From: Aradus depressus
Lineage: Eukaryota; Arthropoda; Insecta; Hemiptera; Aradidae
Assembly (NCBI GenBank): GCA_963662175.1
Contig: OY759223.1
Location: 24,467,460 to 24,531,459 of the forward strand
Reading direction: 5' to 3'
Length of the DNA stretch: 64,000 bases
Positions 1-64,000 of the stretch are shown here, piece by piece (positions within the stretch are counted from its first letter, which is position 1; each line of letters starts with the position of its first letter). Under the pieces are notes generated by a model, which saw nothing but the letters and a program-made list of their open reading frames with translations, did not search any database and was not told where the DNA came from. The translations under genes were made by a program, and so were the position numbers.

Positions 1-687
1 ACCGAAAGACAGAGTGGTCTACCGACTTATTTGTGAATTCGAGGTGACCTACATAGGCCGTAGAAAATGTCAACTAGAATAGGGGAACATTTGTCAAACT
101 CTAGTAGAGTTTCGGAATAGTCTCAGGTCACGAATTTCTAGCCGACAAAAATATCGAATTTACATTTCGTAGACAAGGGTTCCACACTCTACTGGTTAGA
201 AAAACAATAAATAAAAAAATGTTTTGGCTTATGTATGTTTAGATTCACCATCTGATGGCAGATACTTGCTGAAACTAGCTGTAGAATTATAAAATATATT
301 GTTGGACTAAAATATTATATGATATATTATTTATTTTACAAGTAAGTCAATCACATCTGCTTACCAATCAAGAAATAATTATAATATATTTCAGGTTCGT
401 TTTTGACGATTAACAAGGTTCTTAAATGTTTCCCTGACTAGTGGTAGCTGACGATGTTCCAAGTCCCTGAGTGTAGACAGAAGAAAAGTACTTTTGAACT
501 GTAGCCAAGTCACTCCTAAAAGCTGATTTCCCGAAGGAATGGTTTACTGAAGAATGTACGACGACCCGGAGAAACAAGATATTGTACTGCTCCAAGGACA
601 TCGGACAGATTTCAATTAAAAAAAATTTTTTTTGAGAGAAACATAGTTGACTATTTCTCACTCGTACTGTAAGTAAGTTAAATGAAT
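1..687. other. unassigned AT-rich sequence
   Basis: I see no recognisable gene or repeat here. The minus-strand reading frame at 422-775 has no family features and looks like chance. The stretch ends at the 10-bp target duplication of the palindromic element that follows. Confidence 0.5.
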
Positions 688-795
688 GAACACCCATATT
701 AATATGAAGATGGCTGATGTAGTGAGAAGTGATTATTTCGCAGGATGTCAAATATAAGGTAGTCTGACCTCTCACAGATTTTTATTAAAGTAATA

Positions 796-831
796 GCTAG
801 CCGGCTTTCGAGGTTTCCCTCATCATCAGGC
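796..831 (-). ncRNA. hammerhead-ribozyme-like motif, element A left arm
   Basis: Read on the minus strand: GC, then CTGATGA, an extra T, stem II GAGG-GAAA-CCTC with a GNRA tetraloop, then GAAA. The last A begins the self-complementary word AGCCGGCT (helix III), followed by A (position 17, the expected cleavage base) and GC, which pairs with the leading GC as stem I. All core residues of a hammerhead are present; the extra T between A9 and stem II is unusual. Stem I is only 2 bp. Confidence 0.55.
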
Positions 832-1012
832 AGTCTGATAAAAAATTTGAATAAACTAAATAATAAAAATAATAAAAAGCAGTTGTGACTCAGATGGTGG
901 ACAGGAATAACTCGTCTGTCCCCATCCATGATATTTTAAATTGTTAATGTTTGTTGTAGATTTTTATTTATTTATTTTTATTATTTAGTTTATTCAAATT
1001 TTTTATCAGACT

Positions 1013-1048
1013 GCCTGATGATGAGGGAAACCTCGAAAGTCGGCTAGC
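1013..1048 (+). ncRNA. hammerhead-ribozyme-like motif, element A right arm
   Basis: Mirror copy of the left-arm motif with the same CTGATGA core and GAGG-GAAA-CCTC stem II. One substitution turns helix III into AGTCGGCT, leaving AG/CT closing a four-base loop. Stem I is GC/GC. Confidence 0.5.
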
Positions 1049-1105
1049 TATTACTTTAATAAAAATCTGTGAGAGGTCAGACTACCTTATATTTGACATC
1101 CTGCG

Positions 1106-1705
1106 GAACACCCATGTTCCAGTATAATCCACAGAGTCCTGGTTGACATAGCTACTCCACTGAACATAAGCATATACCACGGTGTATATACATTGTATAT
1201 CACTGTAGGTATATGAACACTAGATACCCATGCTCCAGTATAATCCACCAGAGTCCTGGTTGACATAGCTACTCCACATAAGCATATACCACGGTGTATA
1301 TACATTGTATATCACTGTAGGTATATGAACACTAGATACCCATGCTCCAGTATAATCCACCAGAGTCCTGGTTGACATAGCTACTCCACATAAGCATATA
1401 CCACGGTTTATATACCACGTATACCACTGTTGGTATATGAACACTTCCCTAGATACCCATGCTCCAGTATAATCCACCAGAGTCCTGGTTGACATAGCTA
1501 CTCCGAACATAAGCATATACCACGGTTTATATACCATGTACACCACTATATGAACACTAGATACCCATGCTCCAGTATAATCCACAGAGTCCTGGTTGAC
1601 ATAGCTACTCCACTAAACTTACGAATATACCACGGTTTATATACCATGTATACCACTGTAGGTATATGAACACTGATACCCATGCTCCGGTATAATCTTC
1701 ACCAG
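1106..1705. repeat. minisatellite, ~107-117-bp unit, about 5.5 copies
   Basis: The word CCTGGTTGACATAGCTACTCC recurs five times at spacings of 107-117 bp, starting near 1138. Units differ by small indels and include degenerate ATATACCAC/GTATA palindromic segments. The array starts exactly at the target duplication of element A, so A inserted at its edge. The short reading frames across it are repeat translations. Confidence 0.9.
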
Positions 1706-2370
1706 AGCCCTCATTAACCATCCTAACACTATTAAATAATTCAACTGTTACGTGATTGAAGAACTTATATTGTTATCTGGCCTCCAGCTCTCCCTGATTA
1801 TATTATGAACACAAATTGCATTTCTCCGCAACTCTTCACTGTTTTAAATGATTACCCCCCCGGGCTCATTTTGATAAAATTGTAATTAGTCTCTTTAATT
1901 TTTTTTTTGTCCTAATTTTCAATTTGCAAAGTTAGGAATATTAGCAAATTTCAACAAGGAACAGCTGTCACAAAAGTGAATATTTTAAGAAAAGTGATTC
2001 AATGTACTTCCCCAGAACGAATTCTTGAAGGTTCAATTAAACATTTTGGCTAAAAATCAATAATTGACTTACTTAGTGGGGTTCTGAATCCTTATGTTTT
2101 TGTCAATGCATTAACCTTCGAGCGCTCGCCTGTAGTGACGTTACACCAGCGCTCGCGTGGCGGCATTTTCATCGCCCTTCACGAATCACTAGTATTTCGA
2201 TGAAAAGCCACACATACACAAATTTCAACTAAACACGTTTAAAACCTTTATTAAGGCATTGAATACCCGTTTATCCCAAGCAATGAGATCATTCATCTTT
2301 GTCATTAAAACGTGGGAAACACATCAAATAAATCATTGAACTTTAACATCAAATTATATGTGAGTCTGTA
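1706..2370. repeat. unassigned, with a fragment of repeat X at 1990-2105
   Basis: At 1990-2105 the sequence matches the start of repeat X (TGTACTTCCCCAGAACGAAT and downstream words seen at 3150, 12500 and 63700). The rest shows no recognised feature. Confidence 0.5.
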
Positions 2371-2477
2371 CTCGTTAAAGACCCCTGCCCTAGGTGAATA
2401 AAAATTTAGGATAGGCAAAATTTAGGACTCCCATAGTAGAGTCGGGCGCATGTCCACCAGAGTGACGAAAGAGCGCT
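2371..2477 (+). mobile_element. SINE fragment (3' part)
   Basis: Matches the 3' half of the window's main SINE, from CTCGTTAAAGACCCCTGCCC to GACGAAAGAGCGCT. The tRNA-like head is missing. Confidence 0.85.
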
Positions 2478-3149
2478 ATATATATTGTTTTAACTTATTA
2501 GAAGCTGATAAGATAATAAGATATTGATTTTCAGACAAAGATGAGGAGGGGATTAAACTGGAAGCTTATCACAAACACACTGATAACGATTACATAACTC
2601 TTCCTATACTTCATATAACAAAGGACGTAATGTCATTATTCCTTGTTCGAACTGTCATTCTGTCATAAATTCGATAATTCATAAAAAAATTGGATATGCC
2701 AGTTTTAATAGCAGAAATTCAAATGGAAATTGAATGGACTAAAGTACATTTTTCAAAACCACAAAATAAATTTGGGAGTGCAGAACACCTGTTGGGAACA
2801 GTTCATCAGTGAGTCATTAGCCGTGTGGTTGGTAGTGGGCACGTCACTTTACCAGGTAGTCGACATTTCGACCATCCATCAAACCCCCCCTCTTCCCACT
2901 CTCCCAGCACCACCACCTCCATTAACGCGGGATAATGTACACTTAATATTTCAAATGCAGATTGTCTGCCAGTTTATCCGAAAGAGAAAAATTATCCCTG
3001 GAGAAGTGAAATATTACAATGCAATTTATGTCAAAAAAATACATTACACTTCCATTGCTACCTGAAGGTATAGGGGAAGTTATTTAAAGAGTCAGAAACA
3101 TGTTTCTTTACTAGAATTTCATGTTTTCTGACATCTTTATTCCACTAAA
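2478..3149. other. unassigned sequence
   Basis: No recognised gene. A 111-codon frame at 2730-3065 on the plus strand has low-complexity proline runs from C-rich DNA and no domain I know, so I do not call it a gene. Confidence 0.4.
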
Positions 3150-3460
3150 ATGTACTTCCCCAGAACGAAATAATCGATTATGTTTTCGCTCCCCCTCCAA
3201 AATCTGTTTACGCTAAAATTCAACAGTTGACTTACAAAGGAGCTCCTAAATCCTCATACTAAATTTAGTGTTGCTAAATTCATTATATCGGCAGTTATTA
3301 GAGTTTTTGTGTTAAGCCTCCCCCTTAATTCCTAATTCCTTTTAGTCGATTTGGCTGAAAGTGCAATATGGTTCTGGATTCACACATAGATTTCACAGAT
3401 ACACTGACAACTTTTTTTTCTTACCGATTACATAACTTCTCCTGTAAATGCTAGATGCTC
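3150..3460 (+). repeat. repeat X copy
   Basis: Shares with other X copies the ordered words CTTCCCCAGAACGAA, CCCTCCAAAAT, TTGACTTAC, CTCATACTAAATTT, GCAGTTATTAGAGTTTTTGTG, TTAAGCCTCCCC and GATTTGGCTGAAA. Unclassified dispersed family. Confidence 0.8.
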
Positions 3461-3474
3461 TGATGAACATACGT

Positions 3475-3585
3475 GACATCCCACAGACTCGAGATCATCG
3501 CTTTACGTCCCATCCGAAAGACGGCGTGCTCAAGGTTTTTTCATCTCCTAGATAAAAAACCCATGGTCCTCAGCCGCTTTCTTAT
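3475..3585 (-). mobile_element. SINE fragment (central part)
   Basis: Diverged minus-strand piece with CATCGCTTTACGTCCCATCC, GGCGTGCTCAAG and a 'tttttatct' segment. The last feature marks the second subfamily of the SINE. Confidence 0.65.
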
Positions 3586-3639
3586 TGTTGAAAAACGTGA
3601 AATAAGCTACCATGGATTAAACATCTAGTAAATTAAATA

Positions 3640-4060
3640 AGTTGCCTTATTAGCTTAAAATAAGTTGAAAGAATATGACGTACCTATATATAATAAACCA
3701 ATACATGGTAATAGGATACGTCAAAAGAATTTATACATTAAGATAGCTTATAAATTAGGTTTATAACTACTTGAGTCTAACTTTATAATAAGTTGACCAT
3801 TTTTCAATATAATAAAAATTAAGATAACTATTTTTCAAAAAACTCTTCGGAAGTGTCTTTATCCCAACATATGTTTCAGGACGTTCTTACGTCCCTTCAT
3901 CAGGTCCCAATGTGCGAGACATAGAAAAGAAAAAGAAAATAATGTAAATATAACAATATATAAAAAAATAAAATGAAATAGATATATAGGTACATAGATA
4001 CATTTATAATAAGTAGATACATGTTTCAATTCATAAAAATTAAGGTAACTATTAGTCTAT
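3640..4060. mobile_element. element B with hammerhead-like motif, copy 1
   Basis: An inverted second copy lies at 57955-58270; both share the segment from GGGATAAAGACACTTCC to TAAGCTATCTTAA and beyond. A further fragment lies near 10785-10850. Copy 1 carries a hammerhead-like motif at 3865-3904 that copy 2 has lost. I could not define its ends or target duplication. Confidence 0.6.
3865..3904 (-). ncRNA. hammerhead-ribozyme-like motif, element B
   Basis: Minus strand: CTGATGA, then AGGGAC-loop-GTCCT as stem II (one bulged G), GAAA, self-complementary ACATATGT as helix III, T at position 17. Stem I keeps only its first G-C pair, so this copy is probably inactive. Confidence 0.5.
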
Positions 4061-4157
4061 AAGTCTAGCTGTTTTTTGCTTTGAAATAAATTTAGTTTGT
4101 TGTATAACGGAATTCTAAAGTGGGGTGGATTTTTTCCTTCACCAGCTATGCAAAGTT

Positions 4158-4602
4158 CAGTGGAGCATCGATTATCCGAATACCGATCAACCGAAACATC
4201 GGTTAACAGAAAGCGTTCCAGTTGTCAAATTCAAATATGCACGCCATGTGTGCTGTGGCTGCAGCTCTTTCCCCCTCCCTGCCAACTGGCCTACTCGCGT
4301 CGCAATGGGGCCTAAACGTAAACGTGTTGTTCTCAGAGTTTCCGTTAAACATAAAATAATCGACTAGTTGAAGAATGGTACTAGTGGATCAAGTCTAAGG
4401 AATATGGAGTTAGAAACTCAACAATATCGGACATTAAAAAGAACAATGATGTCATTACAAAATTTGCGAGTCCTACTTTAAGTAAGTTATGTATTTGTAA
4501 GAACACTGGAACAATTTTTTTCGTAAATGATCGATTATCCGAAAAATCAGTAATCCGAACAATCCCAGTCTTTAATTGTTTCGGATAATCGATGCTCTAC
4601 TG
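4158..4602 (+). mobile_element. pogo/Tigger-like element, internally deleted
   Basis: Terminal inverted repeats CAGTGGAGCATCGATTATCC (left) and CAGTAGAGCATCGATTATCC (right, inverted) bound 445 bp. The interior holds the start of a transposase. The usual TA target duplication is not visible at either edge, so the flanks have decayed. The catalytic domain is absent, leaving a non-autonomous remnant. Confidence 0.8.
4305..4482 (+). pseudogene. Tigger/pogo transposase N-terminus (CENP-B-type DNA-binding domain), broken
   Basis: Starts MGPKRKRVVL and continues with a Psq/CENP-B-type helix-turn-helix region. An in-frame TAG follows 'KHKIID' at 4365-4367. A one-base shift further on recovers KEYGVRNSTISDIKKNNDVI in another frame, the classic 'KYGVGNSTISDIKK' recognition-helix region of this family. 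In intact elements this domain binds the terminal repeats. Here only about 60 residues remain, with a stop and a frameshift. Confidence 0.8.
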
Positions 4603-5340
4603 GATAGGGGATAACATACACTATAAAATTAAATACCAACTATAAAGTTGGTTTCCGAGGTAGAACGAAAAGTTTGTTGAATTCACACTGGGGAAGGATA
4701 TTGAATGTGATTCACCGACGATTTTTTTCATATATGCCTCCATGATAAAGATGTTAGATATATATAAAAAAGAATGACAAAAAAAATATATATTGTTGTT
4801 CGTATAGATATTTTTCTATGTATTATTACAGGGCATCTCAGGGGTAAAATGACCTGATAAGCTGATATCTGTAGCTAGAAAAAACCCTTTTCAGCTTATC
4901 TTAGGTAAAAATGTGGAACCAAACCCTTATTTTTTTTACCCTTTTTCCTATACTAACCCTTCTATGTAAAGTTGGGGAATCGGGAAGCCCAGCCATTTAA
5001 TGTAAGATAAAGCGGAACCTTTATATCCAGGCTGACATGTTAGTAGAATTTCTGAATCCTTTTAAAGATTTCTAATAAACTTGTATTTTTTAGTTATAGT
5101 TATTTTTCTTACAAACAAGTTACTTTCTTAAACCTGTAGTATGGGGAAAATCCGAAATCGAGTTTGCAATGGAATTTCAAGTTTCCAAGTTCCCTCTTAT
5201 GAACATTTTCTCAATGATGTCTGCTTGTATGTGATTGAAACTTATTGGAAGTATAATAGACAAGATACCGCTTTTATTTGTGACCTAATCAAAATTTTCT
5301 TCAAATAAATGTTGTAGAAAAAATTAAAAGGCACATTTTA
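4603..5340. other. unassigned, with a small dispersed repeat at 5130-5290
   Basis: The segment 5130-5290 (AAATCCGAAATCGAGTTT through GATGTCTGCTTGTATGTGAT) recurs at 36530-36640 and weakly at 13800-13880. The rest is unassigned AT-rich DNA. Confidence 0.5.
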
Positions 5341-5344
5341 TATG

Positions 5345-6085
5345 TAATAATCCTTCAACCATGTGTGGAAGTCTTGGCGTATTGGTTCAACAGGTGGAAA
5401 CTTAGGCTTAATGCTGCCAAAACGGGGGCCAAAATTTTCTCTCTTCGAAGAATAGACACTACCACATTGACAAAACTACACATGAACAACGTTTTCATAG
5501 ACTACATTCCTAACCACGAAACAATTAAATATCTTGGAATTCATTTGGACACAAAATTAACAAGGAATCACCACATAAACAATAAACTAACGCAAGCATA
5601 TACCAGACTATCGCAACTCTACCCCCTCATCAACAGCAGATCGCCACTCAAGTACACTTGCAGCATTCTTCTCAACACATCTCTACTCAGACCACTATTC
5701 ACATATGCAGCACCCATCTGGCTAACAACAAACAAAACCAACATTAAAAAACTTCGAAGATTTGAAAACATGGTTCTCCGTTTGGCAGTAAACGCACCCT
5801 GGTTCGTCCGGAACACCCAAATCCGTTGAGAAACCGGCCTTCCAGATATCGCAGAATTCCTGAAAAGAATTACCACGTCTCACCACGAAGGACTGTCTTT
5901 GGTCTCAGGAGCTCAATTTTATCGATTGGGCCAACCAACCCAAAACAGAAGGCTAAAACCTCGCCTTTACCAGCACACCTTGTACTCAACTATTTATTTA
6001 TTTTTATTTTTTATTTATTTATTTATTTTTTTTGCTGTGTAGAGTGCTTTGTGTACTGGAAACATAAATAAAGTTGAGTTTTTTT
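5345..6085 (+). pseudogene. Jockey-like LINE 3' end: C-terminal half of reverse transcriptase
   Basis: The frame from about 5360 encodes the end of a LINE reverse transcriptase: WKLRLNAAKT, TIKYLGIHLD, LLRPLFTYAAPIW, FENMVLRLAVNAPWFVRN. An in-frame TGA at 5827-5829 interrupts it; the same frame then continues with LSLVSGAQFYRLGQPTQNRR and RLKPRLYQHTLY to a T-rich 3' region ending with AATAAA near 6066. The catalytic FADD motif lies upstream and is lost, typical of 5' truncation. The closest relative here is the LINE at 31853-32921, and a fragment of the same tail lies at 38345-38470. Confidence 0.9.
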
Positions 6086-6196
6086 TAAATATGTAATAAT
6101 AGTAATAATATGTTGCTTGATGTCTTCCACGTACTACAATTCTGTAGCATTATTTACAGAAGCTCTCAAACCCTACCGAGAAAGAGAAGAAAGATC

Positions 6197-6427
6197 AATA
6201 GAGTCGACAGTATCTTTTCAATGTTGATGGAAATCGAGGTTTTGTCGTGTAAAATAAAATGCAAAATTTGGCCAACGTTTCGAAAACTATTTATTTTCTT
6301 CTTGAGTCATTATAAGGCCCACTCAAGTCATTATAAGGCCCTGAAGAAGAAAAATAAATAGTTTTCGAAACGTTGGCCAAATTTTGCATTTTCTTTTACA
6401 CGACAGAACCTCGATTTCCATCAACAT
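6197..6427. mobile_element. palindromic element J with hammerhead-like motif
   Basis: Near-perfect inverted arms of about 100 bp meet at 6306-6335. The left end has 24 unpaired bases. The flanks are a perfect 12-bp direct repeat, AGAAGAAAGATC, at 6185-6196 and 6428-6439. The right arm carries an intact hammerhead-like motif; the left-arm copy has a damaged core. No coding capacity. Confidence 0.8.
6337..6378 (+). ncRNA. hammerhead-ribozyme-like motif, element J right arm
   Basis: GGCC, CTGAAGA, an extra A, stem II GAAAA-loop-TTTTC, GAAA, helix III word ACGT, T at position 17, then GGCC. The outer GGCC words pair as a 4-bp stem I. Core residues match the hammerhead consensus (position 7 is A, which is allowed). 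With ACGT as the whole of helix III, folding would need a dimer or a very strained hairpin. Confidence 0.6.
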
Positions 6428-6691
6428 AGAAGAAAGATCGCTCCTACACATTCCAGCTGCTGCAAATTCTTGCAAAACACCGGACTGTATTACCAAAAAT
6501 TTATGTGGTGCCAGTCGTAGAGGAAAAGCTAACTCCGAGATAAAGCTTCTCCTTTAGACCCTAGACTGGAGGCTGGAAGTAAGTCACACTACCAGAAGGA
6601 CGGAGGTGCGGTGGACAGGAAGCTCCCCACTCTGCCAGTTGGAGCCACCCAGAGAGATAGCTTTAGCCACATTGTGTCACTTTATCTACTA

Positions 6692-7086
6692 CTAGAAGTA
6701 ATACCCGGCGTTGCCCGGGGAACTTTGACTTTTCTCCCAATATCTCCTATAAGGCTATTCAGTTCCTCGACAGTACATTCATGATGTTATAATTTTCAAT
6801 TATTCATACGGAATAAGGCTTATAGTCCTTCAACTGTAGTAACGCTAGCTTTGGAGCTAAAACTAATTTATTCAAAAAGATTTCTCATTAATCGTTGCAG
6901 TGGTTTTTGAGTTACAAAGATTGCGTGGGTGGATGCTGGGATGGACCAGATATTGAGGTACTAATACGCCTATAACCTTCCACAGACGATGACGAACAAA
7001 TTTTAAAAAAAATTAATCAAATCCATCAAGCCGTTCGTGAGTTATAGCGGTACAACGCACAGACATTTTCAGCTTTATATATATGA
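6692..7086 (-). mobile_element. Helitron-like non-autonomous element (Lep1-like)
   Basis: On the minus strand it starts TCATATATATAAAGCTG and ends with the hairpin CCCGGGCAACGCCGGG followed by ...CTAG. It sits precisely between an A and a T, the expected Helitron insertion context. The interior includes ACTCACGAACGGCTTGATGG, close to the conserved interior of Lep1-type elements known from insects. No Rep/helicase is encoded. Length is about 395 bp. Confidence 0.8.
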
Positions 7087-7655
7087 TAATAATAGTTGTG
7101 CGGACGCCAATGGCCTCTACAGTTGCCTATTAAAAAAGTAAAAAAAAAAAAGCTTGATATGCTTTCCTAAAAAGTTATTTTGAAAACAATTTTTTTTGAC
7201 AATTTCTTCATTTATGCGAAAACGATCAGTCACACCGAAATATTAGTTATTACCAAAAATGTTCCTTATTACATTTACAATCATAAACTTGTCCTTAGGT
7301 TTTAGATAGAACCAATACGAAGAAAGTTATGGAGCCCCAAAAAATGTAGAGTACATTTCTACAGGAACGAAATTAATAAAAAATAAAATATTCCTATGAA
7401 ATGTTGCCAATTTATGAAATGTTGCCAATTTAGGACTTTCTTAAACCAACCACTTTTTTACAGATCATCCCCCTCTCCCTCTGAAATTCATTTCACACTG
7501 ACATTACTATAAGTTACCCTCAGAAATGGTGTACAATGAAACAATGAAAACAGCTGTTGCCAGCACATTTCTTTCTTATACCCAGTGAGAAATTAATTTG
7601 AAAAACAAGTGAAGAAGGGAGAGTTATGGCTATAGCACTTATTTTTTTTTATATA
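7087..7655. repeat. unassigned, with small dispersed repeat Z at 7440-7640
   Basis: The segment around ACCAACCACTTTTTTACAGA, TCTCCCTCTGAAATTCATTT and CACTGACATTACT recurs in diverged form near 17150, 23660, 38500, 40430 and 46500. Nothing else recognised. Confidence 0.45.
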
Positions 7656-7988
7656 GTTAGTTATTATGACCCATGCCTGGGCTTTAACTACGAGGTAATA
7701 TCACCTATTAGCTGAACGCTCGTCACTCTAGTTGACATGAGCCTGACTCTACTGTGGGAGTCCTAAATTTTGCCTATCCTAAATTTTTATTCACATAGGA
7801 CAGGGGTCTTTAACGAGTACCTGACATTGTACAAGATCGGGACCACCAATTTAAACCCCATCTGAGGGACGGCGTGCTTAAGTTTATTTTACCTCCCAGA
7901 TAAAATAAACTAAGGGCCTCGGTCGGGCTACGAACCCACGACCTTGAGATCAGAAGGCAAGCACGCATACCACTGAGCTACCGGCTTT
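7656..7988 (-). mobile_element. SINE, near full length
   Basis: Reverse-oriented copy from the tail (GTTATTATGACCCATGCC...) to the tRNA-like head (GAGCTACCGGC). Both box A (TAGCTCAGTGG) and a slightly diverged box B are present. Confidence 0.9.
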
Positions 7989-8039
7989 ATATTTATAATT
8001 ATGAAAGCTACTATTAAAAAATATCCTTGTTTTAACTGA

Positions 8040-8230
8040 GCTAAAGACCGAGTCTCTTAAATATTTTATCTGGGAGGTTAAAAAATCTAGAGCACGCTGT
8101 CTTTCGGATGTGATGTTAAGCGATGGTCCCGAGACCCAAAGACCCCTACCCTAGGTGAAAAAACCTGAGTAGGCAACATTTATGTTCCCACTACTGAGTC
8201 CGGCTCACCAGAGCAACGAAATACCGCTGA
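8040..8230 (+). mobile_element. SINE fragment, second subfamily
   Basis: From TATCTGGGAGGTTAAAAAAT to ACCAGAGCAACGAAA; the head is missing. It lies head-to-head with the copy at 7656-7988. Confidence 0.75.
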
Positions 8231-8721
8231 GATGGTTCTCAATTATTCCTGCTCTTGATGATCTCTTGATAATGATAATAATAATGATTAGTACCTTAGG
8301 TTTGTTTGAAAATTTAATCATCACTGGAGACTACATAGATCTAAGGAAATGTATCTTCCTAAAATTAAAATTTACATAATACATGATGATATACCTCCTC
8401 TCGACGTTGCCCAATTTCGGAGCAATGTTTACATAAATATAATCAGTGATAAGAAGCGCAACAAGATGCATAACATAATATTTTGAAAATTGTTATTTAT
8501 TATGTGCAATGTATTTGGTTCCAAGCGCTACATTTCTTCAAGGATAAATAAAAGAATCAAAAACATAAATGAGTGCTATTATAAGAAGTTCATCCTCTCT
8601 GTCCAAATTAGTGTAACACATGGGTGTTCTTGAACCGGCAATCTACTTCTCCACAATGAATTAAACAATTAACTTTTCTCTCTCCCTCCAAAACTGTTTA
8701 GACTGAAGATTCTTCTGAAGG

Positions 8722-9066
8722 TTAGGTTAGGTTTTATGTCTCATGCCCGGGCTTTAACTACGAGGTCATATCGCCTACTACCAGAGCGGCTCTTTCGTCA
8801 CTCTGGTGGACATGAGCCCGACTCTACTATGGGAGTCCTAAATTTTGCCTACCCTAAATTTTTATTCACCTAGGGTAGGGGTCTTTAACGAGTACCTGAC
8901 ATCGTACAGGCCTGGGACCATCGCTTAACGTCCCATCCGAAGGACGGCATGCTTAAGTTTATTTTACCTCCCAGATAAAATAAACTAAGGGCCTCGGTCG
9001 GGTTACGAACCCACGTTCTTGAGCTCAGAAGTCAAGCACGCATACCACTGAGCTACCGGCGCCCTC
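8722..9066 (-). mobile_element. SINE, full length, telomere-like tail
   Basis: Complete copy with tRNA-like head at its right end (box B reads GGGTTCGTAACCC, diverged). On the SINE strand the tail ends AAAACCTAACCTAACC, that is (CCTAA)n, the complement of the insect telomere repeat TTAGG. Confidence 0.92.
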
Positions 9067-9282
9067 GATTCTTCTGAATCATATTAAATTTCTGTTTCTG
9101 TGAACAGATAACTCCCAATGAAATGAATATATCGACATGAAGTTTTAAAAATGTGTATCACCGGCTATGTGCTTCTCCAGAATGAGTTAATAAATTAAGG
9201 TATCATATGTGATAGTAAGATGTTGAAAGATGAGATTTCTCATAGAAATAAAAGATGTTTTCTTCCCACAGTTTTATTTTAG

Positions 9283-9324
9283 ACCAGAACTAGTTTTCAA
9301 CGCAAGAGCGTCATCATCAGTGGT
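9283..9324 (-). ncRNA. hammerhead-ribozyme-like motif, element C left arm
   Basis: Minus strand: ACCA, CTGATGA, extra T, stem II GACGC-TCTT-GCGTT, GAAA, self-complementary AACTAGTT as helix III (sharing the last A), C at position 17, TGGT. ACCA and TGGT form a 4-bp stem I. This and the element J copy are the best-preserved motifs in the window. Confidence 0.6.
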
Positions 9325-9346
9325 ACATCCCACCCATACAGCACAG

Positions 9347-9384
9347 CTGATGATGACGCAGTTGCGTTGAAAACCGGTTCTGGT
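9347..9384 (+). ncRNA. hammerhead-ribozyme-like motif, element C right arm
   Basis: CTGATGA, extra T, ACGC-AGTT-GCGT, GAAA, helix III AACCGGTT, C, TGGT. The upstream partner for stem I is lost (ACAG instead of ACCA). The helix III word differs from the left arm in its centre yet is still self-complementary. Confidence 0.5.
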
Positions 9385-9945
9385 CAAAATAAACCAGTGG
9401 GAAGACAACGTATTTTATTTCTATTGGCCAATTATGTTATCGTTCTCCTAGCCAATCGCCAATACAATGTGACTTACATAGTTTTTTCTGAATTCTCCTA
9501 CTAAATTTTATGTCGATTTATTCTCATTACATCGGTAGTTTTTAGCGTAATTCTTCTCTGTTCCTTCTCTTCGGTCAATTTTGCAGATAATTAATAGGCA
9601 CCGTCCTTATAGGGTTTTGAATTTAAATATAAAATTTTATGTTGATACATCCATTACAACGGCAGTTATTAGAGTTTTTGTGTTAAACCTCCCAACTAAT
9701 CCCCCTTCTCTTTAATCGATTTGGCTGAAAATCAATAGGTATCCTCCTTGGAGGGTTCTGGATATACTTACAAGTTTTCGTTTCGATACGTTCATTCTAT
9801 CGATAGTTATTGGGTTCACAGAAACGTACGTCCATACTGACAGATTTTTTTATTTTTATTTTTGGAATCGAGGGCTCGGAAAACTTGAAATACCCTTCAA
9901 AACTCAACATCGAGTTTTTTACCGAATACATATACTTGGTATAGC

Positions 9946-10287
9946 TTTTTTTTTTTTTGGGGGTGCTCCTGACCCCTTAGGGGGGTTGGTCACATCATCC
10001 TATGTTCTTCCGGCTCTTTACGCCGAGTGATCTCGGGATCTTTTCGGAGGTTCTGTTCTGCCTGTGTCCCGGAGCCGCCGCACGCCTCGGTGGGGCCCCT
10101 GGCACCGGGTTAGTAGGCTTTCTTGATTCTCCGCCAGGAGGAGACGAACTGACCAAAAGCCAGGTAGCCAGCCTCTGTCATCAGCCCCGGCAGGTCCAAT
10201 CCCAGGTACGATCCTGTCTGGCGAATCACGGGGCACGTCGTATAGCGAGCATTCGAGAACTACGTGTTCCGCAGTCTCGACGCCGCT
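9946..10287 (-). pseudogene. LINE 3' end with C-terminal CCHC-type knuckle region
   Basis: A T-run at 9946-9958 is the poly(A) tail on the minus strand. The frame upstream of it reads GVETAEHVVLECSLYD, the last part of the cysteine/histidine motif at the C-terminus of R1/I-like LINE proteins, then a C-terminal extension. It is severely 5'-truncated and inserted in the end of repeat X. A better preserved relative is at 34489-35201. Confidence 0.85.
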
Positions 10288-10775
10288 GGGGAAGTAAAAA
10301 TGAGTGGCGGATAAATTGAGAAAATGTATCAAAAATGTACTTTCTCAGTGTTTCATATTTCAAGAGAAGTCCTCACATTCAGGATAAATGTCCCAATGTC
10401 AAAGTTGTCACATTCAAATAGTAACTTTTATCCAAAGCCACAATTGAAACAAGGTTTGTGAATGTCATATAGTTTGAAGTTTGAAAACAGAGGTTTGTGG
10501 TTCTGTGGACACCCCCCTTTACACCAAGTCCTCAGCTTTGTATATTTAAAGCCGCTCTCAAAACTTTTCCTTTGATGTTATTATCAGGGTCTTGTATGAA
10601 TCCCCTGGAGTTTGCAGACCCATTACCTTTAGAGATAACCATTGCCTCGGTCCAAGATTAACCGGGAGTATCTTGACGTACACTGGACACTATTTACAGA
10701 AGCGGAAGGAAATCGAACTTATTATACTTCGAACTTATCAGGTAATAATAATAATACTTATTTCCGTTAAGCCAT
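10288..10775 (+). repeat. dispersed repeat K, copy 1
   Basis: About 480 bp that recur inverted at 51848-52335 with high identity, including GTCCTCACATTCAGGATAAA, CTTGTATGAATCCCCTGGAG and AACTTATCAGGTAATAATAA. It follows the terminal word CTGGGGAAGTAAAA of repeat X, so X and K may belong to one larger element. Confidence 0.85.
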
Positions 10776-11650
10776 AACAATATAGGATATGTCATAAGTC
10801 ACATTAAGATAGCTTAATGAAAGCTTTTTCATTCTTAAGTGTCTTTACTATTAAACCTACTTAATTTTTAAGACAATTAAAACTTGAATACTTTTTAGTG
10901 CTTCATTCCACTGCGTATTTATAATTTAGATCAATATTTTAACAAGATCATAGCTATGTTAATATGAAGATGGCTGATGTAGTGAGAAGTGATATACTTA
11001 CCGCTACCAATAAAAATCTGTGAGAGGTCAGACTACCTTATATTTGATATCCTGTAAAATCATAGCTACGGTTTCTTTCTGCGTTTGAGCGCTCACAAAT
11101 TTCCAGTCACATATGCACAGATAGCTTTGTCGAAAAAATGGTCAAAACAGACTCGTGTATTTCCAAACGTGTAATTCCATTGAAAACTCGAATTCGGATT
11201 TTCTCACGGTTACAATACCTTATTATACTAAAGAATGTAAAGATCATAATGACAATAACTTTATACAAAATAACAATTGTAAAAATACTCATCAAATATA
11301 AAAACAATATTTTTAAGTGGAATAAGAAAGAGAAGATGTGATGTAGGTTGAAATGTCAAAGCACAGTTCGCGGTTTCAGTGGTAACTGAGTAGGGGAAAA
11401 AAGAGTGTTCAGGCACAAGAGCTAATGCGCAAGATGGCAGTCTTTCTTCACTCCTTGCTCTCTCCCGCCTCATCACACACCTTCCCTCTTAGCTCATACT
11501 TAAAGCCGGCCTAAGACCTCACCTTTGATCCTATTAACAGGAACTTGTGTATTATATAGTCTTCAGACTATGGTCAGATAATGTCAAGATGAAGGTGAGC
11601 CTGTACCTAGGGAAATGGTTAAAACGTAGTTCAGATTTTCATTAGAACCC
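10776..11650. repeat. fragments of elements B and A in unassigned sequence
   Basis: 10785-10850 resembles part of element B. 10959-11060 is an internally deleted copy of element A: its outer tail (GATGGCTGATGTAGTGAGAA) joins directly to its inner arm end (AATAAAAATCTGTGAGAGGT). The remainder is unassigned. Confidence 0.6.
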
Positions 11651-12245
11651 ATGCTGTACGGGTAGAATGTGCATTTGCATTGAAAACCTGTTCTTATCGC
11701 AAATGAAACAGTGGGAAGGCAATGTCTTTACTTGTTTGATAAAACGCTCGCATCATATTGATTGATTGGATGAGTAAATGTATTTTATTTATAAATAAAT
11801 AAAGACTTAAAATAAAAAAAACATGTACACATGGCATGGTGTAGATCATGCTTTGATGAGCTAGACGCTTCTTCGGACCCTCCCGAAATACTCCATCATC
11901 GCTTATCCCAGGAAGCGGCTCTGCGACCACAAAGAGAGCTTTACATATGAATTGTACACATCCCGCTCAGACCGCTTTATTCAAACTGTAGTAATTAAAA
12001 ACTCACATATACACAAAAAAAAAACCCCACACATTAAACTGACATTTGAAAAAAAAAAAAAAAAAAGGGAGTCCCATTTAAGCCATTTTGAATAAGTTGG
12101 TTGTGTTGGCTGTCACATGGTCGGACTTAGAGCGTGAAATTGTAATGAAATTGAATACGGTAAAAATACGACTTTCATTTTGATTAAAATACGTTCGTTT
12201 TGAATTTTAATCATTTTAACTTTCCCAGCTATAGAATACGTTTTC
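11651..12245. repeat. element C fragment, then unassigned
   Basis: 11665-11735 has GCATTGAAAACCTGTTCT and AACAGTGGGAAGGCAATGTC, matching the end of element C. The rest is AT-rich with poly(A) runs near 12020 and 12050. Confidence 0.5.
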
Positions 12246-12249
12246 AAAG

Positions 12250-12445
12250 GTGCCGGTAGCTCAGGGAATGATAGCCTATTGAGCTCAAGATCGCGGATTC
12301 GCGAGATCCTGAGGTTTTTTATATTGAAGCTGAAAAAAAACTTTGAGCACACCGTCCTATGGATGGGATGTTAAGCAATGGTCCCGAGCCTGTGCAACGT
12401 AAGGCCATGTCCACCAGAGTGACGAAAGAGTGCTCTGGTAGTCAG
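12250..12445 (+). mobile_element. SINE, second subfamily, internally deleted
   Basis: Head GCCGGTAGCTCAGGGAATG with 'CCTATTGAGCTCAAGATCGCG', a mutated box B (GGATTCGCGAGATCC), then a jump from GAGCCTGTGCAACGT to CATGTCCACCAGAGTGACGA, skipping about 95 bp of the body. Confidence 0.85.
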
Positions 12446-12479
12446 AAATTCGAAGTTTTCACCGGAATTTCACGTTTTC

Positions 12480-13010
12480 CGACGCCCTTTTGACTCAGAA
12501 TCACCGGCAATGTACTTCCACAGCACGAATTAATCAATTAAGTCTTTATTTTCCCTCCAAAATCAATGGTTAACTTATGTACAGACTTCTGTATCTTAAT
12601 AAATAAATTTATTAAATTTTTGAGTCTAATCTCTCTCCTCTGATCTCCCACTTCCCTTCAGCCGATTTCGCGGAAAATTATTAGTTTTTAATAAATAGGA
12701 AATTCCATGTGTCAAATGTCATTACATCGGCAGTTATTAGAGTTTTTGTGTTAAGCGTCTCGCCTAGATCTCCCCTTCCCCCTGTCCAATTTGGCTGAAA
12801 ATCAGTAGTTGTTGTCTTTATGGGATGCAGGATAAACTTATAAAATTTCGTGGCGATACATTCATTCCTTCGGGAATTACCAAACAGACACACACAGACC
12901 GATTTTTTTTTTTTTTTTTTCATTTTGCACCCATCAAATTGCAGTGAAAACTTAATACAGAATTTCTTACAGATTACATAATATTCATTATGTACAAATT
13001 GCTGGAGGAG
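12480..13010 (+). repeat. repeat X copy, near full length
   Basis: Begins ATGTACTTCCACAGCACGAA and contains two tandem GCAGTTATTAGAG/TACATTCATT modules, then GGAATTACCAAACAGACACA and the downstream ACTTAATACAGAATTTCTTA region. Confidence 0.8.
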
Positions 13011-13165
13011 TAAAAAAAATTCCTGTATGTCTTTACTCCATAAGAAATGTGTACACTATAAGGACGACACCTACAAGTGATTTGCAGTCGAATTGGTCAA
13101 AATGGATTTCAGATGGAGCGCGAAAACTTAGTTGACTACTTCTTGTCGAGGAAGTGCACCGACGG

Positions 13166-13497
13166 ATTCTAGGTTTAGGTTTTATGACTCATGCCCGGGC
13201 TTTAAGTACGAGGTCATATTGCTTACTACCAGAGGAGCGCTCTTTCGTCACTCTGGTGGACATGAGCCCGACTCTACTGTGGGAGTCCTAAATTTTTATT
13301 CACCTAGGGCAGGGGTCTTTAACGAGTACCTGACATCGTACAGGCTCGGGACCATCGCTTAATGTCACATCCGAAGGACGGCGTGCTTAAGTTTATTTTA
13401 CCTCCCAGATAAAATAAACTAAGGGCCTCGGTCTGGTTTCAAACCCACGCTCTTGAGCTCAGAAGCCAAGCACGCATACCACTGAGCTACCATCGCT
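13166..13497 (-). mobile_element. SINE, near full length
   Basis: Minus-strand copy with one TTAGG-type tail unit, a short internal deletion after TGGGAGTCCTAAA, and a recognisable box A at its right end. Confidence 0.9.
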
Positions 13498-14097
13498 CTC
13501 TCCGACGGTTTCTATATTGTAGTTAGTTATTTAGAGCCATAAACTGAATTTAAAAATGATATTATTACCTAGTTTTTTTTTTCAGCTGTTGTGATTGGGT
13601 CAGAGTTAGCATACGGGTTGTGTTTGTAATACGAGTATGAGAGAATATTTAATAAAATACTTTGCATTCTGATATGACAAAATAAATACCCAACACATTG
13701 TGGTGTAGAAAATAAAATATATTTGAAAAAAATAATACAAATTTTATGTTAGTCATGTGTGAGGTTTTTGAACCCTCTTGTACCCTCCACCAAGAAAGTA
13801 TTGTAATCGTACCAAAATCCGAGATAGATTTATCAAAGAATTTTTATTTTTTATGATGTGCGTATGAAAGTAATTGGAATTTTTTAAGAAACAAATGGAA
13901 CAATGAACCTAAAATTTGAAAGATTTTTGCACATATCGGACGAAAATTGAAACCACTTTTAATTTACTTAAAATTATAATAATAATTTCTGATAATTTTA
14001 TTTTTCACGACGACATTTCGAGACTTTCTCACGTCCTTTCCTCAGGTCACAATGTGCGAAAAATAGAAAAGAGAAAGAAAACAAAATAACAATAACA

Positions 14098-14149
<52 letters not shown>

Positions 14150-14356
14150 GAAATAAATAAATAAAATAATAATAAAAATACAAAAAAGAGATAAACAAGA
14201 AAAATAAGTAAGTATATAAATAATAAAAAATAACGAGTTAAACGTAGATTCGACAGACCTTAAAGAAGGGATATCTAAAAAATAAAAATAATAATATTTT
14301 TGAATATTAAACACGATTTCTTTATTTTTTCGTATATGATATATATATTTCATATT

Positions 14357-14394
<38 letters not shown>

Positions 14395-14720
14395 TATTCC
14401 ATATATATAAATCATATAATAGTATAATAGACTAGAGCCGTAATGTAAATTTGTCTAATTTGTGCCTCTCTCCACAAATTGAGTCAAGAAATTGGAAATT
14501 GATATTCAAATCAGGTATTTGAGGGTAAATAATGGCGTTCTGATTGCACTGTGGTCAGGTTCTAGGTTAGATACTCCGTGCTCATTCAAATTGGTGACAG
14601 TTCATCAATAACCAGCCAAATAGATACTCTAAACCAGTGGATATTAACATTGTTGTATCCATTGTAATTTTTATTTACACATCTATACAAAGTAAATAAA
14701 AAAAAATTGTCGGTGAATCA
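13498..14720. repeat. AT-rich stretch with TA microsatellites and a hammerhead-like motif
   Basis: Contains (TA)n runs at about 14104-14147 and 14361-14391. A B-like element fragment at about 14005-14090 shares AATGTGCGAAAAATAGAAAAG with element B at 3910-3940. No gene is seen; the tyrosine/isoleucine-rich frames are microsatellite translations. Confidence 0.6.
14018..14049 (-). ncRNA. hammerhead-ribozyme-like motif, B-like fragment
   Basis: Minus strand: GTGAC, CTGAGGA, AAGGAC-loop-GTCTC as a weakened stem II, GAAA, ATGT as helix III (one G-T pair), C at position 17, GTCG. Stem I pairs GAC with GTC plus a wobble. The core has G in place of U at position 7, a variable site. Confidence 0.45.
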
Positions 14721-14930
14721 CATGATATGTACTTCCCCAACACGAATTAATCACGAACGTTATCATTCTCCTTTCAATGCTCGAGGATAAAACTCAATAC
14801 TTGATTTACATAGTGTCTTCAGAATCCTCATACTAAATTTTGTGCCATACAATCATTATATCGTCAGTTATTAAGGTATTTTAATACTAAAAAGGAACAG
14901 GATAAAGGAATATACACATACTAAGGAATA

Positions 14931-15246
14931 ACATTCTGGGGGTATTGAGGGTCAGTCAATGATGAAAACACTATTCAAATGCCAACGTTTCGATATATTT
15001 CATATCATCATCAGCGCTATGAATATAGATGGTTGAGGAGAAGGCATGAAGACTGTGAAGTCTTACGTTCAACTCAGTTGAACGTAAGACTTCACAGTCT
15101 TCATGCCTTCTCCTCAACCATCTATATTCATAGCCCTGATGATGATATGAAATATATCGAAAGTTGGCATTTGAATAGTGTTTTCATCATTGACTGACCC
15201 TCAATACCCCCAGAGTTTTGAATTCTACAGTCGCTAGCAAACATCT
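14931..15246. mobile_element. palindromic element D, copy 1
   Basis: Inserted in the left arm of E with an 11-bp duplication, ACTAAGGAATA, at 14920-14930 and 15247-15257. Its own arms of about 140 bp are almost perfectly complementary around 15078. The right end carries an unpaired tail ending GCTAGCAAACATCT. Copy 2 is at 58837-59254. Confidence 0.85.
14981..15017 (-). ncRNA. hammerhead-ribozyme-like motif, element D1 left arm
   Basis: Minus strand: GCG, CTGATGA, T, GATAT-loop-ATATC, GAAA, ACGT, T, GGC. The first stem I pair is lost (GCG against GGC). The opposite arm at 15133-15168 has intact GCC but a one-base deletion turning GAAACGTT into GAAAGTT. Confidence 0.5.
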
Positions 15247-15307
15247 ACTAAGGAATATAAACTCCACACACTACTTGTCAATATTTTCACTATATTGGTC
15301 AGAATTA

Positions 15308-15345
15308 CCCGACTATAGTTTCGCCTGTTACGGCATCATCAAGTG
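15308..15345 (-). ncRNA. hammerhead-ribozyme-like motif, element E left arm
   Basis: Minus strand: CAC, TTGATGA (C3 mutated to T), T, stem II GCC-GTAACA-GGC, GAAA, self-complementary ACTATAGT, C at position 17, GGG. The right arm (15348-15380) keeps GTG after the cleavage position, which would pair with CAC; it lacks three core bases. Confidence 0.45.
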
Positions 15346-15658
15346 AACTGAATGCCGTAAGAGGCGAAACTATAGTCGTGTAATTTTGACCAATATAGTG
15401 AAAATATTGACAAGTAGTGTGTGGAGTTTATATTCCTTAGTGTGTGTATATTCCTTTATCCTGTTCATTATGAATTTTCACAAAGTAGACCTGGAATCAG
15501 TTCAATACTAAAAAGGAGTTTGAATTTAAATATAAAATGTCTGCTGAATAGATAAATTACGTGTTGATTTTTTCCGGCATTTTTTCCAGAGGTGTCTTCT
15601 TTTTTCTCGGAATAGATAATTAAAATACACAATTTCCTTGTCAAAATTCACTATAGGT

Positions 15659-15993
15659 TAGGTTAGGTTTTATGACTCATGCCCGGGCTTTAACTAAAAG
15701 GTCATATCGCCTACTACTAAAGCGCTCTTTCGTCACTCTGGTGGACATGAGCCCAACTCTACTGTGGGAGTCCTAAATTTTGCCTATCATAAATTTTTAT
15801 TCACCTAGGGTAGGGGTCTTTAACGAGTACCTGACATCGTACAGGCTCGGAACCATCGCTTAACGTCCCATCCGAAGGACGACGTGCTTAAGTTTATTTT
15901 ACCTCCCAGATAAAATAAACTAAGGGCCTCGGTTGGGTTTCGAACCCACGATCTTGAGCTCAGAAGACAAGCCACTGAGCTACCGGCGCCCTC
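15659..15993 (-). mobile_element. SINE, full length, inside element G
   Basis: Minus-strand copy with the (TTAGG)-type tail at its left end and tRNA-like head at its right end (box B GGGTTTCGAACCC). Short deletion in the head. Confidence 0.92.
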
Positions 15994-16065
15994 AACTTAA
16001 CTATATATTCTCAAATAGTCAACTAGTTTCGCAGTGTTAAGGCATTATAAAGAGTCACTTATATA

Positions 16066-16101
16066 ACTTGATAATGCCTTAACACGGCGAAACTGGTTGA
16101 G
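16066..16101 (+). ncRNA. hammerhead-ribozyme-like motif, element G right arm
   Basis: TTGATAA, T, stem II GCC-loop-GGC, GAAA, ACTGGT, T at position 17. The core is degraded (C3 to T, G8 to A). The same layout with helix III ACTAGT appears on the minus strand of the left arm. Confidence 0.4.
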
Positions 16102-16219
16102 TATTTAAGAATATATAGTGAAGTTTGACAAACAAATTGTGTATTTAATTATCTATTCCTAGAATGGAGCTTCACAAAGTAAATCTGGAAACCATAAATT
16201 ATTTATTTTTCCTCTTTTT

Positions 16220-16261
16220 TGACAATATTTCGGGACACTTTCACGTCCCTTCTTCTGGTCA
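16220..16261 (-). ncRNA. hammerhead-ribozyme-like motif, element F1
   Basis: Minus strand: TGAC, CAGAAGA (U4 changed to A), extra A, stem II GGGAC-loop-GTCCC, GAAA, ATAT, T at position 17, GTCA. TGAC and GTCA form a 4-bp stem I. The structure is fully paired but the U4 change should reduce or abolish cleavage. F2 at 21127-21167 has the same core. Confidence 0.5.
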
Positions 16262-16639
16262 TTATGAACCATTTTTTTGTTCATAGTGACCAGAAGAAGG
16301 GAGGTGAAAGTATCATGAAATGTTCTCCAAAAAAAATAAAAAAGAAGTTACCTCTGGGAAAAATGCCGGAAAAAATCAACATTTCATCATCCCAGGGAAG
16401 TTCAAGAAACACATACATTCATTACATCGAAAATTATTAGAGTTTTTGTGTTAAGCCTATCCCTAATCCCCCCTTCCCTTTGGCTGACTTGACTGAAAAT
16501 AAATGTCGTCGATAGAGTGTTATCGATGCACATATAAAATTTCATGTAGTTACATTCGTTCTATCGGGAGTTCTCGTGTTCATAGACGCACAGACATACA
16601 TCATTTTTTCGATACAGGAGTTTGAAAAGCATAAAATTC

Positions 16640-17222
16640 CATTCAAAACTTGGCATCGAATTTCTGACCGAGTACATAACTTCCCCTATACTTCGTATAG
16701 CTGGAGAAATAAAAATTCCCTGTATGTCTGTGTGTGTGTGTGTTTGTGAACACGATGATTCGAATCAATACTTCGACACGTTTTTCAGCGAAATTGACCT
16801 TAGAGAAATCCATAAGAGATGAGGATTCCCACTCAAAAACCATAATAACTCCAGTTGTGATAAATATAATATACATAATTAATTCGCTGTCGAGGGAGAG
16901 CAAAAACTAAATTATTTTGCGCTGGGGAAGTAGAATAATTACTTATATTTCAGTGACCTTTTGAGAGTATTATAGAATTAAAAATTGACCAATCAACCCT
17001 GCCCTGTCATTTATAATTCTCTATTATTAAAATAATAATAGAGCGTTTATTAAAATAAAAGGGCAGTTTTAACCCCTAAATTAATTTAATTTACTATTAA
17101 TAAGTTATTAATTAAATATACATGAAGTGGTCATTATAGGACTTTCATATACCAACCAATTGTGCACAGACCACCCCCTGCACTTCTCAAAATCATTTCA
17201 TACTTGCATTACTTGTATAATA
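16640..17222. repeat. inverted X fragment and unassigned sequence
   Basis: 16790-16935 reads as the start of repeat X on the minus strand (GCGCTGGGGAAGTAGA), facing the X copy that ends at 16715. A (TG)n run lies near 16729-16744. The rest is unassigned. Confidence 0.5.
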
Positions 17223-18166
17223 ATAATAATAATAATTTTTTATTGCATAAACTCTGTTTTTCAAATGTCCCCAAAGAAAAAGTCTAACGGAGTTAGATCG
17301 GGTGACCGAGGAGGCCAACAGATGGGGCCGTGAGGTCCTATCCACCTATCCCGGTAGTGACGATTTAAATAATCTCTCACCTGCAGAGAATTGTGTGCGG
17401 GACATCCATCAAGCTGCAGGAGCATTCTTTGCCGTTGCTGCAGAGGAACCTCTTCTAGTAAAGTTGGTAATTCCTCTCTCAAGAAATTTAGAAACTGAGC
17501 TCCATTTAAATTGTTTCGGTAGAAATAAGGACCAATTAATTTATTTCCGAGAAGTCCACACCAAACGTTGATGCTGTGAATCACCTGGTGACGACAAGAA
17601 TACGATACTCTGGGATTTTCCTGTGCCCACGTTCGAAAATTCCAACGATTCAGTACACCATTTGTGGTGAACTTTGATTCATCAGTCCATAGGATGTATG
17701 GGAGAATGCTTTCTTGAGCTTCCCAAATCGAAATTTGTGCAAGGAACATTAGACGCCTGTCATAATCAGTCTCCCGAAGCCCCTGGACAAGATGAGAGCG
17801 ATAGGGCTTAAAATTATAAGTCCGGAGTACATCTCTAATTTTGTTCTTTGAAAAACCTAAAACCCTTCCAGTATTTCGGAGAGAAGAATTTGGATTTTCC
17901 ATAACATACATTAAATTATCCAGCTCCTCGTCGGAATTGCGCTGCCGGTTTCTTGATGGACCCACAACTGATTCGAATCTCCTCATATTGTGAGCAACAC
18001 GAATAAACGTTTTGTGGTTCACTTGGGGACGATGGGGAAATTTCTGGGAGTACAACACGACTGCATGGCGAGCAATACCACCACTTTCAATAAAACAATT
18101 GTACATATCAACTTGTTCCTGATGGGAAAACTGCATCCTTCGGTTCATTTTGACTGGCTGATTCAT
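17223..18166 (-). pseudogene. Tc1/mariner DD41D-type transposase, C-terminal frameshift and truncation
   Basis: I start at the Met at 18166 (MNQPVKMNRR); the 50 codons above it are AT-rich and untypical. Residues 10-70 form a DUF4817-like helix-turn-helix region, and residues 94-122 a second one (SSLRNTGRVLGFSKNKI). Catalytic aspartates are D162 (WTDESKF), D253 (LQLDGCPAHN) and D295 (SPDLTPLDFF), with 41 residues between the last two. Just after D295 a one-base loss gives FFFGDI-stop; the shifted frame would read WGHLKNRVYA. About 10 further residues follow before truncation. Intact enzymes bind the terminal repeats and catalyse cut-and-paste transposition. Few other lesions, so inactivation is fairly recent. 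Confidence 0.9.
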
Positions 18167-18580
18167 ACTGAATGAAAGGAAGTAGATACTGTTGTAAACA
18201 ATGACAGTGAATGTAAACAATAAAAGCAATTTAACGTTTTTACTAAAATTAGGAAGCAAATTCGGTTTACAAAATAAATGTGTGTTCTTTATTTTTATTT
18301 TGAACCATAACTTCATAATTTTTTGACCAATTTAAAATCGGGTTGCACCATTGATTTCAGCATAAAAAATCCTTTAAAATGATGTATCGGAAGGTATAGG
18401 GTCCTATTTGAAATTTTAAAGTTGTATTGGTCCTGGGGTACCCCCTACAATTTTTTTTTTTCAAAAACAACTCGAAATATTAAACTAGACTGAAAAATAT
18501 TAAATACGTATTTTTTATTTTTTTTATAACGTTATCGGTTTAAGAGAAATTCAGCCGGGCCATCTAAAAAGGACACCCTG
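17223..18580 (-). mobile_element. Tc1/mariner-superfamily transposon, 3'-truncated
   Basis: The outer end at 18580 reads CAGGGTGTCCTTTTTAG on the minus strand, followed on the plus strand by TA at 18581-18582, as expected for a terminal inverted repeat next to a TA target. The other end is missing: transposase sequence stops at an (ATT)n run at 17221-17238. Confidence 0.85.
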
Positions 18581-18585
18581 TATAT

Positions 18586-19760
18586 TTTATGAAATAGACA
18601 ATAGGTACTTTTTTTTCTTGAATCTTCCTAGAATGGTGGCCCATATCTTTATTTTATTTATTAATTTTTTTATAAATACCAAAAAAGATTGTAGAGGATT
18701 TATTTTATTTATTTATTGTAGTCAAAGTAAATTTTGGATTAATTATAAAAAGGGGTGGTGTTTTCTCGAGGTGTACGGATTAGAGAAGGGTAGATTTTAA
18801 ACCAAGCTGATCCTTAATTTAAAGAGTATTACTGCAACCCCCTTGCTAATCTTCTCTAAGCTAGCACGACGCGGCGCCTTCCTTGCCAAAATAGTTCCAC
18901 TTCCATTATTTTTAATGATTTCTAAGGCCGGCCGCACACTATCGCAAAAAATCAGGGCCAACCAAACACTTTGTTGTCAGAGAATGCACCGAAATACGGA
19001 GTAGGAGGGGTAGCCGAACAGGTGTTTGCCATTCACAGAAACAGCACAATCAATGTTTGCCGACTACCTGTTTACAACCTTAACAAAAGTAGGTTTTCAT
19101 ATTTTTTTACTAAAATACTCGTTATTATTGATTTCTGTGAGCTCAAACTATTAATAATAATTTTGCCGGTGAATCATCAAAGTTCAAGTTAGACAGTTCT
19201 TCTAGGATAGGTTAGGGGATTTTGGTATTGGAGCTAGGGGTCAGTTTAGGAGTGGGGGATTAGCCGGAGGATCGTTATACTGAGGGCTAGACCCTTGTTC
19301 CTGAGGAGCGACTCCAACCCCAAGTACTTGAGGATCACCTCACCTCCTCTTCACCATCACACAAATGAACCACCCCACTATCCCACCCACTTTCCTTGGT
19401 GTCTTCAACAACCCTTCTCATTCTCACCTTTCTGAATAACCTCCCCAAACTAGGGGTCCTTCACTACTTTCTACACAGAATTACCCCAAAAACATGTGAT
19501 AAGGCCATAACTGGCGTCAGCGGATTTCATTGTTTCATTGTTCAGTGAAGGGGGAAGCGGGACCAAGAGTGATCTACGCAATATCGTGGTGATTGGAAAT
19601 TTTATAAGGAACATTTTTGATAAGAATCAATTTTTCGATAGGACTAACCGTTTTCTCATAAATCAAACAAACGTAAAAATGATTTTCGGCATTTATTTCG
19701 CAAGCCGGGAGTGACCTCAGTGAAATTGCATTCCATATAAAACGTGCATTCGAGAACTAT
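18586..19760. other. unassigned sequence
   Basis: No gene recognised. A 'GGCCGGCCGCACAC' word near 18926 resembles the end of some DNA transposons but no partner was found. Short frames at 18618 and 18971 are unsupported. Confidence 0.4.
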
Positions 19761-19762
19761 AT

Positions 19763-20096
19763 AGTTAGTTCGTTAGTTAATATGACTCATGGTGGCTTTA
19801 ACTACGAGGTCATATCGCCTACTACCAGAGCGCTCTTTCGTCACTCTGGTGGACATGAGCCCGACTCTACTGTGGGAGTCCTAAATGTTGCCTACCCTAA
19901 ATTTTCATTCACCTAGGACAGGGGGTCTTTAACGAGTATCTGACATCGTACAGGCTCGGGACACGCGCTTAAGGACGGCGTGCTTAAGTTTATTATCTGG
20001 GAGATAAAATAAACTAAGGGCTTCGGCCGGGTTTCGAAACCACGACCTTGAGCTCAGAAGGCAAGCACGCATACCACTGAGCTACCGGCGCCCTCT
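19763..20096 (-). mobile_element. SINE, near full length
   Basis: Minus-strand copy with (CTAA)-type tail at the left and tRNA-like head at the right; the ACGTCCCATCC segment is deleted near 19970. Confidence 0.9.
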
Positions 20097-20915
20097 AATG
20101 TACTATATAATAAATATATATATTTACTTTTTTTCATCCTCTTTAATAAAGAATAACTTTTGAAATATTTCCTGCAGAAATTTATTTTTAAATGTTTAGG
20201 GCGCTATAGATTTGATCATATTGGTCCTATCTGAAATCTAAGAGTAGTATTGGAAGCTAGCAAACGTTTAAAAAAATAGTTTTTGAAATGAAATTTTCAG
20301 CATTTATCTTTTAAATCGGGCGACCATTTTCTTATAGTAAAGATATAAAAAAAATAACGATTGTATTATAAGGCTCCCCTTGCCGCTAAACATGCTGACT
20401 TGCTCAGATAGATCCCACGACTACACCTCTCTCTTTAAAAGTAGCTCCCATAGCAGGGTTACCATCTCCTGCTGTAGACAATGGTACCACAACGCAGTGT
20501 CATTATTTTTTTTTCTCCACCAACACAGCTGTTATTCTCCCAGTTCCCCGAGTGGTGTTATTTTCTACAGAGATTTCCCAAAGCCTCTTTGTCTGTGGAG
20601 CTTCCACATTTCTTTAGAGAATAGTCTCCTCTGCTCTATAGTACAATATTGAGTTTACGACCAATAGATGCCAATGGTCTAACTCCTTGTCTGCGGCCAA
20701 AATCTTACATTGTTTCTTTTCTAAGAAAAAAAAACTGTACTTACCTTCAACCAAACTTTACTCAAAAAACAGAAAATTCTAAAAAAAAATACAAAATACT
20801 GAGAAAATATATTTCTTAGTATTTTTCTACTATTTTATACCTACAGCCACGGTATAAGAAAGCATTATATTTGTAGGTATAAGAGAGTAAAATAAAAAAC
20901 TACTCACATAAAAAG
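20097..20915. other. unassigned sequence
   Basis: A less AT-rich block at 20370-20700 has a 90-codon frame without recognisable domains. The last 250 bases are AT-rich. Confidence 0.4.
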
Positions 20916-21083
20916 AAGCTTTTATTTTAATGAACTAAAAAGATATAAATAAGTAAATAATTGTGTTACATATGATATGCTATATACTTTTAAAGTTGAA
21001 TCTGAATATATTTATTTTTCGCTCACAAGGCTATTTATGTATTATTTATTAGACTACAGCGTAATTCGCAGGCGACAAGCTTT

Positions 21084-21270
21084 GCGGCATTTCTTCCAGT
21101 GGTATCTTCTTTTTTCCTTTTTTTTTTTGCAATATTTCGGGACATTTTCACGTCCCTTCTTCTGGTCACTATGAACGAATAGTGTCCCAAAATATTGTCA
21201 ATAAAGAAGACACCTCTGGAAGAAATACAGGAAAAAAATCAACATTCCAACAACCCAGAGAAGTTTAAGA
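21084..21270. mobile_element. palindromic element F, copy 2
   Basis: Flanked by 9-bp ACAAGCTTT at 21075-21083 and 21271-21279. The left end starts 13 bases inside the arm compared with copy 1, a 5' truncation of the kind made by reverse transcription. The hammerhead-like motif at 21127-21167 (minus) keeps stem II GGGAC/GTCCC but has lost most of stem I. Confidence 0.75.
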
Positions 21271-21335
21271 ACAAGCTTTTACTTTTCAAATTAATATTGT
21301 TACGTATAAATATATAATACGGATCCAACTTTTTG

Positions 21336-21664
21336 AGCGCGCCGGTAGCTGTGTGGTATGCGTGCTTGGCTTCTGAGCTCAAGAACGTGGGTTCGAAACC
21401 CGACCAAGGCCCTCAGTTTATTTTATCTGGAAGGTAAAATAAACTTAAGCACGCCGTCCTTCGGATGGGACGTTAAGCGATGGTCCCGAGCCTGTAAGAT
21501 GTCAGGTACTCGTTAAAGACCCCTGCCCTAGGTTCATAAAAATTTAGGGTAGTCAAAATTTAGGACTCCCACAATAGAATTGGGGACATGTCCACCAGAG
21601 TGACGAAAGAGGGCTCTGGTAGTAGGCGATATGACCTAGTAGTTAAAGCCCGGGCATGAGTCTA
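21336..21664 (+). mobile_element. SINE, full length
   Basis: Plus-strand copy from GCGCGCCGGTAGCT to GGGCATGAGTC. Box A region TAGCTGTGTGGTATGCG and box B GGTTCGAAACC are readable, so an internal RNA polymerase III promoter is nearly intact. Confidence 0.92.
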
Positions 21665-21890
21665 GAAATCTAATCTGACCAAGATTCAACTTTACAAGTA
21701 CGTAGCATATCATATGTAACAAAATTAATTACTTATCTATTCTTTTTTTAGTTTATTCAAATAAAAGCTTGTTTTTAAAAAAGTTTTTTTATTTATTTTT
21801 ATTTTTTTAGTTTTTAGTCTTTACTTATTTTGTATAATAGATTATTCGCCATTATTGTCAATTTCTGTAATATTATGAATATCTTACGGT

Positions 21891-22718
21891 TAGTGTATTG
21901 GATGCCATGAGTGTAATGGGTGAAACACAATGAAAATTCTTAAATTGTGGATATTGTGTTGTGATGCTATCCGGAAATTAAATGAATCGAGTTTATTCGT
22001 CATCATAGATACAGAAGCTCACTACATGTACCAACCAGATGTTATTGCATATATCGAACTTGTGAGTCATATTTATTGAAACTGCTAGTTACACAGTTAG
22101 TGTATTGGATGCCATGAGTGTAATGGGTGAAACACAATGAAAATTCTTAAATTGTGGATATTGTGTTGTGATGCTATCCGGAAAGTAAATGAATCGAGTT
22201 TATTCGTCATCATAGATACAGAAGCTCACTACATGTACCAACCAGATGTTATTGCATATATCGAACTTGTGAGTCATATTTATTGAAACTGCTAGTTACA
22301 CAGTTAGTGTATTGGATGCCATGAGTGTAATGGGTGAAACACAATGAAAATTCTTAAATTGTGGATATTGTGTTGTGATGCTATCCGGAAATTAAATGAA
22401 TCGAGTTTATTCGTCATCATAGATACAGAAGCTCACTACATGTACCAACCAGATGTTATTGCATATATCGAACTTGTGAGTCATATTTATTGAAACTGCT
22501 AGTTACACAGTTAGTGTATTGGATGCCATGAGTGTAATGGGTGAAACACAATGAAAATTCTTAAATTGTGGATATTGTGTTGTGATGCTATCCGGAAATT
22601 AAATGAATCGAGTTTATTCGTCATCATAGATACAGAAGCTCACTACATGTACCAACCAGATGTTATTGCATATATCGAACTTGTGAGTCATATTTATTGA
22701 AACTGCTAGTTACACATT
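21891..22718. repeat. tandem array, 4 units of 207 bp
   Basis: TAGTGTATTGGATGCCATGA occurs at 21891, 22098, 22305 and 22512, exactly 207 bp apart. Units are almost identical; the second has GGAAAG where the others have GGAAAT. No open frame persists. It is probably a recent satellite expansion. Confidence 0.95.
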
Positions 22719-23874
22719 TATGTAGTTTAGTCGATATCGTCATTTATGGCTCTTCCCAGTGATTTTTATGTCAGCACTTACCTGCACTACGAAAAATTTT
22801 TAATAGTCATTTTCTAACACCTATCCCGTTATATTGCAGCCACCATCTTTAATTTATCGCAATTAATTAGGAAGCATATATTGTCACTAGAGTTATGTGA
22901 CTGTATTAAATTTCAAGTCAATCAGTTAATTTGAAAGGGGTTAAAATCGACTTTCAAGATTTGTTGCAGACAGACATAAAAGCTTGTAAAAATTAGAATT
23001 TTCTGTAACAAATGGCAGCACGGAGTGCAAACCAGCAGACGATATTATCCCCTCTCTAGAATTGTGGATGGGGTCTCTTCTTTCTTCAGTAAGTTTTTAT
23101 TATGGGCAATACTGCCCGAGGACTGGAGGGGAGAAAAAAAATATGTTGGATCTATTGACAGTTATCGAACCGTATAAATTGAGTAATGAACGGGCAGTGG
23201 CCCTAGCTATCATTCTTTGTTATCTACTTTAATTATCAACATCACCAGAAAATAATAACAATGTATTATGTATTATGATAAATATAATAATACATAATCG
23301 GTTATAAAAATAATGTAAATATATCTCTCATGCGGTTTTGAATTGCGAGTGAGACGGCACAGATTGAAAAGGCCCCTTTAGATATGCGTAGGACACTGGC
23401 TGAAAAAATTGATAAAAAATTCCAGGAGCTGTGATTAGTTTCTGTAGGCCAGACGGAAAATATGGTGTAGGGGGGACTTCCTGGAACTGCAAAGCCCGGT
23501 TCCAGGAACACTTTTCCCATTGTTTAATTTTATGCAAAATGACCTACGATCCTATTGAACATATGAGAACGAACAAAAGGTCATTCTCTTCAAAGTAAAG
23601 TTATGTACAAAACGACATCCGGCGTTTTTTGATAATTTAAACTTTTTACTATGATTTTTTGCAGGACTTCGTTATACCAACCACATTTGTACAGATCACT
23701 CTCCCTCCCCGTTTCTTTTCTCAAATTCATTTCATACTGGCGTTACTGGTTATATAGAAGTAATGTACTGGCGCCTCGGTTATTCTAAGAGTGACTTTCA
23801 TATACTCAGTAATAAGTGATAAATTTGAGGAGGGAGGGGGAGGCAGAGAGATCTGTGTAAAATTGGTTGGTACA
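22719..23874. other. unassigned sequence with a coding-like patch
   Basis: Around 23320-23530 base composition rises and frames stay open on both strands (plus: ETAQIEKAPLDMRRTLAEK; minus: EPGFAVPGSPPYTIFSVWPT). I do not recognise either. Repeat Z occurs near 23660-23765. Confidence 0.3.
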
Positions 23875-24125
23875 GGCTTTAACTACAAGGTCATATCGCC
23901 TACTACCAGAGCGCTCTTTCGTCACTCTGGTGAACATGAGCCCGATTCTACTTTGGGAGTCCTAAATTTTGCCTACCCTAAATTTTTTATTCACCTAGGG
24001 TAGAGTACCTGATATCGTACAGGCTCGGGACCATCGCTTAATGTCCCATCCGAAGGACGGCGTGCTTAAGTTTATTTTCCCTCCCAGATAAAATAAACTA
24101 AGGGCCTCGGTCGGGTTTCAAACCC
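23875..24125 (-). mobile_element. SINE, head truncated
   Basis: Minus-strand body from GGCTTTAACTACAAGGTCAT to GGGTTTCAAACCC (box B), where it meets the T-rich LINE tail; box A is lost. Confidence 0.9.
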
Positions 24126-24420
24126 ATATTATATATATTTTTTTATTTACAAATATATATTTACAACTTTTTTTTTTTTTTTATTTACAAATATATATTT
24201 ACAACTTTTTTTTTTTTTTATTTACAAATATATATTTACGACTATATAAAAATAAATACAACAAGCAATTGTGCTAATAGAGAGATGGCTAAATCAAGAG
24301 GGGAGAAATCACCCAGTGGTGACACTCCCTAATCATTGAGTTACTCTCATTTAACTAATCACTGTCACTGCTGCTGGTAAGGGGAAGTATGGCAGAATGG
24401 AGGGCTCGGACTAGAGTATT
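24126..24420 (-). mobile_element. LINE 3' untranslated end with triplicated tail
   Basis: On the minus strand, CACCACTGGGTGATTTCTCC and further 3' sequence lead to GTAAATATATATTTGTAAATA plus poly(A). The tail unit of about 45 bp (T-run plus ATTTACAAATATATATTTAC) is present three times, at 24140-24240. Similar tails occur at 36720-36900 and 39695-39735. Confidence 0.6.
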
Positions 24421-24820
24421 ATTGTGGGAACTAAGAAGAGAAATAATTTTTTATACTTGGATTTAGCAACTTCGGTGACAAAAGGTACGTTAAGGTCAGT
24501 GTGAAGAGTGTAATAAAAATATATTTTCAAATTTGTTGTTATGCGTTACAATTGCATTAATTGGAAATATTTTATACGGAGATTTTGTTTTAATTTTTTG
24601 GGCGCTAAAACTTTGTTCGTATTGGTCCTATTTCAAATCTGTCAGAATTTCGTTAGTTTATTAAGGAACATTTTCGGTAAAAAACAATTTTTCGATAGGA
24701 CTAACCGTTTACCAATAAATCAATGAAGCGTCTACAAAAGAGAGTTTGATAACAACATTTTAGGACGGGTTTCAGCATATATATCGCAAACAATTCGACC
24801 TGCGAAAAATAGTAATTCAT
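24421..24820. other. unassigned sequence
   Basis: AT-rich; no recognised feature. A 61-codon frame at 24541 has no support. Confidence 0.4.
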
Positions 24821-24821
24821 A

Positions 24822-25145
24822 GCTGGTAGTTAGTGGTATGCGTGCTTGCCTTCTGACCTCAAGATCGTGGGTTCGGGGGCCCTTAGTTTATTTTATCTGG
24901 GAGGTAAAGTAAACTTAAGCATCCCGTCCTTCGGATGGGACGTTAAGCGATGGTCCCAAGCCTATACGATGTCAGGTACTCGTTAAAGACCCCTGCCCTA
25001 GGTGAATAAAAATTTAGGGTAGACAAAATTTAGGACTCCCACAGTAGAGTCGGGCTCATGTCTACCAGAGTGATGAAAGAGCGCTCCGGTAGTAGGCGAT
25101 ATGACCTCGTAGTTAAAGCCCGGGCATGAGTCATAATAACTAACA
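24822..25145 (+). mobile_element. SINE, near full length
   Basis: Plus-strand copy from a diverged head (TAGCTGGTAGTTAGTGGTATGCG) to GGGCATGAGTCATAATAACT. Box B is shortened to GGGTTCGGGGGCCC by a deletion. Confidence 0.9.
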
Positions 25146-25650
25146 CAAGCGGTATCTTGTAAAATGTACTTACTTAGGCCCCGAATTAAAGTGTTCACAA
25201 TTTTCATCCATTATGGAAAGTTTTAAAAATGCAATTGAACCACTCGACTCGTATGAAACTAACATTTTGACCAAAAACAAAATTACACTATGAAAAACAA
25301 TAATTAATGAAATAATTCAGTTTTTGTAGTACTTGTACAATTCTAGATTTAATTTTGGAAAAGAGCTGAACACCGTAATGATTCCAATCTGTTTTTGAAG
25401 GGTCAATTAAGAAAACATTGAAAAATCTCTACTTATCAGATTTTCTCGATTAATTTTACTAATTATTAATTAAAATTTCCGCCATTATAACTATTAAAAT
25501 CATTATTATTATTTCGAGTGGTACAATCAAAATTAGGAAAATGACACTTATAAAATCCTAACGAAAAAATAAAAAAATGATTGGATTCGTGGCATACGCA
25601 GGTTTTTGCCAAACCACTTTCGTTTTAGTTAAACAACTTGAAACGAAACT
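25146..25650. other. unassigned sequence
   Basis: AT-rich, no gene or repeat recognised. Confidence 0.4.
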
Positions 25651-25651
25651 C

Positions 25652-26100
25652 TTAAGGCCCGTTCACACTCTCAAGCCATGCAAGCCAGTTTGCGCAAGCC
25701 GAAAAGTTTGCCTTGAGTAAAATCTGTCTCGACAGAAAATCGGCTTGAGGTTGGTGTATTGGCATGAGCATCTAAACCAGTGGTTCCCCAAGTGGGCGAT
25801 TTGGGGGCGATGAGTATTCAAAGGGGGAAAATTTTACTGTTTTTTAAATGTATGTCAATGATCTTAGTTAATTATTTCACTTCTTCGTTCTTAAAAAAAT
25901 CTGTAAAAAATGTACATTTTAATTTGTTTTCTATTTTATTTAAGAGTGACCCGATACAACTGCTTTGGTTGTTTTTATATAAGGTAATAAAATTGTTTAA
26001 AATAATAAAACTGCTTTATTATTTACACTTTACTTCAAATTAAAATTAGACATACAATGAAAATGAAAAGGTGGCGATAGGTGTTAGTCAACCTCCAGAA

Positions 26101-26131
<31 letters not shown>

Positions 26132-26750
26132 AAAGGTTGGGAACCACTGGTCTAAACGATGCTCAAGTCTCAACTCCAACCTTGGGCATGCGCATCGCAT
26201 TTTATTTAGACTTTTTACTAACATTTAATAAACTTACCTTTAGAAATGTGTCTGGAATTATAGCACTTGAAGCTGGTTTGAAAATACATGTAGAAAATTT
26301 TTAATCTTCATAAATTCTCCCTGTTGTCAAAAATCTCAGCGTAGCTAATAGCCGTTCATGGGGGTAATTGCACGTCTCATAACAGAAAAATATTGGTGTA
26401 ATTAAATTTACCAAATGCCGGTATGTGACTTCGTCCATACGCAAATAGTTGGAAAATCGTCAGACTCTGCGTAATTCAGCTATTAATAGGAGAAAACAAA
26501 TCCCTTTTTAGCAACCATGGTTTAGACCATTTCCTTTTATTCGACTTGAATTTGTTCTTTTTTTTATAATTCAAACCGCAGCCGTTGCATATATTAGTTC
26601 TTCGTTAAAATTTTCCATTTCGAACGCAGCAAACTACAATTTTCAGGGTTCCTCACTTCACAATTGTGCAATCCAAACTGAACGTGTGAACGTCAACATT
26701 TCATTCAGTTCATTTGCACAAACTGGCTTGCGCGTTTGGGAAACTAAGAG
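25652..26750. mobile_element. probable DNA transposon remnant with inverted ends
   Basis: The left end has GCCCGTTCACACTC and GCAAGCCAGTTTGCGCAAGC; the right end has the inverted GCACAAACTGGCTTGCGCG and GTGTGAACGT. The interior was later invaded by the hAT-type MITE at 25778-26149. No transposase found. Confidence 0.5.
25778..26149. mobile_element. hAT-type MITE with a 27-base G run
   Basis: Ends CAGTGGTTCCC and GGGAACCACTG are terminal inverted repeats typical of hAT elements. The flanks ATCTAAAC (25770-25777) and GTCTAAAC (26150-26157) form an 8-bp target duplication with one mismatch. A homopolymer of about 27 G lies at 26101-26127. Confidence 0.8.
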
Positions 26751-27345
26751 CTTAAAAAAAAAAAAAAATGTACTTTTTCTCAATTTGGGTAAAAAGTAGA
26801 GGGTTCTACTGATTTTTTTACTTTTTTCGGGAGAACCTGTTCTGCATAACTAAAAGGACTGACGGAGAGATCAACATTTTATTTTTTTGAATATGTTTTG
26901 TATATGATATATGATTTTTTATATACATATTATGTATTCGAAGGATTTTTAAAAAAAAAGTTCTCTGTATGTATCTATGAATACGATAACTCCGTTGAAA
27001 TAAATATATTAACACGAAATTTTATATGTGTATCTAAAATTATATAAGGACAAAACCGATAGATTTTCAGCCAAATCGACTTAAAAAAACGAGAATTAGG
27101 GGGAGGGGTTACCAGAAAAAGAAAAAAAATGCTAAGGGATGGGAGAGACCAGAGGAAGATTTAATGAACATATCTGCATAAAATACTGGTTGGTTTTCAA
27201 TCAAATCGGTAAAAGCTTTCAGAGAGAGAGAGAGCGGAAACTTATTAGAGTAATTCGGAGACGTTAAATGGCGGCCCCGAGCCTGTGCAATGTCAGGTAT
27301 TTGTTAAGGAACCTTAGTTTAATTAAACCTAGGTAGGCAACATTT
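26751..27345. repeat. fragments: inverted repeat I relative, repeat X (minus), SINE piece
   Basis: 26825-26900 matches diverged words of inverted repeat I. 26960-27190 reads as X on the minus strand (GATTTTCAGCCAAATCGACT). 27255-27345 is a SINE fragment (GGCCCCGAGCCTGTGCAATG, GTAGGCAACATTTAGGA). Confidence 0.55.
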
Positions 27346-27728
27346 AGGAGGCGCTCCAACTGTAGAGCTATCCATTTGGGATAAAAGCATTGATCGCGCC
27401 TTATGTGTACACACCGGGCTGGTGGGCTACCCATTATGTCAATATCTCCTCAGCCATTTTAAGTAAATCACCCTAAATTTCATATTTTCAAAAACCCAAA
27501 AATTATTAGAAAACGGATTTTGGTAATTATTCCGAATCGGACCTCCACCCCAGATCGCGTTAATTTTTTTTTTTTTTATTAATTCGCATAACGAACATCA
27601 ACATGAAAACATTATTATTAAGTCAGGAGAAGAAAAAAAATATATATATATATATAATTCATAAAAAAAATGTATTTCTCAATATAAACGATATAATATG
27701 TCAACTATTCTTCATATTTTAGTTTATA
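27346..27728. other. unassigned sequence
   Basis: Nothing recognised; short (TA)n at 27643-27657. Confidence 0.4.
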
Positions 27729-28075
27729 GGTTAGGTTAGGTTTTATGACTCATGCCCGGGCTTTAACTACGAGGTCATATCGCCTACTATCAGAGCGCTC
27801 TTTCATCACTCTGGTGGACATGAGCCCGATTCTACTTTGGGAGTCCTAAATTTTGCCTACCCTAAATTTTTATTCACCTAGGGCAGGGGTCTTTTAACGA
27901 GTACCTGACATCGTACAGGCTCGGGGCCATCGCTTAACGTCCCATCCGAAGGACGGCGTGCTTAAGTTTATTTTACCTCCCAGATAAAATAAACTAAGGG
28001 CCTCGGTCGGGTTACGAACCCACGTTCCTGAGCTCAGAAGTCAAGCACGCATACCACTGAGCTACCGGCGCCCTC
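27729..28075 (-). mobile_element. SINE, full length, telomere-like tail
   Basis: One of the cleanest copies. The tail on the plus strand reads GGTTAGGTTAGGTTTTATGA; the head at the right ends CTACCGGCGCCCTC. Box B is GGGTTCGTAACCC. Confidence 0.93.
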
Positions 28076-28104
28076 TTTTTAGTTTATATTGAATGAAATA
28101 ATCT

Positions 28105-28547
28105 AGGATTAGAGCATAAAACTGTAAACCACAGTAAGAATTTCAAAAATCCAGTTGATGTATCCGAAGAAACAAAATATTGACCCTCCCGTCGGTCTTT
28201 TTAGTGAAACAGACCAGTGAAAACTGACATTATTGCAGAGATATTGTGAAATAATTCAAAACGTCATAATTCGAAACAGTCCAGGTTCTTCTGATATCGA
28301 GAAACCTCATGGGGGAGCATAAAAAAAAATATAACTGACATATTATTTTGTTTATATTGAGAAATACATTTTTTTATGAACCAGATATTTTTGTTATGCT
28401 CCCCCATGGAGTTTCTCTATATCAGGAGAACCTGGACTCTTTCACTATAAGGACCGATGGGAGTGTCAAAATGTTATTTTTTGGATACATCAACTGGATA
28501 TTTGAAATGCTTATTGTGGTATACAGTTTTATCCTCTAATAATAAAA
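28105..28547. repeat. inverted repeat I
   Basis: The arms share AAAACTGTAAACCACA-type, CCAGTTGATGTATCC, GTCCAGGTTCT and CATGGGGGAGCATAA words in inverted order; the left arm has about 60 extra bases. No hammerhead core is seen: CTGATAT and GAGAAAC occur but no stem lies between them. Confidence 0.7.
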
Positions 28548-29009
28548 TATAAGAAAGAAAAAATTTTAAGCAAGCGAAAATTTGAGAAAATCGAAAAAAA
28601 ATCGGTAAACGGTTAGTGCTATCGAAAAAGTAACCATCTGTGTGTTTATACTCTTAAATTTAACATCGGTTGTTGTATATATTTTATAAACTATATATTT
28701 TTAAATCGTATCCAATTATTTTATCGTTTAACGAAAATAAAAATGATTATTATTATTATTATTACAGTGAAGACGTTGAGACCCTTGAATTCTTAAAAAT
28801 GTCTGTCAGAGCTTTGGATAATTGATATGGAAATTGATAAGTTAGCCATCGCCATCATCAAAGTTTCACGATGTTCGTACTCAGGTGGAGACAGCTTAGA
28901 GCAGAAATGTAATTACAGCATATCAAGTGGAAACCGAAGTTCTGCTAGATCTCAAGGCACTTACCTACCGTCCTTGCCTTAATTTATATAGTCCGATCCG
29001 ATGTTACAA
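28548..29009. other. unassigned sequence
   Basis: AT-rich, with a short (TTA)n near 28745-28766. No gene recognised. Confidence 0.4.
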
Positions 29010-30832
29010 TCTAAATAGATTTCAAGATGACTAGCATGCTAGCTTGCTGAGCTGAAGATCGCGGAATTGAAACCCGGCCGAGGCTCTTATCTTTTTTTAT
29101 CTGGGAGGTAAGAAAAATCTTGAGCACGCCGTCCTTCGATTGGTTCCGAGCCTGTGCGATGTCAAAAGTAGGCTAAGAAGAAGGAGTGTGGCGGTGCTCC
29201 TCTGAGGAGTCATGAGAAGGGAGGGGACCCCGATTGCCCACTAGTGGTGAGGGGGGGGAGGAGACAGGCAATACCCCATCCCAGCTCCAACCACCTATGA
29301 CGTCACACCCATATGCATGGAGAAAGTACAGCATGATACTACGACGTCATACCCCTATGCAAGGAGAAAGAACAGCATGATCGATGAGTCACCCCCCTAT
29401 GTACGTCCCCAGCTCAAATGTCTGCTCCACATGGAGAAAGTCTAGCAATCTTGCCTTAGGGAGGTGGGGGGGGAGGAGTCAGGCAATACCCCATCCCAGC
29501 TCCAACCATTTATGACGTCACACCCCTATTCATGTAGAAAGTACAGCATGACCGATGAATCACTCGCATATGTACGTCCCCAGCTCAAATGTCTGCTCCA
29601 CAAGGAGAAAGTCTAGCAATATTGCTCTAGGGAGGTGGGGGGGGGGGGGGGGCAGGCAATACCCCATCCCAGCTCCAACCACCTATGACGTCACACCCAT
29701 ATGCATGGAGAAAGTACAGCATGATACTACGACGTCATACCCCTATGCAAGGAGAAAGAACAGCATGATCGATGAGTCACCCCCCTATGTACGTCCCCAG
29801 CTCAAATGTCTGCTCCACATGGAGAAAGTCTAGCAATCTTGCCTTAGGGAGGAGAGGGGGAGGAGTCAGGCAATACCCCATCCCAGCTCCAACCATTTAT
29901 GACGTCACACCCCTATTCATGTAGAAAGTACAGCATGACCGATGAATCACTCGCATATGTACGTCCCCAGCTCAAATGTCTGCTCCACATGGAGAAAGTC
30001 TAGCAATCTTGCCTTAGGGAGGTGGGGGGGGGAGGAGTCAGGCAATACCCCATCCCAGCTCCAACCATTTATGACGTCACACCCCTATTCATGTAGAAAG
30101 TACAGCATGACCGATGAATCACTCGCATATGTACGTCCCCAGCTCAAATGTCTGCTCCACAAGGAGAAAGTCTAGCAATATTGCTCTAGGGAGGTGGGGG
30201 GGGGGGGGGGGCAGGCAATACCCCATCCCAGCTCCAACCACCTATGACGTCACACCCATATGCATGGAGAAAGTACAGCATGATACTACGACGTCATACC
30301 CCTATGCAAGGAGAAAGAACAGCATGATCGATGAGTCACCCCCCTATGTACGTCCCCAGCTCAAATGTCTGCTCCACATGGAGAAAGTCTAGCAATCTTG
30401 CCTTAGGGAGGAGAGGGGGAGGAGTCAGGCAATACCCCATCCCAGCTCCAACCATTTATGACGTCACACCCCTATTCATGTAGAAAGTACAGCATGACCG
30501 ATGAATCACTCGCATATGTACGTCCCCAGCTCAAATGTCTGCTCCACAAGGAGAAAGTCTAGCAATATTGCTCTAGGGAGGTAGGGGGGGGGGGGGGGGG
30601 GGGGGGGGCAGGCAATACCCCATCCCAGCTCCAATCATTTATGACGTCACACCCCTATTCATGTAGAAAGTACAGCATGACCGATGAATCACTCCCCTAT
30701 GTACGTCCCCAGCTCAAATTTCTACTCTCCCTCTAGAGTCGGGCTCATGTCCACTAGAGCGACGAAAGAGCTGGTAGTACACAATACAACCTCGCAGTTA
30801 AAGCCCAGGCATTAGTCACAATAACTAACACG
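29010..30832 (+). mobile_element. SINE split by an internal tandem array
   Basis: The SINE head and body (GAGCTGAAGATCGCGGAAT, box B GAATTGAAACCC, GAGCACGCCGTCCTTCG) run to 29168. The tail (CTAGAGTCGGGCTCATGTCC to GTCACAATAACTAACAC) resumes at 30733. Between them lies the GACGTCA-rich array, so the array arose in, or inserted into, this SINE. Confidence 0.75.
29200..30720. repeat. higher-order tandem array (172- and 215-bp units) with CRE octamers and G runs
   Basis: Units share TACCCCATCCCAGCTCCAAC, GTACGTCCCCAGCTCAAATG and GGAGAAAGTCTAGCAAT. Short (172 bp) and long (215 bp) units combine; 29555-30113 repeats at 30114 with a 559-bp period. The perfect octamer TGACGTCA is found at 29298, 29513, 29686, 29900, 30072, 30245, 30459 and 30642, and long units add CGACGTCA. 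G runs of 8 to about 23 recur once per unit. Confidence 0.95.
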
Positions 30833-31840
30833 CAGATCAAGTAACTTTAAAACGTAAAATTTCGGTGAAAACTTGATTTCGGTTTTTCGTAAGATTATAT
30901 GAACTTTCTTACACTACATAAAAAAGTAAAAATGATTCAATATTTTATTTCCTATCTCCTTTTTGCGTTTCTTGAAAATTGTTGGCTTCCCTATCGAGGG
31001 AAAAGTGTTTTTTCCCTTTTTTTTGTATACCTTTTAAATGGCTCCTTGGCAAATGGCCAAAGGGAATGAAATATAAATATGGATTCTTGGATGGAGAAGG
31101 GTAGCGATGGGCTAAACAGCTTCTTCCTTCACATTTTTTTCCAATCTTCTACTTTCTCGAGTGAAACTTCTGTAAACATTCACAAGAAAGGAATTAGTTT
31201 ACATAAGCATTAATTTCACAGCCTTCTCGATCCCATTTACTCAAGGAAAACATTTTATATTTGAATTTAAACTATTATTTTTTTCTCTAAATCAGTCATC
31301 CGAGGAATGCGCACTCAAAGTGTTCCATGGGGTTTTTAATTCACTCTTTTTGAAATATTTCTAATGCTTTGCTAAAAAATAAATAAAATAAAAACATTTC
31401 TATGCAACTAAAAGTTTAGCGGCAATAATAAAGAAAGTTCTTTCTTCAACTTATTATAATTTGATTTTGTTTGAACTGTAATGAAGATTACATATATGGA
31501 TTTCACATAGATATTGGACCCCCCCCCCCCCCCCCAAAAAAAAATAAATAAATCGATAATCGTTCGGATATGTTATATTGATTGAGCGGTGATTCACGGG
31601 GCGCTCTGGCTTCTGGTCAACCTCGTGGACCCTGAACCAATGTAGGACTTGCAACTTGCCCTCCCGAGAGTGAACACATACGAGGTTGTATAATTAAATA
31701 TTATAAGTGAAATATGGTTGTGATTAATTGTATTATATATATATCTTTAGAGGGATTTGTTTGTTATAGATATTTATCCAGTCTAGTTTTCTTTCTTTTA
31801 TTATTAGAAGTTGGTTTTTTGAGTATTTTTCTGGAAGATT
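30833..31840. other. unassigned sequence
   Basis: AT-rich, with a C homopolymer at about 31520-31537. No recognisable gene; the 66-codon minus frame at 31454-31654 has no support. Confidence 0.4.
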
Positions 31841-31852
31841 AAATTACCTCGT

Positions 31853-32921
31853 GTCTTACGAGAAGATAACAGGAGGTACGGGCTCTGTGCTATCTCCGAC
31901 GTTGTTCAATGTCTACCTTCATGACATCCCCACACATGACTCGTCAGTAATCGGTATGTTTGCGGATGACACTATTGTTAGCTCACAGGATTTCTATATA
32001 CATAAAGCCCGAGATGATCTTCAAGCAGCTCTAAATAATCTACATGTTTACTTTAAAAAGTGGAAAATAAAATTAAATGAAGCAAAATGTCAGGCAAAAG
32101 TGTTCACGTTGCGAAGACCACAAAGCCCACGTGAGATCACAGTTAACAATAGCCCGGTACCTTGGAACCCACCTGACAGTGCAGTGAAGTATCTGGGAGT
32201 GCATCTGGACCAGCGACTAACCTGGAACCTGCATATAAATAAGAAACTGACGGAGGCGCATGCCAGATTGGCCATCCTGTTTCCTCTCATCAACAGGAAA
32301 TCTAAACTAAAGCCTGAATGTACCCTCCTCCTGTACAGGGCTATTCTTAGACCGCTCCTCCTGTATGGGTGTGAGGTGTGGGGTGCAGCTTCAAATTCCA
32401 AAATAAAGAGAATACAAACCTTCCAAAATAGGGTGACGAGGATGGCGGTGGACGCCCCCTGGTTCGTTCGAAACTGCCAGTTACACAGGGAGCTACACCT
32501 TGAGACCGTAGATGACTTTATCAGGAGGAAATTCAGGAAATATCATGGTAACTTAACATCAGTTAAAGGTGCTAGGAGGTTTAAGTTAGGGGTTCGTTCC
32601 GAAGCACTTCGTTTAAAACCTCGTCTCATTCAGGACATTATATTATGAACTTTTACTATCAGTTTTCCCTCCTTAAATTGTTCATTATGTTACTGCTACT
32701 CCAGCCATCTATATGTTTTAAATATCTGTTCATTTTCTACTTTTTCTGTTTTATTGATTAATTGCTTAACATACTTTAAGGGGTAAATGTATCCCAAAAG
32801 TTATTTTCATTTGCCAATTGTTATTAACGCATAGATTTTCAATTATGTAATTATACCATGCAAAACAAATTCATGTTGATCTGGTAAATAAAGAATTTTA
32901 TATAAAAAAAAAAAAAAAAAA
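31853..32921 (+). mobile_element. 5'-truncated Jockey-like LINE insertion
   Basis: It begins inside the reverse transcriptase and ends in poly(A) at about 32904-32921, with AATAAA about 20 bases upstream. Target duplication AAATTACCTCGT is at 31841-31852 and 32922-32933 (the leading A's are ambiguous with the tail). The clean duplication and single long frame indicate a fairly young insertion. Confidence 0.93.
31854..32648 (+). pseudogene. Jockey-like LINE reverse transcriptase, C-terminal part
   Basis: 265 open codons. The frame enters at the end of RT motif 4 (GSVLSPTLFNVYLHDIP), contains the catalytic FADD at residues 37-40, the thumb region (WKIKLNEAKCQAKVFTLRR, AVKYLGVHLDQRLTW) and the C-terminal WFVRNCQLHRELHLETVDDF. 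The first catalytic Asp and the endonuclease are missing through 5' truncation, so it cannot act alone. The annotated Met lies in the truncated domain and is not a real start. Confidence 0.92.
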
Positions 32922-32933
32922 AAATTACCTCGT

Positions 32934-33275
32934 TTTTCATTTTATATAGTTAATTTATTTTTTCTCTCTCACTCATTTCCCAGCAGAAGTGGCGACGCCA
33001 CAGGATTTTGATTTATCAGTCGGAAATATAGGTTTTTTAGAGGATTTTGGTCTAGTTTTTGGGTAAAAACTAGAATTTCCATTCTCGAATTGTATTTGCT
33101 GTTCTTCCAATTTTTCAAGGCTGAAAACGCCAGGAACATCATTAAAAAACAGTGTTATAAAAAAAAAAAGAAAAAAAGTACAAAACAAGTTTATACAAAA
33201 TATTCCTTATATTTCAATTTGTACATGTCAATCCAGCTGATCGACTCTTGCCATCCCATTCCCATCCAGATAATC
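32934..33275. other. unassigned sequence
   Basis: No gene recognised; poly(A)-rich segment at 33160-33180 and a C homopolymer at 33277-33295. Confidence 0.4.
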
Positions 33276-33279
33276 CCCC

Positions 33280-33850
33280 CCCCCCCCCCCCCCCCGAAGA
33301 CTGAAGCGGCGCTGGCCGAGAGACCCTCTACTGTAATCTAGCAACAACATTTAGGGAGTGCCGGTGATGACCAGCTTCTCCCCTCTTGTAATCCTCTTAT
33401 CTTCAACTCTCCTTTCCTTCTTGGCCTGCCTCCACTGCTGGACAGTGACTGGCGAGGCGAGAAGGCAGGGGGGTTCACTCGAGCCCCCGCGGCCTCCCCT
33501 GCCCCCATTACGTTGGAGGGATGGGGATGACAGAGAACTGGGGGCGTTTCAAGGGGTCTCGAGCTGAAAGACTTTCATGTTGATTTTATTTTATCTTCAT
33601 TATTTTGTTTTATGTTTATGTTTATTGTTATTTAAATCTAATATTTTCTCTTTGTTTTGTATATATTATAATTTTTCCATACCTATTATATTATATATCA
33701 CCTATTATTTTGTACATAATCATATGCTTTCGATGTATATATTTTTGATTTTTTTTTAAATGTATAATTTAATGTTTAATGTCATTCATCAAATTTACTT
33801 ATGATTTATACCGATTGTAAATATAAAAAATTAAAAAAAAAAATTAAATT
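33280..33850 (+). pseudogene. LINE 3' end, relative of the 54.8-57.5-kb element
   Basis: After a C run the frame reads LKRRWPRDPLL-stop, the usual end of a Jockey-like polyprotein. Then GGGAGTGCCGGTGATGAC leads into a single degenerate equivalent of the 70-bp repeat (CTGGACAGTGACTGG) and an AT-rich 3' region. Compare GAGGCGGTGTTGGCCTCGCG and GGGAGTGCTGGTGATGAC at 55075-55240. Confidence 0.7.
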
Positions 33851-34458
33851 ATAGTACAATGAAAAATTGAAAATAAACATTTTCTTTTGAAGATTTTGTC
33901 TATAGTCTACTATTGTATATTGCGCCAGAATTTATTTTTATAATGTTTATTATTCATATTCCTATCCAACAACGATCGCCTGCGGGAAGAAACAGTTTAT
34001 TTTCAATTTAAAAAAAAAAATTATATTATTTTTCTTTTTCTCATTTTTAGTTAGTCGACTCATAAAGTATGTCTCAGCAAAAAAATATAAAGGAACAACA
34101 TAAAAAAATGCTAAAGCAAATAAATTATAGATACTGATGATGAGAGTTCCTTCCGAAACGTTTATATTTCTTAGATTGTAAAAACCAAAAAAAATAAATG
34201 GGAGAACAATATTGTCAAAGAGAATGTAAACAAAGAGATTGTGTCTTTGATGAGCCCTATACAAGACTAAGTCTATTGTATCGACGGCGTCACAACAAAA
34301 AGACATAAGCCACTTCTAACCAATGTTACAAGACAATAATTTAAAAAACCTACAATGTTTATTATATTATAATATTTGACATAATTACTACCTTAAATAT
34401 TGCAATAAAAATTTAGTTTTGTAAATTACATTACATTTTTTATAATAAAAATAAGTAA
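33851..34458. repeat. AT-rich sequence with a hammerhead-like relic
   Basis: Contains the motif at 34131-34165. The 114-codon minus frame at 33962-34306 is AT-driven and hydrophobic, with no recognisable family. Confidence 0.45.
34131..34165 (+). ncRNA. hammerhead-ribozyme-like relic
   Basis: ATA, CTGATGA, then TGAGAGTTCCTTCC, GAAA, ACGT, T, TAT. Stem I (ATA/TAT), the core and the ACGT helix III word are in place, but the middle no longer forms a convincing stem II. Confidence 0.35.
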
Positions 34459-34484
34459 AAATAAGCCCGGGCTTGAGTCATAAT

Positions 34485-34486
<2 letters not shown>
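34459..34486 (+). mobile_element. SINE tail fragment split by a LINE
   Basis: AAGCCCGGGCTTGAGTCATAATAA is the SINE 3' end; its continuation TAACTAACTTAGAAG is found at 35211 after the LINE. Confidence 0.8.
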
Positions 34487-34523
<37 letters not shown>

Positions 34524-35201
34524 ATGCGCCTTGCGTTGCAGCAACATCACCCAGTCTACGTTTAGGCAAAGCTCGGGATCATTACATTGCCTGTTTCTGC
34601 CCCCGCCTGGAGCCGACGAATCGGCAGAACATCGGGTAGTCAGTTTCCGTCACCATCTGCCGTAGAACTAGTCCCAAATATGATCTTGTCCCATGAATCA
34701 ACTCCACCCTAGCTTGGTCGTACAGTGGACATTCGAGGACCACATGTTCTGCAGTCTCGATACCGCCGCACGAACAGTTCGGGGTGTTCTTCCTTGAAAG
34801 AAGAACAGCTTGGAGTTAAAAACACACTGACCTGATAATATTTGAGACGTCCAGTGATTAGGCTGTACCCATGTTGAGTCAAGGCGTACCCGGACGTCCG
34901 GGAAGTATGCGTACGTCGTTCGGCCATCCGGGCATCGTGACCAACGTTGTTGCCATTTTTCCACAATCCAATTCTGGACGATGTCCTTGCAGCGCACTGG
35001 TCTGGACTGTCCGCGCATCTCTTCCTCTAGGGCTAGACGTAAGGGCTCATCAATATCTGCTCCTAAGGGCATGTTGCGTCTACAGAAATACTAAGCGACA
35101 GCCCCATCCAAGATCAAGTCAATGGGGGCGGCTCCCGCTAGTACCTGTAGCGCAGCGTAGAGACGGTACGATAAGCCCTTGAGGATGAGGTCGGCAAACT
35201 C
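34487..35201 (-). pseudogene. LINE 3' end inserted in a SINE tail (R1/I-like C-terminus)
   Basis: An 11-bp duplication AGTCATAATAA at 34476-34486 and 35202-35212 bounds it; the T run at 34487-34516 is the poly(A) tail on the minus strand. The frame encodes WIVEKWQQRWSRCPDGRTT, WVQPNHWTSQILSGQCVF and, after a frameshift near 34800, CSCGGIETAEHVVLECPLYD, a C-x-C-x7-H-x4-C knuckle. A stop also separates the upstream VLAGAAPIDLILDGAVA. Only the C-terminal end of the protein is present. Confidence 0.92.
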
Positions 35202-35690
35202 AGTCATAATAACTAACTTAGAAGTTTTAAATAGTTTTCTTTCTGTTACTCTAGAACTCGATTTCTATGTAGGAAAGAGCACTCTGGTAGTAGGCGATCT
35301 GACCTAGCCGTTAAAGCCCGGGCATGAATCATAATAACTAACTTAGAAGTTGTAAATAGCTTTCTTTCTGTTACTCTAGACTCGATTTTTATGTAGGAAA
35401 GAGCACTCTGGTAGTAGGCGATCTGACCTTGCCGTTAAAGCCCGGGCATGAATCATAATAACTAACTTAGAAGTTGTAAATAGCTTTCTTTCTGTTTCTC
35501 TAGAACTCGATTTCTATGTAGGAAAGAGCACTCTGGTAGTAGGCGATCTGACCTAGCCGTTAAAGCCCGGGCATGAGTCATAATAACTAACTTAGAAGTT
35601 GTAAATAATTTCCTTATTGTTAGTCCAGTACTCGATTTCTATGTAGGAAAGAGCGCTCTGGTAAAATTTAGGGTAGGCAAAATTATGCGA
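35202..35690 (+). repeat. tandem array of ~124-bp units built on a SINE tail
   Basis: The unit GTTAAAGCCCGGGCATGAATC + ATAACTAACTTAGAAGTTGT + CTCGATTTCTATGTAGGAAA recurs at 124-125 bp spacing (GTTAAAG at 35310, 35434 and 35559). The SINE terminus and its flank were duplicated together about four times. Confidence 0.9.
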
Positions 35691-36189
35691 GTCTGGCTTA
35701 TGTCCACCAGAGTGTCGAAAGGTAGTAGGTCTATTGGTCCCAAGTGGGCTAACATTCCTCTTCTAACAGCCTACAGAGGAGACATGAGTCACCGGCCTCC
35801 CTGAAGTATAAGGCGGTCACAAGACTAATCGCAATGCAACACAATACGCACTTGGCTGACTAATTAACCTAAAAAATCTTTATTTTTTTTTTGTCCCTTT
35901 CTGTATAATCATAATTAATCGATGTTATTGATTGTATGACAATGGTAAATGGTTATACAATTGAGATATTTGGTCAAATCAATAGGACAATCAGAGATGC
36001 AAATTTTGGACAAACCGTAGAGCGAATGTCAACATCGTTAGCATGAGCAGACCAAGCAGTCAGAACTGAATCGAACAGATTATATTTGGATATTTTCGTC
36101 TATGTTCTCATACTTATTTGGACTTGAGCAAAGACAGCTTCCTTTTTTTACTATATATGAAAATGTTCTGATAGGCAAAAGAGATGTTG
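35691..36189. other. unassigned sequence
   Basis: No gene recognised. A short SINE-like scrap (GTCCACCAGAGTGTCGAAA) is at 35702-35720. Confidence 0.4.
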
Positions 36190-36430
36190 AAATTAGAGTG
36201 TAAATTGTCTTTTATAGTTTTTCTTTCTAACAAGTCATTTTCTGGTGGGAGTGATGAGAGAGGAACTACGTGGTAAGGCTCTTTAATGGTAGATCTCTCA
36301 CAAATTGAGTTGTCAACTGAAGGTAGGAGTTAATGAGTTGGTCAGGTTCAGACCTTCTGATTGGCACTCTCTACAGGAGTGGGGGAAGTCTTCTTTCATG
36401 ACATCAACCCACCTCTTAATGACTATATGG
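36190..36430 (+). repeat. dispersed repeat P, copy 1
   Basis: GGTAGATCTCTCACAAATTG, GTTGTCAACTG, TGAGTTGGTCA and CTGATTGGCACTCT recur in the same order at 38640-38815, about 85% alike by eye. Confidence 0.8.
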
Positions 36431-37041
36431 GGGATAGAAAATGTTTTAAATCGATCTTTACATAATTTTCTGTTGAGTATATTTACTTTTTTATACCTTC
36501 AGTATACTGAAGTATTGTGACCGTTACAAAAATCCGAGATCGAGTTTAGAACGAAATTTCACATTTGAAGGTCCCCTGAACACGTTTTTTTAATTTTCTC
36601 GATGAGGTCTGTATGTATATGATTGGAACGTTGTGAGCACTCTATCCCAGAAACTACAGGGCGTAAACTATATTCTTGCGGCAAGAAGATATCTTCTTAA
36701 CATTATCTTCTTACAGATTTTTTTTTTGTATTTATTTATCTTAAGCCACAACTATGCAAAGAATGCACAACCAGCGGCTGGGCTGACATATACTACACAA
36801 AAATAATAAAAATAAAATAAAATAATTAAAATAAATATGACATGAAAGGCTTGAGAGAGGAAAAACACCCAGCGGTGAACCCTCGTGACATCACTTCATA
36901 ACAGGAGATCTCTATGCCAGACTTTCTTTAATCTTTTTGGGGGATTGTGGGGTAAATTTGTATTTAAGATTTTGCGAACTTCCGGATTGGTGTGTAAGTA
37001 AATTTTGGTGTAGAAACGTTATTATTTATATTATATATTAT

Positions 37042-38037
37042 TTATTGGTACAAGTTTTTAATGGTTGTGTCTATGGGTGTGACGTTCAAGTCGCGGTGTA
37101 AAGTCTTGTTGCTAACGAATGGTGGGCATTGCGTGATCAGTTGGAGAGTCTTAGATTGAAATACCTGTATTCTTTTGATGTTCGAAGTCTTGGCTGTACC
37201 ATATATTTGTAAGCCATAGGTCCAGAGAGGTCGGAGAAGATAGATATAACAATTCAATTTTTATCAAGTAGATAATTTAGAACGCCTATTCAAAATACTG
37301 TACAATAGTCTAAGTCGCCGGTCTAGTGTGAGTCGTGTTGTCCGAGTGTGAGGGTTCCAAGTCAGCCTTCTATCGAGGGTTAATCCTAAATATTTTACGG
37401 AAGAGGTATGAGGTAATGGCTGGTTTTCAATGAATATTGGGGGGCAGACCACGGCGGAGAGCAAATGTTACGTGTTGACATTTTGTGGTGTTAAATTTAA
37501 TTTTCCAAGATTTACTCCAAACTTCAGTTTTGTTGTGTGAGGTCCTCGGGGTAGGTCTGGTGGCACCCGGCCGTGCCGGCACTCGGTGGCCTGCTTCCGA
37601 CTGCTGACCGGGCACGATTTCCTTCAGGGACACCTATATCGGATTGGAGTAGCGGACAACCCCTACTGCGTCCTCTGCGAGAAAGAGCAGCACATGACAG
37701 GGCAGCATCTCGACTTGTGCACGGCTCTCCAGGACGTCAGAACTGCTATTAAAGGAAACTGCACTACAACAAAGAAATCTGCAGTGTACTGGGCTGCTAG
37801 AAGACGCATGGCGGAAATCGCGAGCGTACCGGCGTAGGAAAAAAAAAAAAAAAAAAATTTTGTTTAGGTGTTGCTGTAGTATGAGTGAAGTGGTGTGTGG
37901 ATCTGTGTGAGAGACTAGAATGGCGGTGTCATCTGCGTATGTAGCTGTTAATGTGAGAGGGTCGGTGGGTAAGTCGAAGGTGTACATGGAGTATAATAGG
38001 GGGGCTAATATTGAGCCCTGAGGCAGTCTCACAGAAT
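37042..38037 (-). pseudogene. LINE reverse transcriptase, broken
   Basis: Pieces in order: VRLPQGSILAPLLYS and TYADDTAILV (catalytic YADD), a gap at the inserted LINE, then WKIKFNTTKCQHVTFALRR, SSVKYLGLTLDRRLTWNPHT, a stop near 37264, and LLRPLWTYGLQIYGTAKTSN to QCPPFVSNKTLHRDLNVTPI. Removing the insert and one 7-bp duplication restores LNKTEVW across the junction. The DRRL segment is partly duplicated and at least one stop is independent of the insertion, so the element was probably dead already. Confidence 0.9.
37535..37857 (+). pseudogene. LINE 3' end (C-terminal knuckle) inserted in another LINE
   Basis: A 7-bp duplication TTTTGTT at 37528-37534 and 37858-37864 frames it; poly(A) is at 37839-37857 directly after the TAG stop. 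The frame reads TGHDFLQGHLYRIGVADNPY then CVLCEKEQHMTGQHLDLC, a C-x2-C-x9-H-x3-C knuckle, and ends RRRMAEIASVPA. This is the extreme C-terminus of a LINE protein that is clearly different from its Jockey-like host. Confidence 0.92.
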
Positions 38038-38084
38038 TAAATTAAAAAACATTCCTCACACTTTGTATATCTTGGGTAGTAAAA

Positions 38085-38285
38085 CTGTATTCTCATCGAG
38101 TGTATCACCTAGTGGTGTCTACTATATCCTATCACCGACGGCTATATACTACTATTCCCTATCACCTAGTGGTGTCTCTTTATCCTATCACCGATGGTTA
38201 TCTACTACTATTCCCTATCACCTACTAGTGTCTACTATTCCTTATCACTTAGTGGTGTCTACTATTCCCTATTACCAACAAAAAA
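38085..38285. repeat. minisatellite, ~30-bp units
   Basis: Degenerate copies of CTATTCCCTATCACCTAGTG with alternation between GTGGTGTCTAC and CGATGGTTATC versions, about six in all. Confidence 0.85.
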
Positions 38286-38344
38286 TACAGAATAAAACTT
38301 TTTTGCCGCAAAAACATTTTTTCTTGCCGCAGGAGTATTATTTT

Positions 38345-38470
38345 TATGTGAAGACGTTTTATCACGAAGGGCTCTATTTGGTCTCTGGTGCCGAGTTTCA
38401 TGAATAAGGCCAACCAACCCAAAACAGGAGGCTCACACTTCGTCTTTAACAGCACAGTTTATGATGAACT
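38345..38470 (+). pseudogene. LINE tail fragment, relative of 5.8-6.0 kb
   Basis: Encodes HEGLYLVSGAEFHE-stop then GQPTQNRRLTLRL, matching LSLVSGAQFYRLGQPTQNRR at 5895-5960. Confidence 0.85.
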
Positions 38471-38599
38471 CAAAACAATTCTATTTTTTTCCAAAATGTT
38501 TCATGCGTTGGGAAAATTTTTAATTTCTCCCTCCATTTCCCCCCTTTCAAATTCATGTCATACTTAAATTACTGGGTATATCAAAATATTTTGATATAC

Positions 38600-38815
38600 A
38601 AAAGAGAAGACATGTTTGGGATTGATTGTATAAATTGTCTTCTATTGTTGGTCTCTTTAACAAGACATTTTCTGGTGGAAATGAAGACGGGTAGATCTCT
38701 CACAAATTGAGTTGTCAACTGGGAGGTAGGGGTTGATGAGTTGGTCACGTTCAGGCATTCTGATTGGCACTCTTTACAGGAGTGGGGGGAAGTCTTCTTT
38801 CAACACACCAACCAG
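38600..38815 (+). repeat. dispersed repeat P, copy 2
   Basis: Direct second copy of the block at 36190-36430, running into the LINE knuckle fragment that follows. Confidence 0.8.
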
Positions 38816-39019
38816 CCTCTTAATATAGGAAACAGAAAAACTAAACGATGTGAAAATCGCTCCGACTCTGACTATGCAGTGACAACTGTAGATAAAATGA
38901 AAAACTGATTCTACTTCATCTGTAGCACACAATGAACATATTTGTTGATCCTCTTTGTTGTGCCTTTTATAATTCAAATTTAATAACTCCATAATATTAT
39001 ATACATTATGTAAAGTCAA
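38774..39019 (-). pseudogene. LINE C-terminal knuckle fragment
   Basis: Minus strand: ELLNLNYKRHNKEDQQICSL, then CATDEVESVFHFIYSC, a C-x2-C-x9-H-x4-C-type motif. Nearly identical to 61734-61980 over about 45 residues, then diverging. It is flanked by repeat P. Confidence 0.85.
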
Positions 39020-40860
39020 TGGTTTTACCTTTTGTCCTCTGCGATTTCATACTAAATCATGTTTAAAGTACATTTTGATCTCATATCTGTAATAAATAAA
39101 TAATAATAGTTGAATCTATTTATGGGGAAACAGGAATGAATTTTTCAATATGGTGGAGGGGAAAAAGGGAAATTTGCATTTCATAGGTGGAAACACTGGT
39201 CCCTCAACTGTGCTGTGCCAAGTAGAGTGGGAGTCAGCTGGCCCTGCTCATAGCAAGTTCTCTACTGCCGAACTGAAAACGTTAGCTATGCTGCGGTCCG
39301 CTGGTTTTTTGCAACTTGATTATAAACATTTCATCCATCACTAAAACTGTTGTATGGAACTTAAATTAGTTTGACATTGCACTAAATCAACTATAGAATA
39401 TTAATTAGGAACGCTGCCTCGCTTCATCAGTTTACGGAATCCTTTTTATCGGCATGGAAGGAACTTTCTAAAAGTAAAACAAGTACATTTGAATATAATG
39501 AATATTGCAATTTATTATTCCATTAATTGGAATAAAGTTTTTTATTCTTAATTTATACTTGACCCAAAAAAATGTGCAAGTTATTTGTGCAGAATTTCAC
39601 TCAAATCACTTACTGTACATTGACAAGTATACTTGTGTACTAATTTATTTATGTTTCATTTTTTTATTATATTTACTTTATTTTTTTTTATTTTTTTTTT
39701 TTTTACAAATATATATTTACAACTGTATAAAAAAAAAAAATCAGTTACAAAAATAATGTATACACCCTTAATCCCCAAGAACTTTGTACAATCTGCAACA
39801 AAAATTAAATGGAAGACCACCTGTTAATATCCTGTCCTATCTACTCCCCCATTAGAAGCCACTTCCTGCCTCAGAGTATCTGTGTATAGACCGATCCAAC
39901 TTTCATACATTACTCCTGGCCCATAATAAGATATCTCAAACATTTTCTATTATTTAATCAGCGCTCTGAAACTTAGATCATTCATTGTTAATGAATAATG
40001 TACTTCAACTTACATATTATATTTATATTCAATATCTACATCCCCACTCCATATTTACTGTCTATGTTACATTATTATTATTAATTTGTAATTACTTATT
40101 TTATTTATTTATATTTTATTTTATTATATATATATCTTATTTTATTTATTTATATTTTATTTATTTATTTATTTATTATACGTAATACGATTTTTTAGAG
40201 GTCGTTTGGTTTTTGAGATACATGCCGAAAACCATCTTAAAATGTAGTTTTGAAACATATTTGTAGACGTTTTCTTGTTTTACCTGAAAACGGTTAGTCC
40301 TATAGGAAAATTAATTCATACCAAAATTGTTCCTTATAAAATTTCCAATTGTTAGAATGTCTCACATTTGAGAAAGGGTCAATAAGGCTAAAGTTTTAGT
40401 GCCCCGAAGAATGTATGATGAATATATGATGTGCTTACAAATCACTTGCTCTCCCCCACCCCTTCTCAAAATCATTTCATTATGTCTCTTTATACAGCGT
40501 AATCTTGAGAGTAGACATTCTTATACCCAGTAATGCCAAATAATTTTGAGAAGGGGGAGAGAGAGTGATCTTTAAGCAGGTTGATATAAGTCCTTTAAAG
40601 GTCACATCACAATTTTAAATATGTTTGTGCTTGCCTAGGAAAGCATATTTTCAAACTATTCATGTCTTTCTGTCTTGAGGAACGCAGGCAGCAAGAGTTG
40701 AACTTCTTGTGGTTTGCGAAGTCGAAAAGTCATTGGCTTTTAGTATGTGAGTAGGAGAAAAAGAACGGTCCAGGGACAGAGACGGCGGGCTGTGGAGCCT
40801 GCATGATGGGGTGACATAGCATTAACCATTCCCCCACCACTTCAACCCAGTCAAACCCAT
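39020..40860. other. unassigned sequence, repeat-poor
   Basis: T-rich LINE-like tail at 39680-39735; repeat Z near 40430-40590. The 64-codon frame at 39150-39344 has reasonable composition but no recognised family. A GC-richer stretch at 40660-40860 is also unassigned. Confidence 0.4.
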
Positions 40861-40866
40861 CGACCA

Positions 40867-41171
40867 AGGGCGCCAGTAGCTCAGTGGTATGCGTGCTTGT
40901 CTTCTGAGCTCAAGATCATGGGTTCGAAACCCGAGTTATCTGGGAGGTAAAATAAACTTAAGCACGCCTACCTTCAGATGGGACGTTAAGCGATGGTCCC
41001 GAGCCCGTACGATGTCAGGTACTCGTTAAAGACCCCTACCCTAGGTGAATAAAAATGTAGGGTAGGCAAAATTTAGGACTTCCACAGTAGAGTCAGGCTC
41101 ACCAGAGTGATGATAGAGCGCTCTGGTAGTAGGCGATATGACCTCGTAGTTAAAGCCCTGACATGAGACAT
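40867..41171 (+). mobile_element. SINE, near full length
   Basis: Plus-strand copy with intact box A (TAGCTCAGTGGTATGCG) and box B (GGTTCGAAACC); lacks the short GACCGAGGCCCTTAGTTTAT segment. Among the best candidates for an intact internal promoter. Confidence 0.92.
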
Positions 41172-41700
41172 AAAACCAAACGAAGCGACCACACTTCCCA
41201 CCCCCTCCACACCCACACAACTGCCTATTATTTTTTTACATTTCTATATTTTGCCTCCAGGCGCGCCCAAGGGCCTAGGATTGGCGATTGGATATATGTT
41301 TTTGACAGAAGTAACGCAGGTAGACTTTATAGGATCACTGGTATGGTTGGTCAGGGGATTACCGTCTCTTGTTCCTTCCTTATCCCTGTCCAGCCACATG
41401 GCACACAGCTCCACATCTCGGATTTACTGAGGGAGGTCTCTAGGCCATTGTCAGACTTTATCTGGCTCAGTCCACCTTTACGTCTATATCCCACTAAACA
41501 CCCAACCCTTATCTATCGTATTTATTCAAAGCCAGCCCTTTTTTTTCTTTCATTTTTATAATCTACCCTTCTCTCTTTCATCATCCAAATACAGTTTTGA
41601 ACGATAAAAGGACGATATGAGCTCCAATCCTGGTATAAGATAAAATTTCTCTGATTTTTTTTGCCACTGCTCTTACTAAAGTAAACGAAAACTACGTCAT
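41172..41700 (+). other. coding-like patch of unknown origin
   Basis: A pyrimidine-rich tract ending TTTTGCCTCCAG at 41260 precedes an open frame reading GDWIYVFDRSNAGRLYRITG, SFLIPVQPHGTQLHISDLLR and PLSDFIWLSP. It looks protein-coding in composition and could be an exon or a retroelement fragment. I do not recognise the family. Confidence 0.3.
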
Positions 41701-41704
41701 AAAA

Positions 41705-42260
41705 GAGTTGTCGGTGAATAGCAGTTGACTAACATGCTCCCAAATCCTCATACTACATTTTGTGTCGATTATTCATTACATCGGCAGTTATGAGGGTTTT
41801 TGAAGGGTGCCCCCCCCCCCCCCCCCCGAACCCTATCTTCCTTGCAACAAATATCGCTGAAATTTTACAGGTTATGTCCTCATTGAGTTTAAATATGAAA
41901 TTTTGTGCCGATACATTCATTACATCGGCCGTTATTGGAGTTTTGAAGTTGAGCCCCCTCTGATCCCCCTTCCCTTCTGCTGATTGCGCTGAAAATTTAA
42001 AAGTGTCGTCCTTACGGGGTTTTGAACTCGAGTTTTTGTGTTAAGGCTCCCCCCTAATTCCACCTTCTCTTTGGACAATTTGTCTGAAAAACTCCTGGCA
42101 GTTATCATGTTCACAGACAAATAGACATTTTTTTTTTTCATATTTGTAATCTAGAGATCGGAAAACATGAAATTCCATTGAAAACTCCGCATCAAATTTT
42201 CTGCCGATTACATCATTTCCCCTATACCTCGTATACCTGGAGAAGTAAAATAAGTTTTTA
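41705..42260 (+). repeat. repeat X copy, near full length
   Basis: Contains CTCATACTACATTTTGTGTC, two GCAGTTAT/GGCCGTTATT modules, CCCCTTCCCTTCTGCTGATT, a homopolymer of C at 41811-41827, and the terminal CTCGTATACCTGGAGAAGTA. Confidence 0.85.
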
Positions 42261-42395
42261 ATTCCCCACCTATATATGGTAAGTTAAAGTCATCAACAGT
42301 GGCACATTTATTATTGTGTGATAAAATATAAATAATGAAAAGTAACTAGCAAATCTTAAAGCATCGGGCACAGAGTAACAAAATAAAAAATAAAA

Positions 42396-42465
42396 AATTG
42401 CTTATCCCGTCCGTACAGCATAGAGGCTAAAGGACTACAAACATTCATTCCAAATATACACAGTA
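42396..42465. repeat. inverted partner of the right end of the 87-bp array
   Basis: CCGTACAGCATAGAGGCTAA and GGACTAC match inverted the right flank at 45806-45832, and AAACATTCATTCCAAATATA matches inverted part of the array unit. The array is therefore flanked by inverted copies of its own edge. Confidence 0.8.
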
Positions 42466-42579
42466 ACTAAAAAATAAAATACAACCAAACAGCTAAAGGA
42501 ATTTTTTTGATAAAATATAGTAAATAAATATTTTATTATTACTTAATTTTTATTATTTTATGACAAAAATTCCTTAGGA

Positions 42580-45500
42580 TGCGATACTATTGCAGACATT
42601 TATATATTTGAAATGAATGTTTTTGTATGTAGAGGGATTGAACCTCGCTATCCTCAACCCTTAGGATGCAATACTATTGCAGACATTTATATATTTGAAA
42701 TGAATGTTTTTGTATGTAGAGGGATTGAACCTCGCTATCCTCAACCCTTAGGATGCAATACTATTGCAGACATTTATATATTTGAAATGAATGTTTTTGT
42801 ATGTAGAGGGATTGAACCTCGCTATCCTCAACCCTTAGGATGCTATACTATTGCAGACATTTATATATTTGAAATGAATGTTTTTGTATGTAGAGGGATT
42901 GAACCTCGCTATCCTCAACCCTTAGGATGCTATACTATTGCAGACATTTATATATTTGAAATGAATGTTTTTGTATGTAGAGGGATTGAACCTCGCTATC
43001 CTCAACCCTTAGGATGCTATACTATTGCAGACATTTATATATTTGAAATGAATGTTTTTGTATGTAGAGGGATTGAACCTCGCTATCCTCAACCCTTAGG
43101 ATGCTATACTATTGCAGACATTTATATATTTGAAATGAATGTTTTTGTATGTAGAGGGATTGAACCTCGCTATCCTCAACCCTTAGGATGCAATACTATT
43201 GCAGACATTTATATATTTGAAATGAATGTTTTTGTATGTAGAGGGATTGAACCTCGCTATCCTCAACCCTTAGGATGCTATACTATTGCAGACATTTATA
43301 TATTTGAAATGAATGTTTTTGTATGTAGAGGGATTGAACCTCGCTATCCTCAACCCTTAGGATGCAATACTATTGCAGACATTTATATATTTGAAATGAA
43401 TGTTTTTGTATGTAGAGGGATTGAACCTCGCTATCCTCAACCCTTAGGATGCAATACTATTGCAGACATTTATATATTTGAAATGAATGTTTTTGTATGT
43501 AGAGGGATTGAACCTCGCTATCCTCAACCCTTAGGATGCTATACTATTGCAGACATTTATATATTTGAAATGAATGTTTTTGTATGTAGAGGGATTGAAC
43601 CTCGCTATCCTCAACCCTTAGGATGCAATACTATTGCAGACATTTATATATTTGAAATGAATGTTTTTGTATGTAGAGGGATTGAACCTCGCTATCCTCA
43701 ACCCTTAGGATGCTATACTATTGCAGACATTTATATATTTGAAATGAATGTTTTTGTATGTAGAGGGATTGAACCTTGCTATCCTCAACCCTTAGGATGC
43801 AATACTATTGCAGACATTTATATATTTGAAATGAATGTTTTTGTATGTAGAGGGATTGAACCTCGCTATCCTCAACCCTTAGGATGCAATACTATTGCAG
43901 ACATTTATATATTTGAAATGAATGTTTTTGTATGTAGAGGGATTGAACCTCGCTATCCTCAACCCTTAGGATGCTATACTATTGCAGACATTTATATATT
44001 TGAAATGAATGTTTTTGTATGTAGAGGGATTGAACCTCACTATCCTCAACCCTTAGGATGCTATACTATTGCAGACATTTATATATTTGAAATGAATGTT
44101 TTTGTATGTAGAGGGATTGAACCTCGCTATCCTCAACCCTTAGGATGCTATACTATTGCAGACATTTATATATTTGAAATGAATGTTTTTGTATGTAGAG
44201 GGATTGAACCTCGCTATCCTCAACCCTTAGGATGCTATACTATTGCAGACATTTATATATTTGAAATGAATGTTTTTGTATGTAGAGGGATTGAACCTCG
44301 CTATCCTCAACCCTTAGGATGCAATACTATTGCAGACATTTATATATTTGAAATGAATGTTTTTGTATGTAGAGGGATTGAACCTCGCTATCCTCAACCC
44401 TTAGGATGCTATACTATTGCAGACATTTATATATTTGAAATGAATGTTTTTGTATGTAGAGGGATTGAACCTCGCTATCCTCAACCCTTAGGATGCTATA
44501 CTATTGCAGACATTTATATATTTGAAATGAATGTTTTTGTATGTAGAGGGATTGAACCTCGCTATCCTCAACCCTTAGGATGCTATACTATTGCAGACAT
44601 TTATATATTTGAAATGAATGTTTTTGTATGTAGAGGGATTGAACCTCGCTATCCTCAACCCTTAGTATGCTATACTATTGCAGACATTTATATATTTGAA
44701 ATGAATGTTTTTGTATGTAGAGGGATTGAACCTCGCTATCCTCAACCCTTAGGATGCTATACTATTGCAGACATTTATATATTTGAAATGAATGTTTTTG
44801 TATGTAGAGGGATTGAACCTCGCTATCCTCAACCCTTAGGATGCTATACTATTGCAGACATTTATATATTTGAAATGAATGTTTTTGTATGTAGAGGGAT
44901 TGAACCTCGCTATCCTCAACCCTTAGGATGCTATACTATTGCAGACATTTATATATTTGAAATGAATGTTTTTGTATGTAGAGGGATTGAACCTCGCTAT
45001 CCTCAACCCTTAGGATGCTATACTATTGCAGACATTTATATATTTGAAATGAATGTTTTTGTATGTAGAGGGATTGAACCTCGCTATCCTCAACCCTTAG
45101 GATGCTATACTATTGCAGACATTTATATATTTGAAATGAATGTTTTTGTATGTAGAGGGATTGAACCTCGCTATCCTCAACCCTTAGGATGCTATACTAT
45201 TGCAGACATTTATATATTTGAAATGAATGTTTTTGTATGTAGAGGGATTGAACCTCGCTATCCTCAACCCTTAGGATGCTATACTATTGCAGACATTTAT
45301 ATATTTGAAATGAATGTTTTTGTATGTAGAGGGATTGAACCTCGCTATCCTCAACCCTTAGGATGCTATACTATTGCAGACATTTATATATTTGAAATGA
45401 ATGTTTTTGTATGTAGAGGGATTGAACCTCGCTATCCTCAACCCTTAGGATGCTTTACTATTGCAGACATTTATATATTTGAAATGAATGTTTTTGTATG

Positions 45501-45800
45501 TAGAGGGATTGAACCTCGCTATCCTCAACCCTTAGGATGCAATACTATTGCAGACATTTATATATTTGAAATGAATGTTTTTGTATGTAGAGGGATTGAA
45601 CCTCGCTATCCTCAACCCTTAGGATGCAATACTATTGCAGACATTTATATATTTGAAATGAATGTTTTTGTATGTAGAGGGATTGAACCTCGCTATCCTC
45701 AACCCTTAGGATGCAATACTATTTCAGACATTTATATATTTGAAATGAATGTTTTTGTATGTAGAGGGATTGAACCTCGCTATCCTCAACCCTTTGAGCT
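42580..45800. repeat. 87-bp tandem array, ~37 units, built from a tRNA-like SINE head
   Basis: 36 complete 87-bp units plus a partial one from 42613 to 45810. Because 87 is a multiple of three, one frame stays open for 1065 codons (unit MNVFVCRGIEPRYPQPLGC + NTIADIYIFE); this is not evidence of a protein. On the minus strand every unit carries GGTTCAATCC, a polymerase III box B word, after GGATAGCGA. The last unit continues into TAGCTCAAAGGGTTGAGG, a box A-like word. Units differ at one main site (CAATAC versus CTATAC), with CAATAC at both edges and CTATAC dominating the centre. Confidence 0.95.
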
Positions 45801-45850
45801 ATGCCAGTAGTCCTCTAACCTCTACGCTGTACGGATATGATAAGTAAATT
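45750..45850 (-). mobile_element. second SINE-like family (tRNA-like head), fragment 1
   Basis: Minus strand: GTCCGTACAGCGTAGAGGTT-like leader, GGACTACTGGCATAGCTCAA, box B GAGGTTCAATCC. The same unit occurs at 48505-48600. It is the source of the array unit. Confidence 0.7.
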
Positions 45851-47265
45851 TTTATTTTTTTATTTTATTATTCTGTACCTTGAAGCTTTAAGATTTATTC
45901 AAGGTTTATTCAATCATAGATGTGCTACTGATGAAAATAAAACAATCGGAATCTTTTATTTCCATGAGACATATTGTCAACTCACAGAGGGTTGCCACTA
46001 TAGCTGCATATTGCCTTCCTGCCCCAGGTGCCCCCTTTTATCCGCTCCGGCTTACGTTCAAAATGAGTATTCGATTTTTAGAGAATAACGGATAAGTTTA
46101 GAAAGAGGATTTCCGGCTTTAGATTACCATATTCCAAATTCTCTTGGTTACCTGACGGGCCGGGTGACTGATTGAAACTAATTCTGCCACTAGATACCAA
46201 TTAAGATAAAATTTTATATAACCTCCTCCCCCCTCCCCGGCATTTTATGGACTAGAGATAAAAATAATCCCGACAGGCTCCGTTTGATCCCATCACACCT
46301 TGATGAAACTTTTATCAACCCCGTGAATGATTTTTTTTATTGATATTTTCACACGGATATTGATTCTATTCTCACACGTTGACTGTATTATCAATACAAA
46401 TTGTTCTGAAACTTCGAACGTTAATCAATGTTGAGGTATAGTTGCGATTTGATCATAACAGGATTTTCTTATACGAATCGTAATGGCGTCATTGGTTTTC
46501 CTTGTTTCTTTGTACAGCCTGATTCTTAGATTGAATTTCATATACCCAATAATGGGAATTAGAGGAGATGGAGGGGGTCTTTAACAAAATGGCTGGTATA
46601 AAAAGTCCACATCTATTTTATTTTTTATACTTTTTAATAAAAAATTCCGATAATAAAAATATATTTCCAAGTTCGTTGCTATGCAGGGGCGTAGACAGGA
46701 TTTTGAGCAGGGGCGGTATAGACAGCCCGCAGTTTCCGTGGTTAGCGTTGAAGACTTTTTGTTATTAATTTGGGAGACTCGGACCTCTAGAAGCTCCTCC
46801 TGAGGTAACCACTGACTGTAATACTTAAGTTGACTTTACATGAGCATCAAAAATGCAAAGCGGTGCAGCAGGAAATGCACATTTTTTCATTTTATGCATT
46901 TAGAATTAAATGTCTCAAAGCCAATAGCGTGCACTTGCTGCTGCTGCGCTTTGCATTTTTACTGCGCATGTAAAATCAGCTTTAAGAGTTAAAGTATAGT
47001 ATAAATGAAGATTTTGAGCGAGGAAATGAATTGATCGAATTCATATATATTTAAATAAATGTAATATGACTTGTTTTGTACATTTAAATTTACGTAACAG
47101 CTGATTGCTGATTCAGGAATCAGACGCACGGGAAATTTGAAGATCCTATTGGTAACTTGCAAGCAATCCATTTTTAATAAACGATTTTTTTAGTTTATTT
47201 AATTTTTATTTTGGTTTTTTGCTCTGGCCAGGGGGGGCACGTTTAAACATTACTTAGAAATATTA
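45851..47265. other. mostly unassigned; possible DNA transposon end words
   Basis: 45925-46000 has element C-like words (GATGTGCTACTGATGAAAAT). 46685-46710 (CAGGGGCGTAGACAGGAT) is a word common at ends of insect DNA transposons, and a GGCCAGGGGGGGCACG word at 47226-47241 could be the other end. Repeat Z is near 46540. No gene recognised. Confidence 0.4.
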
Positions 47266-47269
47266 GTTC

Positions 47270-47559
47270 ATTAGTTATTATGACTCATGGCCGGGCTTTA
47301 ACTACAAGGTCGTATTGTCTACTAGCAGAGCGCTACTTCGTCACTCTGGTGGTCATGAGCCCGACTCTACTATGGGAGTTCTAAATTTTGCCTACCCTAA
47401 ATTTTTATTCACCTAGGAGGGTCTTTAATGAGTACCTGAAGGCTCGGGACCATCGCTTAACGTCCCACCCGAAGGACGGCGTGCTTAAATTTCTTTTACC
47501 TCCTAGATAAAATAAAATAAAGGCCAAGCACGCATACCACTGAGCTACTGGCTTCCTCA
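47270..47559 (-). mobile_element. SINE, near full length with small deletions
   Basis: Minus-strand copy whose box B region is deleted (CTAGATAAAATAAAATAAAG joins CCAAGCACGCATACC). Confidence 0.9.
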
Positions 47560-47574
47560 CAGAAATATTTCCTA

Positions 47575-47873
47575 CGGTAACTCAGAGGTAGCGTGTTAGC
47601 CTAATGAGCTCAAGATCGCGGGTTCGAAACCCGGCGAGTCCTTTAGGTTTTTTATCTGGAAGGTAAAAAGAACATGAGCATGCCGTCCTTCTGGTGGGAA
47701 GTTGAGCAGTAGTCCAAGGTTGCACGACCACTGTCCAGACTAAACAATATTTAGGACTCCCATAATAGAGTCGGGCTCATGTCCACCAGGGAGCCGAAAG
47801 AACGCTCTGGTAGTAGGCGGTATGACCTTGTAGTTAAAACCCGGGCATGAGTCATAATAACTAACTAACTTTC
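47575..47873 (+). mobile_element. SINE, second subfamily
   Basis: Plus-strand copy facing the previous one head to head. Head GGTAACTCAGAGGTAGCGTG, GCCTAATGAGCTCAAGATCG, perfect box B GGTTCGAAACCC, then TTTAGGTTTTTTATCTGG as in other second-subfamily copies. Confidence 0.92.
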
Positions 47874-48411
47874 CTACAATACATTTTTTGAGGCGCTAGA
47901 ACTGAACTTATACAGAGGCACATATGTATTATTAACAACTAATAACAATAAGCAACAATGAACCATAGAACAGTGATACGTGATGTGTAAATCCAGTTGT
48001 TGGTAATGTGCTCATGTGTTGAACAGATCAATAGTGGATGACAATAACCACATCACGTAGTCCCCATATCTAGACCTAATAATCTTTGTTGTTTGCTCAG
48101 TTAGCTTCACCGTTATGTGTCTACCACTAAATGGCAATTGGTAAATACATTAACAATGTTGATTGACAATGTCAGATTGTTCTAGAACATGTAATGAAAA
48201 ACATTCGTCTGTCTGACCTACCTGGTGTGAGAGACTGGTACCAAACTAAGGGAACTGCTGTCCTGTAGGAGATATATTGTAAATAGTTACTTGACTCCTT
48301 GTTATAATATAACAAACATATTATGTTTCTAAACATATATTATATAGAGATAATATATACTAATATATTATATAGATATTTATTATGTGAATTTTATTTA
48401 ACTTATGCTTA
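47874..48411. other. unassigned sequence
   Basis: No gene or repeat recognised; AT-rich with a (TATATTA) stretch near 48340-48380. Confidence 0.4.
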
Positions 48412-48600
48412 ACCTCCTATCCGAAAGAAGACATGCTCCCGTGTATCTTAGCCTCCCAGTTAAAAAACCTAAGGGCCTCGGCCGGGTTTCGAACCTCCGG
48501 TTTATCCGGTTATAGAGAGTGAACCTCGCTATCCCCACCCCTTTGAGCTATGCCAGTAGTCCTTTAACCTTTACACTATACGGGTGGGGTAAGCAAGTTT
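48412..48600 (-). mobile_element. SINE fragment fused to the second SINE-like family
   Basis: 48412-48500 is the head-proximal body of the main SINE (CCTAAGGGCCTCGGCCGGGTTTCGAACC). At 48505-48600 it joins the second tRNA-like unit (GTGAACCTCGCTATCCCCACCCC, GAGCTATGCCAGTAGTCC). Two tRNA-like heads lie back to back. Confidence 0.75.
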
Positions 48601-48679
48601 TTTATTTTGTTAATCTGTACCTTCATGCTTTAAAATTTTTTAGTTACTCCTGATTATTAATATTTTATATTGATTCACT

Positions 48680-48790
48680 CAGATGTACCATTGATGATGC
48701 TTTGAAAACCGGTTCTGGTCAAAAATAAAACAGTGGGAAAACGTCTTTTGTTTCAATGAGAAATCTCGTTCTACAACCTTAACCTTTCTC
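48680..48790 (+). repeat. element C fragment
   Basis: GATGATGCTTTGAAAACCGG, TTCTGGTC and AAAACAGTGGGAAAACGTCT match the right arm of element C, with the stem II hairpin deleted. Confidence 0.75.
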
Positions 48791-48887
48791 TACTCGCGCC
48801 CCGTTTTTTAACTTGGTCACTCGCACGTTTGATTTCTTCAAACATTTAATAATTTATAATTTTGCTATTTTTTTTTTTTTTTTTACT

Positions 48888-49751
48888 AAAACCTATTCAG
48901 GATATGTATTACTTCTATTATCTGACGTATTACAAAAAACCTATTCAGGATATGTATTACTTCTATTATCTGACGTATTACAAAAAACCTATTCAGGATA
49001 TGTATTACTTCTATTATCTGACGTATTACAAAAAACCTATTCAGGATATGTATTACTTCTATTATCTGACGTATTACAAAAAACCTATTCAGGATATGTA
49101 TTACTTCTATTATCTGACGTATTACAAAAAACCTATTCAGGATATGTATTACTTCTATTATCTGACGTATTACAAAAAACCTATTCAGGATATGTATTAC
49201 TTCTATTATCTGACGTATTACAAAAAACCTATTCAGGATATGTATTACTTCTATTATCTGACGTATTACAAAAAACCTATTCAGGATATGTATTACTTCT
49301 ATTATCTGACGTATTACAAAAAACCTATTCAGGATATGTATTACTTCTATTATCTGACGTATTACAAAAAACCTATTCAGGATATGTATTACTTCTATTA
49401 TCTGACGTATTACAAAAAACCTATTCAGGATATGTATTACTTCTATTATCTGACGTATTACAAAAAACCTATTCAGGATATGTATTACTTCTATTATCTG
49501 ACGTATTACAAAAAACCTATTCAGGATATGTATTACTTCTATTATCTGACGTATTACAAAAAACCTATTCAGGATATGTATTACTTCTATTATCTGACGT
49601 ATTACAAAAAACCTATTCAGGATATGTATTACTTCTATTATCTGACGTATTACAAAAAACCTATTCAGGATATGTATTACTTCTATTATCTGACGTATTA
49701 CAAAAAACCTATTCAGGATATGTATTACTTCTATTATCTGACGTATTACAA
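48888..49751. repeat. tandem array, 18 perfect units of 48 bp
   Basis: 18 identical 48-bp units containing CCTATTCAGGATATGTATTA and TCTGACGTATTAC. Two frames stay open (16-residue periods KTYSGYVLLLLSDVLQ and YYKKPIQDMYYFYYLT) only because 48 is divisible by three. A T run at 48868-48885 borders it. The absence of any variant points to very recent expansion or homogenisation. Confidence 0.95.
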
Positions 49752-50639
49752 AAAATACTAAATAATTTGTCCATTCTGTAAATTATTCATGGATTTTATT
49801 TACACTATTTCTATTTAAGATATTGTGTATGGTTGTGTTATCTAATATAAGTTATTATTAGTTTTAATTTATTTTCATTACCTTAAAATATTTAGTCGAC
49901 CCGTGTGTTCTAGGATCTTGTCAAGACTGATCTCTACTATCGATATTAGTGGTCGTTTCGTATATTTTTTGGTTCTGTTTGGATTTGTTTTTTGTATTGG
50001 GTTATATTTTAAGTTTATTTATTAAATGTGCGTAGTGATTACCTATGTTACCTATGTCTGTTTTAAAGTTTAATGGTGGTTTAAGTGAAAATGAGCGAAG
50101 GCTCGAAACGTCAGGAATAACAAAAGAAACAAAATAAGGAAGTTGCGTGCTTGAACCGTTATTTAATGTAACAACGCTTCAACACATACAAAGAAAATTG
50201 GACATTTCTTATGTGACAACCTGATATTAGGGGGAATCAAGTTGGAAACTTTGAAGTGTTTAACCATTTTGTAGGACAGAGGATGAGTGATGGGGCATGT
50301 GAGAGTGTTTTGGTGTATTGTGGCCGTGATGTCCCAAGTTATTACGAGCAACATCCGTAGAGACGAGCCGATCTAATGGGTTCAGGCCTTAGCTCCAGTG
50401 TCGCCTCCTTCGCTAACTTCGACGTACTCCTCGTTATCAGCTTCCAGACGCCTTCCATCCCCTGTTTTCCTTGCTCACTTCCGTAATTGCCAATTAGAGA
50501 ACGAGCTTCTTGCTTGAATCTTGCCAACTCTGCCCTGTCACACTTCTCCTTTCAAAGTCCCTGCAGACGACTCTAGTTTTTTATCTCTATATCAGATCAA
50601 ACCCACGAACACACTCAATTTCTTACCATTTTCATTCTG
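49752..50639. other. unassigned, with a hammerhead-like relic at 50085-50115
   Basis: At 50085-50115, GTGAAAAT, GAGC-GAAG-GCTC, GAAA, ACGT, C follows the same layout as the palindromic elements, but the core is degraded and no arms are seen. 50170-50560 is unassigned. Confidence 0.4.
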
Positions 50640-50905
50640 GTAATAGGCGATGTTATGGCCTATTACCAGAGCGCTCTTTCGTCGCTCTGATAAACATGAG
50701 TCCGGACTGTGGCAACCCTAAATTTTGCCTACTCATGTTTAGTTACCTTGAGGTCTTTAAATATTACCTGATCTTGAATAGGCTCGGGATCATCGCTTAA
50801 TGACCCATACGAAGGATTTCACCTCCTAAAAAACCTATTGTTCTCTGCCGGGTTTTGAACCCGCGATCTTGAGCTGAGTAGACCTCTGAGCTAACGGCAC
50901 CCTTT
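50640..50905 (-). mobile_element. SINE, second subfamily, diverged
   Basis: Minus-strand copy from GGCGATGTTATGGCC to GAGCTAACGGCACCC; 'CCTAAAAAACCTATTG' and GGGTTTTGAACCCGCGATCT mark the second subfamily. Confidence 0.85.
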
Positions 50906-51845
50906 TCTTATATAGAGTAAAACCACTGTCCGACGGACACCTCTCCTTACGGACAATTTTGCGAAGTATAGGAAAACAATGTATTTTTACTCCCCTCTAA
51001 CGGACGCGGACAACAAATTTTTTGACATCAAGAGATAAGTTTACCTCTCCAAAGCGGACACTTACAAGAATTTGAAAAATGTAATTTTGAATGCTTTTTA
51101 TTAGTCGTAGAATTCGCTATTTGTGAAACAGGCATTTCCAGAATTAAAGTGTAAACAAATAGTTTAGATTGCAATTTTTGTAATACAATGTTATATTAAT
51201 GTCCGTCCATTTCATTCCAGTGATAATGGCCCATAAGAGGCCGAAACGTACAGAATATTAAAAATTCCTTGGACCTATTTGGCTAATGTTTCATCCCATA
51301 CAACTAATGACTAGTTGAGTCGATTGTTTCGGAGGCTGAACGAAAATTTAGTTAATTCGCTCTAGAGAATTATATTAACCGACAACTTTTTTATTTTTTA
51401 AGTATTATAAATGTTTCTTTATTATAGTTTTTTATAATTTAATATTGTAATAAACATCTTAACAACTTTCCTTCAAATAAAAATAATAGGAAAGTAATTT
51501 TTAATTTTTCTATTATATTTTTCGCTTTAATTAAAACAAGGATAAAAAAAAGTTAAAATTTTATATATTTTTCTCTTATTCCCTTTTTATAGAATTTTGT
51601 TTATTTTTTTATTAATTTTTTTAAAAATTAAATATTATGAATTTACAAGTGCGCTGGAGAATAAAAACCTACTTTAATCTCTTCCATTTATTCGGTCCAA
51701 TTCATTTGAATGTTTTATTTCCCTGTCTGTCTGTGTGAGCATAATAATACTGTAATGCTGTGCATATGTGGCTGGAAATTTGTGAGCGCACTAAAACAGA
51801 GAATATTGTAGCTATGACCTTGTTAAAATGGTAATCTAAATTGGT
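50906..51845. repeat. DNA transposon-like end and a hammerhead-like relic
   Basis: 50925-51070 (AGTAAAACCACTGTCCGACG, GGACACCTCTC, repeated 'CGGACA') resembles a Tigger-type end. 51220-51250 reads GTGATAA, T, GGCC-CATAAGA-GGCC, GAAA, ACGT, A: a strong stem II with a degraded core. The rest is AT-rich. Confidence 0.45.
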
Positions 51846-51847
51846 TT

Positions 51848-52335
51848 AACGGAAATTAATATTATTATTATTATTACCTGATAAGTTCGAAGTATAATAA
51901 GTTCGATTTCCTTCCGCTTCTGTAAATAGTGTCCAGTGTATGTCAAGGTGCTCCCCGGTTAATTCTGGACCAATGGTTATCTCTAAAGGTAATGGGTCTG
52001 CAAACTCCAGGGGATTCATACAAGACCCTGATAATAACATCAAAGGAAAAGTTTTGAGAGAGGCTTTAAATATACAAAGCTGAGGACTTCGTGTAAAAGG
52101 GGGGTGTCCACAGAACCACAAACCTCTGTTTTCAAACTTCAAACTATATGACATTCACAAACCTTGTTTCAATTGTGGCTTTGGATAAAAGTTACTATTT
52201 GAATGTGACAACTTTGACATTGGGACATTTATCCTGAATGTGAGGACTTCTCTTGAAATATGAAACACTGAGAAAGTACATTTTTGATATATTTTCTCAA
52301 TTTATCCGCCACTCATTTTTACTTCCCCAGTCCTC
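51848..52335 (-). repeat. dispersed repeat K, copy 2
   Basis: Inverted copy of 10288-10775, ending at CTTCCCCAG at 52330, the point where a LINE had inserted in copy 1. The minus-strand frame at 51846-52154 is therefore repeat-derived. Confidence 0.85.
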
Positions 52336-53055
52336 ATTTATACTACACGATATTCAAGGATCGTTATATCCGGAACCAAACTGTTAGATCTACATACAAA
52401 TGTATGGGCTTGTTAGTGAAAAAAAAAGTGTTTTACAATAATCATAACGAGAAAGTTTACATACTTTTATTTACTTTTTAAAATTTACATAAAATTTACT
52501 TACATACATTTGTAACTGTATACATAAATTATGTATACACATGAGTACATATGTATTAATTTTCCACAAAAAAATAAGTTATTTTAGTTTGCTTGCTTTT
52601 TTTTTAGTATAAATTTTTGCTTACATGGTTATGAAGTTCCAAAGTCACGATCCCTACGGAGGCAAAGGAAAGACTAATCTGATACTAGGAATATACGCAC
52701 TAGAAGGGAAGAAGGGAGTTCGAAGAAAATTCTACAAGGGGGAAATGGAATGACTCATTGGGCTCGGAAAGAGTAAACAACCTTTTCTATAATGTTCGTA
52801 TTTTTCATCCGATCAAAAGTCATACTGTTTTACCCAATTATGTATGTATGTGCGGCGTATGTACATACATATTATATCATTATAACCGGAATGAAAAAAC
52901 AACTTTTTCTTATGTTTTAGATCGTCTTATACGGAATATCGTTATACCTAATATCGTTATATCCGGATTTATTTCTTCACTTTTAAATAGTAAACCAAAC
53001 TAGATACGGGTTTTACATCGTTATATCAGGAATCGTTATAAAAGGATTTTACTCT
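52336..53055. mobile_element. possible DNA transposon remnant
   Basis: ATCGTTATATCCGG near 52361 and AATCGTTATAAAAGGATTTTAC near 53031 are inverted-like ends, with further GTTATA words inside (52940-52965). No transposase recognised; the 81-codon frame at 52758 is unsupported. Confidence 0.35.
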
Positions 53056-53690
53056 ATATGTATTCGGTCAAAAATTTGATGCTGAGTTTTCAACGGTATT
53101 TCAAGTTTTCCGAGCCCTCCATTCCAAAAATTAAAATAAAAAAATCTGTCAGTATTTACGTATGTTCCTGTGAACACGATAACTATCGATAGAATGAATG
53201 TACCGACACGAAAACTTGTAAGTATATCCAAAACCCTCCAAAGACGATACCTATTGATTTTCAGCCAAATCGATTAAAGGGAAGGGGGATTGGGTGGGAG
53301 ATTTAACACAAAAACTCTAATAACTGCCGTTGTAATGGATGTATCGACACGAAAACTTATTAGCGTATCCAGAACTCTCCAAGGACGACATTTATTATTT
53401 TGCAGCGGAATAAAACGAATAATGTATCCTGTCACCTATTAATTTTCTGCGAAATTGGACAGAGGGAAGTGTGGACCACAGAAGGGCGGCTCGACCCCCA
53501 ACAGTCGACTGGTTTGGGAGAAGGAGCGAAAATTTAAGTGGTTAATGCGTTCTGGGGAAGTACATTGCCCGTGAATAACCGGCGACTTTTTTTTCTTTAA
53601 TTCTACAGCGTAATTTTAAGAATTTGAAATTCCTGTGAATTTTTCACCAATAACTTCACCTGTACTGTGTGTAGCTGGTGAATTAAAAAA
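53056..53690 (-). repeat. repeat X copy, minus strand, near full length
   Basis: Runs from ATTCGGTCAAAAATTTGATG through GATTTTCAGCCAAATCGATT, two AACTCTAATAACTGCCG/GATGTATCGACACG modules, to TTCTGGGGAAGTACATTGCC. Confidence 0.85.
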
Positions 53691-54839
53691 AACTCACCCC
53701 GGACTTTGATGTAATCCCATTGCCAAAAAAATCTACTTTCAAAAAAGAGCAGAACAGCGTAACTCTTGACATTAGTGTAATGAGACCTGACTTCACGGAG
53801 ATAACGAGAGGATTTTATTAGTGATGATCGTTAGGCCTTTGATAGAATAGGCTTTGTTGTTAATCCCGCTTGACTTAGGAGGGCTTGCAAAGTTGGTTGT
53901 GCTGAAGGAGGCACTGAATTATACTCTTGCCATGATCAGACGTATTCTCCGTTCTTAGACTAATTCTTGGCTGCTTACGAACATCAACAGAGCACACTTC
54001 TTGGTCTTCATTGTGGTCAACTGAATAAAAGTAAATAAGTAACAAGTCGTAGTATAGACCGTAGGTGACTTGGAAATAAGTATATTTTATTGTTTATTTA
54101 CCCATACCGCGTGAAGTTAGTTTGTAAATAGCTTTTCCCTGAAAAGAATGATATCTTGTACGTTCACGTTCATCATGTTCAACAGGTATAAGTATAAGGA
54201 TTTAGAAACCTCTAGTAGGTAAACTGTTGAATATTAGCAAAAACGGTCGACTGGTTTTTGCCGGTGTTTCACACACACACACATATATATATGCACACAC
54301 ACATATATAAATATAAAAGTTTGATTACTTGTGAGGTGCTTTACGTAAATCCGGCGTGAATAAAACAATAGTCTTCCGACTGACTAAACATTTTATTCAC
54401 CAAAACTTTGTGATTTTTCGGACTATAGTCCCCATTCGCCTTAATTGAACTCTTATTTAACAATGTGTAGTATAAATAAGACTACGTATAACAATGTGTT
54501 ACATAAACGAGCCTTTATTTTACAAAGGGTCACTTGAATGAGCTATTATTTAACAATGGGCTCGCCAGAATGAGCTTCCCCTTCATGGTAATCCTACGAA
54601 TGACTCTCTCTCATGGTAATCTCAGTTGACTGAGATAGGGTGAACGGCTAGATACATCTCGATCTATCTTCCTGCTCCTAGGAGACTCTGCAACTAATTT
54701 AAATAACTAATTTTAATTAACTAACGACTGGATCAAATTTCGATCTAGAGATTTCTCATGAGAAACTATCTCAACTTTAGTTTCATATACAAAAGTACAA
54801 GTTCGTTAATTCACTAGGTCATATTAGTAGATGGGATTT
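53691..54839. other. unassigned; possible LTR-like block
   Basis: 54355-54440 (GAATAAAACAATAGTCTTCC, GGACTATAGTCC) has features that would fit the end of a long terminal repeat but no coding partner is seen. (CA)n/(TA)n microsatellites at 54271-54310. Confidence 0.35.
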
Positions 54840-57550
54840 GCTTGTTCTGGATCATCTCTATGAAGCAACTGCAGATCGATTGATAGTCACTTCGGGGCCG
54901 CAGTACCTTTTCCGTTTCCAACCTTACATAACGACCTCAAAGTTCCTTTTGTCCAGGACCTCATCAAATCCCATTTTTTCAAGTTTCACACGAACCTCTC
55001 CTTCTACAATAATCCTCTTGTCAAATCCTTATGATCATAAGCTCATCCGCACAATCCTTTAAGAAGGCTGAGGCGGTGTTGGCCTCGCGATCTACTGTAA
55101 TTTGTACTTCATATTTTTTCAAATTTTAATATTTTTTATTTATTTTATTTTATTATTTTTAGTGTGTTTTATTAATTTATTCATTTTATTTTTATTTTAT
55201 TTTTTCTCATACGGCATTTTTAAGGGAGTGCTGGTGATGACGGGATTCTCCTCTCCTGGACAGTGGATGGTTGGGCAGTGTAGTGGGAGGGTCAGCGCTG
55301 ATCTCCTGCGGCCACCTCTCCTCTCCTGGACAGTGGATGGTTGGGCAGTGTAGTGGGAGGGTCAGCGCTGATCTCCTGCGGCCACCTCTCCTCTCCTGGG
55401 CAGTGGATGGTTGGGCAGTGTAGTGGGAGGGTCAGCGCTGATCTCCTGCGGCCACCTCTCCTCTCCTGGACAGTGGATGGTTGGGCAGTGTAGTGGGAGG
55501 GTCAGCGCTGATCTCCTGCGGCCACCTCTCCTCTCCTGGACAGTGGATGGTTGGGCAGTGTAGTGGGAGGGTCAGCGCTGATCTCCTGCGGCCACCTCTC
55601 CTCTCCTGGACAGTGGATGGTTGGGCAGTGTAGTGGGAGGGTCAGCGCTGATCTCCTGCGGCCACCTCTCCTCTCCTGGACAGTGGATGGTTGGGCAGTG
55701 TAGTGGGAGGGTCAGCGCTGATCTCCTGCGGCCACCTCTCCTCTCCTGGACAGTGGATGGTTGGGCAGTGTAGTGGGAGGGTCAGCGCTGATCTCCTGCG
55801 GCCACCTCTCCTCTCCTGGACAGTGGATGGTTGGGCAGTGTAGTGGGAGGGTCAGCGCTGATCTCCTGCGGCCACCTCTCCTCTCCTGGACAGTGGATGG
55901 TTGGGCAGTGTAGTGGGAGGGTCAGCGCTGATCTCCTGCGGCCACCTCTCCTCTCCTGGACCGTGGATGGTTGGGCAGTGTAGTGGGAGGGTCAGCGCTG
56001 ATCTCCTGCGGCCACCTCTCCTCTCCTGGACAGTGGATGGTTGGGCAGTGTAGTGGGAGGGTCAGCGCTGATCTCCTGCGGCCACCTCTCCTCTCCTGGA
56101 CAGTGGATGGTTGGGCAGTGTAGTGGGAGGGTCAGCGCTGATCTCCTGCGGCCACCTCTCCTCTCCTGGACAGTGGATGGTTGGGCAGTGTAGTGGGAGG
56201 TTCAGCGCTGATCTCCTGCGGCCACCTCTCCTCTCCTGGACAGTGGATGGTTGGGCAGTGTAGTGGGAGGGTCAGCGCTGATCTCCTGCGGCCACCTCTC
56301 CTCTCCTGGACAGTGGATGGTTGGGCAGTGTAGTGGGAGGGTCAGCGCTGATCTCCTGCGGCCACCTCTCCTCTCCTGGACAGTGGATGGTTGGGCAGTG
56401 TAGTGGGAGGGTCAGCGCTGATCTCCTGCGGCCACCTCTCCTCTCCTGGACAGTGGATGGTTGGGCAGTGTAGTGGGAGGGTCAGCGCTGACCTCTCCTC
56501 TCCTGGACAGTGGATGGTTGGGCAGTGTAGTGGGAGTGTCAGCGCTGATCTCCTGCGGCCACCTCTCCTCTCCTGGACAGTGGATGGTTGGGCAGTGTAG
56601 TGGGAGGGTCAGCGCTGATCTCCTGCGGCCACCTCTCCTCTCCTGGACAGTGGATGGTTGGGCAGTGTAGTGGGAGGGTCAGCGCTGATCTCCTGCGGCC
56701 ACCTCTCCTCTCCTGGACAGTGGATGGTTGGGCAGTGTAGTGGGAGGGTCAGCGCTGATCTCCTGCGGCCACCTCTCCTCTCCTGGACAGTGGATGGTTG
56801 GGCAGTGTAGTGGGAGGGTCAGCGCTGACCTCTCCTCTCCTGGACAGTGGATGGTTGGGCAGTGTAGTGGGAGGGTCAGCGCTGATCTCCTGCGGCCACC
56901 TCTCCTCTCCTGGACAGTGGATGGTTGGGCAGTGTAGTGGGAGGGTCAGCGCTGATCTCCTGCGGCCACCTCTCCTCTCCTGGACAGTGGATGGTTGGGC
57001 AGTGTAGTGGGAGGGTCAGCGCTGATCTCCTGCGGCCACCTCTCCTCTCCTGGACAGTGGATGGTTGGGCAGTGTAGTGGGAGGGTCAGCGCTGATCTCC
57101 TGCGGCCACCTCTCCTCTCCTGGACAGTGGATGGTTGGGCAGTGTAGTGGGAGGGTCAGCGCTGATCTCCTGCGGCCACCTCTCCTCTCCTGGACAGTGG
57201 ATGGTTGGGCAGTGTAGTGGGAGGGTCAGCGCTGATCTCCTGCGGCCACCTCTCCTCTCCTGGACAGTGGATGGTTGGGCAGTGTAGTGGGAGGGTCAGC
57301 GCTGATCTCCTGCGGCCACCTCTCCTCTCCACTGGTGCTGTCCTCATTGAGTTTCTTTATTTTGATTTTGATTATTTAAATTTATTAAGATATTTTTTTA
57401 GTTGTGTATCTCTTTTATTTTATGGTTTCTGTTTATTCATTATGTTTTAAATATGTATTTTGTATTACTTATTATATTACCATGTCTTCTTATAGTCATA
57501 ACTTCTGCTTATTGTTATTTTTTTTGTACACATTGTAGAATAAATTAATT
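54840..57550 (+). mobile_element. Jockey-like LINE 3' end with a 70-bp array in its 3' region
   Basis: 54900-55100 encodes the decayed C-terminus of a LINE protein (VPFVQDLIKSHFFKFHTNLS, NNPLVKSL, then RRLRRCWPRDLL). It continues into the GC-rich 70-bp array and an AT-rich 3' sequence ending with AATAAA near 57540. The copy at 33280-33850 shares both flanks of the array but only one degenerate unit. Confidence 0.7.
55247..57335. repeat. GC-rich tandem array, ~30 units of 70 bp
   Basis: The unit CTCTCCTGGACAGTGGATGG + TTGGGCAGTGTAGTGGGAGG + GTCAGCGCTGATCTCCTGCG + GCCACCTCTC repeats at 70 bp. Two 57-bp units (starting at 56461 and 56798) share the same 13-bp loss, implying block duplication. 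Single variants occur near 55398, 55962, 56202 and 56537. Each unit contains the 10-bp palindrome TCAGCGCTGA. Frames across it are not real genes. Confidence 0.97.
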
Positions 57551-57552
57551 GA

Positions 57553-57875
57553 GGGCGCCGGTAGCTCAGTGGTATGCGTGTTTGACTTCTGAGATCAAGC
57601 TGAGGCCCTTAGTTTATTTTATCTGGGAGGTGAAATAAACTTAAGCACGCCGTCCTTCGGATGGGACGTTAAGCGCTAATCCCGAGCCTGTACGATGTCA
57701 GGTACTCGTTAAAGACCCCTGCCCTAGGTGAATAAAAATTTAGAGTAGACAAAATTTAGGACTTCCACAGTAGAGTCGGACTCATGTCCACCAGAGTGAC
57801 GAAAGAGCGCTGTGGTTGTAGAGGAGATGACCTCGTAGTTAAAGCCCGGGCATGAGTCATAAAACCTAAACCTAA
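57553..57875 (+). mobile_element. SINE, box B deleted
   Basis: Plus-strand copy with head GGGCGCCGGTAGCTCAGTGG; box B is removed (GAGATCAAGCTGAGGCCC). It ends GAGTCATAAAACCTAAACCTAA. Confidence 0.92.
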
Positions 57876-57954
57876 ATTGCTGGGGAAGTACATAGCAGAT
57901 GATTTGGCAGCAATGAAGAACCATCTTGGCAAAAATATTGTCCCCTATGAACAA

Positions 57955-58270
57955 TAGTTGAGGGATAAAGACACTTCCGAAGAGTATTTTTTGAAAAATA
58001 GTTATCTTAATTTTTATTATATTGAAAAATGTGTCTACTTATTATGAACGTATCTTTTATTATTATTATTATTTTATATATACTCATATATTTTTAAGTA
58101 TTTATTTGTACAGTTTTTATTAATTTCATTTTACTTTTTTTAATTTTTTTTTGTTACTACTAATCATAGATGTGTTAGACTCAAGTAGTTATAAATCTAA
58201 TTTATAAGCTATCTTAAGGTATAAGTTCATTTGACGTATCCTATTGCCAGGTATTGGTTTATCGGAAATG
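57955..58270. mobile_element. element B, copy 2
   Basis: Inverted relative to 3640-4060; starts at GGGATAAAGACACTTCC, just beyond where the hammerhead-like motif would be. It ends CAGGTATTGGTTTAT. Confidence 0.7.
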
Positions 58271-58824
58271 AATTTATTATTATTAATACGTTATCACTAT
58301 TTCTATAACTTGGCATTACCTTTTACCTGATCGCGTCTTCTCCAGTATTGCATACTTCATCCTCTCAGAATAAGGACTTACTCCGTTTCAAGGAAATTGG
58401 CTGAACTTATCTGAAATGAATTTTGAAGAAAATATTTCAATACATTCCAATGCTAGACAGAAAAATTAATTTCTTGTAAGGAAATATGCGTTTAATTTCA
58501 CAATTAATTAGTAGGTATATAAGATAAATAGAATGATGATAATTATTACTATACACGCGATTAATTATAATACAAAATTAAAATTTTAGGTGTCACTAAT
58601 TATTCTGAAATTTAGACACAGAAAAATGAATTACAATTTTCTGATACACGCAATTCGTGTATCTTTCTAATTTATCTACTTTTCGTTTATGACAGTTACA
58701 ATTCTTACGCCCATTTGCAAAATAGGATCTGTCCATTAAACGAAAGTTTTTCAGCAAACAATAAAAAACAAATATCCTGCTTTTATTTAACAATAACGGA
58801 AAACTATATAAAAAAATACTAAAC
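58271..58824. other. unassigned sequence
   Basis: AT-rich; the 89-codon minus frame at 58596-58865 overlaps the end of element D2 and has no recognisable family. Confidence 0.4.
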
Positions 58825-58914
58825 AATATTAGTATTAGATGTTTGCTAGCGACTGTAGAATTCAAAATTCTGGGGGTATTGAGGGTCAGTCAATGATGAA
58901 AACACTATTCAAAT

Positions 58915-58951
58915 GCCAACGTTTCGATATATTTCATATCATCATCAGGGC
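58915..58951 (-). ncRNA. hammerhead-ribozyme-like motif, element D2 left arm
   Basis: Minus strand: GCC, CTGATGA, T, stem II GATAT-loop-ATATC, GAAA, ACGT, T at position 17, GGC. Stem I GCC/GGC and all core residues are intact. Confidence 0.6.
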
Positions 58952-59172
58952 TAACAAACTTCATCCCTTCTCCTCAACCATCTATATTCATAGTAAGTTT
59001 CCTTGTTTTTCATCAATGTGTATATGTATGTGTATGTATATGGATGTATATTTATGTATATATGTATTTATGTGGATTTGTGTATGTGTGAATGTATATT
59101 TATGTACCTATATATAATTTTAATCAATCACTCATTATATTTTTGTAATCTTGATTCCCCCATGTTTGTTAG

Positions 59173-59209
59173 GCCCTGATAATGTTATGAAATATATCGA
59201 AACGTTGGC
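59173..59209 (+). ncRNA. hammerhead-ribozyme-like motif, element D2 right arm
   Basis: GCC, CTGATAA (G8 changed to A), T, weakened stem II, GAAA, ACGT, T, GGC. Stem I is intact; the G8 change should inactivate it. Confidence 0.5.
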
Positions 59210-59281
59210 ATTTGAATAGTGTTTTCATCATTGACTGACCCTCAATACCCCCAGAATATTAGTATTGTTTACAAACTCTTG

Positions 59282-59485
59282 GAATTAGTTATTGTGACTC
59301 ATGCCCGGGCTTTAACTAAACGGATTTTTATTCACTTAGGATAGAGTCTTTAACGAGTTTCTGACAACGTCCCATCCGAAGAAGGGCATACTCAAGGTTT
59401 TATTGAAAACCTAAGGGCCTCGGCCGGATTTCGAACCCACCATCTTGAACAGAATAGACAAGCTACCTCTAAGCTACTCTTGGAT
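59282..59485 (-). mobile_element. SINE, second subfamily, internally deleted
   Basis: Minus-strand copy: GTGACTCATGCCCGGGCTTT, then a jump to GGATTTTTATTCACTTAGG, and a head with GGATTTCGAACCC and AAGCTACCTCTAAGCTAC. Confidence 0.85.
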
Positions 59486-60373
59486 ATTGACAACCAATAG
59501 TTATCCTAAAAATCATGGTTTTATCCATTTTTGCTACGGTACTGAACGGAATTCTGAAGAAAAATTTGGATTATAGTTATACAAATTAAAAAAAAAAAAA
59601 AAATATTTATTATCAACATTTTAATTTTAAACAAACTTATTATTAATCCTCAACAGTTTCCTTTAATCACTCGACTTTTGATGAGTATCTGCAGCCCTTT
59701 TTGAGCAGCACTTCAATATTTATGATGATGTTAAAAAATGGCTTTATGAATAGATTGCCTCAAAAGAGCATCTTTTGCCTAATAGATGAACTAAGAGATA
59801 AAAAACGATAAAAAAGCTTATATAATCTACAATATATAATTATTATAAAATAAACATAAAACAAACAGAAAACTATAATATACTTTAGTTTAAATATTTT
59901 ATCATTTATTTTACCTCATATTCGTTTTATTTAGTTATAATTGTTTGGGTTTATTTCGTTGTAGTGTAGATAATTTTAAAATTATATTCTCTCATGATGT
60001 AGATTTTATTGGTTTAGTCACATTTAGTTTTAGTGTTATATACATCTTTACGTGGTTGTAGCATATAAGTAAGTATGTATAACCTTACTGATAATGTATA
60101 ATGTCAATACAGGCCCTGAAGTGCCGGAAGCATGGCAACGGCGCAATCCTCCCTCTAAAGGGGCGCCTGGTTGCACTGAAGATGAAGCACGTCTCTCATT
60201 GGCTCCCCACTAAACACCATCTCCATCTTCAAAGTCTAAACTAAGATCAAACAGTCTATATATCTTAGTTTGTACAAAATGAAAAACAACTTTAAAAAAT
60301 AATTTTAAGAAAATTCGACAACCACTCTTGTACTTTCGAGTTACGAGATTTAAGTATATATTAAAAAGGTTAC
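59486..60373. other. intronic or unassigned sequence
   Basis: If the dynein exon is functional this belongs to the intron downstream of it. A GC-richer block at 60110-60215 (GCCCTGAAGTGCCGGAAGCA...) follows a splice-acceptor-like TCAATACAG on the plus strand but encodes nothing I recognise. It contains no further dynein exon that I can see. Confidence 0.4.
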
Positions 60374-60487
60374 CTTGACTCCAGGTTTGAACCATATAAT
60401 AGGAATTGTATCGAATAAGATCTTAGGCAGGGACTCGTCCAGCATCATCGTTTGTCGGTTCCACCGCGCACCTTCCAGGTACATACC
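60374..60487 (-). CDS. axonemal dynein heavy chain, one C-terminal exon (partial gene)
   Basis: On the minus strand ...GATGCAG precedes the exon and GTAACC follows it, so both splice sites are canonical and both junctions are phase 0. The 38 codons read GMYLEGARWNRQTMMLDESL then PKILFDTIPIIWFKPGVK. This is the C-terminal domain signature of dynein heavy chains (G-hydrophobic-x-L-[ED]-GA-x-W near the start; P-[KM]-[IV]-L and P-[IV]-hydrophobic-W-hydrophobic-KP near the end), which lies about 80 residues before the protein end. Dynein heavy chains are ATP-driven microtubule motors; the 'IWFKP' form fits axonemal inner-arm types (DNAH3/7/12-like by memory), acting in cilia, here presumably sperm or sensory cilia. 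I found neither the preceding nor the final exon, so flanking introns exceed 3.5 kb and perhaps 60 kb. Confidence 0.9.
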
Positions 60488-61733
60488 CTGCATCCAATCA
60501 AATGTAATAATATTGTTATTTAACAACAATTAAATAAATAAATAAGATTTAAAACAATAATTTGAATAAAATAAAGCTTTGTGATGTAGATTCTGATGGG
60601 GCATTCTTTGATTAACACAACAAATAAATAACTGTAAAATTTCTATTTTTCTATTTTTAATCAAAAAATTCCTAATTTTTAATTTTCTTACCCAATAAAT
60701 TCCATCAAAATCGGCAAAAGTGAAGGAGGATATTAGTGGGGACTTATCAATGTGAAATTTAGTATGAGGATTCAGAACTTCTTATGAAAGTCAACTATCG
60801 ATTTTTAGCCCGGTCGATTGGCCTTGGAGGGAAAGTGAAAAATTAGTTGATTATTTCGTTCTGGGGAAGTAAATAGCCGATGATTTTTTGTCACCATTAA
60901 CGTAACAATTTGCTACAGCTATGAATGAAGAACAAAATGGTCAAAAATCTCTCTCAAATGGTTTTTTTTGTACATATCCCCGTTAATGGACTACAGAATT
61001 GTCGAATTTAGAAATAACTTCATTAGATCTTTAGAATTTTCTCTTCTGTATAAATCTATTTTATCGTGTTACTTTCCTGTAAATCTGTAGTATGAATGTG
61101 AGATAATGAGAGACTCCTTTTAAGCAATAAATCAAGACAAGGGATCACAATTATGGCTTCATTAGGTGATACCTTTTGTTGGAATAAAGTAACCTAATTG
61201 TAACCTAATAACCTAATTGCAATCATGACCTGGAAACCTGTTTGGCCTCTCAAGATAATTTTTTACTTTAACCTCACCGTATGTATATGTATATCATTGT
61301 TGCACACAGTATATCATTGCTGGGTGCAACAGTTTCATCTTTATAAATAAAAGACCTCAAAAAAAAAAATAATAAATAAAAAAATATTATAATTATAATT
61401 ATAAAATATTGTCTGAAGTTTTTCTATATTTTTCAATAATAATAATAAACTATCTTTATTACTTTGCCAAAAATACAAATACAATTCAAATTTATGGATA
61501 ACATTTTGACAGATATCCCTGGTACATACCATAGGGGGAAGTTCAAAGGCTATAATTTTTACTTTATTATCTATATATAACAAAAGATTCAAGTAACATA
61601 ATTTAAAAAAATAAGAAAGTAAATAAATAAAAATAAAAATAATCCCTGCCTTTACATTTTTAATACAAAAAATAATATTATAGAAATACTCTACTCATAA
61701 TTTTCTACTTTAGATTAATTAATAAATTTAAGT
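60488..61733. repeat. intronic or unassigned, with repeat X (minus) at 60690-60895
   Basis: 60690-60895 is the start region of repeat X in reverse (GAGGATTCAGAACTTC, TTCGTTCTGGGGAAGTA). 61341-61592 may be the non-coding end of the LINE at 61734-62330. The polypyrimidine side of the dynein exon acceptor is at 60490-60530. Confidence 0.5.
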
Positions 61734-62330
61734 CTAAATGACCTTACAATACTTCAGAACAACAGCCCAGCTTTCAACATTCAAATACCGCAACAATTCA
61801 CATTTTGACAAATAATCATGACTAAAATATATAATCCTGTATTTCCGCAAGGCCGGACAGCTGCACATAAAATGAAAAACTGATTCTACTTCATCTGTAG
61901 CACACAATGAACATATTTGTTGATCCTCTTTGTTGTGCCTTTTATAATTCAAATTTAATAACTCCGTTCTTATTTTAAGTATCCAGCTAACATCTTCAAT
62001 CTTTAAATTATCATTAAAATATGCAGCTTCATTTATTAAATAGCATAATTAGCCAAATTATATGTGGTATTAAAACTAGAAGTTCTAGACTTGATTTCTG
62101 CTCTTTCCAAATCAGTCAATGCAATTTTATTACGGAGTTCAATAAAAAAACTATTTTTATTTTTTAATAAATTTTGCACAATACCTCTGCAGAAAATGTT
62201 GAAATCATTTTTTAAAAAATGGTCTTTCAAGTTACCCCGCCTTGCTATCAAGTCATTCACAAATATTATTATCAGAAAATATGAATGAAGTCTATTTATT
62301 ATCCAGTCATGAAGGTATATATTCAATATT
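61734..62330 (-). pseudogene. LINE C-terminal region
   Basis: Minus strand: NDLIARRGNLKDHFLKNDFN, LTDLERAEIKSRTSSFNTTY, ANYAI-stop, then INEAAYFNDNLKIEDVSWIL, LNLNYKRHNKEDQQICSL, CATDEVESVFHFMCSC. The last part is a zinc-knuckle-type motif at the LINE protein C-terminus. One stop interrupts the two halves. A second copy of the knuckle part is at 38774-39019. Confidence 0.8.
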
Positions 62331-62557
62331 TAATTTAAGGTAGCTCTGTGAATGAATGGGAGAGTATTATAAAGGAAATGTAGCTGTTATTTATTGATAC
62401 AGTCGAGTGTTCCATTAAAGTTATGATACATGGATAGAGTCAATTCAATACAGGATACACAAAATGTAACACAAAACAATCGTTATCTATTATGTCGCAT
62501 ATTTCATAGCTGTCATTGAATATCAAAATGGTAGGGAAATAGTGAGAACATATATAT
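62331..62557. other. unassigned sequence
   Basis: No feature recognised. Confidence 0.35.
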
Positions 62558-62625
62558 AGTAGTTAGTTATTTTGACATGCCTGGGCTTTTAACTACAAGG
62601 TCATATCGCCTACTACCAGTAGGCG
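62558..62625 (-). mobile_element. SINE 3' tail fragment
   Basis: GTAGTTAGTTATTTTGACATGCC through CTTTTAACTACAAGGTCATA to CTACTACCAG; the rest is missing. Confidence 0.8.
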
Positions 62626-63185
62626 TCTCAGAGAATGGAGACTTATATTCTAATAAGAATACATAACAGATGTAATCAATGTAAGCACCCAGGTTTTAGT
62701 TTGATACAGAACCCCTAAGTAAGTCATCTATTGATTGTAATCAATAATCGATAACTATCAACCTAATCCTTAAAATGTTTCGATTTATATTGACAGTATC
62801 AAAATAGTTAACTTTTCTGAGAACAATTTTTTTTTTTTATTTTTCCTCAATAAAATAGTACGATTGGAGATTCTTGCTTTGGTGTAAGTGCCTATAACCA
62901 TTGATGGTATCTACGAGGAGTTATGGTGGTATATATTTTTTGTTACGATGGCTATCTCACTTGTAAATCGTACAAGACCTCTTGTAAATCGGTTTTAGTA
63001 CCCTCCCCCTACCGTGAATTCCATTCTGCATTCCTTAACAATCCACCTTCCTGAAAGTCAGCTTTCAGAGTCTCGAGACTATCCATTTAATATTATCGAC
63101 AGTGTTCTAGTTAGAATCTGGTTAATCGATTAGGAACAGAGATGTAACAACCCAGTTTCAAATTTAACTCGATTCTGGACAACTC
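62626..63185. other. unassigned sequence
   Basis: No gene recognised. A short minus-strand open stretch near 63010-63090 (MDSLETLKADFQEGGLLRNA) ends in TAG and is unsupported. Confidence 0.35.
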
Positions 63186-63189
63186 GGAA

Positions 63190-63625
63190 GAATGCTGATG
63201 TAGTGAGAAGTGATTATTTCACAAGTTTGCAAAATAAATATATATTCACAAGGATTTTATTAATTTTTGCTCGCCTCATCATAATTATAAAGTTCTGTTT
63301 GTTAAAACATACAAAATATTGTAATAATAAAATATTAAATAATTAAATTTAATTAATAAAAAAATAACAAAAATTAAATTGATGTAAATGGGCTTTACAA
63401 AATTTACATTATATGTTTCTTTTTTAAATCTGTTTATATCAATTTAATTTTTGTATTATTTTTTGTTCATTTATTTATAATATTTTATGACTATAATATT
63501 TTATGTATTTAATTAAACAGAACTTTATAATTGTTTTTTGTTACAAAGTTACTTTTTTTTTTCTCGAAACCTCGAAAGACGGCTAGAGAAAATTAATAAT
63601 ATCTGTGAGAAGTCAGACTATATTT
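63190..63625. mobile_element. element A, diverged copy
   Basis: It has the outer tail (GCTGATGTAGTGAGAAGTGATTATTTC) and inner end (ACCTCGAAAGACGGCTAGAG, ATCTGTGAGAAGTCAGACTA) of element A with a different palindromic AT-rich middle: 63270-63370 mirrors 63425-63530 (AACAGAACTTTATAATT). The hammerhead core has decayed. Confidence 0.7.
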
Positions 63626-63694
63626 TTATTTTTCTCTGAAACAAGAAATTTAATTATTAAAAAAAAAAAAAAATCCGAAAATGGTAATAAAACA

Positions 63695-64000
63695 TTTGTC
63701 GATGATCTTCCCCAGAACGAGTTGATCAATGAAGTTTTTGCTCTGTCTCCAAAACCAATCGAGCGTTTATGCTAAAAGTGGATAGTTGACTCACATACGG
63801 ACTTTTGAATCATCACAATAAATTTCAGATCGTTACATTCATTAAATCGTCTGTTATTAAACATTTTCTGTTAACCTTCACCTTAATTTCCCCCATCCCT
63901 TTGGCCGATTTGACTGAAAATCAATAGGTATCTTTCTTATGGGGTTTTGGATACAATTATTAAATTTCATATATATATGTTACGGGTAAAGTTAGATTAA
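63695..64000 (+). repeat. repeat X copy, cut by the window end
   Basis: Starts at TCTTCCCCAGAACGAGTTGA and runs through GATTTGACTGAAAATCAATAGG to the edge. Confidence 0.8.

Follow-up and report, generated by a model that had tools for sequence, protein, structure and literature searches.

What are the many short palindromes in this window (the whole 64,000-nucleotide stretch of Aradus depressus DNA analysed here), and how did they come to carry hammerhead-like motifs? The original prediction read them as a new class of tiny palindromic elements with a ribozyme in both arms. We consider it very probable that they are instead insertions of Penelope-like elements (PLEs), as is demonstrated for the element 698–1105 and likely for the rest, in which two head-to-head copies of an RNA end with a predicted hammerhead arose when both nicked target strands primed on sense RNA.

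How well do the motifs fit a hammerhead? We searched the whole window with a strict descriptor, consisting of an exact CTGANGA core, one extra base, a stem II of at least three pairs, GAAA, a loop-less self-complementary word, H17 and a stem I of at least two pairs. Five sites in four families were found (table 1), all with the type I features (CTGANGA...GAAA core, three stems, A15.1–U16.1 and H17), against a mean of 0.02 and a maximum of one in 60 dinucleotide shuffles of the window; with zero or two extra bases the same search of the window found none. The predicted layout, for which a one-extra-base descriptor had been proposed as a check, is therefore real. The predicted ten or more sites in some seven families were not borne out: six sites in five families are reached when one core mismatch is allowed (0.10 in shuffles). 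Other motifs can be recognised although a part is missing from each, for instance stem I from the copy at 3.9 kb and C3 from that at 15.3 kb (table 1). The base inserted after A9 is common to every family parsed; the canonical hammerhead core has no base there. The Rfam hammerhead models, also proposed as a check, gave no match in the window at gathering score or E ≤ 10, the one-extra-base form having escaped them. MicroRNA and other Rfam matches were dismissed, every one lying below gathering score.

Only the element 698–1105 has the strict motif in both arms, as had been claimed for the elements at large; in the other elements the motif of one arm is truncated or mutated, as on the left of 6197–6427 and on the right of 9210–9432 and 21084–21270. 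In the second of these (E5), we considered the right arm as an unspliced partner of the spliced left arm. This was rejected: the letters before its CTGATG are left-arm exon 1 backwards, so the right arm is only cut off there.

Across 12 families, stem I forms 40 pairs within families against 15.0 ± 3.9 across them, and stem II 11.6 of 12 against 8.1 ± 0.6, a comparison that is partly circular since most of the families were chosen with a descriptor demanding pairing, and in which one E8 strand was borrowed from the other arm of E8. (A MAFFT alignment of ten motifs left the stems unaligned, so the motifs were parsed by hand.) Less circular is the presence of the one-extra-base motif in 19 of 20 loci hand-picked, for long frames and pairs, among 150 listed GIY-YIG protein matches, which bears out a conserved RNA layout.

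Table 1. Elements and motifs in the window (positions from its first letter; a dot marks features without strand).
Feature	Position	Strand	Remarks
E1, two-armed PLE insertion, tail on left arm	698..1105	.	palindrome; 93–98% identity to PLE L060
E1 target duplication, 10 bp	688–697 and 1106–1115		GAACACCCAT
E1 left-arm hammerhead motif	796..831	-	strict descriptor; identical in L060, L061, L072, L073
E1 centre, last 21 codons and stop of PLE RT-endonuclease frame	882..947	+	VVTQMVDRNNSSVPIHDILNC, then stop
E1 right-arm hammerhead motif	1013..1048	+	strict descriptor
E3, non-palindromic relative	3693..4053	-	hammerhead-like motif ~3862–3908, poor stem I
E4, two-armed insertion, tail left	6197..6427	.	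12-bp duplication AGAAGAAAGATC; left arm cut off inside ribozyme core
E4 right-arm hammerhead motif	6337..6378	+	strict descriptor
E5, two-armed insertion	9210..9432	.	left arm spliced, right arm begins at CTGATG; duplication imperfect, AATTAAGGTATC/AATTATGTTATC, 10/12 by eye, no exact one found by search
E5 left-arm hammerhead motif	9283..9324	-	strict descriptor
E2, short E1-family copy without ribozyme	10957..11058	.	10-bp duplication ATCATAGCTA
E6, hammerhead-like motif	14007..14050	-	relative of E3, E10, E11; lacks one part
E8, two-armed insertion	14897..15503	.	14-bp duplication AATACTAAAAAGGA; E7 nested in left arm
E7, near-perfect palindrome, tail on right	14931..15245	.	12-bp duplication TACTAAGGAATA
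Recognisable motif	15297..15370		lacks one part
E10, two-armed insertion holding nested E9	15558..16411	.	duplication imperfect, 10/13 by eye, no exact one
E9, nested in E10	15604–16164		no clear target duplication
Recognisable motif	16000..16110		lacks one part
E10 hammerhead motif	16220..16261	-	descriptor with one core mismatch (U4 to A)
E11, two-armed insertion, tail right	21084..21270	.	9-bp duplication ACAAGCTTT; right arm truncated within stem II
Hammerhead-like motif	34131..34165	+	one stem II mismatch
E12, two-armed insertion, tail left	58837..59254	.	12-bp duplication AATATTAGTATT; right arm longer, unspliced
E12 left-arm hammerhead motif	58915..58951	-	strict descriptor
E12 right-arm GT-AG intron, 180 nt	58993..59172	+	precisely absent from both E7 arms

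To which elements do the palindromes belong? The original pointer to Penelope was right. The arms of E1 match L060, a PLE in the same genome, with an identical ribozyme; L060 has an 859-aa frame with reverse transcriptase and GIY-YIG (RVT_1 1.7e-12, GIY-YIG 1.7e-6), and the centre of E1 encodes the C-terminal 21 residues of that frame. An autonomous element with both domains was thus found for the E1 family only. A search for coding partners of the other window families among loci L048–L079 gave none: scattered nucleotide matches were all that E4, E9–E11, E3, E6 and X34 had there, and E5, E7 and E8 had no match at all. A tie of E7/E12 to a coding PLE through a 927-aa frame beside L047 was discarded, the frame being a LINE with another endonuclease. 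E4, E5, E7/E12, E8/E9 and E10/E11 are likely PLEs by their anatomy.

Neighbouring GIY-YIG matches within 10 kb, recounted by script among the 150 listed of 1,852 candidates, are head-to-head in 14 cases, tandem in six (four with a 2,819-bp period) and tail-to-tail in none; by eye, the E5-family pairs among the matches listed are 15 head-to-head, one tandem (same strand) and none tail-to-tail. The pLTRs are accordingly tandem or head-to-head, in the GIY-YIG neighbours and in the window palindromes. Seven of nine PLE-bearing pairs (L060, L065, L067, L068, L075, L077 and L078, the last in repeated flanks) have a duplication of at least 12 bp and 34–57 nt extra on one side only; L071 fits with a 9-bp duplication, and L072 has none. 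A tail of about 30–40 bp at one end recurs in eight of these nine pairs, in nearly all two-armed E7/E12 copies (below) and, by eye, in the window elements. Seven window elements have exact target duplications, short and of variable length; E9 is without a clear one, and E5 and E10 have imperfect ones. Positions 698 and 59254, between which the prediction had placed its sites, are exact element ends adjoining 10- and 12-bp duplications. An intron in the 5' region is retained by many copies. X3 (57962–58262), considered as a copy starting at the cleavage site, has no flanking duplication by eye, and a viral-contig scan with a SINE word gave no match.

How are the two arms arranged? We examined 61 E7/E12 sequences: 39 and 20 genome copies and two from the window. 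Of 1,045 first-look candidates 40 were scored, all 100% identical over a 115-nt query (one is the window E12, leaving 39); in a second set 40 of 451 candidates were scored, and 20 of its 24 100% matches not already in the first were used. Drawn from 100% matches, these are young copies, and old ones are under-represented. Two arms and a target duplication of at least 8 bp occur in 36 of the 61 and not in the remaining 25; lengths and centres of the arms vary between copies, and some are one-armed. Exactly one arm bears the tail in 35 of the 36, both in none and neither in one (L098). The duplications measure 8–15 bp, with a mode of 12, and are 90% A+T. Both arms run inward, with fixed 3' ends and variable 5' ends: the tail-bearing arm starts at a distal site and the tail-less arm about 30 nt upstream, its end lying at unit position 85–89 in 28 of 36 copies (53, 67, 75, 79, 80, 93, 93 and 96 in the others).

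The reach of the arms was compared in the 27 of 61 sequences whose arms meet at the centre. In 12 the tail-less arm exceeds the tail arm by over 12 nt, and by as much as 225 nt (271 against 46 in L085, 328 against 123 in E12), and in six the ends are near-equal. The 5' ends of the two arms show no overall correlation (Spearman 0.17, P 0.33); ends within 15 nt occur in 10 of 36 pairs against 3.9 expected (P 0.002), an excess due in part to the single end shared by spliced arms. Both E7 arms are spliced and of equal reach (169), and this common end was not set by a shorter ruler, the spliced arms having been re-placed on one with 560 nt of upstream sequence.

From what RNA were the arms copied? 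Precise GT-AG removal is seen in three families (E7 against E12, E5 against the copy at 48520–48790, and E1 against L060), which implies sense RNA templates. Within a copy the two arms are alike in splicing state, so the same RNA type served both: where both states are known (n = 20) there are 16 unspliced pairs, four spliced and none mixed, an agreement expected by chance once in 4,845. That the arms agree in these states, and in intron variant, speaks for a single RNA or source locus and against a scheme that we had entertained, in which the loop-less stem III links two template RNAs. Intronless source loci could be an alternative origin of the splicing agreement.

We infer the following sequence of events. 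The PLE protein would nick both target strands; each nick would prime at one of two fixed start sites on sense PLE RNA; the two cDNAs, whose templates would be a single RNA molecule or RNAs transcribed at one source locus, would be joined in the middle. The palindrome is a consequence of how the copy was made, and the predicted hammerhead is part of the RNA of the active element. Transcripts of whole palindromes are predicted to fold on themselves (64–91% of bases paired in five elements), so that the ribozyme would be hidden; if cleavage occurs, transcripts in tandem or in pairs are its predicted setting, not the palindromic copy. Cleavage does not seem to be an insertion step.

Could the palindromes have arisen otherwise? 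That one cDNA folds back and copies itself, a mechanism put forward in 2013 for Penelope, there with antisense RNA as the template (PMC3846280), would account for the near-equal ends in six of 27 copies and for the splicing agreement between arms. We nevertheless think it unlikely. One arm lacks the tail in 35 of 36 copies; in the 12 of 27 copies whose tail-less arm extends beyond the tail arm on the 5' side, neither arm can have been copied from the other, and the tail-less arm is no fold-back copy; an antisense template leaves the removal of introns in sense orientation unexplained. Metazoan retrozymes, non-autonomous elements spread as small circular RNAs cut by tandem hammerheads, share the small size and the type I hammerhead, and the available portions of PMC7229834 and PMC7761336 suggest that they are helped by PLE enzymes. 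A direct repeat surrounds the motif of the E3 copy (3693–4053), which could be of the retrozyme kind. For the palindromes this origin is extremely unlikely: the arms lie head-to-head, where retrozymes would be monomers in tandem with the cleavage site at their borders, and 50 of 54 arms overrun the predicted site, so that their templates were not monomers cut there.

The new class first predicted, of self-standing elements mobile as such, draws on the conserved ribozyme layout and on sheer number (1,045 and 1,703 first-look candidates in two families, 40 scored in each). It is very unlikely to be correct. E1 holds a piece of PLE protein, is nearly identical to a coding PLE and proves to be a short head-to-head PLE insertion, and the other elements share its anatomy; E7/E12 arms vary in length and centre, or are single, and the palindromic transcripts are predicted to fold up. 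Barely conceivable are miniature DNA transposons with terminal inverted repeats and the motif inside by chance. Inverted arms and short target duplications recall them; instead of symmetric ends and duplications of fixed length we found a tail at one end only, duplications varying from 8 to 15 bp and arms that are copies of spliced RNA.

How does two-sided priming on sense RNA compare with known systems? LINE-1 twin priming likewise has a cDNA primed at each of two nicks and leaves an inversion within one insertion; here, by contrast, it is one RNA end that both arms span, and their starts are fixed. Small type I PLE hammerheads reportedly have a very short stem III and are expected to act as dimers; the motifs here share that stem III and may differ by the extra base between A9 and stem II. 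The short head-to-head insertion structure was already described for Penelope, and Adineta Pen2a, as set out in the same report (PMC3846280), resembles the PLEs here in its ORF with RT and GIY-YIG, tandem or head-to-head pLTRs, introns, a 31-bp tail at one inverted pLTR, 8–10-bp duplications and palindromic junctions. The window copies differ in lacking an ORF (the 21-codon remnant in E1 excepted) and measure 0.1–0.9 kb; PLEs are rare in Adineta, whereas all 40 matches scored for one family here were at 100%. The word 'hammerhead' is absent from that paper. The Anolis PLE enzyme Poseidon PAc nicks and extends both target strands in vitro, two internal reverse-transcription starts define its tail, and hammerhead cleavage is dispensable for its insertion (PMC11167929). 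From the position of its start codon, at stem II, its hammerhead seems to have this extra base too. That the extra base is part of a start codon here was rejected: some families have CTGAAGAAG, and, unlike in Poseidon PAc, the ATG of the L060 motif opens a short frame only, the first Met of the protein lying about 100 nt further on.

The origin of inverted one-tailed PLE insertions was left unsettled in print in 2013, to judge from the available sections of PMC3846280. The many young copies in this one genome are a natural record of what PLE insertion produces. They favour two starts, separate from each other, on a single kind of sense RNA over antisense fold-back, and from them comes the simple rule that each two-armed copy has one tail. 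A stricter, handed rule has about an even chance of holding: the strands would always use different starts (the tail site and that about 30 nt upstream) on one RNA molecule from which a paired enzyme makes two copies; the head-to-head palindrome would be the normal two-sided outcome and the tail the RNA footprint of the first enzyme. If true, the question of 2013 would be settled for sense RNA and two-sided priming. Minimal type I hammerhead motifs are dispersed across animal genomes (PMC7761336, in the portion available), and the copies described here suggest that some of these are PLE scars of this kind.

Is the hammerhead layout of the short insertions real? The original prediction had proposed, for many palindromic elements, a hammerhead-like motif with one extra base between A9 and stem II. 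A descriptor allowing this base was run over the window (G000:C9:24467460-24531459, 64 kb without N, in a genome of 698 Mb in 74 contigs). It finds five strict sites in four families, whereas 60 dinucleotide-shuffled versions of the window average 0.02 sites each; with zero or two inserted bases it finds none in the window. Since sites appear only with one inserted base, we conclude that this base is a genuine and constant feature, as had been predicted. The suggested Rfam hammerhead check returned no match in the window at the gathering score or at E <= 10. Among 20 loci chosen from scored GIY-YIG matches in the genome, the descriptor finds the hammerhead in 19, always with one extra base. 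In the right arm of E9 (15994-16125) U3 and A8 replace C3 and G8, so that positions 3 and 8 would still pair; both changes are also seen in the left arm, which is decayed. At 50085-50115 and 51220-51257, two more GAAACGT motifs, each with a stem II hairpin, have GTGANAA as their core; they are likely decayed relatives.

To what do these elements belong? Searching the genome for GIY-YIG yielded 1,852 candidates; the 150 that were scored all passed the cut-off, and their open frames reach 859 aa. The longest lies in L060, a Penelope-like element (PLE) copy whose protein carries RVT_1 and GIY-YIG domains. The E1 motif itself is present, identical, in L060 and in the loci L061, L072 and L073; the E1 arms are 93-98% identical to L060, and the E1 centre encodes VVTQMVDRNNSSVPIHDILNC and then a stop, just as the L060 protein ends at its C-terminus. 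Because all three match, E1 is identified, by its sequence, as a PLE insertion. E4, E5, E7/E12, E8/E9 and E10/E11 have the same anatomy; no coding partner of these was found among the PLE loci compared. Next to one copy of the E7 type lies a frame of 927 aa, which was rejected as a PLE partner because it is that of a LINE. Four tandem PLE pairs (L060, L073, G000:C3:26757893 and G000:C4:21900611) have an exact 2,819-bp period and some carry long open frames, so that the family looks recent.

An inverted-repeat search of the window returned at least the palindromes 736-1108, 6212-6438, 9242-9424, 14935-15214, 15247-15441, 15994-16125, 16206-16342 and 58864-59260. Exact target duplications of 9-14 bp surround seven elements; those of E5 and E10 are imperfect by eye, and none was found for E9. 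One arm of E8 holds E7, and one arm of E10 holds E9.

Elements of the window flanked by an exact target duplication
Element	Position	Target duplication
E1	698-1105	exact
E2	10957-11058	exact
E4	6197-6427	exact
E7	14931-15245	exact
E8	14897-15503	exact
E11	21084-21270	exact
E12	58837-59254	exact

E3 (3693-4053) is non-palindromic, its motif enclosed by a direct repeat; the start of its relative (57962-58262) is near the predicted site of cleavage. Head-to-head, unspliced relatives of the E5 family lie on both sides (42250-45990) of an 87-bp tandem array of 37 copies (42572-45794), as if a satellite had grown in the centre of a PLE insertion.

Read from sequence, the palindromes that could be delimited in the window carry some 25-45 nt extra, a tail, on one end only, and tails resemble each other within a family. 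How general is this? Of 61 E7/E12-family sequences parsed, 36 have two arms and a target duplication of 8-15 bp (mode 12, 90% A+T). Of these, 35 carry the tail on exactly one arm and none on both; L098 alone lacks it altogether. In 28 of the 36, the end of the tail-less arm falls at unit position 85-89; in 35, the arm with the tail ends at position 110 or higher. Seven of nine PLE-bearing pairs have a duplication of at least 12 bp and, on a single side, 34-57 nt extra; L078, one of these seven, sits in repeated flanks. L071 fits with a 9-bp duplication, and in L072, among the nine tested, a duplication is absent. An arm of an E1-type copy contains a tiny palindromic element from a different family (L071:4046-4152), with a 9-bp duplication. 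In an Anolis PLE, reverse transcription begins at two internal sites, which bound the stretch corresponding to the tail, and both strands are nicked and extended by the enzyme (PMC11167929).

What was the template? E12 has a 180-nt intron (GTAAGT...TTAG, 58993-59172) precisely missing from both E7 arms. Likewise, the E5-family copy 48520-48790 has GTAAGCAAG...CACTCAG where 9352-9195 has joined exons, and L060 has GTATGTTT...TTTTGTAG where E1 has joined exons. Given this precise absence, the E7 arms, the E1 arms and the E5 left arm are copies of spliced sense RNA. In the E7/E12 family, copies whose splice point is visible in both arms are unspliced in both (16) or spliced in both (four), never mixed. 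The intron-end variant, labelled by best BLAST hit, is the same in both arms of 13 of the 14 copies in which both reach the intron end, the exception being L021. In the seven two-armed spliced copies every end lies at or inside a point 169 nt from the tail end, TTAG|TTGAACG, a likely transcription start; unspliced arms reach 452 nt and beyond.

Could the second arm be a fold-back copy of the first? Such a copy is never longer than its template arm, and a tail cannot be copied from a tail-less arm. Among 27 copies with arms meeting at the centre, the lengths differ by more than 12 nt in favour of the tail-less arm in 12 and of the tail arm in nine; six show no such difference. Two separate starts are therefore needed in those 12. 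The 5' ends of paired arms show no overall correlation (Spearman 0.17, P 0.33), though in 10 of 36 pairs the ends lie no more than 15 nt apart, versus 3.9 expected. Priming from both sides of the target at fixed 3' starts would predict an absence of tail-to-tail pairs. Among the 150 matches listed, GIY-YIG neighbours within 10 kb are head-to-head in 14 cases, tandem in six and tail-to-tail in none; the matches listed for E5 give 15, one and none, and those for E7/E12 seven, none and none.

What role might be played by the ribozyme? The pairing of stems I and II holds inside families, in a test that is partly circular. Stem III is a self-complementary word without a loop, which a monomer can hardly close, so the predicted ribozyme would be expected to act as a dimer. 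Lunse (2017) reportedly described dimeric cleavage of small PLE hammerheads. The predicted site is passed by 50 of 54 arms, whose inserted RNAs had therefore not been cut there, in agreement with the Anolis PLE, where insertion in vitro does not need hammerhead cleavage (PMC11167929). Small PLE hammerheads are said to cleave as dimers (PMC7761336). A whole-palindrome transcript is predicted by RNA folding to form a long hairpin. Since the arms pass the site and such a transcript would fold up, any cleavage may take place in tandem or paired PLE transcripts.

The window also holds an RT fragment (31851-32645). Among named proteins, its closest relatives come from Periplaneta (49 and 55% identity), followed by those of spider, bug and midge; metagenome proteins score higher. 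By these relatives the genome is that of an animal, probably an insect. A Mariner-like transposase frame (17261-18316; 351 aa, DDE_3) has no internal stop. A SINE whose head resembles a tRNA (GGTAGCTCAGTGGTATGCGTGCTTG) is abundant, with copies at 8719-9066, 15655-15993 and other places, and further tandem arrays (48888-49755, 55247-57330 and 21889-22724) have periods of 48, 70 and 207 bp.

Penelope is already known to have pLTRs placed head-to-head, a single tail, short duplications and retained introns (PMC3846280). For the origin, that work left two options: self-priming with antisense RNA as template, or a sense transcript that had not been spliced. A limited literature search found nothing further on the origin of head-to-head PLE insertions. 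What is added here is a counted one-tail rule, the spliced sense templates, the agreement between arms and a length test against fold-back.
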